Shown here one piece after another: positions 1 to 64,000 of a stretch of 64,000 nucleotides of DNA. The notes under the pieces are model-generated. The model had not been told where the DNA came from. It saw only the letters and a program-made list of their open reading frames with translations, and did no database searches. The stretch lies in NCBI RefSeq assembly GCF_900100715.1, contig NZ_FNCA01000005.1, positions 62,001-126,000 on the forward strand, given 5' to 3'. Origin of the DNA: Methanolobus vulcani. Its GTDB lineage: Archaea > Halobacteriota > Methanosarcinia > Methanosarcinales > Methanosarcinaceae. The position numbers and the translations under genes are program-made. Positions within the stretch are counted from its first letter, which is position 1. Each line of letters opens with the position of its first letter.

Positions 1-1
1 T

Positions 2-2071
2 TTCGTTGATAAAGAACTTGCAGACTTTTTCAGGCAAAAAGATATTGCTGCGTTAGAAGCCGGTAAGCCTTCAATGAATGAGGAACTTATCACCTATGCT
101 GCTGATGGGCATGAAGAATATCTGGAAACCATTAAAAGCCCTATGTATGACTCCAGTGGAAAACTCATTGGTGTATTGGGTGTTGGCAGGAATATATCAG
201 AAAGAGAACAAGCAGAAAAAGAACTGCTTGAAGAAAGCAAGCGTCTTGCGAACATCATTGAAGGTACAAATGTCGGAACATGGGAATGGAATGTAAAGAC
301 TGGTAAAACTTCATTCAATGAACGTTGGGCAGAGATAGTAGGATATACACTGGATGAACTAAAACCTCTCAATTTCAATACATGGAAAAGGCTTGTGCAT
401 CCTGAAGACATAGAAAAAGCAGAGTTACTTCTTAAAAAACACTTTATAGGGGAATTGAACCAGTATGAATGTGAAATACGTATGCTGCACAAAAATGGAG
501 AATGGGTGTGGGTACTTGCTCGTGGTAAAGTAATAGAATGGGATGAAGACGATAAACCACTTCTCATGTATGGAACTCATGCCGATATAACTGAACGTAA
601 AAAATCGGAACTGGAATTGTTAAGGAAAGAAATGCAACTGCGTACAGCACAAAGTGTTGGAAATGTAGGAAGCTGGGAAATTGACCTGAATTCACGAAAA
701 GTCGATGCATCTGATGAAGCAAGAAAAATCTACGGGCTTGAAGATGACAAAGAATATGTTATTGAGGATATCCAGGAAATGCCGTTACCTGAATATCGTC
801 CAATACTTGATGAAACGATGACAAATCTTCTTCAGAAAAATCTACCTTATGATGTTGAATTTAAGATAAAAAGAAAAAATGACGGACAAATTCGTGATAT
901 ACATTCTGCTGCCGAATATTTTGTAGAAAGAAATGTTATCGTTGGAATGATACAGGATATTACAGAGAGAAAAGAGGTAGAGAGAAGAATTATAGAAGAA
1001 GTTACACGAAGACGCCTGCTTATTGAAAATTCCAGTGATGGCATCGTTATTCTCAATCAGAATGGCAAAATACTGGAAGCTAATAAAAAGTATGCTGAGA
1101 TGGCAGGATACACTCCGGATGAGCTTCTAGAGATGCACATATGGGAACTGGACGCAAAATGGACACAAGAAGAAATGATTTTTCATTTTAAGAATTTCAA
1201 AGAAAGACCACAATACATAGAGACAACAATCCTCCGAAAAGATGGTAGTTTGATAGATGTAGAGATTAGTTCCAGCATGGCAACCTTAAATGAAGAGTCA
1301 CTTATTTTCTCCGTATGCAGGGACATCACTGAACGTAAGAATACTGAAATGGCTCTTCTTAGGGCCAAAGCCCTTGCTGAAGAATCAAACAAAATAAAAT
1401 CGGAGTTCATTGCTAACATGAGCCATGAACTTCGCACACCGCTTAATTCTGTTATTGGTTTTTCCCAGGTATTAAATGATAAGATATTTGGGGATCTGAA
1501 TGAAAAACAAAGCCACTACGTATCCAACATATTGAAAAGCGGCAATCACCTGCTAAAACTTATCAATGATATACTTGATGTTTCTAAAATAGAGTCAGGA
1601 AACATGTTATACGAACCTGAACCAATTAGTATATCTGAAGTTCTGGAAGAAAGTATAACTTTAATGGAACCCCTGATCAAAGAGAAACATATCGATTTTA
1701 AGATCAATATTGAATTAGATGGTCTTAAAGTAAATGCTGACAAGACAAAAATCAAACAAATATTGTACAACCTGCTGAGTAATGCAATCAAATTCACATA
1801 TAAATATGGTAAAGTCTGGGTTGATTGTGAAGTGGAAAATGACAACATCCTGATTTCTGTATCTGACAACGGTATTGGTATTGCTACTGAACAACAAAAA
1901 GCTATTTTTGATCCATTCAAGCAAGTAAGTTCATCAAATAACCGCACCCATGGTGGAACGGGACTTGGACTTGCAATTGTTAAATATTATGTTGAGATGC
2001 ATTCCGGAGAGATCCGTGTTAAAAGTGAAGTTGGTAAGGGAAGCACGTTTACTTTCACGATTCCAATCTAG
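2..2071 (+). CDS. multi-PAS sensor histidine kinase (5' end outside window)
   Basis: The reading frame is open from the first bases, so the gene starts upstream of the window; the ATG at 74 lies inside a PAS domain. Visible order: end of one PAS/PAC domain closing with GRNISERE, then three more PAS/PAC units each closing with the DITERK motif, a HisKA dimerisation domain with phospho-acceptor His in MSHELRTP, and a HATPase_c domain with the N box (NLLSNAIKF), DNGIGI and GTGLGLAIV. No membrane segment is visible, so this part would be a cytoplasmic signal-input and autokinase region. No response regulator gene lies next to it. The ligand is unknown. Family assignment is firm; function beyond two-component signalling is not. 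Confidence 0.93.
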   Translation, partial: FVDKELADFFRQKDIAALEAGKPSMNEELITYAADGHEEYLETIKSPMYDSSGKLIGVLGVGRNISEREQAEKELLEESKRLANIIEGTNVGTWEWNVKTGKTSFNERWAEIVGYTLDELKPLNFNTWKRLVHPEDIEKAELLLKKHFIGELNQYECEIRMLHKNGEWVWVLARGKVIEWDEDDKPLLMYGTHADITERKKSELELLRKEMQLRTAQSVGNVGSWEIDLNSRKVDASDEARKIYGLEDDKEYVIEDIQEMPLPEYRPILDETMTNLLQKNLPYDVEFKIKRKNDGQIRDIHSAAEYFVERNVIVGMIQDITERKEVERRIIEEVTRRRLLIENSSDGIVILNQNGKILEANKKYAEMAGYTPDELLEMHIWELDAKWTQEEMIFHFKNFKERPQYIETTILRKDGSLIDVEISSSMATLNEESLIFSVCRDITERKNTEMALLRAKALAEESNKIKSEFIANMSHELRTPLNSVIGFSQVLNDKIFGDLNEKQSHYVSNILKSGNHLLKLINDILDVSKIESGNMLYEPEPISISEVLEESITLMEPLIKEKHIDFKINIELDGLKVNADKTKIKQILYNLLSNAIKFTYKYGKVWVDCEVENDNILISVSDNGIGIATEQQKAIFDPFKQVSSSNNRTHGGTGLGLAIVKYYVEMHSGEIRVKSEVGKGSTFTFTIPI

Positions 2072-2103
2072 TTTAGAGATGAATAGAGCTGGGTGTCAAA
2101 TTA

Positions 2104-2949
2104 TCACATAGATATCAGAGCAATAGCAGCCATTGAAGCCACCACTCCTACCCATTGACGTGGAGCAAGCTTTTCTTTTAATATTACACATGCCAGAAGT
2201 ACTGTAACTGCAGGGCTTAGTGATGATAGTATCGTGGCAACATCCAGTCTTCCTGCTACAGAAGCCAGAGCAAACAGGACAACACCTCCAGTGTTGAATA
2301 TCCCTGCAAGGATAACTAAGAGGATTCCATCAGATGTTGGTTTCTTGACATTCTTTGTTGTTATCATGAATACAGCCAGCATGATGAGTGCTGTAATTCT
2401 GGAAAATGTCAGTGGCCAGTAAATTCCGGTAGAACTGAATTTATCTATTGAAATAAAGAACAGTCCAAATAGTGTACCTGCAACTGCTATGTATTGCATA
2501 TCTTTTGTTTTTAAATCCAATCCTGCATTCATTCTGACAATGAACCATATACCGATGAGTGCAAAAATAAAGCCCGCAATTTTCAGAGTGCCGGGAAGAC
2601 CTTCATTTATAGCTGAATATATAACAGGTATGATTATCGCTATTACTGCCGCCAGCGTTGCAACGATACTCATTTTGCCCCTGGCCATGCTCATATAGAG
2701 CAAAATGAGCCCGGCTGCCCCAAAAAATCCTGCAAGGCCACCCCACATAAGATTGTTAACTGAAGGGAGGCTTTCAGAAAAAGCCAACGCAAGCACCGGG
2801 AACATGATTATGCCTGTGATCTGTGTAGCCATTACAGCAGAATAAGCACTTGTTCGCCTGGTGGCGCATCCGCCTACGAAATCTCCTGCACCCCACGATA
2901 CTGCAGATAACAGCCCAAAAACATTTGCAAGATCTTCAACAGGCAGCAT
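2104..2949 (-). CDS. EamA/DMT-family transporter
   Basis: A hydrophobic protein of about 281 residues with roughly ten membrane segments in two repeated halves, as in the drug/metabolite transporter (EamA) superfamily. The WGAGDFVGG motif near the N-terminus and the LKEKLAPRQWVG stretch before the last helix are typical. I place the start at the ATG at 2949: a GGAG sits at 2956-2959, six bases before it, whereas an alternative in-frame ATG at 2955 would touch the GGAG. The gene converges on the histidine kinase and is divergent from the FrhB-like gene. The substrate cannot be predicted. Confidence 0.85.
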   Translation of the reverse strand: MLPVEDLANVFGLLSAVSWGAGDFVGGCATRRTSAYSAVMATQITGIIMFPVLALAFSESLPSVNNLMWGGLAGFFGAAGLILLYMSMARGKMSIVATLAAVIAIIIPVIYSAINEGLPGTLKIAGFIFALIGIWFIVRMNAGLDLKTKDMQYIAVAGTLFGLFFISIDKFSSTGIYWPLTFSRITALIMLAVFMITTKNVKKPTSDGILLVILAGIFNTGGVVLFALASVAGRLDVATILSSLSPAVTVLLACVILKEKLAPRQWVGVVASMAAIALISM

Positions 2950-2959
2950 TTTCATCTCC

Positions 2960-3302
2960 GATAACTATCAAGTTAGAATATTTTTAAATTATTCATGTAA
3001 ATGATCTTGTAATTTTTAAACCTATACAACATGATAGTTATAGTTATTTTTGAATTTGTGAATCAAAAAACATAGATAACTGTAGTAAAGATCGGACTCG
3101 GTCTTCAAATTTCGAAAAGAAATATGAAAATGTATAACGAGATGTTAATATTTATAGTAACACTCACATATAAATTAAATTAATAGATACACCACGAATT
3201 TGATTGAGAGAAATGTGGTGATTTTTTACCCCATTTCTTTCTATTTTAAGTGGCAAGATTCCTACAGCCAACATTACATGGAAACTGAAGGAGAATCAAA
3301 GC
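2960..3302. promoter_or_regulatory. divergent intergenic region
   Basis: About 340 bases between two divergent genes with no convincing ORF. AT-rich stretches at about 3165-3185 resemble archaeal TATA elements for the rightward gene, and the gene at 3303 has a GGAGA-type ribosome-binding site at about 3290-3296. The long distance from the AT-rich element to the start codon implies a leader of 90 bases or more. No riboswitch fold is recognised. Confidence 0.35.
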
Positions 3303-4457
3303 ATGCCAACTGACCCCATATGCAAAATGACAGTACAGTCTGATAGTCAATACAGCACAGAATATGATGGCAAAACCTATTATTTCTGTTGTCCTCTTTG
3401 TAAAGCTAAGTTCGATGAAATGAAAAAGGGAACTATAAGGCTAAAAAGAAGTCTAAAGGATCATGAAAGAATATCTTTTGGGAAATTAAGGAAAGAAATA
3501 ATAAAACCGGGAATATGCACCCTTTGCGGAGCGTGTGCAGCAACCTGCGACTCCATATCCATTGAGGGAAATCAACCAAAACTAGTGGATAAATGTACAG
3601 CCTGTGGAGTCTGTTACAACCAATGCCCAAGGACCATCACAACAGAAGAAGGACTCATAGGCAAAATCAGACACGCTTACAGTTCCAGAACACTCATAAA
3701 AGATCTGAAAGGGCAGGATGGTGCTGTGGTTACTTCCATGCTTGCCTACGCTCTGGATGAAGGACTTATAGACTGCGCGGTAGTAACGACAAAATCAGAG
3801 GATGAGCCATGGAAACCTGTTCCTACAGTGGCAACCACCTATGATGAACTGGTGCAGTCTGCAGGAAGCATCTACAGTCACAGCATGACCATGGAAGGCA
3901 TGATGGACGCTATCAAACAGGGTATGAGAAGTATTGCCTTTGTTGGAACAGCTTGCAATATTGATGCCGTTACAAAAATGCAGAAAAGTCCTTATGGTTT
4001 TTTGCATCTTTTCATGCGAGCCAATATATTGAAAATGGGCCTTTTCTGTATGGACACTTTCTACCATGAAGGTATCAAAGAGTTTGTTGAAAGTAAAAAT
4101 ATGAAGCTCAATGATATTGAAGCCATGAAGATTCGCAAGGGCCAGTTCGAGTTCCAGACTCATGAAGAAGTTAAAGTATTCCCACTGACAGAATTTGACC
4201 AGTATAGAAGCAGCTCATGCAAATTCTGTACCGATCTGACTGCCGAGAACGCCGACATTTCTTTTGGAGGAGTCGGTACACCTAATGGTCGGACTACAGT
4301 TCTAGCGCGTTCGGGAATGGGTTATGAGATCTTTAATGAGGCTGTGGATAACGGATACATTGAATCCCGGGTGCTTGAGAAACAAGAAATGGAAAAGGTT
4401 CTTAATCTGTCGATGATGAAAAAGGTGCAGATGTACGGACTTAACAAAAGGAAATAA
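3303..4457 (+). CDS. YHS domain - 2[4Fe-4S] ferredoxin - FrhB/FdhB-like F420 oxidoreductase subunit
   Basis: Three parts in 384 residues. Residues about 1-40 form a YHS/TRASH-like metal-binding domain (DPICKMTV at the start, then YYFCCPLCKAKF). Residues about 70-110 carry two CxxCxxC...C clusters (CTLCGACAATC and CTACGVCYNQCP) for two [4Fe-4S] centres. The rest is the FrhB/FpoF/FdhB fold, which binds FAD and transfers electrons to or from coenzyme F420; FVGTACN and the SCKFCTD motif are seen. Length is slightly above plain FpoF-type proteins because of the YHS extension. A GGAGA sequence before the ATG supports the start. The gene stands alone, so the electron partner is unknown. The YHS fusion suggests metal or thiol sensing, which is inference. 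Confidence 0.88.
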   Translation: MPTDPICKMTVQSDSQYSTEYDGKTYYFCCPLCKAKFDEMKKGTIRLKRSLKDHERISFGKLRKEIIKPGICTLCGACAATCDSISIEGNQPKLVDKCTACGVCYNQCPRTITTEEGLIGKIRHAYSSRTLIKDLKGQDGAVVTSMLAYALDEGLIDCAVVTTKSEDEPWKPVPTVATTYDELVQSAGSIYSHSMTMEGMMDAIKQGMRSIAFVGTACNIDAVTKMQKSPYGFLHLFMRANILKMGLFCMDTFYHEGIKEFVESKNMKLNDIEAMKIRKGQFEFQTHEEVKVFPLTEFDQYRSSSCKFCTDLTAENADISFGGVGTPNGRTTVLARSGMGYEIFNEAVDNGYIESRVLEKQEMEKVLNLSMMKKVQMYGLNKRK

Positions 4458-4673
4458 CCTTAAATCTTTTTTTATTTAAAATAACATTAGAATTAAAACT
4501 CAATTTGATGCGATTTTGAAAACAATTATCATATATACATCACATCAAACTAATTCTCATTTTTAGAATTTATATTTGGTTTATAATTCCATATCAAGTT
4601 ATAAGCCAGCATAACACGATTCTGTCTGCCATCATTGGAACGACATTTGAAAATATACGATATAAGCTAATAG

Positions 4674-4684
4674 TTTTTTATATG
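4674..4684 (+). promoter_or_regulatory. candidate TATA box for the MHS transporter gene
   Basis: TTTTTTATATG lies about 46 bases before the ATG at 4730. A transcription start some 25 bases downstream would leave a short leader that holds the ribosome-binding site CAGGAGA at about 4718-4724. Confidence 0.4.
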
Positions 4685-4729
4685 ACCGGATTTTAATTAT
4701 AATATACAAAGTTTATCAGGAGATTAAAG

Positions 4730-6103
4730 ATGAGTGCGGAAGATGTCGTCGAGAAATTCGAAACAGATTTCAGAGAAGATGAAAAGACCGCTAAAAATTT
4801 TATTATATATCTAGAAAAAGAAACAGGCGAAGAAATAGAGAAACTCACAGGAAAATCATCCAGCATTGTTAGTGGCGTTGTTGGTAATATAATGGAGTGG
4901 TATGACTTCGCTCTCTATGGTTATATGGTTCCGATAATTTCTAAATTGTTTTTCCCGGGTCAGGATGCCATTGTTTCGATAATGGCTACTTTTGCAGTTT
5001 TTGCGGTTGGTTTTATAATGCGACCATTAGGTGGTGCTATATTCGGACATCTGGGAGATTTGAAAGGAAGAAAATTCACACTTTATCTATCTCTTATTAT
5101 GATAGGGATAAGCACCTCCTTAATAGGCGTATTACCTGTTTATGCAAATGTTGGACTGCTGGCTCCTGCACTTTTGGTACTCTTGAGAATGATACAGGGT
5201 TTATCCGTGGGTGGTGAGTTCAGTTCATCGGTTACCTATCTGGTAGAAGAGGCACCTAACGGTTACAGAGGAGTATTTGGAAGTATAGCCAATATTGGAA
5301 GTATGGTCGGTATGTTATTGGGTTCAATAATTGCAACAGGGATCACATCAATACTATCGGAGCAAACACTTTATGCCTGGGGATGGAGATTGCCATTTTT
5401 CTTATCAGCTTTACTAGCTGTCTTTGGTATCTATTACACATCCAAACTTCCTGAATCACATATGTATCTAAGGAATAAAAGACATGAGGCAACCTTACCA
5501 CTAAAAGAAGTAATGAAAAAAGGGAAACGCGAACTTGTAAGTGGTATTTTATTTAGTATGGGATATGCTGTTCTTTTCTATCTGCCTCTTGTATACATGC
5601 CTACATATCTTAATACTGTAGCAAAAATTGATATGAGCAAAACTCTCCAAATAACTACCCTGATCACATTTATTTTGGTATTTTTTATTCCACTTATGGC
5701 GATAATCTCTGACAGACTCATAAGGAGAAAAAAGCTTTTACTTGGAGCTTTTATAATAGCTCTCATTGTCACTATACCATTCTTCAGTCTTGTAATGACG
5801 AAAAACTACATACTGATCTTTGCAATAGAACTGATCTTTGGTTTAATAATAGCTGTGCCTCTTGGAATAGCACCTTCCATGTTTGTAGAACTATTTCCTA
5901 CAAATTTCCGGCTGACTGCTTATTCTATAATCTATAATGTAGGTCTTGGCATTTTTGGCGGATCTGCCCCGATGATCTCTACATGGCTGATCAAAACATC
6001 CGGTAATAACCTGGCTCCAGCATATTATCTTTGTTTTGCTGTAGTCTTGGCAATTATAGGATTATATTTAATGAAAGATAGAAGTAGAGAACCTTTAAGG
6101 TGA
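4730..6103 (+). CDS. MFS transporter, metabolite:H+ symporter (MHS) family
   Basis: 457 residues with twelve predicted membrane segments. The MHS hallmark GNIMEWYDFALYGY opens the first helix, and the loop motif GHLGDLKGRK and the RMIQGLSVGGEFSSS motif follow, as in ProP/KgtP/ShiA-type symporters for osmolytes or organic acids. A hydrophilic N-terminal extension of about 45 residues (rich in Glu, Lys) precedes the first helix and is unusual for the family. CAGGAG before the ATG supports the start. It is monocistronic. In a methylotrophic methanogen betaine or a related osmolyte would be a plausible substrate, but that is inference. Confidence 0.88.
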   Translation: MSAEDVVEKFETDFREDEKTAKNFIIYLEKETGEEIEKLTGKSSSIVSGVVGNIMEWYDFALYGYMVPIISKLFFPGQDAIVSIMATFAVFAVGFIMRPLGGAIFGHLGDLKGRKFTLYLSLIMIGISTSLIGVLPVYANVGLLAPALLVLLRMIQGLSVGGEFSSSVTYLVEEAPNGYRGVFGSIANIGSMVGMLLGSIIATGITSILSEQTLYAWGWRLPFFLSALLAVFGIYYTSKLPESHMYLRNKRHEATLPLKEVMKKGKRELVSGILFSMGYAVLFYLPLVYMPTYLNTVAKIDMSKTLQITTLITFILVFFIPLMAIISDRLIRRKKLLLGAFIIALIVTIPFFSLVMTKNYILIFAIELIFGLIIAVPLGIAPSMFVELFPTNFRLTAYSIIYNVGLGIFGGSAPMISTWLIKTSGNNLAPAYYLCFAVVLAIIGLYLMKDRSREPLR

Positions 6104-6116
6104 TAATTTAGCATAA

Positions 6117-6239
6117 ATATCAGCAGAGAAGAAGAATTATGACGGGGCAGATGTGGTCAAGAAAGTTAAAATAATGGCTTCTGATGCCTTTGCACAAAAA
6201 ACATACGAAATTGTACAAATGTTGAATAATAGATTGTAG
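6117..6239 (+). pseudogene. decayed attachment/integrase-end remnant
   Basis: Bases 6116-6138 match 34011-34033 at 22 of 23 positions, including nine bases outside the 62-bp att repeat, and the same reading frame gives ISAEKKN in both places. The next 16 bases still resemble the tRNA-Val 3' end (11 of 16). After that the frame runs as 33 unrelated codons to a stop at 6237-6239. A stop codon precedes the fragment. It looks like the decayed end of an older, related integration at the same tRNA gene. The protein reading itself is probably not functional. Confidence 0.45.
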
Positions 6240-6276
6240 AGTTAAAGCTCAAGTTGTTGTAAAAATCAATAACATT

Positions 6277-6338
6277 AGAAAAGAAGAATTGTGGTGGGCC
6301 CGATGAGATTCGAACTCATGACCCCCGCCGTGTAAAGG
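6277..6338. repeat. attL: left 62-bp direct repeat with displaced 3' half of tRNA-Val
   Basis: This stretch is identical over all 62 bases to 34020-34081. Bases 6292-6338 correspond to the 3' half of tRNA-Val (complement strand: anticodon 3' stem, variable region, T arm, acceptor 3' strand and CCA). The 5' half is missing here, so this copy is not a working tRNA gene. It also contains an open reading frame running into the integrase catalytic fragment. Confidence 0.93.
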
Positions 6339-7210
6339 GGTTACTAGATGGCGTTTCCTGGGAACGTACCCCCGGATATCAAGGCCAAGAGCCACCGTAT
6401 GCCACGGAGCCATTGCAAACTGTTTTGTTGAATGATTTATGGGTCCACCATCGAGAATCTTTCAAGGATTGGTTGAACGCTAAAGATGTTTCTAAGACAA
6501 CAAAGAGAGATTACTATAACGCTCTTGAACGATTCTTTTCTACTGAATCTGTTCAGAAACCCCAGGACTTCAGGAAACTCAATCTGAGAGATAAAGAAGA
6601 ACGTGGACTACGTAATTTACTGAACTACTTCGAAGATGAAGATGTAGATGATATCTGTGGATATATCATTCAGAAATGGAGACGTTACATCAAAATTAAG
6701 AAATCCAATGTCTTTGAAGTTTATGTTACTGATGAGGAGATACAGGAGGCTTATGAAAGTTATCCTGAAGATTTGAAACCTATCTATAAACTACTAATGT
6801 ATTCAGGAAATCGTCTCTCCCATATTCACAAGATGCTAAAGACCTTTGATGAACGTAATATTGTTGTCGACGGAGAAGTAGCACATTACCCATCAGCTGC
6901 TTTCTCATCAGGAACTAAGAAGACTTTTCAGATATATTTTCCAGCTTCTTTCATTACTACAGTGAAAAGTATTGATACAGTCTATGGATATGACTATTAC
7001 GCCAAGAGAATCAGGCATAATCGTGTATGTGCAAAGACTATTCGTAAATGGCATCTGAATTTGATGATAAAGGAAGGGGTTACTGAAAGTTTAGCTGATT
7101 TTATACAAGGTAGAGCACCTGCAACGGTGGGAAGTGCTCATTACTTGAATAAAGTTCAGCAATCGAAAGAGGAGTACAGGAGAATTGTGAAAAATTTAGG
7201 GTTTCCATAG
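6278..7210 (+). CDS. SSV-type tyrosine integrase, C-terminal catalytic fragment (split gene)
   Basis: Archaeal tyrosine recombinase catalytic domain that would integrate and excise the element at tRNA-Val. The frame is open from 6263 through the att repeat to the stop at 7210, with no ATG near the front; TTG at 6413 is one possible start in the integrated state. Numbered on the rejoined 403-residue protein, likely catalytic residues are Arg272 (SGNRLSHI), the Lys346-x-x-Arg349 pair (KTIRKWH) and nucleophile Tyr382 (SAHYLN), with the archaeal ADFIQGRAP motif between. The missing N-terminus is at 33742-34081, in the same frame at the repeat. This is the arrangement of SSV1-type integrases, in which attP lies inside the gene. 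Whether the fragment is expressed here is unknown. Confidence 0.9.
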   Translation, partial: EKKNCGGPDEIRTHDPRRVKGLLDGVSWERTPGYQGQEPPYATEPLQTVLLNDLWVHHRESFKDWLNAKDVSKTTKRDYYNALERFFSTESVQKPQDFRKLNLRDKEERGLRNLLNYFEDEDVDDICGYIIQKWRRYIKIKKSNVFEVYVTDEEIQEAYESYPEDLKPIYKLLMYSGNRLSHIHKMLKTFDERNIVVDGEVAHYPSAAFSSGTKKTFQIYFPASFITTVKSIDTVYGYDYYAKRIRHNRVCAKTIRKWHLNLMIKEGVTESLADFIQGRAPATVGSAHYLNKVQQSKEEYRRIVKNLGFP

Positions 7211-7232
7211 TGCCGAATTTATTTTGATATTT

Positions 7233-8852
7233 ATGAATACATTGCAATTTAGTAGACATACATTAAATCATTCAAAATTAATATATATAATAATGAAGTG
7301 TTGGATGTTATTACTCAACTTCATTTATGTACCGGTGATTATGGTAATAATAGGTGATTATCGTTTGAAAGACATGAAACCACATAAAAATGGTTGGTTT
7401 AGAAAGGCAGTTTTAGCCTCAAATTTACCAATAATGCTTTCTACATACAATGTTGAAACCATTCTAAATAAAAGTAGATCATTCACGTGTTATTCACCGA
7501 TAGAGTATGATATTTTGTTTTGTTCATTTGCCATTTGCGGAACAGGAAATAATGACGAAATTACAGATGAACAGTTCAAGTCCATTATGAAAGAATGTTT
7601 AAAAATTTTGGAATCGAAACCTAATTATTTATTTCCTTTAAACCGTTTTGGTATTGAGCAGGGTATTAGACCCTATTGGTTTTCAATTCCAATATATATT
7701 GAATTATTAAAACCATTTAACAATGAGATTAACTCGATTTTTGGAGTTAAAATTGAAGAAATATTTTATTTTATCTCTAATGTAGCCTCTAAAAGCTATA
7801 ATACTAAAGAAGCTTATTTTGATATTTATATATATCCAGGATTAATATCTTTAAAAGAGGATTTGACAATAGAACCATCAGCTATTAATTCTTTGGAAGA
7901 TACATGGAATAAATTGTTTATAGAGTTGGAAAATAATGTCCTAATTCCACTCCGTTCTAGATTTCCTGAAACCATTTATGCATATGTATGCGAAAAACTA
8001 GAATCATCATTTAGTACTTTTGGTACTGAAAAAGGACAGTCTCTTGAATCATTGGTTGAGAGAGAGTTAAAGCAATTTATGCCTCGTTCTGATTTTTATT
8101 GGAAATATTATATTGGAAATAAAAAACATGAAAAGGATTTGCTTATTCTATATAAAAAAATAGGTTTTTGCATTGAATGCAAATCAGTTAAGATGAATAA
8201 AGCATCGTTTGATTGGAATATAGCAAAATTATCCAGTAATATTGAAAAAAATGTTTCTAAAGCGCTTCGCCAAATTAATAGACCTTTAAACTTATTGCTT
8301 GAAGGAGGAATTATTAAACACAAGGAAACAAAATACAAAATAAAATCTAAAGATTACTATCATGGTTTTATTGTAACTGATCAAATTTATAGCCCACTAA
8401 TCCGCGCTTCATTTGATCATGTGAGCAGGTCTAAGTCACATAGTACTAACGAACTATGGCATGGAAAAGACATTTGGGTTGGTTCAATTATAGATTTCAT
8501 ATTTTTACTAAAAGTTACTAAAACTCCTTCTATATTGTTTGATTATCTTTCAAACTTCAGGTCATTCGAACATTTTAAACACAATGATGAGCCAGAATCA
8601 TGGATGCTTTATCGTGGAAATTTATTTAATCCTTCAACTTTTAACATTGAAAGGGAATATAAATTTAATGTTATAGTTAAAGATGAGTTTGAATGGGATA
8701 AATTTAGAAATAATGAAGAGGAGTATTGTAAACCAATATGGCTAAACGGAAAATTTGATTTGATTTACAAATACGATAAAGCGGGACTTTTTTCAAATTC
8801 AAGCAATGTTATTAATCAACTCCGAAGTAATGTTTCAAAACATCCTAAATAA
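7233..8852 (+). CDS. large hypothetical protein with PD-(D/E)XK nuclease-like centre
   Basis: About 539 residues from ATG 7233; a TTG at 7224 and an ATG at 7293 are alternatives, none with a clear ribosome-binding site. I do not recognise the family as a whole. At about residues 285-325 there is a helix with Glu (SLVERELKQF), then Asp in KHEKDLLIL and a strand with ECK (GFCIECKS), which fits the E...D...ExK pattern of restriction-endonuclease-like nucleases such as NERD or Mrr-type domains. Flanking regions have no known motif. It lies just inside the left end of the element and is followed at 68 bases by a second protein with a similar nuclease pattern, so the two may form one defence system. 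Nuclease activity is inference. Confidence 0.6.
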   Translation: MNTLQFSRHTLNHSKLIYIIMKCWMLLLNFIYVPVIMVIIGDYRLKDMKPHKNGWFRKAVLASNLPIMLSTYNVETILNKSRSFTCYSPIEYDILFCSFAICGTGNNDEITDEQFKSIMKECLKILESKPNYLFPLNRFGIEQGIRPYWFSIPIYIELLKPFNNEINSIFGVKIEEIFYFISNVASKSYNTKEAYFDIYIYPGLISLKEDLTIEPSAINSLEDTWNKLFIELENNVLIPLRSRFPETIYAYVCEKLESSFSTFGTEKGQSLESLVERELKQFMPRSDFYWKYYIGNKKHEKDLLILYKKIGFCIECKSVKMNKASFDWNIAKLSSNIEKNVSKALRQINRPLNLLLEGGIIKHKETKYKIKSKDYYHGFIVTDQIYSPLIRASFDHVSRSKSHSTNELWHGKDIWVGSIIDFIFLLKVTKTPSILFDYLSNFRSFEHFKHNDEPESWMLYRGNLFNPSTFNIEREYKFNVIVKDEFEWDKFRNNEEEYCKPIWLNGKFDLIYKYDKAGLFSNSSNVINQLRSNVSKHPK

Positions 8853-8920
8853 AGTACATATGATATAGTTCTATGCCACACCAAAAGAATATATTAATTA
8901 TTGATTGTTTAAATTAATTC

Positions 8921-10054
8921 ATGGAAACAAATAGAAACGAACTGACAGAATATGTATATTCCTTATATGATAGAGGATTAATGAGTGATTATTCAAATAA
9001 TCATTTTTTAATCAAGGCCATGAAAGGGGAATTAACTTACCTTTACTTTCAAAATAATCCATATTTAGGAAATCGAATTATTACAAATATTAGCGGTATG
9101 GATTTTTCAAGTACATTTATATGTAATTTCTCAATCAAAATGCATTATCTTTCATCTATTTTTGTCAATAAAGATAAATTTGAAGATTTTATAAAAAATC
9201 AATTAGCTGCTGGAAAAGAGAATTATTCAGAAGATCAATTCTTCCAAGCAATTTCTGAAATTAACGTTCTTCAATACTTATCCTTGTATTCTGGAAAATT
9301 GAAGGAAGCATTCTATGAACCAGAATTATGTGATGATACAAATCCAGAAGCAAGATTTCATTTTGAAAATGGAATGATTTTTGATATCGAAGTCAAAACA
9401 GCAAATTTTGGTGAAGTACTTGAAGATAAAATCAAAAGAAGTCAGGATAAAGATTTTTTAATAAAACTCAACTTTGTAATGTCAGAAGAATCTAAACAAT
9501 CCTTAAAAGAATACTGTGATGAAAAAAATATTGAACTTTTTTTTCCTCGCGTCTTGAAGTTAAAAGATTTCATCGAAAGTGCTGGAAAAAAATTCGAAGA
9601 AATAACAGACGAAAAACATTTCAATTTATTGTTTATTAATTGGACATATATAGATTACATGGAATGGAGATTGAACGAACCAACATTCCTATTAACAAAT
9701 CCAATTAGTGCTCTACTATATAATGAAAACGTACAAGAAATAATTGGAATAGACAAAAAATCATTGGATAAAATTTCTGCTATTGTACTATACAGGGATA
9801 ATATTGATACCCTTTTATCACAAGATTTTAGATACCATTTTGCTCACCAAACTTTCAAATTAATATTAAATGAAAATCTAAAATCGATTAATAATTTCAG
9901 CCTACTTTGTAAAGCATTGGGCATGAATCCATACGATGCAGAAAGCGAAGCTATATCTTATGCAGAATGTGTAAAGTGTGGAGCCAGCACTGATAATCAA
10001 AATGCAAATAATGCTCTTGAATTTGCTTTAAAGTTATGGCAAAAGAACTCATAA
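8921..10054 (+). CDS. hypothetical protein, possible restriction-endonuclease-like fold
   Basis: 377 residues, start at ATG 8921 without an obvious Shine-Dalgarno sequence. The central segment (about residues 105-165) has a Glu-bearing helix (AISEINVLQYL), an acidic NPEARFHFENG turn and a strand ending IEVKT, with Glu157 and Lys159 as candidate metal-site residues of a PD-(D/E)XK nuclease. The C-terminal third is helical with a single CxxC pair (ECVKCG). It is co-directional with the preceding gene and equally AT-rich. I do not recognise the family; a role in defence rests on its neighbours and on the motif. Confidence 0.55.
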   Translation: METNRNELTEYVYSLYDRGLMSDYSNNHFLIKAMKGELTYLYFQNNPYLGNRIITNISGMDFSSTFICNFSIKMHYLSSIFVNKDKFEDFIKNQLAAGKENYSEDQFFQAISEINVLQYLSLYSGKLKEAFYEPELCDDTNPEARFHFENGMIFDIEVKTANFGEVLEDKIKRSQDKDFLIKLNFVMSEESKQSLKEYCDEKNIELFFPRVLKLKDFIESAGKKFEEITDEKHFNLLFINWTYIDYMEWRLNEPTFLLTNPISALLYNENVQEIIGIDKKSLDKISAIVLYRDNIDTLLSQDFRYHFAHQTFKLILNENLKSINNFSLLCKALGMNPYDAESEAISYAECVKCGASTDNQNANNALEFALKLWQKNS

Positions 10055-10280
10055 AAAACATTAAATGTTGGATAATATCAATGATTGTTCCTTATTAAGA
10101 ATAATATCCAAAAGAAAAGGTACCGCCTCTTTCAGGCGAAGTTTAAACTTATTAAGTTCGAAGAAATAATAACTTCATCAAAACAACCAAAGCATTCAAG
10201 GAGATTCTGATTCATAATTATGATTCTAGTTTACCTGAACCACTTAATATAAATGATGAGAAACAGGTAAAATGATTTTA
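10055..10280. other. intergenic dyads between convergent genes
   Basis: Between convergent genes there is a hairpin with 5-bp arms CGCCT/AGGCG (10124-10138), directly followed by a perfect 12-bp palindrome AAGTTTAAACTT (10139-10150). The hairpin may serve as a terminator. The same pair of motifs recurs near 14.75-14.81 kb. Confidence 0.4.
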
Positions 10281-11060
10281 TTAAACAAAATGACTCCTGA
10301 ACTCTGCTGAAAATGACTCTCCATTTGACAAAATAATTTTTTTAGAATTAGGATCATACACTGCATTTTCAGGAACGATGATTTCTCCACTTGAACTGCT
10401 TTTAAAATATTTGCGAGCCACATCCAAATCCACTAAAATAACTCCTTCAGGCATTTCTATAACTATTTGTGGTTTATGTATGGAAATATTTGTTATAGAT
10501 GATCGCAGTTTAAGAATCTTCAAGTCTTCATTTGGAATTTTTTCCCCAATAAAATCAAATACGCATTTTTTCAGTAGGATGTAGTCATCGTATTGAATTT
10601 CAAATTTTGTACCAATTTCTATTTCCTCAGGCAAATCAATTATTGGTTTAGTACCGAATCTTTTAATTGTATTTTCATATCGAGATTTAGTCATCTCATT
10701 TACAACGCCACCATTGTGACTTTGTTGATTTCTCATAATCCAAATAAGAAAAACAGTAAAATCAGATGGATTTGAAAATTCGTAATTTTCTTCTTTGCCA
10801 GCTCCATTTATTGTAGTGGGGCACTCTGTAGTGAATGTATCTAATGCATTCATTAGGTTTAATGTAAAATTAGAGTAATTGTTAGTGCCTCTTTTTTTTC
10901 TCAAGCCGTCTGCATCTTGAGCTTTGGCTACTTCATCCATTGCAGCTGCAGTACTCTTAAAGTTCTCCGGAGCTTTTAATTCAAGTTCTACCCAAAGATT
11001 ATCCCATTCATTTCTGATTGTATGAGGATGTTTAAAGTGTTTGTTCTTTTTTTGAGACAT
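10281..11060 (-). CDS. hypothetical protein with HEPN-like RxxxxH motif
   Basis: 259 residues starting at ATG 11060; no ribosome-binding site is seen, so the mRNA may be leaderless. The N-terminal half is helical and contains IMRNQQSHNGG, an Arg-x4-His arrangement as in HEPN ribonuclease or nucleotidyl-transfer partner domains. The C-terminal part is beta-rich with no recognised motif. It is the first of three consecutive proteins with an RNxxxH/RxxxxH-type motif. The HEPN assignment is tentative because only the motif and helical context support it; the overall family is not recognised. Confidence 0.5.
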   Translation of the reverse strand: MSQKKNKHFKHPHTIRNEWDNLWVELELKAPENFKSTAAAMDEVAKAQDADGLRKKRGTNNYSNFTLNLMNALDTFTTECPTTINGAGKEENYEFSNPSDFTVFLIWIMRNQQSHNGGVVNEMTKSRYENTIKRFGTKPIIDLPEEIEIGTKFEIQYDDYILLKKCVFDFIGEKIPNEDLKILKLRSSITNISIHKPQIVIEMPEGVILVDLDVARKYFKSSSSGEIIVPENAVYDPNSKKIILSNGESFSAEFRSHFV

Positions 11061-11164
11061 ATAATTCTAAACTCTTTGAATCTAATACCTATTTTGAACC
11101 TTACAAATAATTTGCAAAGTATTTGATAGTATTAACACTACGCAATTATATTTAAATATATATA

Positions 11165-11175
11165 GCATGTCATGC
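11165..11175. promoter_or_regulatory. possible operator, palindrome GCATGTCATGC
   Basis: An 11-bp inverted repeat with one central base lies about 65 bases before the HEPN-like gene. The 12-mer TAGCATGTCATG that includes most of it recurs at 19220-19231 before the Wadjet operon. Confidence 0.35.
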
Positions 11176-11239
11176 AAATACGAAGAAAATACTAATTTGA
11201 TCGTTCATGTTGTTAACTTAATCACTTGGAGACTTCAAT

Positions 11240-11740
11240 TTGGAAAATGAAGACAAGATAAAGAAGCTAAATGATTCATTTCATAGAAATTCGGGCCAAA
11301 TATTAGGAATGGCATTACATATAGAAACGCAATTGGACCACTTTATAGCGAATTACTTCTCAAATCCTCAAAACTACAGAACTCTTATTTTCAAGGATTT
11401 AATTATACTTGACATGTCATTTGGGAGAAAAATAAGGATTTTTATAGAAATTTGTAAGAAAGAACAAATAAATAAAAAATGGCTAAATGAGATTAAAGAG
11501 ACCATTGAGTTTGTACAAAGAATAAGAAACAGAGTGGCACATGATCAAGCAACTTTTTATCAGCAAGAAGAGAAAATTGTACTCCAAAAGAAAAAAAGTG
11601 TTACAAATAAGGAAGATGAATTAGAAATTACAGATACTTTAGTTGATGAAGTCGATAAAAAGCGATTATTTTGTTTACAAGAAATCAGCAAAGTTGCCAT
11701 TAAGATATCTGAACTTAAAAAAGAGGATTCTGATTGGTAA
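11240..11740 (+). CDS. small HEPN-like protein
   Basis: 166 residues starting at TTG 11240, supported by TTGGAG at 11226-11231 eight bases before. The protein is almost wholly helical, with VQRIRNRVAHDQA at about residues 93-105, a good Arg-x4-His HEPN signature of the kind found in toxin or abortive-infection RNases and in DUF4145-like proteins. No MNT-type nucleotidyltransferase partner is adjacent, so it is not an obvious HEPN-MNT toxin-antitoxin pair. Its neighbours on both sides also have HEPN-like motifs but are on the opposite strand. RNase activity is inferred from the motif only. Confidence 0.6.
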   Translation: MENEDKIKKLNDSFHRNSGQILGMALHIETQLDHFIANYFSNPQNYRTLIFKDLIILDMSFGRKIRIFIEICKKEQINKKWLNEIKETIEFVQRIRNRVAHDQATFYQQEEKIVLQKKKSVTNKEDELEITDTLVDEVDKKRLFCLQEISKVAIKISELKKEDSDW

Positions 11741-11833
11741 TTAAGAGGTTTATAGTAATTTTAAAATTTCATGATGAATTACACAAACAAAAAGTGAATT
11801 GTTGGATATAAATAAGAAGTTCTAAATAAATTG

Positions 11834-12568
11834 TCAAGTTGAATTCCTTTTTTCAATATAGTCTAATTGTTTTCGGGGTAATTTATTGTATACTTTTTCA
11901 TGGACACTAGAAGACATCGTATATTCTACAATTCGATTAACTAAGTGGAATAAATCTTGAGCCATTTCCAAATCGTCTCTTAAATCCATTGTTCCAGGAT
12001 GAACAGATTCGTTTCCTATAACTCTTACACAATCAAGCGATTGTTGAATATCTTTGGGAATTCCGCTGTCGACTAGTGTTTTGATGTCGTTATTTATGTT
12101 TTTTCCAGATCCTCCAATGTATGGCATTAGTTTCTGAATAGATAATCTTAACAAAGCACAAGCTGAACGAGGAGAGATTTCTAAAACCCTTCTTGCCTCT
12201 TCAAATTCTGCTTTTACGTCTTCAGGCATTTGAGATGTTGGTAAAGGAGCGGAAGAAGAAATAGGATATACCATTTTCATCTTAATCCATAATGAGTGTT
12301 CTAAACATCTTTGACAAACACATATTTTAGTATCTTGAATATTGAACTTCCCTTTTCTCTCGAGAAGAGTAAATATGAAAGATGATTTGCATAATTCATC
12401 AGCATATATAAAAGACCACTTCTGATGTGCAAAGACACCACAGTGTGGGCAATTAAAAGCATCTTTTTTATACTCAGGTACACAATTATTCATCAAGAAT
12501 CTCCTGCTTATATTTCTGATAAATCTATAAGAATGGGCATTATTTCCTTCCCTTAGATCCGTTTCCAT
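11834..12568 (-). CDS. DUF4145-type protein with zinc ribbon
   Basis: 244 residues. The N-terminal part has a four-Cys zinc site (CPHC at about residues 40-43 and CVCQRC at about 83-88). The C-terminal part matches DUF4145: a helix with SPRSACALLRLSIQK, then RVIGNESVHPG and a long C-terminal helix. DUF4145 is regarded as HEPN-related and is often seen in defence islands and fused to restriction subunits. Here it is free-standing. The start at ATG 12568 lacks a clear ribosome-binding site. Family call is good; molecular function is unknown. Confidence 0.75.
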   Translation of the reverse strand: METDLREGNNAHSYRFIRNISRRFLMNNCVPEYKKDAFNCPHCGVFAHQKWSFIYADELCKSSFIFTLLERKGKFNIQDTKICVCQRCLEHSLWIKMKMVYPISSSAPLPTSQMPEDVKAEFEEARRVLEISPRSACALLRLSIQKLMPYIGGSGKNINNDIKTLVDSGIPKDIQQSLDCVRVIGNESVHPGTMDLRDDLEMAQDLFHLVNRIVEYTMSSSVHEKVYNKLPRKQLDYIEKRNST

Positions 12569-12778
12569 TTGCTGAGTTCATTTTTGTCAACTAAGATATC
12601 ACTTCAATATTAAATTATGGTGATATTCTAAGTCTTATATCCCTATAAGAACATGCTATTTACCTAAAGAGACACTACTTACAAAGTTATAAACAGTACA
12701 ATTCATTTTGATAAATATAATGTCCAATAAAATAGAATATTTCATACTTTTGTGACATGTATGTCTATCTTTATCACA

Positions 12779-14371
12779 TTACTGTATATTATAGTTGGGA
12801 ATAAACATATACTCTGCGTAAATATCAATCACATCCCTTACTAAATCGGACCGATAAGTCAAAAAATCTAAAAACATTTCACTGCTTTTCATTTCTTCTA
12901 TGCGGAAATCTCCATCATTATATTCTAATCTATGTATGTCAATTGTATCTGGCTTTATTTCAGTTAGACTGGTTTCGTAACTTAAACCAAGAATCTTCAT
13001 AATTTTTGAATCCAATAATCCGATAGTACCGAACTGTTTTTGCATGAAAATATTAAATGCATCACCTTCAAAGAAAATATCGACTATTTGTTTCAGTTGT
13101 ACATTATTCTTAGTCCACGAAATAAATCCATTATAGACTTGAATAGAATTGACGTCTAAGTTCTCGACAATTATTTCATATGCAGGTATAGAGTCTTTAT
13201 TTTGAGAACAAGCAAATATTGATTCTAATATGCTATCAGGATTAAACACATTAATTGATACTGTGAATTTGTTTATTTTTGTTAACCTGCTAAATATCGT
13301 AGAAATATGTTTTTTCCAAACCTCATTAAAGCATAGGCAATTAAGTGAATCTTTTTTAATTTCAAGTATTTTGGCTTTGTTTTTTGAATTAGCATAATTA
13401 TAATAACACAATTGATTGCTGCCATTAAAACCCAAGATCTCATAGAGTAAAGTTGAATCATTTAGTCTTTGATCATTTTCAAAAAAGCCATTTCTAATAA
13501 TACCTAATACTTCATAGTTCTGATTCAACTTGTACATTAGTTTCTCTGGATAGCTATTATCCAGTGAATCATATTCGATTGCATCTTTTCCATAAATAAA
13601 TTCACCTAAAACTAAAGATTCCAGCTCATATAGGTAAGATTCCTCATCATCAAATTCCACTGATTGATTGAGTATTTCATTTATTTCATCATGATTAACA
13701 CAATTATTTTTTTTTTCAGTACATATTCTCTTTAAACAGTTTGTAAAATAATCTGTACTGTATTTTTGGATTATGAGATGTAATTCAAAAGGATCTATGT
13801 CGTTTTTTGGATTAAGAACTAATATTGCAAAATCACTAATTCCATATGAGGGGAGAAGGGATTTGATTTTTTTAATAGTTGGAGACACTAAATATCCATT
13901 TTGATAATAAAAACATGTGTGATTCCGTGAAAATTCTCTAATCCATTCTTCAGGTATTATTTCGATTGATTCTATTTTCGTAGGGAAATAATTAGAATCA
14001 ACTTCTAGTTTGTACCCTTCAATATTGTATATTGATTCTCTCACATATTCAGAAAAAGGAACCAATAGTTCGGCCCACTCTGTAGAAACAACAATTATAC
14101 GCAATTCACTTTGCTTGATTTTTAAATTTTGCCTTAAAAGCCCTGCGTATTTCAAAATTTCATTTAAAGTTTCTCTTGATGAATGATTTGATCGTTTAAT
14201 TTCTATGATTACATAATTATTCTCAGAATCAGTAGCCAGAATGTCGATGAAACCATTTGATCCATACTTATTTTTTAGATAATATTCTTCTTCAGCTAAT
14301 GTTAAATCACTATCTATGAATGATAAATTTTTAGCTAAATTTTCTCGTATAATATCTTCATTTCGTTTCAT
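12779..14371 (-). CDS. NucS/DUF91-like PD-(D/E)XK nuclease-domain protein
   Basis: 530 residues from ATG 14371, with GAGGGA just before it. Residues about 1-120 form a restriction-endonuclease-like domain similar to the C-terminal domain of NucS/EndoMS and DUF91 proteins: a Glu-rich helix, GFIDILATD with the metal-site Asp, then VIIEIKRS with the ExK pair, and a conserved YAGLLRQN helix. The remaining 400 residues are not recognised. Such proteins are frequent in archaeal defence islands. It is encoded upstream of the DUF4145 gene on the same strand with a 210-base gap, so co-expression is possible. Activity and target are unknown. Confidence 0.7.
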   Translation of the reverse strand: MKRNEDIIRENLAKNLSFIDSDLTLAEEEYYLKNKYGSNGFIDILATDSENNYVIIEIKRSNHSSRETLNEILKYAGLLRQNLKIKQSELRIIVVSTEWAELLVPFSEYVRESIYNIEGYKLEVDSNYFPTKIESIEIIPEEWIREFSRNHTCFYYQNGYLVSPTIKKIKSLLPSYGISDFAILVLNPKNDIDPFELHLIIQKYSTDYFTNCLKRICTEKKNNCVNHDEINEILNQSVEFDDEESYLYELESLVLGEFIYGKDAIEYDSLDNSYPEKLMYKLNQNYEVLGIIRNGFFENDQRLNDSTLLYEILGFNGSNQLCYYNYANSKNKAKILEIKKDSLNCLCFNEVWKKHISTIFSRLTKINKFTVSINVFNPDSILESIFACSQNKDSIPAYEIIVENLDVNSIQVYNGFISWTKNNVQLKQIVDIFFEGDAFNIFMQKQFGTIGLLDSKIMKILGLSYETSLTEIKPDTIDIHRLEYNDGDFRIEEMKSSEMFLDFLTYRSDLVRDVIDIYAEYMFIPNYNIQ

Positions 14372-14535
14372 TCCCTCTAACTAAATTTTTATTACATATA
14401 TATTTAATTATAAATGATTCACAGGTTAAGGTTCTAATACGAATGACAAGCTAGTAATTTATAGTATATGGCAAAAAGATGTCTACAGATATATACCAAC
14501 TATTTTACTAATTGATGATGCAGGGAAATCATAAA

Positions 14536-14661
14536 TTATATCGGAGCCCAATATTTCTTGAAGTTCTCAGCTTGCTCAAAGATTTCCTCATAAATCTCAT
14601 CCCTATCTATAAGAGGATAGTTATTTTCTGCTAATAGAGTGATTCGATCAACTTTATAGAA
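14536..14661 (-). pseudogene. C-terminal remnant, possibly of a type I restriction HsdR
   Basis: A 41-codon open stretch ends at 14536 and is preceded by an in-frame stop. It reads FYKVDRI...PLIDRDEIYEEIFEQ, then AENFKKYWAPI. The acidic helix followed by QAENFKK resembles the last residues of type I restriction R subunits as I remember them. No start codon or upstream gene body is left, so this appears to be a degraded 3' end. The assignment to HsdR is weak. Confidence 0.35.
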
Positions 14662-15227
14662 TTAAGAGGGGGATTAAACATATTGTGTGATGTTTTTGGA
14701 GATTTAATTTCACTTAAGCAGGATTAAGTAATACTGTGAACAACAAGTTTAAACGTTTAGATCATTAATTATTACTACTGTTGAACCCGCCTCAAATAGG
14801 CGTTATTTGAGAAGGAATCAATGGAATTATTGGACTAATATGCAAGTATTTAAGCAATTTCCCGTAGTAGCAAATAATCACAATTTCTAAAGCAGAATAC
14901 ACGCCCTTTAATAGTAAACTGATAGTAAATGCCAATGTGCAGCGTGTTCTACATCCGACGGGGACAAGATTTCTGGATTAGTTATAAAAAATGATGGTTC
15001 ACCTGCCGGTGTTCTACTTAAGGATGAAACAAAGCATTGTTCACACAATATCTCTTAAAATGATATCATCGATTTTTACTTTTATACAGATATAGTATCA
15101 TCATCTTGAACCATTATTTCAGCTTGCTCTGGAATATTTTTTATTACTTGTTTTAATGTCATAAGATTACGCCTGTTTTTCAGTAGCTTTTACAACAAAG
15201 TATGAATCACATGATTACTTATATTAT
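14662..15227. other. gene-poor region with alternative hairpins
   Basis: No convincing gene. The 8-mer GTTTAAAC occurs at 14747-14754. At 14788-14811 two mutually exclusive hairpins overlap: CGCCT/AGGCG (14788-14802) and CTCAAATA/TATTTGAG (14791-14811). A 26-codon minus-strand frame (15082-15162) ending DDDTISV is too short to judge. With the HsdR-like fragment beside it, this looks like a scar of earlier cargo. Confidence 0.4.
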
Positions 15228-17144
15228 TCATTCTTGGATTTCTACTAAAAATCTAGATGGACGTTGCAATCTTTCATCACCCCATGGCATAACTCTTTTT
15301 TTCGGATAAGTGATATATAACCATCTTTTTGCTCTAGTAATAGCTACAAATGCATTGTTGCGCTCTTCTTCTATTTCTCTTTGTGTATTAGCTCTATAAT
15401 CAGGAAAAACACCATCACACATCCCCATGAGAAATACTATATCTTTCTCAAGGCCTTTCATGGTGTGAACAGTACTTAATGTTATGCCATTTTCATTAAC
15501 ATCCTTTGCAATCTGTCCTAATGCTATAGCGTTCCGAAATGCAGATAGTGAATCTCCAGTTCCTTTGCGTTTAAATCTTATCCAACTTTCACTAAACTCA
15601 TTCAATTCATCCAAGCTACGTTTAAGTTCTTCCGCAGGGTTTTCAACGGAGGTATCTTCATTTATAGGAAGGGAATCGGCAAGTTCCTTTAACTTTCGCT
15701 CAAAGTCTCGAACGAACTTTGGAATATTGGGATTTGAGACATCCCATTCATTTACCGATCTAAGTATTGTTGAATACAAATCAGAGTTATTCTGATCTAT
15801 AGTAGAAATTTGCTGTGCCCAAGTGTTAAGCAAGTCATCCTGTCCCCATTTAGTAGGTGGATTTAAGTTAAGCAAATTGCATAATTTTTTACCATTTACC
15901 CAGTCTTTTGAATTCAATTTAATACGAATTGCATGATCTAGTATTTTTCCAAACAAAGATTCAGGCTCCTGATTTCTCTCTCCTTTCCGTATTGAATAGA
16001 TTATTCCATTGTTCGTAAGAGCCTGCTCGATTCTTGAAAAAATAAACCGATTTCTTGCGATGATAACCATCTTGTCAAGTGTAATTTCACCTTCAATATC
16101 GCTATCCATCCTTAAATGCAACAAATTTTTTATTTCTTCAACAATCCAATTAGCTTCAGCATTTTCGTCGTCTAGTGCTTTTATAATTAGCTGACCTTTC
16201 AGAGCATATTCATGCCCTACCTGTGATTGTGGCTTTAGTTTATTTGCAGCACTTATTACCGCTTCAGAACTTCTATAATTTTTATTCAGCTTGAACTTGA
16301 TAGGAGAAAAATCATTGTCAAATTGCTTACATAAGTATTGAATGGATGAGCCGTTAAACCCGTATATCATTTGATCGGGATCACCAACTATCAAAACACT
16401 CTTTATCGTTTCACCGCACAGAGCCTTTATGAATTCATATTGGGCTCGATTTAAATCTTGTCCCTCATCAACACAAACATGCTTATATTTAGCTCTATAA
16501 ACGTTTCCTATCCATTCATGTGTGAGTAATATCTGGTGAGCATAAACCAATATGTCATCGTAATCTATGCCACCACTATTGAGTAAAGCATTTTGATAAT
16601 CCTGATACATTTCCCATAGCACTAAATTCTCAGAATGACTACTTACAATATCCTCTTCAGTAAGCAAATCGCGTTTGATTAGAGAAAACTCATTCATGTA
16701 TCTTTGAAGATTTTTTTCACGATTACGTTGTTCTCTTGAATTATCTACGTTTAAGTATTCATCGATATCAATGCCTTCCTCTCGTAATGACTGCATAAAG
16801 ACTTCCATGCGATCTTCATCTTTTTCATAGATTTGTAGTTCACTTGGCAATCCAATAGTATGTCCATATTGTTCCAAGACTCTTTGAGCAACAGAATGTA
16901 TTGTTGCAATCCAAACCCTTTCTTCAATATTTTCGCAGTTTTCTAGTCTGTACTGCATTTCTTCAGCAGCTTTGTTAGTAAAAGTGAGGGCAATTATTCC
17001 TTCTTTTTTTGTTGATTTGAGGATATGTCTAATACGTTCAGTTAAAACCCTAGTTTTTCCCGAACCTGCAGAAGCTAAAATTCTCATTGGTTGACCAATC
17101 GGTGCATTTACTATTTCATTTTGCTCCGGTGAAAGACTTATCAT
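15228..17144 (-). CDS. gajB: Gabija GajB-like UvrD/Rep superfamily 1 helicase
   Basis: About 638 residues from ATG 17144, whose ATGA overlaps the stop of the upstream gajA-like gene by four bases; a GTG at 17156 is the alternative. Superfamily 1A motifs are complete: Walker A ASAGSGKT (residues 24-31), motif II VDEGQD, motif III GDPDQMIYGF, motif IV NYRSS, motif V STVHTMKGLE and motif VI AITRAKR. In Gabija systems GajB partners the OLD-type nuclease GajA to degrade invading DNA. This protein is somewhat longer than the best-known GajB, so a related OLD-UvrD system is possible. The tight coupling with the OLD nuclease gene is the main evidence for the Gabija call. Confidence 0.85.
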   Translation of the reverse strand: MISLSPEQNEIVNAPIGQPMRILASAGSGKTRVLTERIRHILKSTKKEGIIALTFTNKAAEEMQYRLENCENIEERVWIATIHSVAQRVLEQYGHTIGLPSELQIYEKDEDRMEVFMQSLREEGIDIDEYLNVDNSREQRNREKNLQRYMNEFSLIKRDLLTEEDIVSSHSENLVLWEMYQDYQNALLNSGGIDYDDILVYAHQILLTHEWIGNVYRAKYKHVCVDEGQDLNRAQYEFIKALCGETIKSVLIVGDPDQMIYGFNGSSIQYLCKQFDNDFSPIKFKLNKNYRSSEAVISAANKLKPQSQVGHEYALKGQLIIKALDDENAEANWIVEEIKNLLHLRMDSDIEGEITLDKMVIIARNRFIFSRIEQALTNNGIIYSIRKGERNQEPESLFGKILDHAIRIKLNSKDWVNGKKLCNLLNLNPPTKWGQDDLLNTWAQQISTIDQNNSDLYSTILRSVNEWDVSNPNIPKFVRDFERKLKELADSLPINEDTSVENPAEELKRSLDELNEFSESWIRFKRKGTGDSLSAFRNAIALGQIAKDVNENGITLSTVHTMKGLEKDIVFLMGMCDGVFPDYRANTQREIEEERNNAFVAITRAKRWLYITYPKKRVMPWGDERLQRPSRFLVEIQE

Positions 17145-18916
17145 TGTGATATCCACCCCTTAATCTGTTCAAATGCTTCTTGTACAGCTTGTGGAACTAA
17201 TTCTTCTTTAGATTTATTATTTGGGTTTCTTGCAATCACATCTGCAAGAAAACCTGCATATGATGCCTTTGATTTCCTCATTTTATTCAGAATATCCGAA
17301 TCAGTGAAACTGTTAATTTCCATTTTCTTCGCTTCAATAAAAGAAGAATTGTCAGTCCCTCGTGTTTCCGTCAACACAAGTGCTTCGATTATTTCAGCTC
17401 GTAATCCCTGCACATTAAGTAATTCAGCTTCAATATCATTACCACTTCTTAGATAGCTCACACTAAAAATATCGGGTTCAAGTGTCAGGCATGTACGTGT
17501 TTTGATTTTGGATATTTGAGCTTCAATATCTGTCTTTGTCCGGCCATCATTATCACTGACAATAAAAACAGGAATACCAAAGCTGCAGGCCATTTTGATA
17601 AAAGGAGTATAATTTTTCCCTGCAACACTTATGCAATTAACACCTACAGAAAATGGTTTATATCCACACCAAGTTTCAAACATTGCTGGAATCAACTGTT
17701 CTTCGGTGACACCTTCCACAAGTATGACTGCTTTTGCAAATAATAGTTCACCTCGGAAACGCATTATTTCCCTCTGAAGAATATTAATGTCTTCGTTATC
17801 CAGACCATCCATCATTGAACTCACTTCGACATTTGAAACGCATTTAACCATTCGTCTTAAATTATAAATATTGGCCATTGCTGCTAGATACGGAGAATGA
17901 CTGCTGATAATTACCTGTCCATTAGTCTCAAGTAACTGACGATATAAAGTGCGTTGTGCATTGGGGTGCAAATGTGATTCAGGCTCTTCTGCGGCCAATA
18001 TTGGAAAAAAAGGTTCTGCCTCTTTCTCGTGATTTTCAGCTCGTAATTCTGAAAATGCCATTACAGTTAGCATCGATGCCCAACTCCGAGTACCCATTCC
18101 GTGATATTCCATTGAAAAAGAATGTGCATCTGTATCTCCAAAATGAACACTGAAACGTTTGGAAAGGTCACGAACTTTTTTGGGGAATGGTGTTAATTCT
18201 GTATGACCATTTCCCTCAAATGAATTGTTTAGTTTATTTAGGTGATTTTTTAGTACTTTAAGTTGTTCGCTTTTATCAGTTGCTTTTTTATTGATTTCGG
18301 CTAACATTTCCTCTAGTTTTTTAATGTCATCATCATCATACTCGACACTCGATAAAACCCGGCCAATAAACGATGATTTTTCTTTAAGTTCATTATGAAT
18401 ATCCCGTTGTGCTTCGATAGAAATAAATGGAATAGCTTCTAAACGTCCAGTAATCTTACGATTCCTAATGACGGTTTCTTCTTTCCACTTGTTAAATTCT
18501 GGCCATTTCTGTAAAGAATATCTTTCAATAAAGTATCCACCTTTTATTTTATCATGACCCACAACTGATCTAATTGCAACAAATTGATTTCCATCTGCTT
18601 CAGACTGAATTTTATCTCCGAATTCGCCTAACCATTCATCTGAAAAATTGCCTATGCGCTTACCTAAGGAATCTGCTGCTATAATACGAAGATCAACAAT
18701 TATTTCATCCCACTGTTCTCCGTTCTCCTCAATATGGAAATCATCATCTGTTAAAAAGCGTAAATAGTCCCCGAGAGCAAGTTGAAGAGCTTTAATAACT
18801 GAAGTTTTCCCAGAATTATTGGCACCAATTAGCAAAGTAAACTTGGGTAATGAAATCTCAACATTTGATAGCCCACGAAATCCGGAAATTCTAACAAAAT
18901 CAATTCGAATACTCAT
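17141..18916 (-). CDS. gajA: Gabija GajA-like OLD-family ATPase-TOPRIM nuclease
   Basis: About 591 residues from ATG 18916 (GTG 18925 is the alternative). The N-terminal ABC-type ATPase has Walker A GANNSGKTS (residues 31-39), Walker B in LAAEEPESHLHP and the His-switch IISSHSPY. The C-terminal TOPRIM nuclease has VEGVTEE (metal-site Glu) and VSDNDG (metal-site acidic pair). A helical insertion sits between ATPase halves, as in OLD nucleases. Length matches GajA, which senses and nicks phage DNA when nucleotide levels fall. It is cotranslated with the gajB-like helicase and divergent from the Wadjet operon. Confidence 0.88.
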   Translation of the reverse strand: MSIRIDFVRISGFRGLSNVEISLPKFTLLIGANNSGKTSVIKALQLALGDYLRFLTDDDFHIEENGEQWDEIIVDLRIIAADSLGKRIGNFSDEWLGEFGDKIQSEADGNQFVAIRSVVGHDKIKGGYFIERYSLQKWPEFNKWKEETVIRNRKITGRLEAIPFISIEAQRDIHNELKEKSSFIGRVLSSVEYDDDDIKKLEEMLAEINKKATDKSEQLKVLKNHLNKLNNSFEGNGHTELTPFPKKVRDLSKRFSVHFGDTDAHSFSMEYHGMGTRSWASMLTVMAFSELRAENHEKEAEPFFPILAAEEPESHLHPNAQRTLYRQLLETNGQVIISSHSPYLAAMANIYNLRRMVKCVSNVEVSSMMDGLDNEDINILQREIMRFRGELLFAKAVILVEGVTEEQLIPAMFETWCGYKPFSVGVNCISVAGKNYTPFIKMACSFGIPVFIVSDNDGRTKTDIEAQISKIKTRTCLTLEPDIFSVSYLRSGNDIEAELLNVQGLRAEIIEALVLTETRGTDNSSFIEAKKMEINSFTDSDILNKMRKSKASYAGFLADVIARNPNNKSKEELVPQAVQEAFEQIKGWISQ

Positions 18917-18925
18917 TTTGCTCAC

Positions 18926-19368
18926 ATCATAGTTCTGAATTATAGTGATGGCGGAAGTGCAATCCCTAATTTATTGATAGACTTTAAATGGAAACTCTGC
19001 AATATAATTCAATCGCTTCATATGAATTTTAAATTTAGTGTATACATTTAAAATGAAGTTGATAACTTTCAAAGCTTGTTTTACTTGGCAATAGATAGGT
19101 TAATAGTTAAAGCATAATAGGCTCAGCAGTGGATGGGTGTCCATCATGATATTAGTTACATGATACTAAGTAACTATTAGAGTGATGCCTGGTCTCCGTT
19201 AGTTGCCAACTTTATTTTGTAGCATGTCATGTTATAAAATTACCTGACAGTAGCATGACGGTACGACAATATTTAAAAATATATAAGTATAATACCATTT
19301 ATTTCTATTGTTAAGAAATTAGGAAACATTAATCAAATTTTGTTTATTAAATGATGTAGGGTAAACAA
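18926..19368. promoter_or_regulatory. divergent regulatory region between Gabija-like and Wadjet operons
   Basis: 443 bases without a gene. For the rightward operon there is a TATA-like stretch at about 19274-19288 and AGGG before the ATG at 19369. Dyads: TAGTTAC/GTAACTA with a 10-base loop (19153-19176), AGTTGCCAACT (19201-19211), and TAGCATGTCATG (19220-19231), which is shared with the region before the 11.24-kb gene. These could be binding sites for a regulator acting on both defence operons. Confidence 0.45.
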
Positions 19369-20808
19369 ATGGAATATCAAGATATCAAGCGCCTTAAAGA
19401 TAATCATCCCTCCCTCAAATTACTTAATGCTGATAATAGTCCATTGATAATCAGTTTTCTTTATCGCAAATTCAAAGAGAACAATGTTTCTACTGTACCA
19501 AAAAATAAATTAGAATCGAGTCTTTCAGATTATTTATACTCCTTAAAAGAAGATGGAATAGGGGCATATCCTAGAACACCATCTGAATACTTAGATGATT
19601 GGACTAATGCTGATTTTTTGAGAGCATATTATTCTTCAGATGATGAAGTTAATTATGACCTTACTCACCACACCGAAAAAGCACTTGAATGGATTAAAAG
19701 CCTGTTAGAAGCACGAAAATTTGTAGGGACGGAATCACGCCTCCTGAAAATAATAAGCACACTAAAGGAGATTGCTTACGAAAACACGGATGATCCTACG
19801 GAAATTTTAGAGGAGCTAGAGAAACAAAAACGCGCAATTGAAGTCAAAATCGATATGGTCAAAGCAGGTGCCAATGAGAAATTAACTGAAACACAAATAA
19901 AAGAACGTTATCTTGAAACATGTGATACTATAAACAAGATGTTAGCTGATTTTAGGGAGATCGAATATAACTTCCGCAAGCTTGACATGGACACAAGAAA
20001 GAAGCTGATAGAAGATGACGTTAAAAAAGATGAGCTACTTGATGATATTTTCTACACAAAAGACCATCTCCGTAATAGCGATCAGGGGCAAAGTCTTGAT
20101 GCATTCTGGAAGCTTCTCCTCTCTCCAACTCAACTCGATGAACTCGATAAGCTGATTGGGATGACATTAAACCTTCGAGAGATACAGGACATTAAAGGAC
20201 AGGACGATACTCTCGAAGAAATGAAGATACGTCTTATTGAAGCAGGTGACAAAGTAAACAAGGTCAACAGATCACTTGCAGAGCAACTAAGCAGGTTCCT
20301 TGATGAAAGATCATACCTAGAAAACAAGAGAATAATTGCTCTAATTAAAGAAATCAAATCGACCGCAATTCGCCTTAAAGACAATCCTCCCTCTGAAAAT
20401 GACTTTATAACAATTGAAGGAAAGCCTGAAATTGAAATGGTAATGGAAAGACCTTTGTGGAGAGCTCCCTCGGTTACAAAACTGCGTAAGAACGAGATGA
20501 AAGCCGGGTCTTCAGATGAAGTAAACCCATCTGCTCTTTTTGACAAGCTTAGAATCAACCGAAGAGAACTCAAAGCAAATATTGAAGAGTTTCTGGATTC
20601 TGATTCACAGGTATCTCTGAAAACAATATTGGAAAAATATCCAATTACAAAAGGTGTCCTTGAATTTTTGGTTTATGCGGACATAGCATCTAAAAGTGAA
20701 AAGACAATTGAAAACAAAGATGTGAAGGATAGAATTCCCATCTCGAATATGATAACTGGTAAGCAGCACGAAATTGAAGTATTCCAAATAATCTTTTGCA
20801 GGAATTAA
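19369..20808 (+). CDS. jetA: Wadjet JetA (DUF3375, MukF/MksF-like kleisin)
   Basis: 479 residues, start ATG 19369 with AGGG ten bases upstream. It fits the DUF3375 family of type I Wadjet: an N-terminal winged-helix segment with the PSLKLLNA and YPRTPSEYLDDWT stretches, a long charged coiled-coil middle, and a C-terminal winged-helix part. JetA bridges the JetC SMC heads, like kleisin subunits of condensins. It is the first gene of a tight jetABCD operon with 2-base spacing or overlaps, in the standard order. All four partners have their expected lengths, which makes the system call strong. Confidence 0.9.
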   Translation: MEYQDIKRLKDNHPSLKLLNADNSPLIISFLYRKFKENNVSTVPKNKLESSLSDYLYSLKEDGIGAYPRTPSEYLDDWTNADFLRAYYSSDDEVNYDLTHHTEKALEWIKSLLEARKFVGTESRLLKIISTLKEIAYENTDDPTEILEELEKQKRAIEVKIDMVKAGANEKLTETQIKERYLETCDTINKMLADFREIEYNFRKLDMDTRKKLIEDDVKKDELLDDIFYTKDHLRNSDQGQSLDAFWKLLLSPTQLDELDKLIGMTLNLREIQDIKGQDDTLEEMKIRLIEAGDKVNKVNRSLAEQLSRFLDERSYLENKRIIALIKEIKSTAIRLKDNPPSENDFITIEGKPEIEMVMERPLWRAPSVTKLRKNEMKAGSSDEVNPSALFDKLRINRRELKANIEEFLDSDSQVSLKTILEKYPITKGVLEFLVYADIASKSEKTIENKDVKDRIPISNMITGKQHEIEVFQIIFCRN

Positions 20809-20810
20809 AC

Positions 20811-21425
20811 ATGACAGAAAATGATACTTATCTCCCCTATGCTGCAGTATTAATTAAGTTACTTAAAGGTAATCTGTTTGATAGTGATGTTCAGACATGG
20901 AACAATCTCATTCAATACAAACAAGCAATACAGAATTATTTTTCAAGTATTGGACTTGAGTTATTCGTTCATGAGAATGATGGCTATGCCTTTTTAAGAC
21001 AAAAAGATTTTGAGGAGCAAACAGACCAGTCTCTGCCTAGCCTAGTAAGTAAAAAGCAACTAACTTTCCATGTCACAACGCTTTGTGTGCTTCTTGTAGA
21101 AAGGTTGTACGAAGATCAAAATACAAAAGGTAATGATTCTCCTTATCTTACTATAGATAGAAAGTCCATCTACAATTTAATGGAGCCTTTTATGGCGGAT
21201 ACTTCCAACGAGGCTAGAACCAAAAAGAAAATTGATTCATTTATCGATAAAGTAAAAGATTATGGATTTCTAAGACCACTAAAGTCAGATGAGAACACTT
21301 TTGAGGTCAGGAGAATACTTTGTGCCAAGATTCCAAATGAAAAGCTCCATGAAATCAAGGAAAAGTTAGTTGAATATTCTACGAAAGAAGAGGAGATAGA
21401 AGATGGCACAGAACTCATTGATTGA
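20811..21425 (+). CDS. jetB: Wadjet JetB (DUF4194, MukE/MksE-like)
   Basis: 204 residues from ATG 20811; AGGA at 20800-20803 is well placed for this start, and it lies two bases after the jetA stop. A TTG at 20796 would add five residues. Mainly helical with tandem winged-helix features, as in the KITE subunits of SMC complexes, and of typical DUF4194 length. It should bind the JetA kleisin and the DNA in the motor complex. The 3' end overlaps jetC by 23 bases, which suggests translational coupling. Confidence 0.88.
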   Translation: MTENDTYLPYAAVLIKLLKGNLFDSDVQTWNNLIQYKQAIQNYFSSIGLELFVHENDGYAFLRQKDFEEQTDQSLPSLVSKKQLTFHVTTLCVLLVERLYEDQNTKGNDSPYLTIDRKSIYNLMEPFMADTSNEARTKKKIDSFIDKVKDYGFLRPLKSDENTFEVRRILCAKIPNEKLHEIKEKLVEYSTKEEEIEDGTELID

Positions 21426-24400
21426 TTTTTCAGATGATGATCATGTGAAAGGTTTCCGTCTTGACCGTTTGGAGGTCTACAATTGGGGAACTTTTGATCA
21501 GAGTGTCTGGATGATTGAACCACATGGTTTCAATTCGTTAATGACGGGCGATATTGGATCTGGAAAATCAACACTAGTTGATGCTATAACAACTTTATTG
21601 GTTCCTCCTAAGAAAATAACATTTAACAAAGCAGCAGGTGCTGAAAGAAAAGAAAGGACTCTTCTATCTTATGTACTTGGAAGCCATAAAAATGAAAGTG
21701 ATGGAAATAATAATTCCAGGCCAGTCAACCTGCGTGATGATAAAGATTATTCTGTGATACTTTGTTATTTTTTTAATCGCGGACATAATATAGGTATGAC
21801 CTTGGCACAGATTTTGTGGGTGAATGCTGATAAAGTGAATAGGCTTTTTGTAACTTCCACAGAAAATCTCAACATATTGGATCATTTCTCACCTAATGAG
21901 GAGGGTACAGATATTGATTCCCTTAAAAGACAAATTAAAAGCATCCCAAATGCTTCTGTTTTTGATACATACATTGAGTATAGCAACTCATTCCGACCAT
22001 ATTTAGGAATTCGCTCCGATAAAGTGCTTGAACTATTCTTCCAAACAGTTTCGATGAAATCCATTGATAAATTGACCGTCTTTATGAGAAATCATATGCT
22101 GGAGAAAGTGGATTTCAAGAATGAAATAACGGAAATGATAAGTAGTTATGACAATCTCACAAGAGCTTATGAATCTGTTCAGAGAGCTAAGGAGCAGCTT
22201 AATTTGCTTGATCCTATGATGAATAATATCTCCAAATATGAAGAAGTAACAATAGAAATAGAACGATTATATGATTGCTTAAAGTACCTGCCTTACTACT
22301 TCTCAGAGAGAAAACATGCTCTACTCATTGAAGAGATAGAGTTTTGTGAAAATACTCTTGCTGAACTAAAAAAACAAATAGCTTCTAAAAAGACAGCATT
22401 AGGTCTGTTAAGGGAGAAAGAGATAGACATCTCAATAGCCATTAGCAAGGATAAAGACGGACAAAGAATCCATGGAATAGAAAAAGAAATAGGCATACTT
22501 GAACAAGAAAAAGAAGTAAAATTTTCGAAACAGAAACGATATTCCGACCTATGCAAATCAGTTGAAATAAAAGCCGCAGACAATGAACAAAGCTTTAAAA
22601 GGTCAATAAGTGATGCCAAAGAAAAACTTATACAAATCGAGCATCAAGTAGACAAAAATGGAGATGAAAGAGATGAATCCCTCTTATCTAAAAGCAGATT
22701 AGAGGCAAGTTACAACGAATATAGGGAGGAATTTGAGTCTTTAAACCAGAGGAAAACAAAGATACCATCCAGCAGTCTTGATATTCGTAACAATATAGTT
22801 GTTAATTGTGCTTTGGAAGATATAGAATTACCTTTTGTAGGAGAACTAATTACGATAAATCCTAATGAAAGAGAATGGGAAGGATCCTTAGAAAGACTTC
22901 TTCATAATTTTGGTTTGAGTCTACTTGTCCCTGAAGAGCACTATAGAACAATAAGTCAGTATGTCAATCAGACTGACCTTAGAGGACGACTTGTTTATTT
23001 TAAAGTACCTAGCACATCACCATTTTCATCGGACAATGAAATCCGTGAGAATACAATAATCAATAAACTGGAGATTAAAGAAGATTCCAAGTTCTACAAC
23101 TGGATACGCAGTGAACTTATTACAAGATTCGATTTTGTGTGCTGTGAGACGATTGAGCAGTTCCAGAAAGAAAAGAGGGCAATCACCAATAAAGGCCAAA
23201 TAAAAGGTAGTAGGGGCAAACATGAAAAAGATGATAGGAATCAACTTTATGATCGAAAAAGGTTCGTTCTTGGATGGGATAACAAGGAGAAGATAGCAAC
23301 AATCAAAGAACAAATGGACTCCCTGCATCAACAATTCGAGGAATGTGCCAAGGATTTGGAAAGGTTCAAGACAAGAGGAAAAGAACTTGAGACGCAAAAA
23401 GGGAATCTGTACAATCTTTTGGAGATTAAAGACTTTGAAATGATTAATTGGCAAAAGATCGCTACAAGAATTCAAGATTATAAGAATGAGATAGCAGAAC
23501 TCGAACAAAGTTCTAACCAATTGAAGACTCTAAAATCACAAAGATCTCAGATACAAGAACGAATTGCCATAGAAGAAGATGATCATAATAAACTTCAGGT
23601 TGATGAGGCCCTTACTATTGACCGAAAAACATTGGCATTAAATGAATTTGAAGAATGCAAGGTAACATTAAGTGAAAGTCCATTTAGTGCAAATAAAGAA
23701 AAACCTGACCTTTCTCCCCACCTGAAAACAGATGAATTCTCTATCACTACAATTGATCGTGAATTATCCGATACAGAGAAAAGCATCAATGGAAAGATAG
23801 CGAAAAAAATTACCAAAATACGAAGCCTGACTGAAGATCTAGCTGCACAGATGGCTTACTACAAAAAGACCTATCCTGAGGAGACGATTGAGCTTGGAGT
23901 TAATATGACAGCAATACCTGACTTTGTTGCTATCTACAAGAAATTGGATGAGGAGAATCTACCAAAGTATAAAGAGAAATTTGAAAAAGAATTGCATGAG
24001 CACACTACCCAGTCAATCATCACATTTAAAGGAAAACTAGAAAATGAAGTACAGAAAATTAAAAAGAATATAAAAATTATCAATCAATTTCTACATGAAC
24101 TAGATTACAATCCTGGCACATACATTGAACTGCGAGCTGAAGAAGTCACTGACCTTATCATTAAAAGGTTCAGGAATGATTTAAAAGAATGTATATCGGA
24201 TACCTTTGGTAGTGAAGATGTATATAGTGAAGAGAGATTCTATAAAGTCAAACACTTATTGGATCAATTTAAAACAGCTGATACCGTTGACAACAACTGG
24301 ACCAATAAAGTTACTGATGTAAGGAACTGGTTAAATTTCTCAGCAGCTGAAAGGTTACTCAGCGATGGGAGTGAAAAAGAGTATTATAGTGATTCATCAG

Positions 24401-24762
24401 GGAAATCAGGTGGACAGAAGGAAAAACTGGCATATACTATCTTAGCATCTGCACTTGCATATCGATTCGGTCCTGCGGGGGATAAATCAGAATCCAATTC
24501 TTTCAGATTTGTTATTATTGATGAGGCTTTTGGACGTAGCTCGGATGAAAGTACTGAATATGGCCTTGAATTATTTAAAAAATTGAATCTTCAGCTTTTG
24601 TTAATTATTCCATTAAAAAACAGTATTGATGTAGCAATTGATTACGTTAATTATATTCATCTGATTTCTAATCGAGATGGGAATTACTCGATGATTAAAA
24701 ACTTTACTATGAAGCAATATGAAGAAGACAAAGAAAAATATCAGATGGAAGTAGGGATATGA
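21403..24762 (+). CDS. jetC: Wadjet JetC (SMC-like ATPase, MukB/MksB-like)
   Basis: 1119 residues with split ATPase and long antiparallel coiled coil. Walker A is TGDIGSGKST at residues 48-57; the C-terminal head has the ABC signature KSGGQKEK and Walker B VIIDEAFGR. The hinge lies near residues 470-640. In Wadjet the JetABC motor extrudes DNA loops and, on small circular DNA, presents a bent segment to JetD for cutting. GAGGAG about ten bases before the ATG at 21403 supports the start. Length matches type I JetC (COG4913-like). No disruption is visible. Confidence 0.92.
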   Translation: MAQNSLIDFSDDDHVKGFRLDRLEVYNWGTFDQSVWMIEPHGFNSLMTGDIGSGKSTLVDAITTLLVPPKKITFNKAAGAERKERTLLSYVLGSHKNESDGNNNSRPVNLRDDKDYSVILCYFFNRGHNIGMTLAQILWVNADKVNRLFVTSTENLNILDHFSPNEEGTDIDSLKRQIKSIPNASVFDTYIEYSNSFRPYLGIRSDKVLELFFQTVSMKSIDKLTVFMRNHMLEKVDFKNEITEMISSYDNLTRAYESVQRAKEQLNLLDPMMNNISKYEEVTIEIERLYDCLKYLPYYFSERKHALLIEEIEFCENTLAELKKQIASKKTALGLLREKEIDISIAISKDKDGQRIHGIEKEIGILEQEKEVKFSKQKRYSDLCKSVEIKAADNEQSFKRSISDAKEKLIQIEHQVDKNGDERDESLLSKSRLEASYNEYREEFESLNQRKTKIPSSSLDIRNNIVVNCALEDIELPFVGELITINPNEREWEGSLERLLHNFGLSLLVPEEHYRTISQYVNQTDLRGRLVYFKVPSTSPFSSDNEIRENTIINKLEIKEDSKFYNWIRSELITRFDFVCCETIEQFQKEKRAITNKGQIKGSRGKHEKDDRNQLYDRKRFVLGWDNKEKIATIKEQMDSLHQQFEECAKDLERFKTRGKELETQKGNLYNLLEIKDFEMINWQKIATRIQDYKNEIAELEQSSNQLKTLKSQRSQIQERIAIEEDDHNKLQVDEALTIDRKTLALNEFEECKVTLSESPFSANKEKPDLSPHLKTDEFSITTIDRELSDTEKSINGKIAKKITKIRSLTEDLAAQMAYYKKTYPEETIELGVNMTAIPDFVAIYKKLDEENLPKYKEKFEKELHEHTTQSIITFKGKLENEVQKIKKNIKIINQFLHELDYNPGTYIELRAEEVTDLIIKRFRNDLKECISDTFGSEDVYSEERFYKVKHLLDQFKTADTVDNNWTNKVTDVRNWLNFSAAERLLSDGSEKEYYSDSSGKSGGQKEKLAYTILASALAYRFGPAGDKSESNSFRFVIIDEAFGRSSDESTEYGLELFKKLNLQLLLIIPLKNSIDVAIDYVNYIHLISNRDGNYSMIKNFTMKQYEEDKEKYQMEVGI

Positions 24763-25946
24763 TCATCCAACCTGATAAAATCAGATCAATAGCAACTAGC
24801 TGGTACAAGGATATACTGTCCTCTTCAGTATATGGAATACCGCAATTCCCAAGAAATGTCCGTTTCAGGAAAGTTAAATCAAATGAAACACAGGAGAATT
24901 TCTTCAAAATCAACACAGAAACTGATAAGCTAATAAATGGGTCAAAGGAAAAAAAAGGTTATGGGTATACAGTGGAACTTGCTCAGCGGAATGACCGAAG
25001 AATTGGTCCACAAAAATTTCCCGAAAAGATATACTTTGAAACACTTGACGATTATCTTAAATTTTTCAGGAAAGAAGCGCAATATGCTGAATTTATAGAA
25101 ATCACACAAAGACTAAAACGAGAACTGCCTCATCTACTGCCTTGGGTAGAATCAAATCCAATGAAGGTAATCGATAATCTTGGCAAATGGGATGATATCA
25201 TCAAAGTCTGCTATTTTTTTCTTGAAAATCCTATGCCTAATATTTTTATCCGCGAAATTCCTCTCGACATATCTACTAAATTCATCGAAGAGAACAAGGT
25301 CATTATCAAGTACTTACTAGACATTCTTATTGAAGATTATGTCAACAAGGATGAAACAGATTTTAACAAACATTTCAATCTAAAGAATAATGAGCCTCTA
25401 ATAAGGCTTAAAATACTCGACCCTAAAATCGCACACGAATTTTTTAGTGGAGTTGATGATCTTAGCATCCCTCAAAGTCAGTTCAATCAACTAAATCTTC
25501 CATGCAAAAGAGCGTTTATTCTTGAAAATAAAACCAACTATACTAACATATTCAACTTCTTGACACTTCCTTCACTAGAAGGATCAATTGCTATATTTGG
25601 TAAAGGATTTGGTGTTGGCTTGCTAAAAGATGCGACATGGTTGTCAAATAAGCAAATCATTTATTGGGGTGATATTGATCCTCATGGTCTTCAAATATTG
25701 TCTCAGATAAGGGGATACTTCCCTCAAACACAATCATGTATGATGGATCTTAATACATTTACAGATTTTAGTTCTCTGTCTGTGATGGGTGCATGTACGG
25801 ATGTAACTGAGATTGAACATTTAACACCTGATGAACATGAACTGTTCGATTATCTTAATAGCATGGAAGAATGCAATCGTTTAGAACAAGAAAAGATTCC
25901 TCATGAATATGCTTTGAAGATGATCTATGAAATTGTAAACATATAA
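24759..25946 (+). CDS. jetD: Wadjet JetD (DUF3322-DUF2220, TOPRIM/Topo VI-A-like nuclease)
   Basis: 395 residues, overlapping the jetC stop by four bases (ATGA). The N-terminal DUF3322 region is followed by a DUF2220 TOPRIM domain resembling the Spo11/Topo VI A subunit: AFILENK has the metal-site Glu and YWGDIDPHGL the DxD pair. JetD is the nuclease that cleaves circular plasmid DNA held by JetABC. All key acidic residues are present, so the system should be active as far as sequence shows. No gene follows for 1.35 kb, so this ends the operon. Confidence 0.92.
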   Translation: MIIQPDKIRSIATSWYKDILSSSVYGIPQFPRNVRFRKVKSNETQENFFKINTETDKLINGSKEKKGYGYTVELAQRNDRRIGPQKFPEKIYFETLDDYLKFFRKEAQYAEFIEITQRLKRELPHLLPWVESNPMKVIDNLGKWDDIIKVCYFFLENPMPNIFIREIPLDISTKFIEENKVIIKYLLDILIEDYVNKDETDFNKHFNLKNNEPLIRLKILDPKIAHEFFSGVDDLSIPQSQFNQLNLPCKRAFILENKTNYTNIFNFLTLPSLEGSIAIFGKGFGVGLLKDATWLSNKQIIYWGDIDPHGLQILSQIRGYFPQTQSCMMDLNTFTDFSSLSVMGACTDVTEIEHLTPDEHELFDYLNSMEECNRLEQEKIPHEYALKMIYEIVNI

Positions 25947-27296
25947 TTTTTAAGGGATTGATACCAGAATGGGAAACAAAACCCACACCACATGTGTAAA
26001 ATCAAGCTAACTTGATTTGTTATATGGTTTAAACTGAAAATATAAGTCCTTACCTGACTAAGTGGTGCAGGTGTTGCAACTTCCCAAAAAGAAAATTTCT
26101 ATTGCTCAAACTGGATTTTTGTTTTGATTAATTCTATATAAGTAATTCAAATTTGGATTATATCCAACTTTTACTGCTTAGTACCTGTTAAATGTTCTAC
26201 CATCTTATGAAAAAGCAGAACTGTATTTAATACCTGTTTAAGTATAAGTTAGCCTTAGTTATCCTCATTATTTATTTTATCCATATACTATATCAATTTG
26301 CAAAATTTATGCTGATAACTTAGGGTTAAATAGTATCTAAGATAGCCCTAATTAGATAGTATCTGTGTACTAGATTAGAGAGTCACAGACTAGTTTGTAA
26401 TTGTTTGGTTCAAATTGGACAAATTTTCTTACTTTGGAACATTTATATGATGTTCAACTAGATTTAACTGGTAATTGAACCATAATAACTTTTCAAATAT
26501 TGCGTACCTTTAGAACTATATCAAGCATGAATGCTTAGAAGGTCTAGTAAAATGACCTTACTTCAGACTACATGTATACAACCTGTACCACCTAATACAC
26601 CTTAAACAGTCTTAATACATTATACTACTACTGAACCACTTCATACGTCCTATAGACTTCTATTAAACTACTTAGACACTGCTAGCAGTACTGCTAAGTT
26701 AATACTAAGATATATACTATAGTAATACGTTGGTAGCAAAAACCGTTAAAAGAAGTTCTTTTATGAAAAAAAGCGTTTAAACCGCTTAGAATTCCACTGG
26801 AAACATTGGGTGCATTTCCACTGGAACTACTGGAGATTTGATTATAGATTCAAATAAGAATTAAATCATGATCATAACCCACTCATAGGTTTTTCAAAAA
26901 GTACTCTGTGGACTGCAAATTTTCGCTCAGATTTTAATGTTATACCCCTTACCCATACATAGATATGCCTGAAGTGTTGAAGATCCTCTAAAAAATAATA
27001 TTGTATGCAAATTAGGAATAATTGGGAGTACTGAAATTTAGAGGGTTAGAAACTAATTTGAAAAACATTAATTGGTTTCATCCATGATTAGCTTTTAGGA
27101 ATATCTATTTTTCTACATGAATTAACGAGAAAGGATGCCACATAAACAACACTATTGTTGGTTAAATTAAAATTAAAAACAAGTAAAATTGATTTATATA
27201 TGGCAAGATGATTCAAATCTTGAAATCAGACACGGCATACTGATCTATTTATATTTTATAAAATAGTTAGAGATCTCCACTGCAGAGCTGATTACA
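25947..27296. other. 1.35-kb gene-free, dyad-rich region; candidate replication origin of the element
   Basis: No convincing ORF on either strand. Noted features: GTTTAAAC at 26027-26034 and again at 26775-26782, the second inside AAGCG/CGCTT arms (26771-26787); palindrome AAAAGAAGTTCTTTT near 26748-26763; two copies of the dyad TTCCACTGGAA at 26792-26802 and 26816-26826, 24 bases apart; repeats of ATAGTATCT near 26330-26365; and CTGCTAGCAG near 26690. It lies between the defence operons and the replication genes. Dyads at helical spacing next to a replication protein are typical of plasmid origins, but the assignment is inference. Confidence 0.4.
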
Positions 27297-27644
27297 TTGA
27301 CAACAAAAACAGAAATATCAAGAATTATCCGAAAGCATTGTAATGAGTGTTATGGACGGTCTCACAGTGTAGATGAATGCAGAGGTAGTCCTGTATGTTC
27401 ACTACATAAATATCGCTTAGGGGTGTGTAGAGGGACTACAAAGACAGAACTATTGAAAACGATTAGACAGCATTGTCTTCTATGTGGAGGATCACCTAAA
27501 GAAGTATCCCACTGTTCATCTTTGGTGACACCAGCTGAAATAAAATGTGTATTACATCCTTTCCGATTTGGTAAAGATCCAAATCCAAATATCGGCAATC
27601 AAAAACGTGGAACCCACTTAAATGATTTTTACGGGAGAAATTGA
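27297..27644 (+). CDS. small protein with duplicated Cys/His zinc-binding unit
   Basis: 115 residues, apparently starting at TTG 27297; no ATG or GTG lies upstream in the open frame. Two repeats of about 45 residues each show KTEI/LxxxIRxHC, then CxxC, one or two further Cys and a CxLHxYRxG-type end (CSLHKYRLG and CVLHPFRFG). Phages commonly encode single-copy proteins of this pattern (HCxxCxG...CxLxxYRxG) of unknown function, perhaps binding DNA. The tandem duplication is distinctive. It lies just after the candidate origin and before the replication genes. Confidence 0.65.
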   Translation: MTTKTEISRIIRKHCNECYGRSHSVDECRGSPVCSLHKYRLGVCRGTTKTELLKTIRQHCLLCGGSPKEVSHCSSLVTPAEIKCVLHPFRFGKDPNPNIGNQKRGTHLNDFYGRN

Positions 27645-27993
27645 AAATACTCCATTACGATTCTATGAATAGAAGGATGCAGCTATCGAATATTAGATGA
27701 ATATGGGTGCGGCAACAGACATATTTCGACTCTACACTGGTTGTTTTTCCCAAAATTCCTACTTTTTTGTATCTTTTTCCTCCAATTGTGGATAAGAAAT
27801 CAGATATATTGGACAAAACAGCAAAAATAAAGATAATATTGCAAAATACTTATATATGAAACCTTAATCGTTTTGACATATATATTATTGAAGAGATGTA
27901 ATTCTAAATAATATCTTCTTTTTGACACTTTTACCACAATCTGTAGCTGAAAGTGTTTCGATTACATTTAATTTACCACGGAATGGTTAACAA
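27645..27993. promoter_or_regulatory. intergenic region with TATA-like elements
   Basis: About 350 bases with no gene seen. CTTATATATG (27849-27858) and the AT run near 27878-27890 are TATA-like and could drive the small gene at 27994 and the replication gene after it. Confidence 0.35.
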
Positions 27994-28389
27994 ATGAAAA
28001 GAGTATTTGAAAATATCGATGATTTTGGAACGATAGTAAAAATAAGAGCATTCGACCTGCAAGATTACAATATTGATGAGATATGTTTAAAGACAAAAAA
28101 AGGCCATCTTTTTGAATCGCTCTTCTATTATGGAAAATGGATGGATAGAGGGTATAGATCAAAGAAAGATGCACAAATCCACCTATATGAAATGCTGACA
28201 GTATACACCAGAGATATTTACCAGGTTGAGAGGATGTTTTCAAAATCTGCACTTTGCAGTGAAAAATGGAAAAAATGTTCTGCATATAGGGAAGAAATCA
28301 GGAATGCCGCACTTGAACGAACAAATCAAAAACTGAACGAACCAAGCTGGATTAACTGCAATTTTACTGAAGAGATTGTTTGGAGTTGA
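27994..28389 (+). CDS. stand-alone helix-bundle domain related to the neighbouring PrimPol protein
   Basis: 131 residues. Its middle part (about residues 37-110) aligns with residues about 237-303 of the large replication protein encoded just downstream: FESLFYYG against FKSLFYDG, then the acidic helix, then FSKSALCSEKWKK against FKQSALYREKWDR and EIRNAA against TIRNAI. That segment corresponds to the helix-bundle domain of NrS-1-like primase-polymerases, which contacts template and initiating nucleotide. A free copy could modulate or help priming. It lies 234 bases upstream of the large gene on the same strand. Homology is clear by eye; function is inference. Confidence 0.65.
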   Translation: MKRVFENIDDFGTIVKIRAFDLQDYNIDEICLKTKKGHLFESLFYYGKWMDRGYRSKKDAQIHLYEMLTVYTRDIYQVERMFSKSALCSEKWKKCSAYREEIRNAALERTNQKLNEPSWINCNFTEEIVWS

Positions 28390-28623
28390 ATCATTCTAGT
28401 AATAGAACTAGTTTGAAGTTGTTTCGCCTTGTAGTACTAGAGATGTTAAATATAAAATTCAATATCAGCACTTCTGAAGAGGTGCAGTGTTATTAGAATA
28501 TGTTTTGAAATTAATATCTACATCCGCTTTTCAAGTTGTAGAATATTGAAATCTAATTATTAAATATAAGACTCAGTGCCATCAATAAAAAGAATCAATG
28601 CACTGGGAATGGAGTTTATTAGT

Positions 28624-31182
28624 ATGTCTGAAGTAATTGAAAATAAAGAAATTTCCGTATCGTCTGAAGAACAAAGTATTTCTGCTCCAAAGGTGGAAAT
28701 CGAAAATATTCCACAGGAATTAAAAGAACCACATCAATGGGTATTGTGGAAATCTGAGCAAAGTGAAAGTGGTAAACCTAAAAAGGTTCCATATTCTACC
28801 AGAGGCCACAAAGCAAGCCCTACAAATTCCAAAACATGGGATAGCTTTGATTCGGTAGTTTCAGTTTACGAAGAAAACCCAGGCAAATATGCTGGCATAG
28901 GCTTTGTCTTCTCAAAAAACGATTCTTTCGTTGGAATCGATTGGGATAATGTTAGGGATGCTTCATCCGACAAGTGGGACCAATCAATACTACTTGAAAT
29001 TGGAAGATTAAACACATATTCGGAGATATCGCCCAGTGGTACAGGTGCACATGCAATTTTAATAGGTGAGTTGGACCCAAATGGCATGCATCGATCTGGA
29101 AATCGTGAAATCTATGAGGATGGTAGGTTCTTCACTTTTACTGGCAACGTTATTGAGGGAATGCCTCTTGAAATTAACGAAGACAGCAGGAGTCTTGAAT
29201 TCATTCAGGAAAAGGTCGGCTATAAAACCACTCAGAGTTCTTCAGAGGAATTCTGGAATAACAACACAAACGAAATCGATGAAATTATATCAAGATGCGA
29301 AAGTTCAGCAAGTAAAGCCAAATTTAAATCTTTATTCTATGATGGAAATCTGAAAGACTATAATGGTGACCATTCCCGTGCTGACATAGCACTTTGCGAT
29401 ATTTTGGCATACTACACTCAAGATGAAAAGTTAATAGACCACATCTTCAAGCAATCTGCATTATATAGGGAAAAATGGGACAGAGCTGACTACTCACATC
29501 GTACTATCAGAAATGCTATTGATTTCATTGATTCAAAGAGGAACTGGGAAGATTATAAGGCTCCACATGGATACAACATCAATGAAAGAGGTCTTTTCAA
29601 AAACAACTTTGAATCAGGGAATGGGCAGCGTATCTGTCGTACGCCTATAGTCATATCAGGAATAGGTGAAGATTTAGATAATGATGAATGTTGGTATCAG
29701 GTTACTTTTAAGGATCCTACTGGGAAAACTAAACAGGAATATATGAAACAGGATAAGCTGATGAAAAAATCAGGCGTTATGGAAATTTCTAATAGAGGAG
29801 TCTTAATTACTGAGAAAAAAGCGAATGATCTTTGTGAATACTTTGTGGATTCAATTGCAGAAATTGCTCCTAAACTTGAAAAGAAACCTTTTGTGCGAAA
29901 TAATGGATGGAAACGTGATAATGAAGCATTTGCTATTGGTGAAAGGTTGCACACAAAAGATGAGGTAACTAAAGCAGTGCAAATAAATGCTAAAAAGACT
30001 GCTGGCCTAAATCCAAAAGGTAGCCTTGAAAATTGGATAGATGCTGTTAAAGGAGTAATCATTTTCCCTGACATCCGCTTGAAATGCTATACTGCTCTTT
30101 CAAGTCTCCTGTTAAGGGCAGTGAACGCTGATTCTTTCTTCCTGGACCACTCTGGCAACACAACTGCTGGAAAAAGCTTTGGGGTGCAGGTTGCTATAAG
30201 CATGCTTGGTGATCCAAAAGCTTTGAAACTGGCAGGAAACTCTACTGCAACCTACCTAGAAGGGCGTGCAACGATGTTCAATGATTTGCCCCTGTTTATC
30301 GATGAAACAAGTCTTGTAGATGCAGATCAGCTTTCAAGAGTTATTTACCAGATTACAAATGAAACTGGTAAAGGAAGAGGAAACACAGATGGTAGCATTC
30401 AAGATTTAAATGAATGGAAAACAGTAGGGATGTCTACAGGTGAAAAATCAATCGTAGATCATAATGGTTTTAGTGGACAAGAAGTGAGAGTTATCAAAAT
30501 TCATGATGATTTACCATACATGAAAGAACAAGTGGACTACACAAAAAAGGTTCTCAAAAACAATTATGGTCATGTGATTGATTATTTTATTAGGAACATG
30601 TTTGAAAACATGGAGAATCTAGAACCAAAATATGAAGGATATATCAGCACTTTTACCACAGGAAAATCAAAAACTGCTGACCGATTGGCAAATTCATTTG
30701 CTGTAATAGCGGTTGCTGGTGAGTTGCTTGAAGAGGTATTCAAAGAGATTGGTATTGAACCAGTGGATAGTACAGAATTGGTTCAGCAGTATTTCAATAA
30801 ATGTGTATTAGACAAACCAATTGAACTGTACGGCATTAAAGCACTGAGGATAGCAAATGACTGGATAGAATCTAACAGGTTCAACTTCATTGAGGATAAC
30901 GATCAGGAATCATTTAGAGGCGATAAAATATACGGATGGGTGGACAGTAAAGGATACTTTGATATTATTCCATCTGAACTTGAAAAGGAATTGGTTCAAC
31001 ATGGAATCAAATATACCGACGTACGTGATGATTGGATAAAATGGAATGTTATGATTGTCAGCAAAGGCAGGAACGATTATAGGGCAAACCATACTGACGC
31101 TGCTGGTAAATCAAGCCGTCCTTCTGTCTGTAGAATCGATATTGAAAAAATACATCATCTGTTGGAGAACGGTTTGGAATAA
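28624..31182 (+). CDS. replication protein: primase-polymerase (NrS-1-like) fused to DUF927 helicase-like ATPase
   Basis: About 852 residues from ATG 28624, chosen because GGAG (28611-28614) lies nine bases before it; GTG 28576 and ATG 28609 are upstream alternatives. Residues about 30-205 form an archaeo-eukaryotic primase-like domain with catalytic DxD in GIDWDN (Asp106, Asp108), the GTGAHAI motif and DGRFFTFTG. A helix-bundle domain follows (about 220-305). The DUF927 ATPase has Walker A GNTTAGKS at about 511-518 and Walker B PLFIDETS at about 557-564. The C-terminal part may be a winged helix. This architecture initiates and drives replication of plasmids and viruses, and it is the best candidate for the element's replication protein. 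Confidence 0.85.
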   Translation: MSEVIENKEISVSSEEQSISAPKVEIENIPQELKEPHQWVLWKSEQSESGKPKKVPYSTRGHKASPTNSKTWDSFDSVVSVYEENPGKYAGIGFVFSKNDSFVGIDWDNVRDASSDKWDQSILLEIGRLNTYSEISPSGTGAHAILIGELDPNGMHRSGNREIYEDGRFFTFTGNVIEGMPLEINEDSRSLEFIQEKVGYKTTQSSSEEFWNNNTNEIDEIISRCESSASKAKFKSLFYDGNLKDYNGDHSRADIALCDILAYYTQDEKLIDHIFKQSALYREKWDRADYSHRTIRNAIDFIDSKRNWEDYKAPHGYNINERGLFKNNFESGNGQRICRTPIVISGIGEDLDNDECWYQVTFKDPTGKTKQEYMKQDKLMKKSGVMEISNRGVLITEKKANDLCEYFVDSIAEIAPKLEKKPFVRNNGWKRDNEAFAIGERLHTKDEVTKAVQINAKKTAGLNPKGSLENWIDAVKGVIIFPDIRLKCYTALSSLLLRAVNADSFFLDHSGNTTAGKSFGVQVAISMLGDPKALKLAGNSTATYLEGRATMFNDLPLFIDETSLVDADQLSRVIYQITNETGKGRGNTDGSIQDLNEWKTVGMSTGEKSIVDHNGFSGQEVRVIKIHDDLPYMKEQVDYTKKVLKNNYGHVIDYFIRNMFENMENLEPKYEGYISTFTTGKSKTADRLANSFAVIAVAGELLEEVFKEIGIEPVDSTELVQQYFNKCVLDKPIELYGIKALRIANDWIESNRFNFIEDNDQESFRGDKIYGWVDSKGYFDIIPSELEKELVQHGIKYTDVRDDWIKWNVMIVSKGRNDYRANHTDAAGKSSRPSVCRIDIEKIHHLLENGLE

Positions 31183-31188
31183 ATGTCA

Positions 31189-31218
31189 CACTGTCACTAT
31201 AGTCACAGTGGTTTTTTT
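31189..31218 (+). terminator. terminator after the replication gene
   Basis: CACTGT/ACAGTG arms enclose ACTATAGT with one mismatch on each side (31189-31210), followed by a run of seven or more T. Shape and position just after the stop codon support a hairpin-plus-U-tract terminator. Part of the motif (ACTGTGACTAT) recurs 80 bases downstream. Confidence 0.7.
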
Positions 31219-31386
31219 TATTTAGTCGTTTATTATTTCATAAATTTGATACTACTAACCAAAATAATTACATAAACACTAACACTGTGACTATTGAGAC
31301 AACTGTGACAAAAAACAAGTTAATTAGAATTCATTTCATCAAACACGGGAGTAACGATGTATCCATCATCCATGTTTCCAAAGACT

Positions 31387-32079
31387 TTACACTTCTCGGG
31401 GTGTGCCCAGTAATAAATAAGCAACATACGCACAGAAAACAGCATCCAGAATATCTTCATATTGCTTCAATTTTGATTTAGTCAGCTTTTCTACATCCAC
31501 AGAAAGAAGATCAACTGGCAAATCTAAAGCGGGCTTTGCTTTGCTAAGCATCTGGAGATGCTTTTTATATTTTTTAAATCCTTCTATTCTCCTTTCACGT
31601 TCCCTTTTCTTATAATCGAGAATTTTATCTAGATTAAACAGGACAACAGTAGCAGGATGAGGATATACTTCAAAGAACTTTCTTGTATCTTCATAATGCT
31701 GGATACAAAAATCATGTTTGAAGTTGTGGTTTTCCAGACATTTACTTAGGTCGTTACCACGAACAGACCCATACATATTTAAAATATTTGTAATACTTGC
31801 AGGACGTGCGTTTGCATCATATTTCCAGAAGGTACTATTCAATTCTTTTTCAGCATTGCGCATTCCTTCTTCGTTTGGGACAACAAGTGGAATGTCTATT
31901 GCTATTAATGCATTATCTTCATGCACATTATTGTTGATGAATTCCAAGACATCTCCATTAGAAAAAACAGTACTTTTATTATAAAGTGTAGCTTTTTCGG
32001 AATCGCCTTTTATTATTGCGATACCTGAACCTTCTTTGGTGTTGTAGGACCATGCCAAGTCCACGCCTATAAAGTACAT
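31387..32079 (-). CDS. DUF429 protein (predicted RNase H-fold nuclease)
   Basis: 230 residues beginning GVDLAWSY, the first strand of an RNase H-like fold with its acidic residue. AIDIPL carries the second acidic position, and NARPASITN, FEVYPHPA and DILDAVFCAYVAYL complete the usual DUF429 pattern. Members are thought to be RNase H-fold nucleases, but no biochemical role is settled. It is transcribed towards the replication gene. Whether it belongs to the element's core or its cargo is unclear. Confidence 0.82.
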   Translation of the reverse strand: MYFIGVDLAWSYNTKEGSGIAIIKGDSEKATLYNKSTVFSNGDVLEFINNNVHEDNALIAIDIPLVVPNEEGMRNAEKELNSTFWKYDANARPASITNILNMYGSVRGNDLSKCLENHNFKHDFCIQHYEDTRKFFEVYPHPATVVLFNLDKILDYKKRERERRIEGFKKYKKHLQMLSKAKPALDLPVDLLSVDVEKLTKSKLKQYEDILDAVFCAYVAYLLLGTPREV

Positions 32080-32401
32080 ACAATTAAGATTAGATACATC
32101 TCATATAGTTTATACGTTCAGTATAATTAATTAGAGACTGCTAGTAGTATTTATCAAGTTACCAACTAATAAGAAAACGCTAAGTATGTACCCTGTATAA
32201 TTGCCAGGGTGCCTCTTTATATTAAAAATCATTTTTAGTTTTATAGGGGGTAATAGCACAAAAATCAGTTTCAAGGTAACTATAGGAAGAAAATATGCCA
32301 TTCAAGCACATATAACTACCATACCTGCACCACCATAATGCGTTCTTGCAATATTTTGGCAAATAGTTATTCTATCTCTTTCATTAGATTACTACAAACA
32401 T
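32080..32401. other. intergenic region, nothing recognised
   Basis: AT-rich sequence upstream of the DUF429 gene. A short GACTGCTAGTAGT stretch near 32133-32145 resembles part of the candidate origin region near 26690. No gene or RNA is recognised. Confidence 0.3.
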
Positions 32402-32563
32402 CTACAACAGCTTGCTTGTATTCTTAAAATCATTGAAGGTTTTGGCATATTCTGAGGAAACCACATTATATTCCCCTTTGTCATCGATATCAATGAAAAG
32501 ATGTGAGTCATCAAAGCCTGCAAATATACGGTATGTTTCACCATTCCATATGGGATGGTCCAC
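32402..32563 (-). CDS. small hypothetical ORF, possibly a truncated or frameshifted gene
   Basis: A 53-codon minus-strand frame from a possible GTG start at 32563 reads GETYRIFAGFDDSHLFIDIDDKG, split here as GETYRIFAGFDDSH and LFIDIDDKG, and ends KNTSKLL. Its composition looks like real protein, more so than the opposite-strand frame. The upstream sequence continues protein-like in another frame (ICDKEYTSGILTES), so a frameshift is possible. No ribosome-binding site is clear and no family is recognised. Confidence 0.35.
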   Translation of the reverse strand: MDHPIWNGETYRIFAGFDDSHLFIDIDDKGEYNVVSSEYAKTFNDFKNTSKLL

Positions 32564-32708
32564 CCTATTGATTCAGTTAATATTCCAGACGTATACTCTT
32601 TGTCACAGATAGTTATCTCTTAGATAGAGAAGAAGAAATAGTATACAAACAATGTTTTCAAAGATTAGATAGCATCCAAATGATACAAAAATTCAATTAA
32701 GCATAAGT

Positions 32709-33119
32709 TTATTTTTTTGTATCATTCTTAGTATTGCCAATTACACCTTTAACATCAACCATTGTTTGGATATAATCAATATAATTTTTAAATGCAAGAT
32801 TCTGAACCTCAAATAAGTCTGCCAATAATTTCCTATTTTCAGCAGATTCAAGTTGAAGTTTTGATATTTGGTCATCTTTTATTTCGAATTGTTTATCCTT
32901 GGCAGCCAATTGCTGATCTTTTATAAGTATCTGATCCGTTAAAATTGAAATTTGAGATTTGAGGACCGATACAAATTCACTGTCTTCCTCACCACGTAAG
33001 TACTTTTCAAGTAACATTGTAATTACAGCACTAGGTGATTCTTTTCTTATATTTAGTTCCTCACGTTGCCACCGTGGAACTCTTGCATTAAGTTGAACGG
33101 TATCATTCCTATTATCCAT
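32709..33119 (-). CDS. ribbon-helix-helix regulator with coiled coil
   Basis: 136 residues. The N-terminal 45 residues (VQLNARVPRWQREELN, then PSAVITMLLEKYL) have the strand-helix-helix pattern of MetJ/Arc/CopG-type DNA-binding proteins. The remainder is a long heptad-like coiled coil with Gln- and Lys-rich segments (ILIKDQQLAAKDKQFEIK), suggesting oligomers. Such proteins control copy number or partition on archaeal plasmids and viruses. It is divergent from the small gene at 33235, with a repeat-rich spacer that could be its operator. Confidence 0.7.
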   Translation of the reverse strand: MDNRNDTVQLNARVPRWQREELNIRKESPSAVITMLLEKYLRGEEDSEFVSVLKSQISILTDQILIKDQQLAAKDKQFEIKDDQISKLQLESAENRKLLADLFEVQNLAFKNYIDYIQTMVDVKGVIGNTKNDTKK

Positions 33120-33234
33120 GTATTTTAAAATAGCTTTTAAGTATATTAAAATATCTATTTGATAGTAATTTATATCATAATAATATCATTTAGTATCTAT
33201 AGCTATTAAATAGTAGAAATCACAACTTTAATGC
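33120..33234. promoter_or_regulatory. divergent promoter/operator with short repeats
   Basis: The 115-base spacer contains two TTAAAATA copies (near 33124 and 33147), a TTTATATCATAA TATA-like stretch near 33169, and the dyad-like CTATAGCTATTAAATAG near 33197. It is a plausible autoregulatory operator for the ribbon-helix-helix protein. Confidence 0.4.
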
Positions 33235-33549
33235 ATGAGTAGCAATAAGAATAACGAAGTAGAAATGATCTTTGATATTCAGAAAGATCTTGCTGAGAAG
33301 TTGGAAAATAGTAGATTTGGTAAAGACTATACATTAGGAAAGCTGATTGAAACACATGTTGAATATAAGAATGAATCAAATGAAGTTTTGTATTCTATCT
33401 GCACAGGTTTGGGTCTAGAACTTGAAGAAATAAATAAAAAACTGCCTAGTGTACAAGGGAACGAAAAAGAGAAATTATACGATAGACTTGAAGAACTAGA
33501 CATCAAATGCAATATTATAATAAAAGTTATAAGAGATAGACAGCAGTAG
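33235..33549 (+). CDS. small helical hypothetical protein
   Basis: 104 residues starting at ATG 33235 with hardly any leader after the AT-rich promoter, so probably leaderless. The sequence is charged and helical with no Cys cluster or membrane segment. The N-terminal half (VEMIFDIQKDLAEKLEN and TLGKLIETHVEYK) could form a small DNA-binding fold, but I do not recognise the family. Its place between a regulator and the integrase suggests a role in element control. Confidence 0.5.
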   Translation: MSSNKNNEVEMIFDIQKDLAEKLENSRFGKDYTLGKLIETHVEYKNESNEVLYSICTGLGLELEEINKKLPSVQGNEKEKLYDRLEELDIKCNIIIKVIRDRQQ

Positions 33550-33741
33550 TCTTTTATGTTCCTTTCAATTAGTTACCTATTTTTCTTTATTGTAGAAAAC
33601 TGCTGAACCACTTATACTCACTGAAAGACTATTACTTTTCTCTATATATCTTTGAAATCACTAGATTTAACATAAAGATCATGGATAATCAAAAGTTATA
33701 TAACTATTATACAACCATTCTGAATAAGAAGGTAATAGTTG

Positions 33742-34092
33742 ATGAAATCCATAGGCAAATCCAAAATAACAAAGCTTAGTCCTAAAAAGAATATTACATA
33801 TCCATTAATCAGGTTGCCACCGTCATGCACAGATTTAATAGGAGAAACGGCCCATATTTTTGAAACCAAGTACAATGGCAAGACTTTATTCATCTTATCC
33901 CTGGAAGAAGACTTTGATGGTGAACTTCAAGTTATACAACCCAGAAGTAGTTCAGACGTCGAATCAAGACTTGAATCCTTAGAAAAACAGCTTTCACTCT
34001 TACAAGAAACAATATCAGCAGAAAAGAAGAATTGTGGTGGGCCCGATGAGATTCGAACTCATGACCCCCGCCGTGTAAAGGCGATGTCATAA
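33742..34092 (+). CDS. SSV-type integrase, N-terminal fragment (split gene)
   Basis: From ATG 33742 (AAGGT upstream; TTG 33739 is the alternative) the frame encodes a beta-rich segment (KITKLSPKKNITYPLIRLPP), a coiled coil (VESRLESLEKQLSLLQETI) and then, within the att repeat, GGPDEIRTHDPRRVK, which is simply tRNA-Val read in the antisense direction. The frame stops at 34092 inside the tRNA. Joined at the repeat to 6339-7210 it makes exactly 1212 bases, 404 codons including the stop. SSV1-type integrases also have an N-terminal coiled-coil part used for oligomerisation. In the integrated state this part is cut off from the catalytic domain. Confidence 0.88.
   Translation: MKSIGKSKITKLSPKKNITYPLIRLPPSCTDLIGETAHIFETKYNGKTLFILSLEEDFDGELQVIQPRSSSDVESRLESLEKQLSLLQETISAEKKNCGGPDEIRTHDPRRVKAMS
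34020..34081. repeat. attR: right 62-bp direct repeat inside intact tRNA-Val
   Basis: This copy is identical to 6277-6338. It spans 15 bases downstream of the tRNA 3' end plus the 3' half of tRNA-Val up to the anticodon stem. Sequence diverges at 34082, where the chromosomal 5' half of the tRNA continues. Confidence 0.93.
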
Positions 34093-34111
34093 CCGGCTAG
34101 ACCACGGGCCC
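34035..34111 (-). tRNA. tRNA-Val (anticodon UAC)
   Basis: The complement gives a full cloverleaf: acceptor GGGCCCG/CGGGCCC, a D arm, anticodon stem TCGCC/GGCGG around loop TTTACAC (anticodon TAC), variable GGGTC, T arm ATGAG-TTCGAAT-CTCAT, discriminator A and encoded CCA (34035-34037). It reads GUA and other valine codons. The element integrated into its 3' half without disrupting the gene. Confidence 0.96.
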
Positions 34112-34177
34112 ATTGTTTTGCGAATAAAGTTGTTCGGTGGCGCTTTCGCCCTCGAGCAACCCCTAAATGTAACTAGT

Positions 34178-34188
34178 GGTATATAACC
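34178..34188 (-). promoter_or_regulatory. TATA box for tRNA-Val
   Basis: GGTTATATACC on the minus strand lies about 67 bases before the tRNA 5' end. Transcription starting about 25 bases downstream would give a pre-tRNA leader that can fold (GGCG-AAAG-CGCC, near 34142-34154). Confidence 0.55.
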
Positions 34189-34305
34189 TTTTTTGATGGA
34201 TGAGCTGGAAACCCAGACAAAACAGTGAATAATACATGAAAATCCGGCAAAAATCTCAAAATATAGCGGACTTGAAAAGTATCCTTTAAAAACAAAAGGA
34301 CAAAT

Positions 34306-34800
34306 TCAATCATTATAATTGCCGCAAGTGCCGGGTTTAGGATAACCTGATGACTTGCCCGTCATCTCAGTGATCTCAATCTTAATTATAGCAGTTTTAC
34401 TTAGAACTTCATCCGGATAAGAATCATTCATCTCTCCTGCATACTTAGCCATTAGCAAGTTAAGAACCTTCATCTTATCTTCAGAATCTGTAATCATACT
34501 AGCATTTCCCCATCCAATGATGCTATAATACTTCATACTCCAGCCGCAGCTTGTAGGAGCAGGTGAGACCTCAGTCTTATACTCCATTTCAAAACAAACA
34601 AGGGGATTCTCAGCCATCATATCAAGCTTCATACCTTCTCTTGCTGCATGCAGGTAAAGAGCATTATCGTGGTATGTAAAATTCATTGGCACAACATAGG
34701 GAACATTGTTCCTGCACATGCCAATCCTGCAGATAATAGCATCACTGAGAATCGTCTGTAACATATCTCCATCAATTATCTGTTTCTCAGGTCTTCTCAT
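34306..34800 (-). CDS. pyridoxamine 5'-phosphate oxidase-fold flavoprotein (NimA-like)
   Basis: 164 residues with the split beta-barrel pattern of PNPOx-like FMN proteins: VPYVVPMNFTYHDNALYLHAA, split here as VPYVVPMNFTYHD and NALYLHAA, then VCFEME and the SIIGWGNA strand. It most resembles the NimA/nitroimidazole-resistance group. Such proteins bind FMN, F420 or haem, and the cofactor cannot be decided from sequence. It lies 18 bases after the quinone-reductase gene on the same strand, so the two redox proteins probably form an operon. Confidence 0.8.
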   Translation of the reverse strand: MRRPEKQIIDGDMLQTILSDAIICRIGMCRNNVPYVVPMNFTYHDNALYLHAAREGMKLDMMAENPLVCFEMEYKTEVSPAPTSCGWSMKYYSIIGWGNASMITDSEDKMKVLNLLMAKYAGEMNDSYPDEVLSKTAIIKIEITEMTGKSSGYPKPGTCGNYND

Positions 34801-34818
34801 TAAACATCCTCTGCTAAA

Positions 34819-35421
34819 CTAAACATCATCCAGTGGGAAATTAGAACTAACCATTTTCTTCACTTCATCAAGCCATTCAAGACGTTTATTTTCAGAACTG
34901 CCAGCTATTGTCCTGAACATCCTGCGGTGGAAATCAGTAACCCCGCAAAAATCAAAAATACAGTCTTTCCATATTCGCTCAAGGGGGTCACCAAAAACTG
35001 TATTTTCCCTTTCCTCCGGCGTGTTAGAAGTATTGAATACAATGGCAGTCCTTGCTTTCAGTAAGCCCATGGGTAGTCCCGAACCATCATCATCCTCTGC
35101 AAATCTGTAAGCTACATTTTCCCTGAGTACACGGTCGACCCATCCCTTGAGTATTGCAGGAGGCTGCCCCCACCAGTTAGGATGAACAACGATTATACCA
35201 TCAGCTTCTGTAATTTCAGAGCAGTGGATTCTGACGAGAGAATCATCCGAACTATCTGTAACCAGCTCCTCACCCTGAAGAATCGGATCAAAACCTTCCT
35301 TGTGCAGGTCATGGAAAAAAACCTCATGTCCACTGGCACACAATGTCTCAACAACCGTGCTCGCAATCGCATGGTTGAAACTTTTTTCATATGGATGCCC
35401 TAGTATTACTGAAATATTCAT
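34819..35421 (-). CDS. NAD(P)H:quinone oxidoreductase, flavodoxin_2 family
   Basis: About 200 residues from ATG 35421 (MNISVILGHPYEKSFNH), with AGGT upstream; the frame is open further to 35535, but that part only overlaps the next gene. Flavodoxin-like fold with the first-strand/loop motif LGHPYEKSFNHA for FMN or FAD phosphate, VVHPNWWGQPPAILKGW around the isoalloxazine, and a normal length for the KefF/MdaB/NQO family. It likely reduces quinones or other electrophiles. A Dabb gene lies upstream. Confidence 0.85.
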   Translation of the reverse strand: MNISVILGHPYEKSFNHAIASTVVETLCASGHEVFFHDLHKEGFDPILQGEELVTDSSDDSLVRIHCSEITEADGIIVVHPNWWGQPPAILKGWVDRVLRENVAYRFAEDDDGSGLPMGLLKARTAIVFNTSNTPEERENTVFGDPLERIWKDCIFDFCGVTDFHRRMFRTIAGSSENKRLEWLDEVKKMVSSNFPLDDV

Positions 35422-35476
35422 AATGAACAACCTGCTTATTAATGTGCCAGCATCTGGATAAAAACTAATACCAGAA

Positions 35477-35779
35477 TTACACCAGATAATCAACAACAAC
35501 CCTGTTATCGTTGATCTTTCCGACAAACTCTGCAACCTTCACATGCTCAGGATGTGCCTGGTATGTCTTAAGAGCAGCCTCATCCTTAAACTCGGAATAC
35601 AGGGTTACATCATAAGCAGCATCTGAAGGAATAGCATTAATTCCTACTTCAATAAAGTCGATCTCAGGTACAACGCCTTTAAGAGCCTCAAGCTTCTGCT
35701 TCATAAGTTTTGCATTCTCTTCCTTGCTGTTGCCTTCTGCACTTTCCTTCAATTTCCACATAACTATATGTTTTAACAT
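35477..35779 (-). CDS. Dabb-family stress-response protein
   Basis: 100 residues with the dimeric alpha/beta-barrel (Dabb) pattern: MLKHIVMWKLKE at the start, KLEALKGVVPEI in the first helix region, DVTLYSEFKDEAALKTYQ and HPEHVKVAEF. Family members range from stress-induced proteins to small-molecule cyclases, and the function here is unknown. It is probably the first gene of a three-gene minus-strand operon with the quinone reductase and the PNPOx protein. Confidence 0.88.
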   Translation of the reverse strand: MLKHIVMWKLKESAEGNSKEENAKLMKQKLEALKGVVPEIDFIEVGINAIPSDAAYDVTLYSEFKDEAALKTYQAHPEHVKVAEFVGKINDNRVVVDYLV

Positions 35780-35907
35780 GGGATTTCCTCGATTCAGGAA
35801 AGGAGAACATCGGTTTTATGCTTAACCATAGAAGGAAGAAATTATGAGAAAAAGCTAATAGATGCCTGATACGTATAAATAATAACAAAGTAAAATAGGG
35901 CACTATA

Positions 35908-36531
35908 ATGGCTCACGACACAAGTGATGAAGACGAGGACTATGAAATAGAGGTCGTTGAGGAATACATAGGAGATTACGGAAGTGTCCGCTCCATAGTA
36001 CGTGAAGCGTTACCATTTGAGCTCATGGCAACAATAGGAGGAGTAATATCCGGCCTGATCCTTTCAGGCATGAGCAATGAACTGGAACTCATTCCCGGAC
36101 TTATTGTGATAACACCGGCAGTACTGGGAATGAGAGGAAATATTTCATGTACCCTGGGTTCCCGCCTTGGAAGCGCCATACACATGGGTCTTATCACAAA
36201 AATAGACCGCAATCCTGAGCTCATAAACAATGTCTCAGGCTCACTTCTCCTAAGTTTTATCATGTCGGCCATACTTGGAATTGCCGGCCACTTCATAACC
36301 ATTGCACTTGGAATGCAAAGTGCAGGTGCGATTACCCTAACACTTATCGCAGTCCTGGCAGGAGTTTCTTCCGGGCTTCTTCTTTCAGTAGTTGCAGTGT
36401 TGCTTGCTCTGGGAATGTTCCGTTTCGGATTTGACCCTGACAATGTCGTAACACCTGCTATTGCCACCATTGGTGACATAGTATCCATGATAATGATCTT
36501 CATGGCTGCAAAGGTGGTGCTTATGATATGA
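35908..36531 (+). CDS. MgtE-type divalent cation transporter domain protein (first half)
   Basis: 207 residues. After an acidic N-terminal tail (SDEDEDYEIEVVEE) there are about five membrane segments with the MgtE/SLC41 transmembrane pattern: TPAVLGMRGNISCTLGSRLG and the FGFDPDNVVTPAIATIGDI motif that shapes the ion pore. No cytoplasmic CBS sensor is attached. The next gene, overlapping by four bases, is a second copy of the same domain, so the pair should form a heterodimer equal to a full SLC41-like transporter for Mg2+ or a related ion. Confidence 0.87.
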   Translation: MAHDTSDEDEDYEIEVVEEYIGDYGSVRSIVREALPFELMATIGGVISGLILSGMSNELELIPGLIVITPAVLGMRGNISCTLGSRLGSAIHMGLITKIDRNPELINNVSGSLLLSFIMSAILGIAGHFITIALGMQSAGAITLTLIAVLAGVSSGLLLSVVAVLLALGMFRFGFDPDNVVTPAIATIGDIVSMIMIFMAAKVVLMI

Positions 36532-37085
36532 GTTACTACACTGTCAAAGGCATAGTTGGAAGAGGATTCCCAATCCTTCTGGTAACATCCATCATAGGAA
36601 TATTTTCAGGCCAGATACTTAACATCGAAATCGACAAAATAGTATCAATGCCGATCATCCTGGTGCTAATCCCGGCACTTATCAAAATCGGAGGAGACAC
36701 TGGCAGTATGCTTGGAGCAAGACTTTCCTCATCCTTCCACATGGGTCTTGGAAGTCACCTGCACAGGAACCCGGTTGTCAGGAACAGTGTCTACGCTGCT
36801 CTCATAGTAGGTCTGACAGCATGTGTTTTTGTCAGTATCACTGTATGGATAACCGGAATGCTATTTGATATGAACATCGCATTCCTAACACTTCTGACAC
36901 TTTGCCTTTTAGCAGGCACATTTGAACTACTGGCAGTTTTTTCAGCCACCATAGCCATTGCATTTGCGTCTCATAGGTTCGGAGTTGACCCTGATGACAC
37001 CGTAATACCACTTATCGCCACACTTGGTGATCTGATAGGAGTCAGCGGCATTTTCATGGCCATGCATATCCTGAACCTGATATAA
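36528..37085 (+). CDS. MgtE-type divalent cation transporter domain protein (second half)
   Basis: 185 residues, starting at an ATGA overlap with the previous gene. It has the same membrane-domain pattern (IKIGGDTGSMLGARLSSSFH and FGVDPDDTVIPLIATLGD) without the acidic tail. The two proteins are clear paralogues and each has the conserved DPD motif. The following gene encodes a PhoU/TrkA-C protein, a combination repeated in archaeal genomes and suggesting ligand-gated transport. Confidence 0.87.
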   Translation: MSYYTVKGIVGRGFPILLVTSIIGIFSGQILNIEIDKIVSMPIILVLIPALIKIGGDTGSMLGARLSSSFHMGLGSHLHRNPVVRNSVYAALIVGLTACVFVSITVWITGMLFDMNIAFLTLLTLCLLAGTFELLAVFSATIAIAFASHRFGVDPDDTVIPLIATLGDLIGVSGIFMAMHILNLI

Positions 37086-37148
37086 ATATAACTATAATAA
37101 AGATAAAAACCAATTAAAAAGCAAGAATATAATGAACGGTAGAAACTT

Positions 37149-38354
37149 ATGAGTCCCAAGGAAATTAGGTATATTCCACGTAATCTCAAGGACCTCCTGA
37201 TAGAGATGAAGGATACATCCGAACTCATGGTGGACCTGGCATACTCGGCCATGGTCTATGATGACGAGGATATTGCGGAAGAGGTTATTCGCCTCGAAGA
37301 AAAGATGGATACACTTGACTATCACATGAAGATTGCTGCAATGCTCAGCACAAGAAGGGTTGAGGAAGCAGAGGAGATGTCTGGTGTGCTTCAGGTTGCT
37401 CGTGCATCTGAAAACATCGCAAATGCTGCAGGCGACATTGCCCAGATAGTTGTCAGGGATGTAGGTATTCCCATGGAGCTTAAACTGGCAATGAGAGAAG
37501 CTGAGGAAACCATCACAAGAGCAACAGTAAGTGAAGATTCAAAACTTGCAGGTATGAACCTGGAAGATATTGAACTTGACACCGAGGCAGGAATGTGGAT
37601 CATCGCAATACGCCGCAATGATGAGTGGATATACGATCCAAACCATGCGACCCGTATAAGACCGGATGATGTCCTTTTTGCAAGAGGACATGATGAAGGT
37701 GTACCTCTTTTTATGGAGCTTGTGACAAACCGCAAATATGTACCAAGGACAATGGAACATGAGAGGTTCCTGATTGACCTTGAAAGAGCTGTTGATATCA
37801 TCGTTGAAATGAAGAACATGGGAGAGCTTTCAGTAGGACTTGCATACTCTGCCCTGCTTTTCAACAATGAGGACATTGCCCACGAAGTAAAAGCCCTTGA
37901 ATCTGAAATGGATAGCATGAAGCATGAACTCCAGCATTGGGTTCTGGAAACTGCAAAGCACGTACCTGATGTTAATATTCTCCGTGGCCTGCTTCAACTT
38001 GCAAACTCCGCAGAAGCTATTTCAGATGCAGCATACACAATTGCAGATACTGTGCTAAGAGACATCGACCTGCACCCGATCATCACGATTGCTGTCAGGG
38101 AATCCGATGAGGTTATAACAAAACTTGTAGTTCAGGAATGTTCACCCATAATTGAGAAGACATTCGGTCAGTTGAAACTGGAAACCGAAACAGGTGTGCA
38201 TGTTATGGCTATCAAAAGAGAGGACAGGTGGGTTTACAGACCTAATAAGAGAACTGTAGTAAAAGCCGGTGACATCCTTATAGCAAGAGGTTCGCACACA
38301 GGGGAAGAAGCATTATTCGAGATGTGTGCCTGTCCCTTTGAGGGTGAAGAATAA
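37149..38354 (+). CDS. PhoU / TrkA-C domain protein, likely regulator of the MgtE-type transporter
   Basis: 401 residues in two tandem halves. Each half has a PhoU-like helical segment with the metal-site-type EEVIRLEEKMD or EVKALESEMD pattern and ends with a TrkA-C domain (GMWIIAIRRND and GVHVMAIKRED, each followed by a DVLFARG- or DILIARG-type strand). TrkA-C domains bind small ligands such as c-di-AMP in channel regulators. It lies 63 bases after the two transporter genes and probably controls them. No membrane segment is present. The ligand is unknown. Confidence 0.85.
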   Translation: MSPKEIRYIPRNLKDLLIEMKDTSELMVDLAYSAMVYDDEDIAEEVIRLEEKMDTLDYHMKIAAMLSTRRVEEAEEMSGVLQVARASENIANAAGDIAQIVVRDVGIPMELKLAMREAEETITRATVSEDSKLAGMNLEDIELDTEAGMWIIAIRRNDEWIYDPNHATRIRPDDVLFARGHDEGVPLFMELVTNRKYVPRTMEHERFLIDLERAVDIIVEMKNMGELSVGLAYSALLFNNEDIAHEVKALESEMDSMKHELQHWVLETAKHVPDVNILRGLLQLANSAEAISDAAYTIADTVLRDIDLHPIITIAVRESDEVITKLVVQECSPIIEKTFGQLKLETETGVHVMAIKREDRWVYRPNKRTVVKAGDILIARGSHTGEEALFEMCACPFEGEE

Positions 38355-38386
38355 AAAATAATTAAGACTAATAAAATTGAATAAAA

Positions 38387-38406
38387 CCTGATCTGAAAAG
38401 ATCAGG
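38387..38406. terminator. bidirectional terminator hairpin
   Basis: Perfect 7-bp arms CCTGATC/GATCAGG with a six-base loop lie between convergent genes, with AT-rich flanks on both sides. The right arm reaches the last codons of rpiA. Confidence 0.6.
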
Positions 38407-39094
38407 CTATTATTTCTACGGAACCATCTTTCTTTCCGATGTAGACTTCATCCACATTGGTAAAGATACCGTGTTCCACAATTCCGGCAATCTGTGAGAG
38501 AAGTGCTGATGTTACCACAGGGTTCTCAATTACACCGAAACTTGCATCGATAACGAAGTTACCGTTATCTGTTATTACAGGACCATCCTTTCTGGCTGCA
38601 AGACGAAGTTCAGGTTTTCCACCTATCCTGAGTACCTGCTGTGAAACATACTCCTTTGCATATGGGAGTACCTCAAGAGGCACATAGTGGTTGAGCTGCT
38701 CACTGTATTTTGATTCGTCAGCAACTATTACAAAACGCTCTGCAGAGCGTGAAACAACCTTCTCGCGTGTATGTGCTGCACCGCCGCCCTTGATAACATT
38801 AAGACCTGAATCGATCTGGTCTGCACCGTCAATGGCGATGTCAAGGTTTGGATGTTCTGCAAGTGATGTAAGTGTGATTCCTGCCTGAATTGCAAGCATC
38901 TCAGACTGGTATGATGTTACAACTGCAATGATGTCGAGACCTTCGTCAACGCGCCTGCCAAGCTCGGATATTGTATAGGCTGTGGTGGAGCCGGTACCAA
39001 GACCGACAACCATTCCATCCTGCACAAGGTCTGCTGCTGCAATTCCTGCAGCTTTCTTCTCAGGACTTTCTCCTGTTGGATTCCTTTCTTTCAT
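38402..39094 (-). CDS. rpiA: ribose-5-phosphate isomerase A
   Basis: 230 residues, the usual RpiA length. [12 protein letters not shown] (phosphate loop), DGADQID (catalytic Asp region), [11 protein letters not shown] and VADESKY are all conserved. It interconverts ribose 5-phosphate and ribulose 5-phosphate for nucleotide synthesis. AGGAG lies nine bases before the ATG. It follows aspS by 21 bases on the same strand, so the two are probably cotranscribed. Confidence 0.96.
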
Positions 39095-39115
39095 GAGTTT
39101 TAACTCCTAAAAGAA

Positions 39116-40447
39116 TTATGGGGAAAGTCTGCGCCTGTCCCTTGGGAAGAGTACGACATCACGGATATTCTCAGTACCCAGCATGGTCATGACAAGTCTT
39201 TCACAACCGATACCCCATCCTGCGTGTGGTGGCATACCGTATCTGAAAGCCTTTAGATAGAACTCGAATCCATCAGGGTCAAGACCCTGTGACTCGATCC
39301 TCTCGATGAGAAGTTCAGGAATGTGGATACGCTGTGCACCGGATGAGAGTTCCATTGTCCTGTGCATCATGTCGAATCCCTTTGACAGAATCGGGTTATC
39401 CTCGTATGGCATCGCATAGAATGGCTTGATCTCGGTTGGCCAGTCGATGATAAAGTAATGCGATTCCCCTGTTTCCTTGAATACATATTCACCGATTGCG
39501 TGTTCGGCAGCTGTACCAAGGTCATCTCCCCAGTTAAGCATCTCATCTGTGTTTGCGTTGACGATCTCAATAGCCTCGTCGTAGGTGACTCTCTTGAATG
39601 GCACCTGTGGAACCTTAAGTTCAACATCAAGCACTGCAAGTGAATCGGATGCATTCTCTATTACCTGCTCATAGACGTAAGCAACCATTTCCTCAAGAAC
39701 TTCCATTACATCGAAGTGGTCACAGAAACTTGCCTCGATATCAATGGATGTTGCTTCGTTAAGGTGTCTGCGGGTGTCGTGTTCTTCTGCCCTGAAAATA
39801 GGACCGATCTCAAATACCCTGTCAAGTCCTCCTGACATGAGAATCTGCTTGAAGAGCTGAGGACTCTGGTTAAGGAAAGCCTCCCTGTCAAAGTATGTGA
39901 TCGGGAAGAGTGATGTTCCACCCTCTGTTGCTGTTGCTACAACCTTAGGACTGGAAGTCTCAATGAAACCGTTGTCTGTAAGATAGCCCCTGACTGCCTT
40001 GAGGACTTCGTGCCTTACCTTGAATATTGCTGTTGTTCTCTCACGTCTGAGGTCAATGAACCTTGAATCAAGACGGGTGTCAAGTTCAGCTTCTACCTTT
40101 CCGGTTGTGTCCATTGGAAGTGGTGAGTCTGCCTCGTTGAGAAGTGTGATCTCATCAGGAATAAGCTCATAACCGTTTGGTGCCTTTCCTTCCGGCTTTA
40201 CACTTCCTGTAATTGAAACCACAGATTCCCTCACAAGCTTTCTTGCCTGCTCCAGAAGTTCTGGGTCTGTCTTCTTTTTTACCAGTGTGATCTGGGATCT
40301 GCCTGTACGGTCCCTGACCACAACAAAACAAATTCCACCAAGGTCACGGACCTCGTGAACCCATCCTGCCACGGTAACCTTCTGGTCACCAAGTTCCTCG
40401 GGTTTGATCTGTGACGCATAGTGTGTCCTGAGATTTGCTAATGTCAT
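39116..40447 (-). CDS. aspS: aspartyl-tRNA synthetase, archaeal type
   Basis: 443 residues from ATG 40447, supported by AGGTG at 40454-40458; an upstream in-frame start at 40495 would place that ribosome-binding site inside the gene. N-terminal OB-fold ([11 protein letters not shown]), class II motif 2 ([15 protein letters not shown]) and motif 3 ([13 protein letters not shown]) are present, without the bacterial insertion domain. Methanogens with a GatDE/GatCAB route can use a non-discriminating AspRS that also charges tRNA-Asn; whether this one discriminates is not visible here. Confidence 0.96.
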
Positions 40448-40935
40448 AATATTCACCTGATTAATGTAATTATATAATAGACTGATTTGCTTCAATAGCT
40501 AATTTATTCGTTATAAAGGTTGCCAAAACAATGATTCATAAAATGTTTTACTATTGTAAGTGTAAAGACAATTAATTATTAAATGTATCCAAGACTTTGC
40601 TTAAATTTTGTTGAACTTTTTTCTATGTATTGATTCATATCTTAGTCTTATATTAAACCAAACCAAAAGTGACCATTTCTTGAAATAGTAAAACCACAAA
40701 ACAGTTAGCCTTTTAAATTAAACATGCATTCAGTTTAACTAATGGCCATAATGCATATATAGTTAGTAAAAGAATTGTGCAATGTCACATTGAAATAATG
40801 TGAGGTGGGGTCCAATCTATTTTTGCAGAGTAGGCTTGAACCCCCAGAATGCCCTAAGGCGAGGTTACGGTTAGTCTTGATGATATTTAAGGTTTGCATA
40901 ATCTTGTCTCAGGAGTAAAGAGCAGGTAGATAAGT
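40448..40935. other. intergenic region with a GC-rich, structured segment
   Basis: Mostly AT-rich, but 40800-40880 is clearly richer in GC and can fold: AACC...GGTT arms enclose GCC-CTAA-GGC (about 40839-40868). A few blocks (CCCTAAGGCGAGG, TAGTC..GATGA) recall a stretch of 23S rRNA from memory. It could be a small RNA, a leader of the bacteriocin-like gene, or an rRNA-derived fragment. CAGGTAG at about 40922-40928 is the ribosome-binding site of that gene. Confidence 0.35.
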
Positions 40936-41766
40936 ATGCAAAAAATAAATATACAGAACAAAATTAGAACTGTAAGCTGTTTTACAATGATTTTGTTGGT
41001 AATAGGCATGGTTCTTGTAACTCCAACACTTGCATGTCCTGTAGAAAAATCTGATTCTTCTGGATTTCTAAGCAGTTGTGAATCATGTAATGGCGCTGAA
41101 CTCAAAGACATTAAAGAATCAGATGAAAATATTATTGACAAAAATGTGAAAACTGCCTTAAAGTCGACTGACATACAAAAATTGACAGAAGCTTTGAGAG
41201 AAAAAGGATATAATTTAGATTTAGCTAATGCTCAAGGAGTTAATGCTATTGTAGATGGTATTTATAGTGAAGCTTTAGTACTACCTTTTTCCAGCACTGA
41301 TAATTCAACTGTTTTTATTGAAGCAGTTATAGTAAACAATAAAATATTAAGAAATCAAGCTATGATTGTTTATAAGGATACAACTTCATTTCCGATGACA
41401 ATTGATGCATTAACAATAGACAATGATATTGTAACTACTCACAGCTTTGATGTAGAAGATTTACTTGGTGAGAATGTTAAAGCAAAAATACAGTCTACAG
41501 AAGTATTAGCTTCTACAAATCCCCTAGTTTCTGTTCAAACAACTTCTTCATCGGACAATTGTGACATGTGTACAGACTTATATGACTACGCTTGTAGAGG
41601 CGTTTGGAGTGTTACAGCAGCTGTGTTGTGTTACCTTAGTGGAGTTGCAACACTTTATGGTACAATAAAATGTGCAGCTGTGGCATTTGTTGTGCTCGAA
41701 GTGATTAATAAAGATGGATGTGGTCCTGTAGCACCAGTTGCTTGTGAAATAATGGGATTTTGTTGA
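40936..41766 (+). CDS. halocin C8-like bacteriocin precursor with fused immunity-type domain
   Basis: 276 residues. A Sec-type signal peptide (about 1-33, ending TPTLAC) precedes a middle domain (about 35-200) and a Cys-rich hydrophobic C-terminal domain with eight Cys at 209, 212, 220, 232, 246, 262, 270 and 276. The CxxC start, the spacing and the end CGPVAPVACEIMGFC closely follow the mature halocin C8 of haloarchaea, which ends CGDAVAKEACNRAGLC. The halocin C8 precursor is 283 residues and also has signal, immunity protein HalI and bacteriocin in one chain. A cut near residue 207 would release a peptide of about 69 residues. Downstream genes encode thiol-redox and membrane proteins. The likely role is an antimicrobial peptide against related archaea. 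Confidence 0.82.
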   Translation: MQKINIQNKIRTVSCFTMILLVIGMVLVTPTLACPVEKSDSSGFLSSCESCNGAELKDIKESDENIIDKNVKTALKSTDIQKLTEALREKGYNLDLANAQGVNAIVDGIYSEALVLPFSSTDNSTVFIEAVIVNNKILRNQAMIVYKDTTSFPMTIDALTIDNDIVTTHSFDVEDLLGENVKAKIQSTEVLASTNPLVSVQTTSSSDNCDMCTDLYDYACRGVWSVTAAVLCYLSGVATLYGTIKCAAVAFVVLEVINKDGCGPVAPVACEIMGFC

Positions 41767-41816
41767 TCACAAAATCCATTTTTATTTTTAAAAATAACAC
41801 ATATAGAAGATTTACT

Positions 41817-42851
41817 ATGAAGCGTAAATTAAATCTCATTATTTTGTTACTTTTCATAAATATCTTTTTGATTTCAAATTGTTTAGCTTCTCCTGTCACT
41901 ATTCAATATTTCTATCAAAATGGTTGCCATGACTGTGAAGTAACTGATCCTATTATTGAGAACATCAGTAAACAATATCAGTCTAATATTAAAATATTAA
42001 AAATAGATGCAAGCACTTATGATGGTTTTAATCAGTGGAATTCATATTCATTCATTGAAGTACCAGCTATTGTTATTAACAACAAAACACAGATTTCGAA
42101 AGACGAAATCAATGAGAATTATTTACAAATTACTATCGATGGTTATCTGACAGATAAAAATAACAATTCGAATTATACGTATAATCAGGATTTTAATAAT
42201 AAAATTGATGATAAATCTATAAATTCTAATTTGAACATTCCGTTTGCATATTCTTTGGGATTATTTGCTGGTTTTTCACCATGCTTTATGGCTATATTAG
42301 TATTTCTTTTAGGCTATACAGCTGGAACCAGTAATGGTGCAAGAAATGGCATATATAAATCTCTTGTATTTGGATTTGGATTAATATTTTCTTATTTGGT
42401 AGTAGGTTTATTCTTATTCTCAATGAAAAATACATATACAGAGTTAGATGATTTTTCTTTAATTACGGGAATTGTTGTAATATTAGCAGGGATGAATATA
42501 CTCGGAGTATTAAAGTTGCCGATTGCTATTGATAGGCGTTTTGAAAATATTCTGCGAACTTATATAACTACTTGGAAAGGAACATTTATCCTAGGGATAC
42601 TATTTTCTTTTGTCAAAGTTCCTTGTACTTTTCCTTTATTGCTTGTTCTATTAAATAAAACGATTACAATTGGAACTTTAGATAATATATTAATTTTACT
42701 CATTTTTATAGGAGGGGTTTTAACACCGTTTTTTATTGTTGGTTTAATAGGAAGTTGCACATTATCTAAAAGACTTCGTTTATATAAAGCACAGATTAAG
42801 ATTTTTATCGGTTTTGGATTAATAATAATGGGATTGTTGACTATATTATAA
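41817..42851 (+). CDS. thioredoxin-CcdA/DsbD-like membrane thiol oxidoreductase
   Basis: 344 residues from ATG 41817. After a signal sequence comes a thioredoxin-like domain with CxxC at Cys37 and Cys40 (NGCHDCEV), facing the outside. The C-terminal half has six or so membrane segments of the CcdA/DsbD type with the two conserved Cys in FSPC (about 156) and VPC (about 270). Such proteins carry electrons across the membrane to extracellular disulfides. The gene starts 50 bases after the Cys-rich peptide gene, so it probably reduces, isomerises or matures those disulfides. The fused thioredoxin at the N-terminus is a less common order than in DsbD. Confidence 0.85.
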   Translation: MKRKLNLIILLLFINIFLISNCLASPVTIQYFYQNGCHDCEVTDPIIENISKQYQSNIKILKIDASTYDGFNQWNSYSFIEVPAIVINNKTQISKDEINENYLQITIDGYLTDKNNNSNYTYNQDFNNKIDDKSINSNLNIPFAYSLGLFAGFSPCFMAILVFLLGYTAGTSNGARNGIYKSLVFGFGLIFSYLVVGLFLFSMKNTYTELDDFSLITGIVVILAGMNILGVLKLPIAIDRRFENILRTYITTWKGTFILGILFSFVKVPCTFPLLLVLLNKTITIGTLDNILILLIFIGGVLTPFFIVGLIGSCTLSKRLRLYKAQIKIFIGFGLIIMGLLTIL

Positions 42852-42874
42852 GTAAAATACAAGAAGGATTCAAT

Positions 42875-43561
42875 ATGAAGTTAATCAGTAAAAAAAATAT
42901 ATTAACCATACACATTATTCTAAGCATTATTCTGTTTTCCATTGGATGTATAGAAGAAAATTTAACTGCTGAAGAAATTAAAACAAAAGTACTAGATATG
43001 GATAGCAGCACATCAGATTATTCCTATACAATGCACACGACTACTTATTATGGAGGACAAACTAAAGAAATGAGCTATAACGTACTGCTTAAAAAACCGG
43101 ATAAAGTAAAAAGTATTGCCATATCTCCAGCTAATCAAAGCGAATCAATCAGTGTTTTAGATGGAACTAATTTATGGGGATATAATCCTAATACAAATAC
43201 GGTCAAAAAAATATCACTTACAAATATTTCTGATATTAAAACTATTGATTATTATAATATAATCAAATATTTCTTTGATGATGCTAATGTATCACTAATT
43301 GGAAAACAACAACTGAATAAAAAAGAGGGGTACTTATTAAAAATTAAGCCAAGTAGTAGTAAGACATATGATTTAATAGACTCTACCAAAATTTGGGTTG
43401 ATCAAGAAACGTGGTTACCTCTAAAATATGACACGTATGATAAAAATGGTACCCTCACAATGACTATACAGATACAAGATTTGAAAGTAAATACTGGAAT
43501 TTCCGATTCAGAGTTCGTTTTTGGGATTCCACCTGGAGCCGAAATAATTGATTCCGTATAA
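42875..43561 (+). CDS. LolA/LppX-fold lipoprotein
   Basis: 228 residues. The N-terminal signal ends in a lipobox-like FSIGC, so the mature protein would be lipid-anchored outside the cell. The rest (SYTMHTTTYYGGQTKEMSYN, VLDGTNLWGYNP, then KIWVDQETWLPLKY) follows the half-barrel fold of archaeal outer-membrane-lipoprotein-sorting-like proteins (COG2834). These bind hydrophobic ligands. In this locus it could bind or sequester the hydrophobic bacteriocin-like peptide as a second immunity factor, which is inference. Spacing to the previous gene is 23 bases, with AAGGA before the ATG. Confidence 0.75.
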   Translation: MKLISKKNILTIHIILSIILFSIGCIEENLTAEEIKTKVLDMDSSTSDYSYTMHTTTYYGGQTKEMSYNVLLKKPDKVKSIAISPANQSESISVLDGTNLWGYNPNTNTVKKISLTNISDIKTIDYYNIIKYFFDDANVSLIGKQQLNKKEGYLLKIKPSSSKTYDLIDSTKIWVDQETWLPLKYDTYDKNGTLTMTIQIQDLKVNTGISDSEFVFGIPPGAEIIDSV

Positions 43562-43587
43562 TGTTATTCACTAATATTCCATAATCC

Positions 43588-43812
43588 ATGTGTGGGAAGT
43601 GGTTGTTCTTGAACAAAATAGATGCATATTTAAATAAGAGTAAAAAACGATATTATATTTCACGTTTGGTTATTTTTTTCCTTGCCTCAAGTATTGTCAC
43701 AGGATACTCGCATAATGACGTACTATATGGACTCAAAAATGGACTTATCACTGCGGTAGGATTTACTATCTTTATAATCTTCTATGAAAGACATAAAAAT
43801 AAGAATAGTTGA
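43588..43812 (+). CDS. small two-helix membrane protein
   Basis: 74 residues from ATG 43588 (a TTG at 43609 is the alternative). A basic N-terminus (NKSKKRYYISR) precedes two membrane segments (LVIFFLASSIVTGY and GLITAVGFTIFIIFYE) and a basic tail. I do not recognise a family. Small two-helix proteins at the end of bacteriocin operons are often immunity proteins, so that role is possible. It follows the lipoprotein gene by 26 bases and ends the AT-rich island. Confidence 0.55.
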   Translation: MCGKWLFLNKIDAYLNKSKKRYYISRLVIFFLASSIVTGYSHNDVLYGLKNGLITAVGFTIFIIFYERHKNKNS

Positions 43813-43978
43813 GATCATAATGACTTGAAATGTATTTGAAACATAATTAGAAATTGAATGTATAATTGCTTAAGTTAATCATACACTCATATCTATTTTG
43901 ATTTTTATTAGGATAGCTGTAGTTTCTTGGGTAGAATGGTAACAAACAATTTAGATTTAAATCAATGAGTGATGTTTC

Positions 43979-45238
43979 TCACTCAAGGCTCCTTTCATTA
44001 ATCTCACACCTGATATCCTGTTTAAGGATATCAACTGCATCATCATAATTCTGTATCTGACCAAGGGTCCACATCATCTTAACAAGTGCAACCTCAGGAA
44101 GCATATCCTCGCCTTCAATTGCTCCGGCTTTTAAGATGTCCCTGCCTGTGTCGTACACCCTGTCACATATCCTGCCGTTAAGACACTGGGAAGTTACGAT
44201 GACCGGAATCCTCTGTGATGTTGCTCTCTCTATCTGTGGGATCCAGTCTGTAGATACGTGTCCAAGACCAGTACCTTCAACGACGATTCCTTTGTAGCCA
44301 GCATCAATGAAATAACCAAGAATATCAGGACTTGAACCAGGAGTAAATTTCACAAGGGCACATTTCGGTTCGATAGAATCCATAAGTGCCACTTCTCTTT
44401 CATTCCTCTTTACATAGGAAAGACAGGTTGTTATTTCTCCGGTGGAATAATCGACATATCCTATTGGTTCAGAGTTAATTGACCTGAAAGCATCCCTTCT
44501 GGATGTATGCATTTTGCGCACCTTGGTTGCACGGTGGATCGAACACTTATCGTCTGATGACTCACTGTGCATAACGACGGTAACTTCTGCGATATCACTT
44601 ACAGCAACCTTTGCAGCACAGATAGCATTCATGGCATTGTCGCTGCTTGGCCTGTCAGCACTTCTCTGTGAACCTACAAACACGATTGGCACAGGAGTGT
44701 CAACCATAAATGACAATGCAGAAGCAGTGTACATCATAGTGTCTGTACCGTGAGCGATAATGATACCGTCAGCACCGTTCTTGATCTCTTCAACAACAGC
44801 CCTTGCAAGTTCCTGCCAGTAATCTGCCTTCATGTTCTCGGAAAGGATGTTGTAGATTGCCTTACCGCTGAAATTTGCGATCTCTGTAAGCTCAGGAATT
44901 GCCTGCAGGATATCATCTGCAGAGAACTGGGATGTTACAGCACCGGTCCTGTAGTCTATTTTACTGGCAATGGTTCCACCGGTTGAGAGTATGGATACCT
45001 TTGGAAGACCTTTTTTAGGTTTTACCTCTGCTTTTACTGCTTTCTTTGCTGAAGCTTCCATGTCAGACTTCTTCTGTACTACAGTTACAGTGGCGCCCTC
45101 AGGTTCGATACCTGCATTGTATCCACTGACCATCTTAATAATAATGTGACCGGTTGTACTTGGCATAACAATGCCTTCATATTCCACACCGGACTTCTCG
45201 ACCTTTACTTTGTCGCCCTCTTCATAATCCATGATCAT
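43979..45238 (-). CDS. gatD: Glu-tRNA(Gln) amidotransferase subunit D
   Basis: 419 residues from ATG 45238 (GTG 45241 and ATG 45232 are alternatives; AGGT at 45248-45251). The N-terminal SH3-like domain ([13 protein letters not shown]) is followed by an asparaginase-type domain with STGGTIASK and [14 protein letters not shown], which hold the catalytic Thr and Asp. GatD releases ammonia from glutamine or asparagine for GatE, which converts Glu-tRNA(Gln) to Gln-tRNA(Gln). GatDE is restricted to archaea, so the gene marks the host domain. gatE is not in the window. Confidence 0.96.
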
Positions 45239-45307
45239 CACTTGATTACCTGTAAATCTGAATACTAATTTCTAACTATATGATAGGAATAAACTGTAAA
45301 TAAGTAT

Positions 45308-46789
45308 CTAAGCATTGTTTCCTGTATACTTTTCAACAATTCCGTAAAGAACCGTCAACGATTCCTCAATACCGGCATTCAGCTCAGAGATGCTTGCCCT
45401 TGTGCCCTCTAGTTCTTCAAGACGGCTATTTATTGCCTTTTCCATTTCAGATGGTGCAGGACCACCTGTGATTGAACGCCTGTTGATGTTAAGAACAGGG
45501 TCAAGTGCTTCCTTTACCATTTCCTCTGTAAGGCCGCGACTGCTCAAAGTTTCTCCAATAACATCCTTTGCTACTGCATCAACATCAGCCAGTGTTGGAT
45601 TTCCGTCCCCTCTTGCCAGTACACCGACAATCTGATGAGCTGTCCTGAAAGGAATTCCACCGGTCCTTACCATTGTATCTGCAAGTTCTGTTGCTGTTGT
45701 AAATCCAAGAATTGACTTTTCAGCCATGCTTTCGGTGTTCACATTCATTGTGGCTATCATGCCCTTTGTAATACGGACAGCACTTCTAGTGGTTTCAACA
45801 GCACGCCACATGTTAGGTGTTGCTTCCTGAAGGTCACGGTTGTAACTCAGAGGAAGTGCCTTGCAGAGAGAAAGCAAAGCCATAAGTGAACCGATAACCG
45901 TACCCGCCTTGCCCCTGACAAGTTCGGCAGAATCAGGGTTCTTCTTCTGTGGCATTATTGATGATGTGGATGCGTACATATCATCAAGTTCAACAAAGGA
46001 AAACTCGGAACTTGACCAGATTATAATTTCCTCTGCCATCTTACTGAGGTTTACCATGATATTGGACATCACAGATGCGGATTCAATCAAAAAGTCACGG
46101 GTGCTTACAGCATCCATTGAGTTTCCAAGCAGAGCATCGAATCCTAAAAGTGAGCATGTCCTGTCACGGTTGAGATCAAAACCGGTTGATGCGAAGGCTG
46201 CCGAGCCAAGTGGGGATTTGTTCACTCTTGAGAATGCACTGATTACACGCTCAATATCCCTGCCGATAGCATCTGAATGTGCAACAAGGTGATGTGCAAA
46301 TGTGGTTGGCTGTGCATGTTGCAGGTGTGTAAAACCTGGCATGAGGGTTTCAGTGTTTTCTGATGCACGTTCGAGCAGAGTGTTTCTGAGACCGGAAAGT
46401 TCTTCCATCAGGGAGAGAAGTTCATCCCTGAGCCTTATCCTGATGCAAGTTGCAACCTCATCATTACGGGAGCGTCCGGAGTGCATTCTTCCTCCGGTGT
46501 CTTCGCCTACCATGTCAATAAGCCTGGATTCCAGTGAGATATGAATATCCTCATAACTGTGGTCCAGCTTTTCAATACCTTCTTCCCTGATCTTCAGCAG
46601 TCCTGCAAGAATGCTGCTGCAATCATTTTCTTTAATAATACCCTGTTCATGCAACATGACCGTGTGAGCCATGTCTACAAGGATATCTGCCTCGAATATC
46701 CATTTGTCAGCAGACATTGATGATGTGAAATTGAGCATATCTTCATCAGGTGTTGAAGATAAGCGTCCTCTCCTTAAAATATCGCTCAT
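45308..46789 (-). CDS. argH: argininosuccinate lyase
   Basis: 493 residues starting MSDILRRGRL, of normal length. The fumarase/aspartase superfamily signature SSIMPQKKNPD, MHSGRSRNDEVAT and the TGFTH-type GFTHLQHAQPT motif are intact. It makes arginine and fumarate from argininosuccinate. GAGGG precedes the ATG closely. It lies 66 bases upstream of gatD on the same strand, and a promoter with a TATA-like AGTTATATTT is seen at about 46810-46819. Confidence 0.96.
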   Translation of the reverse strand: MSDILRRGRLSSTPDEDMLNFTSSMSADKWIFEADILVDMAHTVMLHEQGIIKENDCSSILAGLLKIREEGIEKLDHSYEDIHISLESRLIDMVGEDTGGRMHSGRSRNDEVATCIRIRLRDELLSLMEELSGLRNTLLERASENTETLMPGFTHLQHAQPTTFAHHLVAHSDAIGRDIERVISAFSRVNKSPLGSAAFASTGFDLNRDRTCSLLGFDALLGNSMDAVSTRDFLIESASVMSNIMVNLSKMAEEIIIWSSSEFSFVELDDMYASTSSIMPQKKNPDSAELVRGKAGTVIGSLMALLSLCKALPLSYNRDLQEATPNMWRAVETTRSAVRITKGMIATMNVNTESMAEKSILGFTTATELADTMVRTGGIPFRTAHQIVGVLARGDGNPTLADVDAVAKDVIGETLSSRGLTEEMVKEALDPVLNINRRSITGGPAPSEMEKAINSRLEELEGTRASISELNAGIEESLTVLYGIVEKYTGNNA

Positions 46790-46830
46790 GTGAACCCTCG
46801 TGATTGTGAAATATAACTAAAAACTAAAAA

Positions 46831-46856
46831 TGATCCTGATTTAGTGATCCTGATTT
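46831..46856. repeat. tandem 12-bp repeat upstream of argH
   Basis: TGATCCTGATTT occurs at 46831-46842 and again at 46845-46856, a 14-base period, just upstream of the argH TATA-like element. It may be an operator or an inert duplication. Confidence 0.4.
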
Positions 46857-47040
46857 TTAGCGTGGTATTGGTCTAAATACTTAAATAAGAATCGGTTTTT
46901 GGAAGTTGATGAAAGAGATGTTTGTTACAGCACTTCAAGAGAAGCTATTTATACTAACTGCAATATAATATTAGTAGGAATAATTATAAAAGAGATGTAT
47001 TTGTGCTAATACATTTCCGTTTTCACTGAGGTGAGACTTA

Positions 47041-47517
47041 ATGACTAATGTGAGTGAAAGTTACGCTAACAATATTGACGATGACCTTCATCAGCTTGTA
47101 GTTTTCAACTTAGGTGTTGAAGAGTTCGGTGTCAACATCATGCAGGTACAGGAAATTATCCGCATGCCTGACATTACAAGAATACCAAGATCTCCTGAAT
47201 ACGTAAAAGGTGTTATCAACCTTCGAGGAAAGATAATCGTAGTTATGGACCTCGATAAACGTTTCGGAATGAATGAGACAGAAATGACAGAAGAATCAAG
47301 GATCGTGGTTGTAGACATAAATGGTACAATCATCGGACTTGTTGTTGATTCTGTAAGCGAGGTCATTCGCTTGAAAGGTTCCAATATTGAACATACACCT
47401 GAAATAATTACACAGAAGATCAATGCTGATTACCTGAAGGGTGTCGGCAAGATGGATGACAGGTTACTCATTCTTCTTAACCTTGAGAACATCATAACAG
47501 AGACTGCAGCAGCGTAA
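47041..47517 (+). CDS. cheW: chemotaxis coupling protein CheW
   Basis: 158 residues, start supported by GAGGTGA at 47028-47034. The CheW fold is clear: LVVFNLGVEEFGVNIMQVQE split as VVFNLGVEEFG and VNIMQVQEI, then RIPRSPEYVKGVINLRG, GLVVDSVSEV and ADYLKGVGKMDDRLLILLN. CheW links methyl-accepting receptors to the CheA kinase. No other che gene is adjacent, so it acts with partners elsewhere. A T-rich stretch after the stop (about 47528-47541) is a likely terminator. Confidence 0.96.
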   Translation: MTNVSESYANNIDDDLHQLVVFNLGVEEFGVNIMQVQEIIRMPDITRIPRSPEYVKGVINLRGKIIVVMDLDKRFGMNETEMTEESRIVVVDINGTIIGLVVDSVSEVIRLKGSNIEHTPEIITQKINADYLKGVGKMDDRLLILLNLENIITETAAA

Positions 47518-47620
47518 TTGTCTGCAGTATTTTCCTTTTTTCACATAGCACTTTATCAGGCAAACACTATGGTGCCTGCTACTTCACTCAACTATAGATT
47601 ACCGTTTTAGAGGAATCAAA

Positions 47621-48463
47621 ATGAAAAAAATAAACTTTTACATTTTTTTATTTGTGGCTTTACTATCCATTCTTGGAGCAGGATGCATCAGTGAACAGAC
47701 AGAAGATACAACTGTCAATGAAGCAAGCGGAGAAAGTCATATTGCCAATACTGAAACACAGATGGATACCATCTACCAGTTCTCAGTCATCAACGCACTT
47801 CTTGAGGGAGTATACGATGGCGAAATAACTTGTGGAGAACTGAAAGAGAAAGGCGATTTCGGTCTTGGAACCTTTGACAACCTTGACGGAGAAATGCTGG
47901 AACTTGATGATAGTATATATCAGGTAAAGGCTGATGGCAACGTTTACAAGGTCAAGGACACGGAAACATCACCTTTTGCAGCTGTTACATTCTTTGAAGC
48001 TGACATTGAAAACAGCACAAACACAGAAATGAACAGTCAGCAATTAGCATCATACATAGAAAACATGCTTCCAAGCCAGAACCTGATGTATGCTATAAAG
48101 GTCACAGGAAATTTTTCATATATGAAGACGCGCAGTGTAGCTGCCCAGGAAAAACCATATCCAAGACTTGTTGATGTAACTAAGGACCAGTCAGTCTTTG
48201 AGTTCAATGATACAAAAGGTACAATTGTAGGATACTGGATGCCTGAATTTGTTGATGGAATTAATGTTCCGGGATACCACCTGCATTTCATTACAGCAGA
48301 CAGGACAGCTGGAGGACACATACTGGATTATACCATAACTTCCGGTACAATTGAAATTGACAGTTGTGATGGTTTCAACCTGGAACTGCCGGAAAATGAG
48401 AATTATCTGAGCACAGGTCTTTCAGCAGATAATGAGGGCGACCTTGAAGTAGCAGAAAATTGA
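47621..48463 (+). CDS. secreted alpha-acetolactate decarboxylase-like lipoprotein
   Basis: 280 residues. The signal peptide ends in the lipobox LGAGC, predicting a lipid-anchored extracellular protein. The mature part matches acetolactate decarboxylase (BudA): FSVINALLEGVYDG at the start and the zinc site PGYHLHFITADRTAGGH near residue 228. These enzymes turn acetolactate into acetoin. A surface location is unusual because the substrate is made inside the cell, but secreted homologues exist in bacilli. The 3' end overlaps the convergent kinase gene by about 60 bases. Confidence 0.85.
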   Translation: MKKINFYIFLFVALLSILGAGCISEQTEDTTVNEASGESHIANTETQMDTIYQFSVINALLEGVYDGEITCGELKEKGDFGLGTFDNLDGEMLELDDSIYQVKADGNVYKVKDTETSPFAAVTFFEADIENSTNTEMNSQQLASYIENMLPSQNLMYAIKVTGNFSYMKTRSVAAQEKPYPRLVDVTKDQSVFEFNDTKGTIVGYWMPEFVDGINVPGYHLHFITADRTAGGHILDYTITSGTIEIDSCDGFNLELPENENYLSTGLSADNEGDLEVAEN

Positions 48464-50355
48464 TTTTTCTGCTTCAGTGGAAGGGATATGTGAACATCGG
48501 TTCCGGTCCCGTCCTCACTTTCTATCCATATTTTTCCATTATGGCTCTCTACTATTACTTTACTAATGTATAGACCAAGACCATTTCCACCATAATTGCG
48601 GGTTGAAGAACTATCTATCTGATAGAACTTTGTGAAAAGATCAGGTATATCATCTTCTGAAATACCAATTCCGGTATCACCGATGACAATGTTCACAGTA
48701 TTTTCTTCTACTGATGCAAAAATAGTTATATTACCACCCTGTGGAGTGAACTTGATAGCATTATCGATCAGATTATGGAAAACCTGTGGCAGGTAAGTCC
48801 TGTCACCATCAATTAAACAGGAATCAAATGCAAAATCGGTTATAATTGCCAGTTTTTTCTCTTTGATAGAGTCAGCAGAAAGAGTCAAAATACCATTTAA
48901 TATTGAAACAATGTCTATCTGCTCGAAGTTATATTTGACATCACCATTCTGGTTGGTGCTCACAAACAGCAATGAGTTAATGAGATTCTGCAATTTGCGT
49001 GTCTTTATGACCACACGCTCAATGGCCTTCATCTGATTTTCATTTAATTCACCAAGAGTGCCATCATAAAGAAGCTCACTGAATCCTTTAATAGATGTGA
49101 GTGGAGTATTTAGTTCATGTCTCAGGTTGGAAAGGAACTCATCCTTAAGCTTGTCAAGTGATTTCAATTCCTCATAAGCATGTTCCAGCTCGGAAGTTGA
49201 TCTTTTTAGAGCCTCTTCCGTTTCTTTACGTTCGGTGATGTCACGGATATGGCTTACAGCCATCATAACATCACCTTTGGTATCATAGACCGGAAATATT
49301 CTGAAATCCCTGACCCTACTATCAGTTGGATCTATGTGTTCAAATTCATTCATAGTGCCGGTTGAGAACACTTCCTTGATCGGGCAGGGTTGACATGGCA
49401 TTAAAGTAGAACCTAGTGATTCACATACCTGTGGATGAGGATTATCTGGATTATGAGGTTCAATTATGTCACCTTTCCAGTTACTTGTAACAATTCTCAT
49501 ATCACGGTCTACCACAATGATGAGATCCTGAAGAGCATTGAAAGTGCTTGTAAGAAGTTCCTTTTGGTTCTCCAGTTCTTCTTCAAAATTCTTGTTGGCG
49601 GTAATGTCTGCTATAAGGCAGATACCACCTTCTATGATATTTTCGCGCCCTCTGAGAGGCACATAATACGACCTTAAATATATCTCTTTGCCAGATACCC
49701 TTGCAGAATACTCGTTCTCATAGAATGAACGCTGATCTGACAAAGAGCCTGCCAGTAATCTGTTAAGTGAATCATCATTTACAAAATCAAAGATTTCCGA
49801 GCCTATTACATCTGCTTTTTGAATATGGAAAATATTCATAAAACTCCTGTTGCAGTGAGTTATGGTTCCTTTGCGGTCAACAAAGATACCAAGTGGAGAT
49901 GCGTCAAATATTAGTCTGTATCTTTTCTCGGAATCAAGTAAGGCGGCTTCAACTTTTTTTCTTTCTATGACCTTGCAAAGACGTGCGGTTACCATGTTCA
50001 GCAATCTTTGCTCACTATGCAAAAAAGGACCTATATCCTGGAACGGAAGCGCTTTTTTATAGGAAACACGTATCATGCCGGCTTTAGCCCCATGTACCAG
50101 TATTTCGCTTGATAATGAATCCCTGTGTTTCTCATACCCTTCGGTATGATACTCATTACCGTCCAGAATTGCACACACTTCTGCAAATTCAGGATATGAA
50201 AAAGCAGACGGTAATCTTTGAAGAATTCCTTTTAACAGAGATTCGGTAGGCACATGCAGGTCAAAGAGATCAGAGATACTGTAAATACATTCAAGCTCAC
50301 GTTCTCTTTTTTCCAGCGTGTCCAGTTTTTCATCATCGCTAATTGTCCGCACCAC
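48403..50355 (-). CDS. PAS sensor histidine kinase
   Basis: 650 residues, apparently starting at GTG 50355 with no clear ribosome-binding site. Order: a GAF-like N-terminal region, a PAS domain (YRLIFDASPLGIFVDRKG), a second PAS domain (STFNALQDLIIVVDRD) with a CxxC motif (MPCQPCPIKE) that could bind metal or sense redox, then HisKA (RHELNTPLTS, acceptor His) and HATPase_c (NLIDNAIKF, GDTGIGI, NGLGLYIS). No membrane helix is seen. Its C-terminal coding end overlaps the convergent lipoprotein gene, so both use the same DNA for about 20 codons. Confidence 0.93.
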   Translation of the reverse strand: MVRTISDDEKLDTLEKRERELECIYSISDLFDLHVPTESLLKGILQRLPSAFSYPEFAEVCAILDGNEYHTEGYEKHRDSLSSEILVHGAKAGMIRVSYKKALPFQDIGPFLHSEQRLLNMVTARLCKVIERKKVEAALLDSEKRYRLIFDASPLGIFVDRKGTITHCNRSFMNIFHIQKADVIGSEIFDFVNDDSLNRLLAGSLSDQRSFYENEYSARVSGKEIYLRSYYVPLRGRENIIEGGICLIADITANKNFEEELENQKELLTSTFNALQDLIIVVDRDMRIVTSNWKGDIIEPHNPDNPHPQVCESLGSTLMPCQPCPIKEVFSTGTMNEFEHIDPTDSRVRDFRIFPVYDTKGDVMMAVSHIRDITERKETEEALKRSTSELEHAYEELKSLDKLKDEFLSNLRHELNTPLTSIKGFSELLYDGTLGELNENQMKAIERVVIKTRKLQNLINSLLFVSTNQNGDVKYNFEQIDIVSILNGILTLSADSIKEKKLAIITDFAFDSCLIDGDRTYLPQVFHNLIDNAIKFTPQGGNITIFASVEENTVNIVIGDTGIGISEDDIPDLFTKFYQIDSSSTRNYGGNGLGLYISKVIVESHNGKIWIESEDGTGTDVHISLPLKQKNQFSATSRSPSLSAERPVLR

Positions 50356-50543
50356 ATGACCATTTAGTATTATATATTTGTATTATATATTTTTTCTATT
50401 AATAGATTTTGTTGCATTCAGGCTGTCACAAAAAAATAAGGAAAGGATTTGCCTAATACCATCATATTAAATAGATGCGGATCATAGATGAGGTGCATAA
50501 GATGCCATTAGGCTAAAACATGCTTGAACTTATAGGTGAACAA

Positions 50544-51701
50544 ATGTATTCTGACAGGATAAACTCATTGCCCCCATACTTATTTGCGACAATAGACGAG
50601 TCCAAGGCAGCGATTAGAGCTAAAGGAGTAGACGTAATAGATCTCGGAGTTGGTGACCCTGACCAGCCAACACCTGCACATATAGTAGAATCTATGTGTG
50701 AAGCTGTGCGCAACCCGGAAACGCACACATATCCATCCTACACAGGAATGATGAGCTTTAGAAAAGCTGCAGCAGACTGGTGCAAAGAGAGTAGAGGAAT
50801 TGAACTTGACCCTGCTTCTCAGGTACTCACCATGATCGGCTCAAAGGAAGGGATCGCACACATACCACTTGCATTTATCAATCCGGGAGATGTTGCACTC
50901 TGTCCTGACCCGGCATACCCGGTGTACAAGATAGGAACACAGTTTGCAGGCGGAGAACCTTACATCATGCCTTTAGTTGAAGAGAACAACTTCCTCCCTG
51001 ACCTTGATGCTATACCAAAGGACAAACTTGAAAGAGCAAAGTTGATGTTCCTGAACTACCCGAACAATCCTACATCAGCAATCGCTGACGAGAAGTTCTT
51101 TGAAGAGGTTGTTCAGTTTGCAAAAGATAATGACATTGTTGTTATCCACGACAATGCATATTCCGAAATGACCTATGACGGCTACAAAGCACCAAGCTTC
51201 CTGAGCGTTGACGGTGCAATGGATGTGGGAATCGAGCTTTACTCACTTTCAAAGACCTACAATATGACAGGATGGAGACTTGCATTCGCTGTTGGTAACA
51301 AAGACATAATTTCAGGCGTAGGCAAGGTTAAGTCAAACGTCGATTCCGGAGCTTTTGATGCTATCCAGATGGCAGGTATTACTGCACTTTCCAGTTCACA
51401 GCAGTGTGTTGCTGACATGAACACTATGTATGAGGAAAGAAGAGATGCACTCCTTAAGGGACTCCATGAACTTGGACTTGACGTGAAACCTCCAAAGGCA
51501 ACATTCTACGTATGGGCACCTGTTCCTGACGGCTATGACTCAATGGGATTTGCAAAACTGCTTCTTGAGGAAGCAGGTATTGTGGCAACTCCTGGTGTCG
51601 GCTTTGGAACTTATGGTGAAGGTTATATCAGGTTTGCACTTACACGCTCTGTTGACAGGATCAATGAAGCCGTGGATAGGATGAGCAAACTGAATATCTG
51701 A
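50544..51701 (+). CDS. dapL: LL-diaminopimelate aminotransferase-like class I aminotransferase
   Basis: 385 residues from ATG 50544, preferred because AGGTGA lies just before it at 50533-50538; the ATG at 50520 is upstream of that site. Fold type I PLP enzyme: [13 protein letters not shown], the PNNPTSA motif, and [13 protein letters not shown] with the PLP Lys. The pattern fits the DapL subgroup, which converts tetrahydrodipicolinate to LL-diaminopimelate in methanogen lysine synthesis. A related aminotransferase role cannot be excluded. Confidence 0.85.
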
Positions 51702-51707
51702 TATTCA

Positions 51708-51760
51708 ACCTTTTTTCTCTATTTTTCTTATCTTTAATTTTGTCTTTTGCAAGCTTACTT
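51708..51760 (+). terminator. T-rich archaeal terminator
   Basis: Several runs of T (CCTTTTTTCTC, TTTTTCTT, TTTTGTCTTTT) follow the dapL stop within 60 bases, without a hairpin, as is usual for archaeal RNA polymerase termination. Confidence 0.5.
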
Positions 51761-51937
51761 TGCTTTTTTTGTTTTAGAACGAGCCGTGATCGTGTATAAA
51801 GAGATATATAGAAACACATAATCCCGTGTTTTAATATATATTTTAATTTTATTTATTTTTATTTAATAAATTTATGAACATGACTTCCTGAAATAACTAC
51901 ATTCCACCAATATACATGAGCAAGCTTCTAAGAAAGT

Positions 51938-52342
51938 ATGCTTCCTGATAATATCAATACACACAGCAAAGGATTGTTTAACACAGAAGCGATATACGAC
52001 TTCCTGCATGAGGCCAGATACATCATACTGCTTTACATAATAGGGGATTTCCTCACAACTTTTCATGCCCTGAGTAATGGATATGGATTTGAGGAAAATG
52101 GCATTCTTTCAGGTATAATGGGAACCCATGGACTCTGGTCACTGCTAATTGTAAAAATCATGATACTGGCAGTTATCTACTGGAACTATTGTTCTACCAA
52201 AGCATCAGTTCATTCATATGCCAGAAAACTCTGGGATCTGTCAAGAACAGGAGTAAGTCTTTTCGGACTTGTGCTTGTCATCAACAATCTTATGGTAATC
52301 ACTGTAAGATCAAGCTTGTTCGAGTGCCTGGGCCTCTTCTGA
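51938..52342 (+). CDS. small membrane protein, DUF5658-like
   Basis: 134 residues with three or four membrane segments. The ILLYIIGDFLTTFHALSNG, split as ILLYIIGDFLTTF and HALSNGYGFEENG, and the LLIVKIMILAVIY helix fit small archaeal DUF5658 proteins. Function is unknown. A TATA-like TTTAATATATATTTTA near 51830-51845 may be the promoter. The last 33 bases overlap the convergent phoU-like gene. Confidence 0.65.
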   Translation: MLPDNINTHSKGLFNTEAIYDFLHEARYIILLYIIGDFLTTFHALSNGYGFEENGILSGIMGTHGLWSLLIVKIMILAVIYWNYCSTKASVHSYARKLWDLSRTGVSLFGLVLVINNLMVITVRSSLFECLGLF

Positions 52343-53365
52343 TAAAGTTTGCTTGATGTGGGTAGCTTTCATATTGATGACCATTTCAGCTATATCAGCA
52401 CTATATTCTGATATACGCTGGAAACTCTCTATTATTTTTCTCTGGCGCTCACCTGAAAGACAATAAGATCTCTCATTGTGCTCAGATTTCTGAATAATCT
52501 TATTTCCAAGAGCAATTGACATCTTGGAAGTCCGCATCACGTGATTTGCAAGATCTGTATCGATGCTCATCATCGAATTAAAGGAATCCTGGAACAATTT
52601 CTGGGAAAGCAGGCCCATTTCAATGATATCATCATTATCTCCTTTTTCACCATCCATCTGTATCACACTATGGGATATGCTCTGGACATGGTCGCCAATA
52701 CGCTCCATAAGCTTAACGATAAGACGATAACCAAGACAATCCTTGGAGTCTTTTATACCTATCTTATCTGCAAGTGTGGAATCATCAAGTGCTGCTTTTA
52801 TCTGCCTGACACTCAAAAGATAGAACTTGTCAACATCATTGTCCCTCTGGATGATGTCCTTTGCAAGCTCAATATCAGCTTCCTTTAATGCCACAACGGA
52901 ATCCTCCATCATGGAAAAAATGATACGGTACATACTCTGAAGGGACTTTTCAAGGGAAATATCCTGGAAATTCAGAAGGTTCTGGAGTATTATCTCGGTC
53001 CTTGTTTCTTCTACAATTTCAATACCTATAAGGCGCCTGCGGGCAGATTCTTTCAGATACTTGCGTTCTGAAGCAGAAAATCCACCAGGAGAAAGAATCC
53101 TGATTATATCATAACCTACAAGATAATTAGCAACAAGCAACCTGAAATTCTCTTCCTGATCCTCAGATGCGATCATATCGACTTTTGAGCGCACATTCTT
53201 TTTCATATTACTCTGATCAGAGCTAATAAGCAGTGACCTGTCCGGCCTTACTGTGAGAAGCACAGTGTCACCGGCTGTGAGTCCGCCTTCCCTTACCCAC
53301 TCAATGGGAAGAGAAACAATATAGGTAGAACCACCTGTTAACTGGATCTTTCTTTTGTCTGCTAT
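52310..53365 (-). CDS. phoU: phosphate uptake regulator PhoU with N-terminal AbrB domain, apparent AUA start
   Basis: If counted from GTG 53263 the protein lacks the front of its DNA-binding domain. The frame stays open upstream and encodes a typical AbrB/SpoVT start, RKIQLTGGSTYIVSLP and then WVREGGLTAGD, but no ATG, GTG or TTG precedes it. The codon ATA at 53365 lies six bases after GGAAGG (53372-53377), so it is the best-placed start; ATT at 53371 touches the site. That gives about 351 residues: AbrB domain followed by two PhoU helical repeats (SVVALKEADIELAKDI and LMERIGDHVQSIS). PhoU regulates the Pst phosphate transporter, whose genes lie 6 kb upstream. It follows the pilin-like gene by 23 bases. 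Confidence 0.82.
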   Translation of the reverse strand: MADKRKIQLTGGSTYIVSLPIEWVREGGLTAGDTVLLTVRPDRSLLISSDQSNMKKNVRSKVDMIASEDQEENFRLLVANYLVGYDIIRILSPGGFSASERKYLKESARRRLIGIEIVEETRTEIILQNLLNFQDISLEKSLQSMYRIIFSMMEDSVVALKEADIELAKDIIQRDNDVDKFYLLSVRQIKAALDDSTLADKIGIKDSKDCLGYRLIVKLMERIGDHVQSISHSVIQMDGEKGDNDDIIEMGLLSQKLFQDSFNSMMSIDTDLANHVMRTSKMSIALGNKIIQKSEHNERSYCLSGERQRKIIESFQRISEYSADIAEMVINMKATHIKQTLSEEAQALEQA

Positions 53366-53388
53366 GTAAATCCTTCCTGTGTATGATC

Positions 53389-54492
53389 TTAATAAATTTT
53401 TACGTAACCTGAGACTTGACTTAGTCTGGAAGTCATTCCATCATCATCGGTTATCTGTAAATCGATGGTAACATTACTTGTATAAAGAGGATCGTATCTT
53501 ACAATCATTCCTGAAAGATTATAGTCATAAATTAGGTTAGAATCTTCCCATACTGCCCATTTGTAATCTGTTATGAAACCATCGGGATCCAGTGAATCTG
53601 ATGCGTCAAGAATCAAATAATTATCATAAGTAAAGCTATTATTTCCAGTTGGAACCTGCTCCGCCTTGAACTGGACATCGGCTAATGGCATTGGCGGTGT
53701 GAAAAGTTCCTTGAACACATTAATGTAAGAGGTTATTATTTCTGCTTTAATAGGATCGTTTTTAGAAGGAGTTGCACCTGCATAGGAAGTAAAATTAATT
53801 GTATAAGCAATATTGTAATTTGTTATATTGGTAAGGTTTCCACCAGAGTTAGTACCAAAAAAGGTTATCTTCATATTTTCATTATCTATTGAGAAATTAT
53901 TTGTTTCAATGCATTTTGTTCCATTGGAAGAGTAAGTTACATTATAAGTATAAGGAACTTTACCAAAAGATTCCCATGGATGTTTTTCAAGAGCATAAGT
54001 GTAGTCATGACTGGTGTTGGTCCATGAAGGGGATGCAGGTATAACCTCTGAACCACTCAGAGTAATGTCAGAAAAATTAAGATGGAGTGTTTTACTCTTT
54101 GTAGCCGGTACAAGCACTCTGTGATTAGCACTGTAAATTGCAGTGTAATCCTTGTAGACATCAAAAGCACTGACAGTGTCATAAGCCCGGTAATATAGGA
54201 AATATCCGTCATTAATGCGGATTGCTGAAATGTATGAATCCTGCGTATTAAGATTGAGTATTTTCAGGTCAATGGATTCCCAGTTAGAACCATCACCGTG
54301 CGGATCAATGGAAACTATTTTCAGGTTTTCATTCTCAACTGCCTGCTGATGACTTTCAAGATCCATTGCCTGTTTCTGGGTTATGGATATCATATAGGCA
54401 ACGCTTGAAGCAGCAATTATCGTAATCAATATCAATAACAGAGTGCCAAATATAACAGTGACACCACGGTTGTCGTCCAAAAATGCTTTCAT
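53389..54492 (-). CDS. pilin-like secreted protein with class III signal peptide
   Basis: About 367 residues from ATG 54492; upstream starts at 54507 and 54531 are possible. The leader MKAFLDDNRG followed by VTVIFGTLLLILITIIAAS is a prepilin-type signal: short charged leader, Gly, then a hydrophobic helix. The long extracellular part is beta-rich and ends with a PKD-like segment (LDASDSLDPDGFITDYKW). The gene lies near tadABC and could encode a minor pilin or adhesin of that machine. No close family is recognised. Confidence 0.7.
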   Translation of the reverse strand: MKAFLDDNRGVTVIFGTLLLILITIIAASSVAYMISITQKQAMDLESHQQAVENENLKIVSIDPHGDGSNWESIDLKILNLNTQDSYISAIRINDGYFLYYRAYDTVSAFDVYKDYTAIYSANHRVLVPATKSKTLHLNFSDITLSGSEVIPASPSWTNTSHDYTYALEKHPWESFGKVPYTYNVTYSSNGTKCIETNNFSIDNENMKITFFGTNSGGNLTNITNYNIAYTINFTSYAGATPSKNDPIKAEIITSYINVFKELFTPPMPLADVQFKAEQVPTGNNSFTYDNYLILDASDSLDPDGFITDYKWAVWEDSNLIYDYNLSGMIVRYDPLYTSNVTIDLQITDDDGMTSRLSQVSGYVKIY

Positions 54493-54632
54493 ATCGTTGC
54501 CAGCCATCTTTGATGAGAACTGTATTACCAATTATATACTTTGTTTCTATAATATATATAGAACCCAATAGTCTATTGATTTTGCTATTTTATTCCAAAA
54601 CCATTTAAGCAATGATTACTTTTAGGGTTTTG

Positions 54633-55310
54633 ATGGTGCTGACTAGCTTTGGTTTAAAAAACGTACCTTCCAATGTGGTACTATTGGTAGAAGAAGACAT
54701 AGGAGATGTAAAAAGTGTCTTTTTCCACAAGATCACTTCAGATGCCCTTAGATCTGGAAAAAAAGTTTTCTATATATCTACCAGAAATTCAGAAAACGAT
54801 CTGAAAGATGAAATGAACAAATTCGATTCTCTGACAAAACCCGAGCTTTTTACAGCCATTGGCAATTTTTCAGATCATGTTGCTTTGCTGGACATGTGTT
54901 ATAAGCGTCACAGGCTTTACAGCAGGCTTCATGGAGAAAATAACGGATCACTGCTGCATAACATAAGTGAAGCTGATGTCTGCATCATTGACATGTTTGC
55001 CGCATTATTCGTTCATGAAGACACAGAAGTCATATCCGAGACCATTGAAGCACTTATCAGCATTAGCAGAAAAGAGAACATCACATTCCTGCTTTCAGCA
55101 GACATGGGCATACTCCCTGAAAGAGCCGAGAAGATAATCCGCTCCATGGTTGACGGTGTTATCCAGTTCAGAACCGAGTACATGGCTGGCAAAATTAACA
55201 GATACATCAATATTCCTAAAATGAAAGGAAGCATTCCCCTGAATAAGATGATCGCTTACAATGTAACCAGCCAGGGAATCACCATGGATATGAGAGAAAG
55301 AGTTGGTTAA
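54633..55310 (+). CDS. RecA/KaiC-superfamily protein related to ArlH, degenerate Walker A
   Basis: About 225 residues from ATG 54633 (AGGG five bases before; ATG 54612 is the alternative). It resembles archaellum protein ArlH/FlaH: NVVLLVEEDIGDVKSVFFHK corresponds to the Walker A strand and loop, but the GxGKS form is altered to GDVKS. VCIIDMFAAL fits Walker B and FLLSADMGILP the following strand. It probably lost or weakened ATP binding and may act as a regulatory partner of the nearby TadA/ArlI-like ATPase. It is divergent from the pilin-like gene and convergent with tadC. Confidence 0.65.
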   Translation: MVLTSFGLKNVPSNVVLLVEEDIGDVKSVFFHKITSDALRSGKKVFYISTRNSENDLKDEMNKFDSLTKPELFTAIGNFSDHVALLDMCYKRHRLYSRLHGENNGSLLHNISEADVCIIDMFAALFVHEDTEVISETIEALISISRKENITFLLSADMGILPERAEKIIRSMVDGVIQFRTEYMAGKINRYINIPKMKGSIPLNKMIAYNVTSQGITMDMRERVG

Positions 55311-55357
55311 TTAGAACTTATTACCTTTTTTATATTCTAAAACAAAATAGGAGGGGT

Positions 55358-56722
55358 TTAATCTCCCCCTCCTCCATTCACAATTATTGTTGCTGTACCC
55401 TTAGATTCACCTGCTGTCGCTGTTACGACATAAGTACCTGCTGTTGAACCCGGGACAGGAGACACAGTGACGGTTCCATCATCCTTTGTCATTGAACTCG
55501 TTATCACTCCGGAAGGTGTGATCGTCATTTTGACAAACGTACCGGCAGCAGGATTACCGTCTGCATCGGTCACATTGAATATAATAGGCTGCTGCAATGG
55601 AATACCACCCATAACTTCCTGTGCATCACCGGAGGCTACCGTTACCATGTATGTGCTACCTACACCTGCCGGAAGCAGCAATGTTACACATGCAACATAA
55701 CTTAATGCAATCAATATAGCTGAATGTTTGAATCCGTGTTTGATCTCACCCTCTGTGATCTGCCCTACTATAAGTCCTCCAAAGAGAGCATTGATTATGA
55801 TCATATGAAAGAAACCACGCTCAAAGTCTATATCCGACAGACCGGCACCGCCAAGCATTTCCATTCCCACACCCTGGATCAGAGGCAACAGGGATGTTGA
55901 AAGTATATAGGTCAGCATTACAATAATACCCTGGGCAAGATAGAAAATTACAATATACTGCTTCAGATTCGCTTCCTTTTCTCTCTGGATGGCAATCACA
56001 GACCTCATATCCTCGGAAGTCCGGAACAACAGGTCAGCCACATTACCTCCAGTGTAAGCAGCCTGCACGACTACGTCTATATACCTGGAAACAAGACGAC
56101 TTTTCATTGAATCTGACATCCTGTGCATGGATTCATCAAAGGATTTCCCCAGCACCATTGATGATGCTGCATCCTGTGCATGGCTGCTGATAGCACCAAG
56201 ATTGGTCTTGGAGAGATTGATAAAACCTTTTACAGGATCAATTCCTCCACGCATTAGTTCAGAAAGTTTGTACAGGAACTCACTGAAAGCAACTTCTCTC
56301 TTTTGCAGATTTCGCTTTTCTATGAATGAATCAATAGAATACGGGATTATGGCAACAAGTACAGCAAAAACCATAATGTGATCAAGATCATCTTTTGTTT
56401 TGTCTTTTTCAGTTTCAGGCTCTACAACCGGTTCTTCAGTTGCTATCACCTCGCCTCTTTCTGCAGCATCTGCTGCTTCCATTTCAGCCACAAGTTGCTC
56501 GTAAGCTGCCTGCTTTGCAGCAGCCTCATCACTAACTGCAGCACCTCCGGCTGCGGCTTCATCTGTTACAAATGAATGACCGGTAAATATTGCCATTGCC
56601 AGAATCATTAACGCAATGAAGACAGGTATTCCTAATGTGAGATATTCACGTTTGATATCATAACGTATAGTCAGCATCTGAACATAACGCTGCGCTGTCA
56701 GACGATATTTTTCAATATTCAT
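55358..56722 (-). CDS. tadC: TadC-like type II/IV secretion membrane protein with C-terminal Ig-like domain
   Basis: About 454 residues from ATG 56722, which overlaps the tadB stop as ATGA and has GGAG at 56729-56732. A GspF/TadC membrane core (KLSELMRGGIDPVKGFINLS, then AAYTGGNVADLLF) is present, with an Ala/Glu-rich loop of about 70 residues after the first membrane helix. The last 95 residues form an Ig-like beta domain (NVTDADGNPAAGTFVKMTI, then GTYVVTATAGESKGTA) that should lie outside the cell. That fusion is unusual for a secretion platform protein and might contact the pilus or surface layer. Confidence 0.82.
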   Translation of the reverse strand: MNIEKYRLTAQRYVQMLTIRYDIKREYLTLGIPVFIALMILAMAIFTGHSFVTDEAAAGGAAVSDEAAAKQAAYEQLVAEMEAADAAERGEVIATEEPVVEPETEKDKTKDDLDHIMVFAVLVAIIPYSIDSFIEKRNLQKREVAFSEFLYKLSELMRGGIDPVKGFINLSKTNLGAISSHAQDAASSMVLGKSFDESMHRMSDSMKSRLVSRYIDVVVQAAYTGGNVADLLFRTSEDMRSVIAIQREKEANLKQYIVIFYLAQGIIVMLTYILSTSLLPLIQGVGMEMLGGAGLSDIDFERGFFHMIIINALFGGLIVGQITEGEIKHGFKHSAILIALSYVACVTLLLPAGVGSTYMVTVASGDAQEVMGGIPLQQPIIFNVTDADGNPAAGTFVKMTITPSGVITSSMTKDDGTVTVSPVPGSTAGTYVVTATAGESKGTATIIVNGGGGD

Positions 56723-57636
56723 AGAGTACTCCTTGAATATTTCATCCATAACAATATCAGGAAAACGATGTTTATGAAAGGCAACATGAAGTAAACAAAG
56801 AACTGGAACATCTGTTTGGCAGTAAATGGTCCAAGATCAATTCCAAGTGCACTTGTAACCACGATCATCAGGACTACAAGTACAACACTCATGACAACGC
56901 CACTCAGGTATCCTTCACCATAAACTCCCAGAGAATCAACGAACTCCTGTTGCATTTTCCGCCTCATATCCATGAGTTCCCTGGATTTCATTTCCAGATA
57001 AGTTCGTAGTCCTCCACCGGACTGCATGGCATTTGCAAGATCGATACATATTGCCCTGAGAGATTCAGAAGACGTGTTGCGTATCAGGTGGTTCATGGCA
57101 CTTACACCGTCCTCACCAAGCACATCAACACGGTACATTACTTTACCAAATTCAACAGAGACATCACCATAATCCTCTATTGCAACTTTCCTTATGACAT
57201 CCATCGGAGAAGAGCCAGAACTTGCAAGAATGGTCATATAACCAAGGGTGAAAGGCAGTTCCTGCTCTATGTTCATGTTCTTGTTGGAGACCTTGTTGTA
57301 AAGCATGAACGGGAATCCGCTCACTGTAAGGCCGAAAGTGAGAAAGGTAAGTACGGATATGTAGACAAATGGAGATGAGGAATTTCGAAAAAGCAGGACA
57401 GATAAGATGAAAATAATTCCTGCAGCCAGACCGGCAGTAACCAATGCCAGAGACATAAACATACCGGGAGTAAGTACCATGTCCGCCTGGTAAAGTGATT
57501 TGGCAATGTCATCCTGTGGTTTTTTGTCTATGTGCTTACCAAAGACATAACAGAACATTTTATATTTTTCAATATACTTGTTAGTACTTCCATCATTGAA
57601 AACCTGATGGACATCTACATCCTGGGTTTTGACCAT
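56719..57636 (-). CDS. tadB: TadB-like type II/IV secretion membrane protein
   Basis: 305 residues. GspF-type helical cytoplasmic region (LPFTLGYMTILASSGSSPMD) and membrane helices at about 60-100 and 240-300 identify a platform protein of the Tad/archaellum class. The start ATG directly follows the tadA stop (TAAATG). TadB and TadC form the inner-membrane platform that the ATPase TadA drives to assemble pili. Confidence 0.85.
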   Translation of the reverse strand: MVKTQDVDVHQVFNDGSTNKYIEKYKMFCYVFGKHIDKKPQDDIAKSLYQADMVLTPGMFMSLALVTAGLAAGIIFILSVLLFRNSSSPFVYISVLTFLTFGLTVSGFPFMLYNKVSNKNMNIEQELPFTLGYMTILASSGSSPMDVIRKVAIEDYGDVSVEFGKVMYRVDVLGEDGVSAMNHLIRNTSSESLRAICIDLANAMQSGGGLRTYLEMKSRELMDMRRKMQQEFVDSLGVYGEGYLSGVVMSVVLVVLMIVVTSALGIDLGPFTAKQMFQFFVYFMLPFINIVFLILLWMKYSRSTL

Positions 57637-59805
57637 TTAATGAGTCATCTCCAGCATTTCGTCTTTTTGCCGTGAATATCTTCTTATGGCCCTTGCAACT
57701 TCTTCATATTCTGTGATGCCATCACGTGCAAGTCCTTCCAGATATCTCGCCCTGAGATCCATTTCACTTACCAGTTCACTCTGATCGATGCCGAACTCTT
57801 CATTGATATCATCGAACATGGCACTGCTGCCACTGTACTCGTATTCATCTGTAATTGGGTTCCATTTGAATACAGGATTTGTGATAAGATCTCCACGTTC
57901 AGGATCAAGCTCTACTATTTCCACAATTCGCAGAGCACGCCTAAGGAAATGTTCACCAACTTTGATCATGGAATTGAAAATGACCATGTCAACACTTGCA
58001 AAAAGATTCCTTGGAACATTCATTGGTTCGGATTCGACCCTTGAAAGTAATTCCTGAATCGAACCTGCGTGTATAGTTCCCATACATGGGTGTCCTACTG
58101 AGATAGCCTGGAAAAGTGTACCTGCCTCTGCACCACGAACCTCACCAACAACTATGTATTCTGGTCTTTGTCTCAAAGCAGCTTTTAGGAGGTCAAAAAG
58201 TTCGATATCACCTGCCGATTTACCTCCTTCACCACCACCAAAACCGGCTCTTGTGATAGATTGGGTCCAGTTTGGGTGCATAAGGTTCATTTCGGCAGTA
58301 TCTTCAATGGATACAATCTTGTATTCAGGTGGAATGAATGCACCCAGAGCGTTCAGGGTTGTCGTCTTTCCTGAAGCTGTTCCTCCTGCTGCAAGCACTG
58401 AACGCTTATACTCTACCATGAGCCAGAAATATGCAAGGACAGTTGAATCATATGTCTTGTAGTTCATCAGATCGATGCATGAGACCGGATTGGATCTGAA
58501 ACGCCTGATGGTGAATGTGGAACCCCTTTTTGTGACCTCTTTTCCAAGTGTGAGATTTGCACGACTTCCATCTACAAGTGTTGCATCCCTGATAGGTTCA
58601 AGTACGGAAATATGCCTGCCTGCAGCCTGCGCCATCCTCATGACGAAATTGTTGAGTTCGATCTCTTCGTAGATTACATCCGTTGCAACTGAACCGTAGA
58701 CCCTGTGGTTGATGTAAAGCGGAGTATACGGACCGTTACAGGTGATATCTTCAATATAAGGGTCTTTCATCAGGAGGTCCATCCTGTCAAATCCCATATA
58801 TTTTTTATGAAGGTAATAGAAGAATTTGTCCTTCTGGGACTCTGTGAGTTTCAGGCGATAGATATCAACAATGAGGTTGAACCTGTCCCTCAGAGCCTCA
58901 GCACGGTCTTCCTCTTCTACCAGAAGGATCTCGGAGTGTGCCATTTTGTCAAAAGCGTTCTGTATGATGAACATTGCCTCTTTTTCAGATTCTCCCAATG
59001 GAGGTTCAAGACACTGATACAGAAGCGATTCCCCTGTAAATTCAATATGAACATACTGGAACCTGGAAGTAACTTCATAAGTGATGCAGACTTCCTTTTG
59101 CGGAACTCCGGGAGCAGGAATTGCAATCTCACCAACCGCGAACTCCATTTCTTCTATAATTTCTGGTTTGGGGATTATTACCTGCTCTATCTTTTTGAGA
59201 AGAGAAGAAACTGGAGATTCTTTTGTTGGCTCTTGTTCCTGTAGTTCCCCATATGTAATATCATCGTTATCTTCGTTTTCCAGATTGGACTTCTTTTTTT
59301 TACCAAATTTCAGATCAATATTGAATTTTGATTTCTTTTTTGCAGGCTTTAAATCCTGTTCTTCCCCAATAGTTTCTGCACTATCTTTTTTGGAGGATTT
59401 CTTCATTTTCTTCGGATTCTTTTCCTTTTTGCCAACTTTGAAACCGAACTTTTTCTTTTTTTCTATTTTATCCCCCGGTTCTGAAACTTCAGATTCCTCA
59501 ACAATAATATCAGGCTCTGGTTGTAAAAAGAAGTCACCAATATCATCTTCAGGATTGAGGAAAACATCCTCTGATATTTCCTGATCACCTCGGATTTCAG
59601 GTTCATCTGATATCTGAATTATTTCCTCTTTGCTGATATGCCCATTGCCGGAAAAAACCATGTCATCTGCTGATTCGATTGTTTCAATAAGCAAGTCTGA
59701 AACATATTCAGTATCTGAGATTGATTCAATATCACCTGCTATTTCTGATTGTTCAGATGCTGGTCTCTTTTTGCTAAATCTGGAACGCAGCTGAAGTTTA
59801 GCCAA
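57637..59805 (-). CDS. tadA: TadA/ArlI-like type II/IV secretion ATPase
   Basis: About 722 residues from TTG 59805: GGAGG (59813-59817) sits seven bases before it, better than TTG 59823. The first 210 residues are low-complexity, with acidic runs then Lys-rich KKKKFGFKVGKKEK and KSKFNIDLKFGKKKKSN blocks. The catalytic part has Walker A AAGGTASGKTT, VSIEDTAEMNL, the Asp-box-like REYIVVGEVRG region (seen as PEYIVVGEVRGAEAG) and MGTIHAGS. It should power pilus assembly with TadB and TadC. The start overlaps the pstA end by eight bases. Confidence 0.9.
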   Translation of the reverse strand: MAKLQLRSRFSKKRPASEQSEIAGDIESISDTEYVSDLLIETIESADDMVFSGNGHISKEEIIQISDEPEIRGDQEISEDVFLNPEDDIGDFFLQPEPDIIVEESEVSEPGDKIEKKKKFGFKVGKKEKNPKKMKKSSKKDSAETIGEEQDLKPAKKKSKFNIDLKFGKKKKSNLENEDNDDITYGELQEQEPTKESPVSSLLKKIEQVIIPKPEIIEEMEFAVGEIAIPAPGVPQKEVCITYEVTSRFQYVHIEFTGESLLYQCLEPPLGESEKEAMFIIQNAFDKMAHSEILLVEEEDRAEALRDRFNLIVDIYRLKLTESQKDKFFYYLHKKYMGFDRMDLLMKDPYIEDITCNGPYTPLYINHRVYGSVATDVIYEEIELNNFVMRMAQAAGRHISVLEPIRDATLVDGSRANLTLGKEVTKRGSTFTIRRFRSNPVSCIDLMNYKTYDSTVLAYFWLMVEYKRSVLAAGGTASGKTTTLNALGAFIPPEYKIVSIEDTAEMNLMHPNWTQSITRAGFGGGEGGKSAGDIELFDLLKAALRQRPEYIVVGEVRGAEAGTLFQAISVGHPCMGTIHAGSIQELLSRVESEPMNVPRNLFASVDMVIFNSMIKVGEHFLRRALRIVEIVELDPERGDLITNPVFKWNPITDEYEYSGSSAMFDDINEEFGIDQSELVSEMDLRARYLEGLARDGITEYEEVARAIRRYSRQKDEMLEMTH

Positions 59806-60688
59806 TTCTGCGCCTCCAGACAATTAGTCTTGCTGTTGCGTTAATTAGCATAACAATTGCAATAAGAACGAAAGCTGCAGCAAAACTTTCAGATCGATCA
59901 ACCATATTAGGAAACTCAAATCCATGATATACTGTAATAGGAAGAGCGGCAACCAAATCTTGGAAGGGATAAAATTTGATACCAAATAATAATTTATCAT
60001 TTGCAGCCATCTTTAATTCTGGATAAAACTGAGAATATCCGGCTGTAAGAACTACAACTGCTGACTCCTCTGCTGCGCGGCCAATACTCAAAACTAAGCC
60101 TGTTAATATCCCATTGAGAGAGTAAGGTAGAGTTACATATTTTATAGTTTCCCATTTATTGGCACCCAAAGCATAACTTGCTTCTTCTAATTCATGTGGA
60201 ACTGTATCAATAGCAGTTTCAGTAGATCTTTCCATTACAGGAAGAATTAAAATTGCAAGAGCAATAACACCAGATATCAAGGAAAAACCACCTGTTATTG
60301 GCTTTAAAATATAAACCAATACTACAAGCCCAAATATACCAAGTACTATTGATGGTGTCCCTGATAGCACATCTATAAGAAAACTAAAGCTTTGTGCAAG
60401 TTTTCCTTTTTTAATGTACTTCTTCATATATACTGCAGTCCCAATAGCAAAAGGAGTTGCAACTAATGGCGATAACGTCGAGAGAATAATTGTTCCAACA
60501 ATTGCATTTCCAATAGCTCCTCCGAACCCTTTTACTTCTACCTCCGAACTGAGTAAAAAATCAAGATGTAAACTTGGTACTGCTTCATAAGCAATAATTC
60601 CGAGTATTATGAGGAGAATTATAACGGTTGTACTTGCTGCTAAATATGCAAGACTTTTAAATAGTAAATTATTGATTTTTCGAATCAT
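59798..60688 (-). CDS. pstA: phosphate ABC transporter permease PstA
   Basis: 296 residues with six membrane segments. The EAA-loop motif ELEEASYALGANKWETIKYVTLP, split as ELEEASYALGANKWE and TIKYVTLP, and GRAAEESAVVVLTAG identify PstA. GGGGGAA lies before ATG 60688, which overlaps the pstC stop (ATGA). It pairs with PstC to form the channel; the usual pstB ATPase gene does not follow, and the next gene is tadA. Confidence 0.93.
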   Translation of the reverse strand: MIRKINNLLFKSLAYLAASTTVIILLIILGIIAYEAVPSLHLDFLLSSEVEVKGFGGAIGNAIVGTIILSTLSPLVATPFAIGTAVYMKKYIKKGKLAQSFSFLIDVLSGTPSIVLGIFGLVVLVYILKPITGGFSLISGVIALAILILPVMERSTETAIDTVPHELEEASYALGANKWETIKYVTLPYSLNGILTGLVLSIGRAAEESAVVVLTAGYSQFYPELKMAANDKLLFGIKFYPFQDLVAALPITVYHGFEFPNMVDRSESFAAAFVLIAIVMLINATARLIVWRRRIG

Positions 60689-61593
60689 AATTTTCCCCCA
60701 AGTTTTCTTGAAATACCAACAAACACAATCTCAATTGCAAATAAAACAGCTGCTATTCCAAAAAGAGCACTTTTTGGTTCGTCCATTGACACATAATTAC
60801 CTATGTCATTCAATATCTTTGATGTCATAGCATAACCCGTGTCAAACAATGACCCGGGTATAATAGGAGTGTTGCCAAGCAGCATAACTACTGCCATTGT
60901 TTCACCCATTGCGCGCATAATTCCCAAAACAATTGCAGCAGTTATACCATTAAATGCTGCAGGAAGCACCACATACCTGATTGTTTCCCACTGAGTTGCT
61001 CCCAGTGAATAAGAAGCCTCTCTATGTTCACGAGCAACACTTCGTATGGAATCTTCTGATATTGTCGTAATTGTTGGCATAATCATTATTGCAAGCACAA
61101 TGGATGCTAACAGAACTCCAATTCCAGAACCATCACTTAAGCTTCTGAATAAAAATATATATCCAAAATTAGATGAGAAGAAGGGTATAATGTAATCCCG
61201 AAGAATATTTCCAAACACATACAATCCCAAAATGCCGTAAACTACTGATGGAATACCAACTAAAAGTTCTACGAATGGACGAACTAACGATGCAATTTTT
61301 GGAGAAGCATATTCAGAGAGAAAGATTGCAGTAAATATACTTACAGGTAATGAAATAATCAAACTAAGTGCTGTAATAATCAATGTTCCAATAATGAAGA
61401 TCCTGATACCATAGATTCCCTGGCTATAGCTCCATTTAGTGCCTGTTATGAAGTTAACAAGACCTTGATTCACGAATATTGGATAAGCTGTATAGAAAAT
61501 GTATCCTATAAAATAGAAAGCAACAAATGCAGTCGAAAGTGTGAGTAGAAGAAAAACGAATCTAGCTGTTTTTTCTGATGTATGTTCTGCCAT
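60685..61593 (-). CDS. pstC: phosphate ABC transporter permease PstC
   Basis: About 302 residues from ATG 61593 (a TTG at 61605 is upstream). Six membrane segments and the EAA loop EHREASYSLGATQWETIRYV are seen, with GIMRAMGETMAVVMLLGNTP typical of PstC. It is the second permease of the high-affinity phosphate importer and follows pstS with a terminator-like hairpin between. Confidence 0.93.
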   Translation of the reverse strand: MAEHTSEKTARFVFLLLTLSTAFVAFYFIGYIFYTAYPIFVNQGLVNFITGTKWSYSQGIYGIRIFIIGTLIITALSLIISLPVSIFTAIFLSEYASPKIASLVRPFVELLVGIPSVVYGILGLYVFGNILRDYIIPFFSSNFGYIFLFRSLSDGSGIGVLLASIVLAIMIMPTITTISEDSIRSVAREHREASYSLGATQWETIRYVVLPAAFNGITAAIVLGIMRAMGETMAVVMLLGNTPIIPGSLFDTGYAMTSKILNDIGNYVSMDEPKSALFGIAAVLFAIEIVFVGISRKLGGKL

Positions 61594-61661
61594 AATGGAT
61601 CTCAACGTGTTTTATAAAAGTAGTGCAAGAATGATTATCAATAAATAAAATAAAAATTAGA

Positions 61662-61682
61662 TTCGTGCCCAGAAGGCACAAA
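61662..61682 (-). terminator. attenuator-like terminator between pstS and pstC
   Basis: On the minus strand TTTGTGCC/GGCACGAA forms an 8-bp stem (one G-U pair, 5-base loop), followed by a U-rich tract. Partial termination here would make more binding protein than permease. Confidence 0.6.
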
Positions 61683-61708
61683 TCATTTCAAATTATCAAT
61701 TAGTTTAT

Positions 61709-62713
61709 TTATACCAATTCGTTGATTGCGTAGTAGCCTGCCTCGTGGAAGATGTCAATTGCACCTGGAGACATTGCAAATGTAAGGTAGTTGTTAACTA
61801 CTGTGCTTGGCTGACCGTTTATTACGTAGTTAAGTGGACGGCAGAGGTCAGTGTCATAAGCTGTAGATGTTTCACCAGCCATCTTGGATTTTATTGCACT
61901 CTTAATGTTTGAGTCTGAGATTGTGAAACCAAGATCTACGATTTCAACACCAGATACATCCTTTGCAAATCCATAGTCTACGAATCCTACGGTGTTAGTG
62001 GTAGCACCCTTTACTGCAGCAAGAACTCCAGCGTTACCAACAGCGTTCTTCATTACTGATTTATAAGTTGCACCATTGTCTACAACAGCGTCGTCTACAT
62101 CAGATGCACCAGTGAGGTAGGTTGCAAAGGTCTCTTCTGTACCGGAAACTTCTGTTCTCTGATAGACTGTGACATCTCCAGGAGTTGAGAACAGACCAGC
62201 GATTGTGTCGATAGCTGTTGTGTCGTCTACGGCATTGTACATAGTTACAAGGTCAGCTTTTGTGAGTGCTGCGGATGCAGCAGCATCGTTGGTAATAGCT
62301 ACAACTGCACTGCCACCGATTGTGTATGTTTTAAGGTCAGGGTACTTGGATATTTCTTCATCCTTTACTGCACGGGATGCGGATCCAATGTCTACAATTC
62401 CAAGACCTGCTGAGGAAACACCAGCACCAGAGCCACCGCCCTGTACTGTTACCTTTACACCAGCATGGCTGTCCATGTATGCTTCAGCAAGAAGTTCAGA
62501 TACTGGCTGTACTGTTGTACTGCCTGCAACCAGAATTTCAGCTGATGCTGCAGAAGATGAATCTCCAACATTTGCCTGGTTGGAAACGTCGCTTGAAAAT
62601 GATCCCATGATTGTTCCTACAGCTGCAGCACCAGCGATTGCGACCACTACTAAAACGAGGGTTGCAACGATTGGTGAAACTCCAGCTTCATTGTTGAAAA
62701 GTTTCTTAAACAT
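61709..62713 (-). CDS. pstS: phosphate-binding protein PstS with type IV pilin-like signal peptide
   Basis: 334 residues. The binding-protein body is clear: AGSTTVQPVSELLAEAYM, GGGSGAGVSSAGLGIVDIGS, QRTEVSGTEETF with Ser/Thr phosphate ligands. The N-terminus is not a normal Sec or lipoprotein signal but a prepilin-type one: MFKKLFNNEAG, then VSPIVATLVLVVVAIAGAAA, matching the DUF1628/archaeal pilin N-terminal domain. A prepilin peptidase would cut after Gly11, leaving the helix as membrane anchor or pilus core. The gene heads pstSCA-tadABC. A Ser/Ala/Gly linker joins helix and binding domain. Confidence 0.92.
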   Translation of the reverse strand: MFKKLFNNEAGVSPIVATLVLVVVAIAGAAAVGTIMGSFSSDVSNQANVGDSSSAASAEILVAGSTTVQPVSELLAEAYMDSHAGVKVTVQGGGSGAGVSSAGLGIVDIGSASRAVKDEEISKYPDLKTYTIGGSAVVAITNDAAASAALTKADLVTMYNAVDDTTAIDTIAGLFSTPGDVTVYQRTEVSGTEETFATYLTGASDVDDAVVDNGATYKSVMKNAVGNAGVLAAVKGATTNTVGFVDYGFAKDVSGVEIVDLGFTISDSNIKSAIKSKMAGETSTAYDTDLCRPLNYVINGQPSTVVNNYLTFAMSPGAIDIFHEAGYYAINELV

Positions 62714-62880
62714 ATTTATCGTACACCAATTTATTTTATGTTCCTATTCAGAGCGGGTTTTAATCGCTCTGGCATCTAATTGGATGGAGGATATATAATC
62801 TTTTTACAAGTCATGTATATAGAGCAATAATCAATATAGATTTGCAATAACTCTATATATGAAATCATATACAACGGTAG
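62714..62880 (-). promoter_or_regulatory. pstS promoter, leader hairpin and candidate phosphate-control repeats
   Basis: Minus-strand TATA-like TTATATAT at 62791-62798. AGAGCG/CGCTCT (62750-62770) would fold at the 5' end of the transcript. Upstream, TCATGTATATAGAG (about 62811-62824) and CTCTATATATGA (about 62850-62861) form an imperfect inverted repeat, with another TCATATAC at about 62865. These could bind the AbrB-PhoU regulator or another phosphate regulator. Confidence 0.4.
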
Positions 62881-63088
62881 ATTCTGTTTAAATAGATGAG
62901 AAAATACTGTATAAAATTACTATATCAGAATCTGCAAAAATAAGTTCATCACATGCCGATATAATTTATTTATGCAGATGAATGAAAAAATATACACATG
63001 TATACTACTGATATACAGAAAACTCATTGAATATTTAAAAAATAACAAACAGAATAAAAAAATAATAAATAAAAGAGAAGATAAAGAA
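62881..63088. other. intergenic region, nothing recognised
   Basis: Very AT-rich sequence between the pstS promoter and the next minus-strand gene. The plus-strand frame from 62972 has coding-unlike composition and overlaps the 3' end of the surface-protein gene. No RNA or repeat is recognised. Confidence 0.3.
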
Positions 63089-64000
63089 TTACTTCGAAAT
63101 AAGAGTATAGACTACAAGGAATACAACCAGTGCGATCCCTATAACCACAGCATAAAGGTAATTCTCTACTGCATCCACAGCAGAATTTTCAACCATACCC
63201 AATACCGAAGAAATACCACCTAGAAGACCTCCAAAGGTATTACTTACAAACTGCTGAGCCTTATCAAAGATGCTAGTGATCGGAGACAGGATCTTAGATA
63301 AAAATGAAGGAGATGATTCCTGCTCCACTTCCAGTACAACATCAGAAGTATCAGGTAGTTCATCATCGACAGAATAAAGCTCATTATCCGTATTCTCTGA
63401 GAGATTAATCTCCTGCACCGCAATGGAAGCAATCTCCACAGCATCATCAGGATTGCTTATCCATCCACCATTAAGGGGTTTCCAGTACTGTTTTACCTCA
63501 GCACCACTCACATAAAATGAAGACTGAACCTCACCCTTATAACCCCATAAAGACTTGAACTCACAAATTGCAGCAGGAAGGTCTGGAAGGTCTTCTGCTG
63601 AGAACTCATATGACATGGAAAGTGTTGAGCCTGGAGGAAGCAATACCCCTTCAACAGAGACGAATTGTGTACCATTAACCACCTTTATATTAAGATCCCA
63701 CTCGCTCAAAGGCAGATCGCTGCCTTCCAGGCTCTTTTCCAGACTCCCACTTACATAATTCACATCATCTGGAATGGTATCATTTAACTTGATCCATGCA
63801 GCACGGTCACCATCATTGGAAAGATCAAGAGTGACGGTGTACTTAGAATCATATCTTGTCAGGTTTTTATCAACAACAATATGAGGACCATGGACAGTTG
63901 TTGTATTCACTGAATCCGACATCCATGAAAAATTTTCACCGAAGAAATTGGTTGTGACCACGACCTTATCAAAAGTATACTTATCCGGAGAAATCGGAAC
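63089..64000 (-). CDS. membrane-anchored surface protein (5' end outside window)
   Basis: At least 304 residues; the frame runs open to the window edge. The extracellular part has DUF11/CARDB-like beta repeats (YTVTLDLSNDGDRAAWIKLN, and VLLPPGSTLSMSYEFSAEDL), which are common in archaeal surface proteins. Near the C-terminus there is a linker with amphipathic helices and one membrane segment (YLYAVVIGIALVVFLVVYTL) followed by a two-residue tail. It is thus anchored with its bulk outside. The role may be adhesive or structural; specific function is unknown. Confidence 0.75.
   Translation of the reverse strand, partial: VPISPDKYTFDKVVVTTNFFGENFSWMSDSVNTTTVHGPHIVVDKNLTRYDSKYTVTLDLSNDGDRAAWIKLNDTIPDDVNYVSGSLEKSLEGSDLPLSEWDLNIKVVNGTQFVSVEGVLLPPGSTLSMSYEFSAEDLPDLPAAICEFKSLWGYKGEVQSSFYVSGAEVKQYWKPLNGGWISNPDDAVEIASIAVQEINLSENTDNELYSVDDELPDTSDVVLEVEQESSPSFLSKILSPITSIFDKAQQFVSNTFGGLLGGISSVLGMVENSAVDAVENYLYAVVIGIALVVFLVVYTLISK

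Follow-up and report, generated by a model that had tools for sequence, protein, structure and literature searches.

Anatomy of a probable integrative defence element with a self-split SSV-type integrase in a tRNA-Val gene of Methanolobus vulcani

The stretch of Methanolobus vulcani DNA considered here (the window, 64,000 nucleotides in length) contains a 27.7-kb integrative element in a tRNA-Val gene, the features of which are listed in Table 1. The element is bounded by a direct repeat of 62 bp that is identical at 62/62 positions, ends sharply at both edges with no matching base beyond either side, and has an offset of 27,743 bp between its copies. No other repeat of similar length pairing with the tRNA-Val region was found by a repeat search. 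A single intact tRNA-Val(tac) overlaps the right copy. Herein, the repeat comprises nucleotides 31–77 of the tRNA, meaning the 3′ 47 nt with the entire anticodon loop, which is the type of att site used by SSV-type integrases, and 15 bp past the tRNA, which are the tail of the N-terminal coding part of the integrase gene. The GC content of the element is 33.2%, compared with 37.5% and 39.9% in the flanks. A sequence-only reading of the window had described the perfect repeat and its offset, the insertion in tRNA-Val, and a methanogen as host; repeat and offset were correct to the base upon recomputation, the intact tRNA and the genus Methanolobus bear out the other two, and the assignment of the 15 bp corrects that account.

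Table 1 Features of the element and its attachment region in the tRNA-Val gene (window positions)
Feature	Positions	Strand	Basis
Second, older int(N)-tail/att scar	6116..6153	+	31/38 identical to int(N)/attR end
Probable leftover, beside attL, of the int(N) tail of a previous element (...KLKLL*KSITLEKKN)	6233..6276	+	tblastn match through stops
attL, left repeat copy (3′ 47 nt of tRNA-Val + 15 bp)	6277..6338	.	repeat comparison
int(C), catalytic C-terminal integrase fragment, frame open from 6263	6339..7210	+	PF16795
542-aa protein adjoining int(C), homologue (53%) in G032 element	7224..8852	+	sequence comparison
530-aa protein with N-terminal NucS/Cas4-like nuclease domain, candidate extra defence gene	12779..14371	-	NucS_C 1.8e-5
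gajB, Gabija (UvrD-like helicase)	15228..17156	-	PADLOC GajB 2e-271
gajA, Gabija (OLD-like ATPase + TOPRIM nuclease)	17141..18925	-	PADLOC GajA 2e-238
Wadjet type I operon jetABCD	19369..25946	+	PADLOC, Pfam
jetA	19369-20808	+	PADLOC JetA1 1e-145, near full length
jetB	20796-21425	+	PADLOC JetB1 5e-57, near full length
jetC	21403-24762	+	PADLOC JetC1 0, near full length
jetD	24759-25946	+	PADLOC JetD1 2.5e-139, near full length
Small ORF related to primase helix-bundle domain, probably replication-module fragment	27994..28389	+	profile matches
Probable replication protein, a primase-helicase combining an NrS-1-like primase-polymerase with a DUF927/Cch-type helicase	28576..31182	+	profile matches
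int(N), N-terminal integrase fragment, antisense through tRNA-Val up to stop	33742..34092	+	frame; relatives' N homologues
attR, right repeat copy, within int(N), overlaps tRNA-Val	34020..34081	.	repeat comparison
tRNA-Val(UAC), intact, attB gene, 3′ part restored by the element's copy	34035..34111	-	ARAGORN

The integrase gene contains the att site, and its fragments int(N) and int(C) lie at opposite ends of the element, which is the arrangement left by SSV-type integrases. Both frames are free of stops and share an identical phase within the repeat. Joining 33742–34081 to 6339–7210 yields 1212 nt, corresponding to 403 codons plus stop, exactly as read before. A profile search with the joined protein, which the sequence-only reading had proposed as a check, matches the archaeal phage integrase catalytic domain PF16795 at residues 241–398 (Pfam, E=1.9e-39); int(C) matches it in a genome-level search with E=4.9e-40, and the joined protein matches a solved SSV1-type catalytic domain with E 2e-12. 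The catalytic residues R272, K346, R349, R372, and Y382 are aligned to R211, K278, R281, R304, and Y314 of SSV1, with the loop lysine sitting in the motif SGTKKTF. Antisense frames of tRNA genes are often open, and a classical (type II) element with a merely coincidental joined frame could produce the same picture. This is refuted by an unsplit homologue of 436 aa from a Methanolobus relative (L048:1990-3297), which has att inside the gene and aligns with residues 1–400 of the joined protein in one uninterrupted alignment (54% identity, E 2e-156), across the very junction where the earlier reading considered itself vulnerable. In addition, residues 1–95 of int(N), which lie outside tRNA-Val, are conserved across many genomes, and a search of the M. 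vulcani genome found neither another integrase of the PF16795 Methanosarcinaceae family nor an intact one. With homologues in 72 of 112 Methanosarcinaceae genomes and an unsplit counterpart running through the junction, chance does not account for the joined frame, and the probability of a coincidence is negligible. Domain, catalytic residues, and unsplit homologue agree with the SSV-type integrase with internal attP proposed earlier, and the earlier interpretation is mostly right. The enzyme is a "suicidal" (type I) integrase near the pT26-2 group.

Among plasmids, the integrase of pT26-2 is the best match (33% identity over residues 99–400) and occupies a neighbouring branch of the tree, with the comparison to plasmid records being made at the integrase level. 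Like the integrase of the element, the pT26-2 group is suicidal, contains PF16795, has attP inside the gene, and targets tRNA genes. The joined protein is nearer to pT26-2 (152 bits) than to SSV1 (74 bits), and the tree agrees. Unlike pT26-2, the Methanosarcinaceae integrases form their own clade, target tRNA-Val with UAC or CAC anticodons at the sites identified here, have a longer N part, and occur in methanogens on defence-rich elements. SSV1 (Fuselloviridae, Sulfolobales) has in common the type I split integrase, the att site in a tRNA gene, and the catalytic residues; however, it shows 29% identity over 60% of the length, the N parts are not recognisably similar, and its context is viral. 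The integrase of the Archaeoglobus profundus pleomorphic provirus 1 (ApPV1), deposited without N part, is 37% identical over residues 152–397 and is placed as sister in the tree (95/98). Altogether, 22 Methanosarcinaceae integrases constitute a single clade (100/99) adjoining ApPV1 and the pT26-2 group; the exact sister of this clade is unsure because the deep branches are long. The sequence-only reading knew of no well-described case in Methanosarcinales, but in Table 1 of a 2021 review (PMC8371274), the entry for the suicidal integrases of the pT26-2 group reads "Thermococcales, Archaeoglobales (Methanosarcinales)". Hence, the Methanosarcinaceae integrases are a little-described family of a known archaeal kind, and the mechanism itself is not new.

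In 13 other Methanosarcinaceae genomes, a like split gene surrounds elements of 3.4–36.6 kb in tRNA-Val genes, bounded by exact repeats of 45–151 bp; this count excludes G066, which has fragments without a pairing repeat, and G056, the C fragment of which is cut by a contig end. At the relative loci examined, int(N) overlaps tRNA-Val. This family-wide spread, the defence cargo, and the serial stacking go beyond the sequence-only reading.

The cargo comprises two predicted defence systems against plasmids and viruses. The jetABCD frames overlap and constitute one operon of Wadjet type I, and gajA and gajB are adjacent and complete, as required for Gabija. Both gene sets are complete with matches near full length, as in known systems, but here their carrier is an integrative element of an archaeon, and its integrase is split. 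The 530-aa protein shows a weak PDC-S11/Cas4 match (PADLOC) and a match to NF003270 (1.1e-7) that is well under the family cut-off. A Shedu label for this protein was rejected, with SduA_C reaching 16.8 bits versus a cut-off of 27 (Pfam). In the part of the relatives covered by a cargo scan, the elements often carry defence genes as well, e.g. restriction-modification, Septu, and others.

The probable replication protein (868 aa) matches both SaPI/SCCmec helicases (Cch) and the NrS-1 primase-polymerase, but, unlike in these, both parts are fused into one archaeal protein. Herein, NrS-1-type primase structures are matched with 2e-28, the pathogenicity-island helicase 8tch with 4e-24, and SCCmec Cch1 with 3e-27 at 95 of the 700-bit family cut-off. 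This protein suggests a self-replicating island. The 542-aa protein has no family match in profile searches including Pfam, PADLOC, PHROGs, and NCBIfam. Alternatively, the element could be a provirus or virus satellite with capsid genes that are too divergent or with borrowed capsids, its defence genes being passengers against competing viruses. Archaeal viruses commonly carry SSV-type integrases, the nearest known integrase in the tree belongs to the Archaeoglobus provirus, SaPI satellites have a similar helicase, and the many ORFs lacking an assigned function could include structural genes of an unknown virus. However, ApPV1 carries pleolipovirus structural genes, none of which were recognised here; searches of the element with sequence families (Pfam, PHROGs, NCBIfam) found no capsid, portal, terminase, or spike family and thus none of the capsid, spike, and packaging genes of an archaeal provirus; PHROGs matches are confined to the primase/helicase and one weak abortive-infection match; and no close integrase relative was found in a viral contig collection. 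With no capsid genes found and a replication gene of NrS-1/SaPI/SCC-like type, the element looks like an integrative island, and the provirus or satellite reading is quite improbable.

The locus is, with high probability, a Methanolobus integrative defence element with a self-split integrase, belonging to a family with tRNA-Val as hotspot, and not an obvious virus. In its circular form, the element would have held the whole integrase gene of ~403 codons, with attP, which duplicates the 3′ part of tRNA-Val, lying in its N-terminal third. Recombination by the integrase between attP and the tRNA-Val gene, with the anticodon loop as the most likely crossover region, would have restored the tRNA while cutting the integrase gene in two, int(N) staying at the tRNA and int(C) ending up on the opposite side of the element. 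Because of this split, the integrated element would be locked in unless integrase is supplied in trans. Alternatively, Int(N) and Int(C) might both be made and reassemble so that the element excises unaided. Both frames are open here and commonly so in relatives, and an Int(C) from Thermococcales is expressed and complements in trans, as reported in PMC8371274; however, the same review describes truncated integrases as inactive in vitro and the SSV2 halves as not interacting in solution, and integrase fragments of several relatives contain stops or deletions, which makes unaided excision very unlikely.

Relatives provide candidate empty sites. In the stretches read, G043, G051, G049, and G040 have one att copy only at the corresponding tRNA, and in G046 the flanking genes are in protein synteny with the element being absent; the left flank DNA has no nucleotide match in relatives. 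An element-free relative with the repeat at both places, which the earlier reading had named as counterevidence, was thus not among them. A relic that lost its mobility long ago and now belongs to the species as a normal, fixed defence island would explain the missing intact family integrase, but it is unlikely, since attL still equals attR at all 62 positions, neither integrase fragment contains a stop, and the close relative G046 is devoid of the element. The same observations place the insertion as recent relative to species divergence. With Gabija, type I Wadjet, and a primase-helicase that presumably replicates the circle, the element would represent a mobile defence island, the present mobility of which is putative.

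Left of attL, remnants point to earlier occupants of the site. The remnant adjoining attL (E=0.002) matches at 26/63 nt, which is reached by 1.4% of random pairs and is weak alone, and it ends in bases that differ little from the N tail located 3′ of tRNA-Val in G046. The older scar exhibits a local score of 46 versus 33 as the best of 300 shuffles. Judged by remnants of this kind, here and in relatives, elements stack serially at tRNA-Val. A new element on an occupied tRNA-Val would set the old int(N) before the new int(C) and could rebuild a full, chimeric integrase gene. G061 has an intact integrase gene that was apparently put back together by stacking, as a chimera of an old N half and a new C half: its N part is 92% identical to int(N) at the tRNA-Val of G039 (M. 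bombayensis) and just 40% identical to int(N) at the tRNA-Val of G061 itself. The left end of the earlier element (C_A) was not found in ~80 kb left of the intact gene; hence, this case rests on N-part identity. As a tentative extension, stacking may reverse the suicide, in that arrays encode a chimeric integrase, re-enable excision, and drive shuffling of N and C parts, with Wadjet favouring a locked-in island. If so, the Wadjet cargo, cutting small circles, would hit rival elements and also the excised 27.7-kb circle of the element itself.

Circular DNA smaller than ~100 kb is restricted by type I Wadjet (PMC10586767), and an element that carries this system although its own circular form measures 27.7 kb therefore poses a self-targeting puzzle. 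The suicidal-integrase mechanism, characterised in hyperthermophiles, is herewith extended to Methanosarcinaceae methanogens as a large family, of which this element would be one member, and is linked to the way in which defence systems spread through a single tRNA gene, with tRNA-Val (UAC/CAC) probably being used repeatedly as a defence hotspot. PMC8371274 raises the question of how integrases can persist and change when integration destroys the gene that encodes them; a concrete candidate answer comes from the stacked arrays together with the intact gene that looks chimeric.

The integrated element of Methanolobus vulcani is a genuine suicidal-integrase element. When the window sequence was rechecked, the sequence-only reading proved exact in the 62-bp repeat and its positions, in the offset of 27,743 bp, and in the joined frame of 1212 nt. 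At the right end lies an intact tRNA-Val(UAC), whose nucleotides 31–77, including the entire anticodon loop, are covered by the repeat; the remaining 15 bp of the repeat form the end of the coding part of int(N), the N-terminal integrase fragment. The GC content of the element (33.2%) is below that of its flanks (37.5% and 39.9%). Beyond the element, the window has another stretch of low GC content (29%), which encodes a LolA/MucB-like protein together with two proteins that are unassigned.

Coordinates of features in the window
Feature	Position	Remark
int(N)-like scar	6116-6153	weak; left of attL
int(N)-like scar	6233-6276	weak; left of attL
attL	6277-6338	left repeat copy
int(C)	6339-7210	plus strand
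530-aa protein	12779-14371	
868-aa protein	28576-31182	
int(N)	33742-34092	plus strand
attR	34020-34081	right repeat copy
tRNA-Val(UAC)	34035-34111	minus strand
Second low-GC stretch	40936-43561	outside the element

An HMM search with the joined 403-aa protein bore out the assignment to the SSV type, with a match to Phage_integr_3 (PF16795; 1.9e-39), the domain assigned to the suicidal pTN3, pT26-2, and SSV families (PMC8371274). The protein also matches the solved catalytic domain of an SSV1-type integrase at 2e-12 and contains the catalytic residues. Its closest plasmid record is the pT26-2 integrase (33% over residues 99–400), its closest viral record that of Archaeoglobus profundus pleomorphic provirus 1 (ApPV1; 37% over residues 152–397). 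In a tree of 27 sequences, one clade (100/99) holds 22 Methanosarcinaceae integrases; its nearest outsiders are ApPV1 and the pT26-2 group, the deep branches being long and their order unsure. Integrase matches occur in 72 of 112 Methanosarcinaceae genomes at 1e-5 and in 59 of 186 genomes of the order at 1e-8, all 59 being Methanosarcinaceae.

The split of the integrase gene is real. The Methanolobus relative G061 contains an unsplit homologue of 436 aa with a 48-bp att inside (L048:1990-3297), and its alignment with the joined protein runs over residues 1–400, across the junction. In 13 other genomes, elements with int(C) at one end and int(N) at the other are flanked by exact repeats of 45–151 bp with offsets of 3.4 to 36.6 kb; int(N) overlaps tRNA-Val in 13/13 (anticodon UAC in ten, CAC in three). 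A second split element of G061 (L109; G061:C1:2148000-2167900) has a more distant C part (27%) and an N part (59%) that terminates at tRNA-Gly(CCC), where the repeat is 22 bp long; this suggests a target switch. G064 carries an orphan int(N) at tRNA-Val (L096, 9183-9527); its 62-bp att is identical to that of the window, and no matching int(C) was found nearby.

Among the relatives compared, none turned up that lacks the element yet has the repeat at both places, which would have refuted the sequence-only reading: G046 shows syntenic flanks, and in G043, G051, G049, and G040 the part of the tRNA-Val locus that was read holds a single att copy. In G046, tRNA-Val has on one side orthologues of the window's left flank, with protein identities reaching 96%, and on the other side those of its right flank (94–98%, conserved genes), and the window's element is absent. 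Units of ~140 bp, each with a GGTGCTAAGC...GCTCAGCACC hairpin and beginning with 14–24 nt of the tRNA-Val 3' end, adjoin tRNA-Val in several Methanolobus and also occur at scattered other loci. Genomes with such units are G046 (L085 between 10320 and 10452), G058 (twice in tandem beside tRNA-Val), G063, G055, G040, and G059. In some genomes the integrase reading frame continues through them; none was found in the window's genome.

The whole enzyme, expressed from the circle, would recombine attP with tRNA-Val; on the model of SSV1 (PMC8371274), the crossover would lie close to the anticodon loop. Integration would leave the tRNA functional, and the integrase would disable itself. The window's genome contains no intact member of the integrase family; therefore, a related integrase would have to be supplied from elsewhere for the element to excise. 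If element B entered a tRNA-Val occupied by A, the order N_A-att-C_B ... N_B-att(tRNA) would result. G061 appears to show this order: the N part of its intact gene shares 92% identity with the int(N) that M. bombayensis (G039) carries at tRNA-Val, but 40% with int(N) at G061's own tRNA-Val. Two left att copies stand in series in G059 and G060. Directly before the left att, int(N)-like sequence was detected at 1e-5 or better at 7 of 16 left ends checked (G061, G020, G086, G032, G036, G021, and G058), and weaker traces occur at further left ends, including that of the window with its two scars (6233-6276 and 6116-6153). The N and C parts differ in their history: for the window's C part the closest relative is that of G060 (93%), and identity to the C part of G058 is 81%; for its N part, G059 comes closest (79%), and identity to the N part of G058 is only 51%. 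N/C discordance of the same kind is reported in Thermococcales (PMC8371274). An integrase gene rebuilt by stacking may be active.

Complete Gabija (gajA, gajB) and type I Wadjet (jetABCD) systems are carried by the window element, together with a 530-aa protein that starts with a NucS/Cas4-like nuclease domain; no virion genes were recognised on the element. In the 868-aa protein, an NrS-1-like primase-polymerase is fused with a helicase of the SaPI/SCC type, and hence the excised circle probably replicated. Searches of Pfam, PADLOC, PHROGs, and NCBIfam gave no match for three ORFs adjoining int(C) (7224-8852, 8921-10054, and 10281-11060); the 5.7-kb G032 element encodes a 53% homologue of the first, which may therefore belong to the backbone. 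Among those proteins of sister elements that were scanned, other defence genes are present: type I restriction-modification accompanies Septu PtuA in G059 and GajA/OLD-like in G061, type I genes occur in G020, G024, and G056, type I sets with GmrSD in G036, MkoA in G021, and type III-like genes in a candidate element of G089. JetC is rare in the family (5/112 genomes) compared with the primase-helicase (31/112); thus, the window's cargo is rarer than its replication module. Circular DNA smaller than about 100 kb is cut by type I Wadjet regardless of sequence (PMC10586767), and hypothetically the system would attack the element's own circle too. The main interest of the system lies in its defence cargo and stacking, above the split itself.
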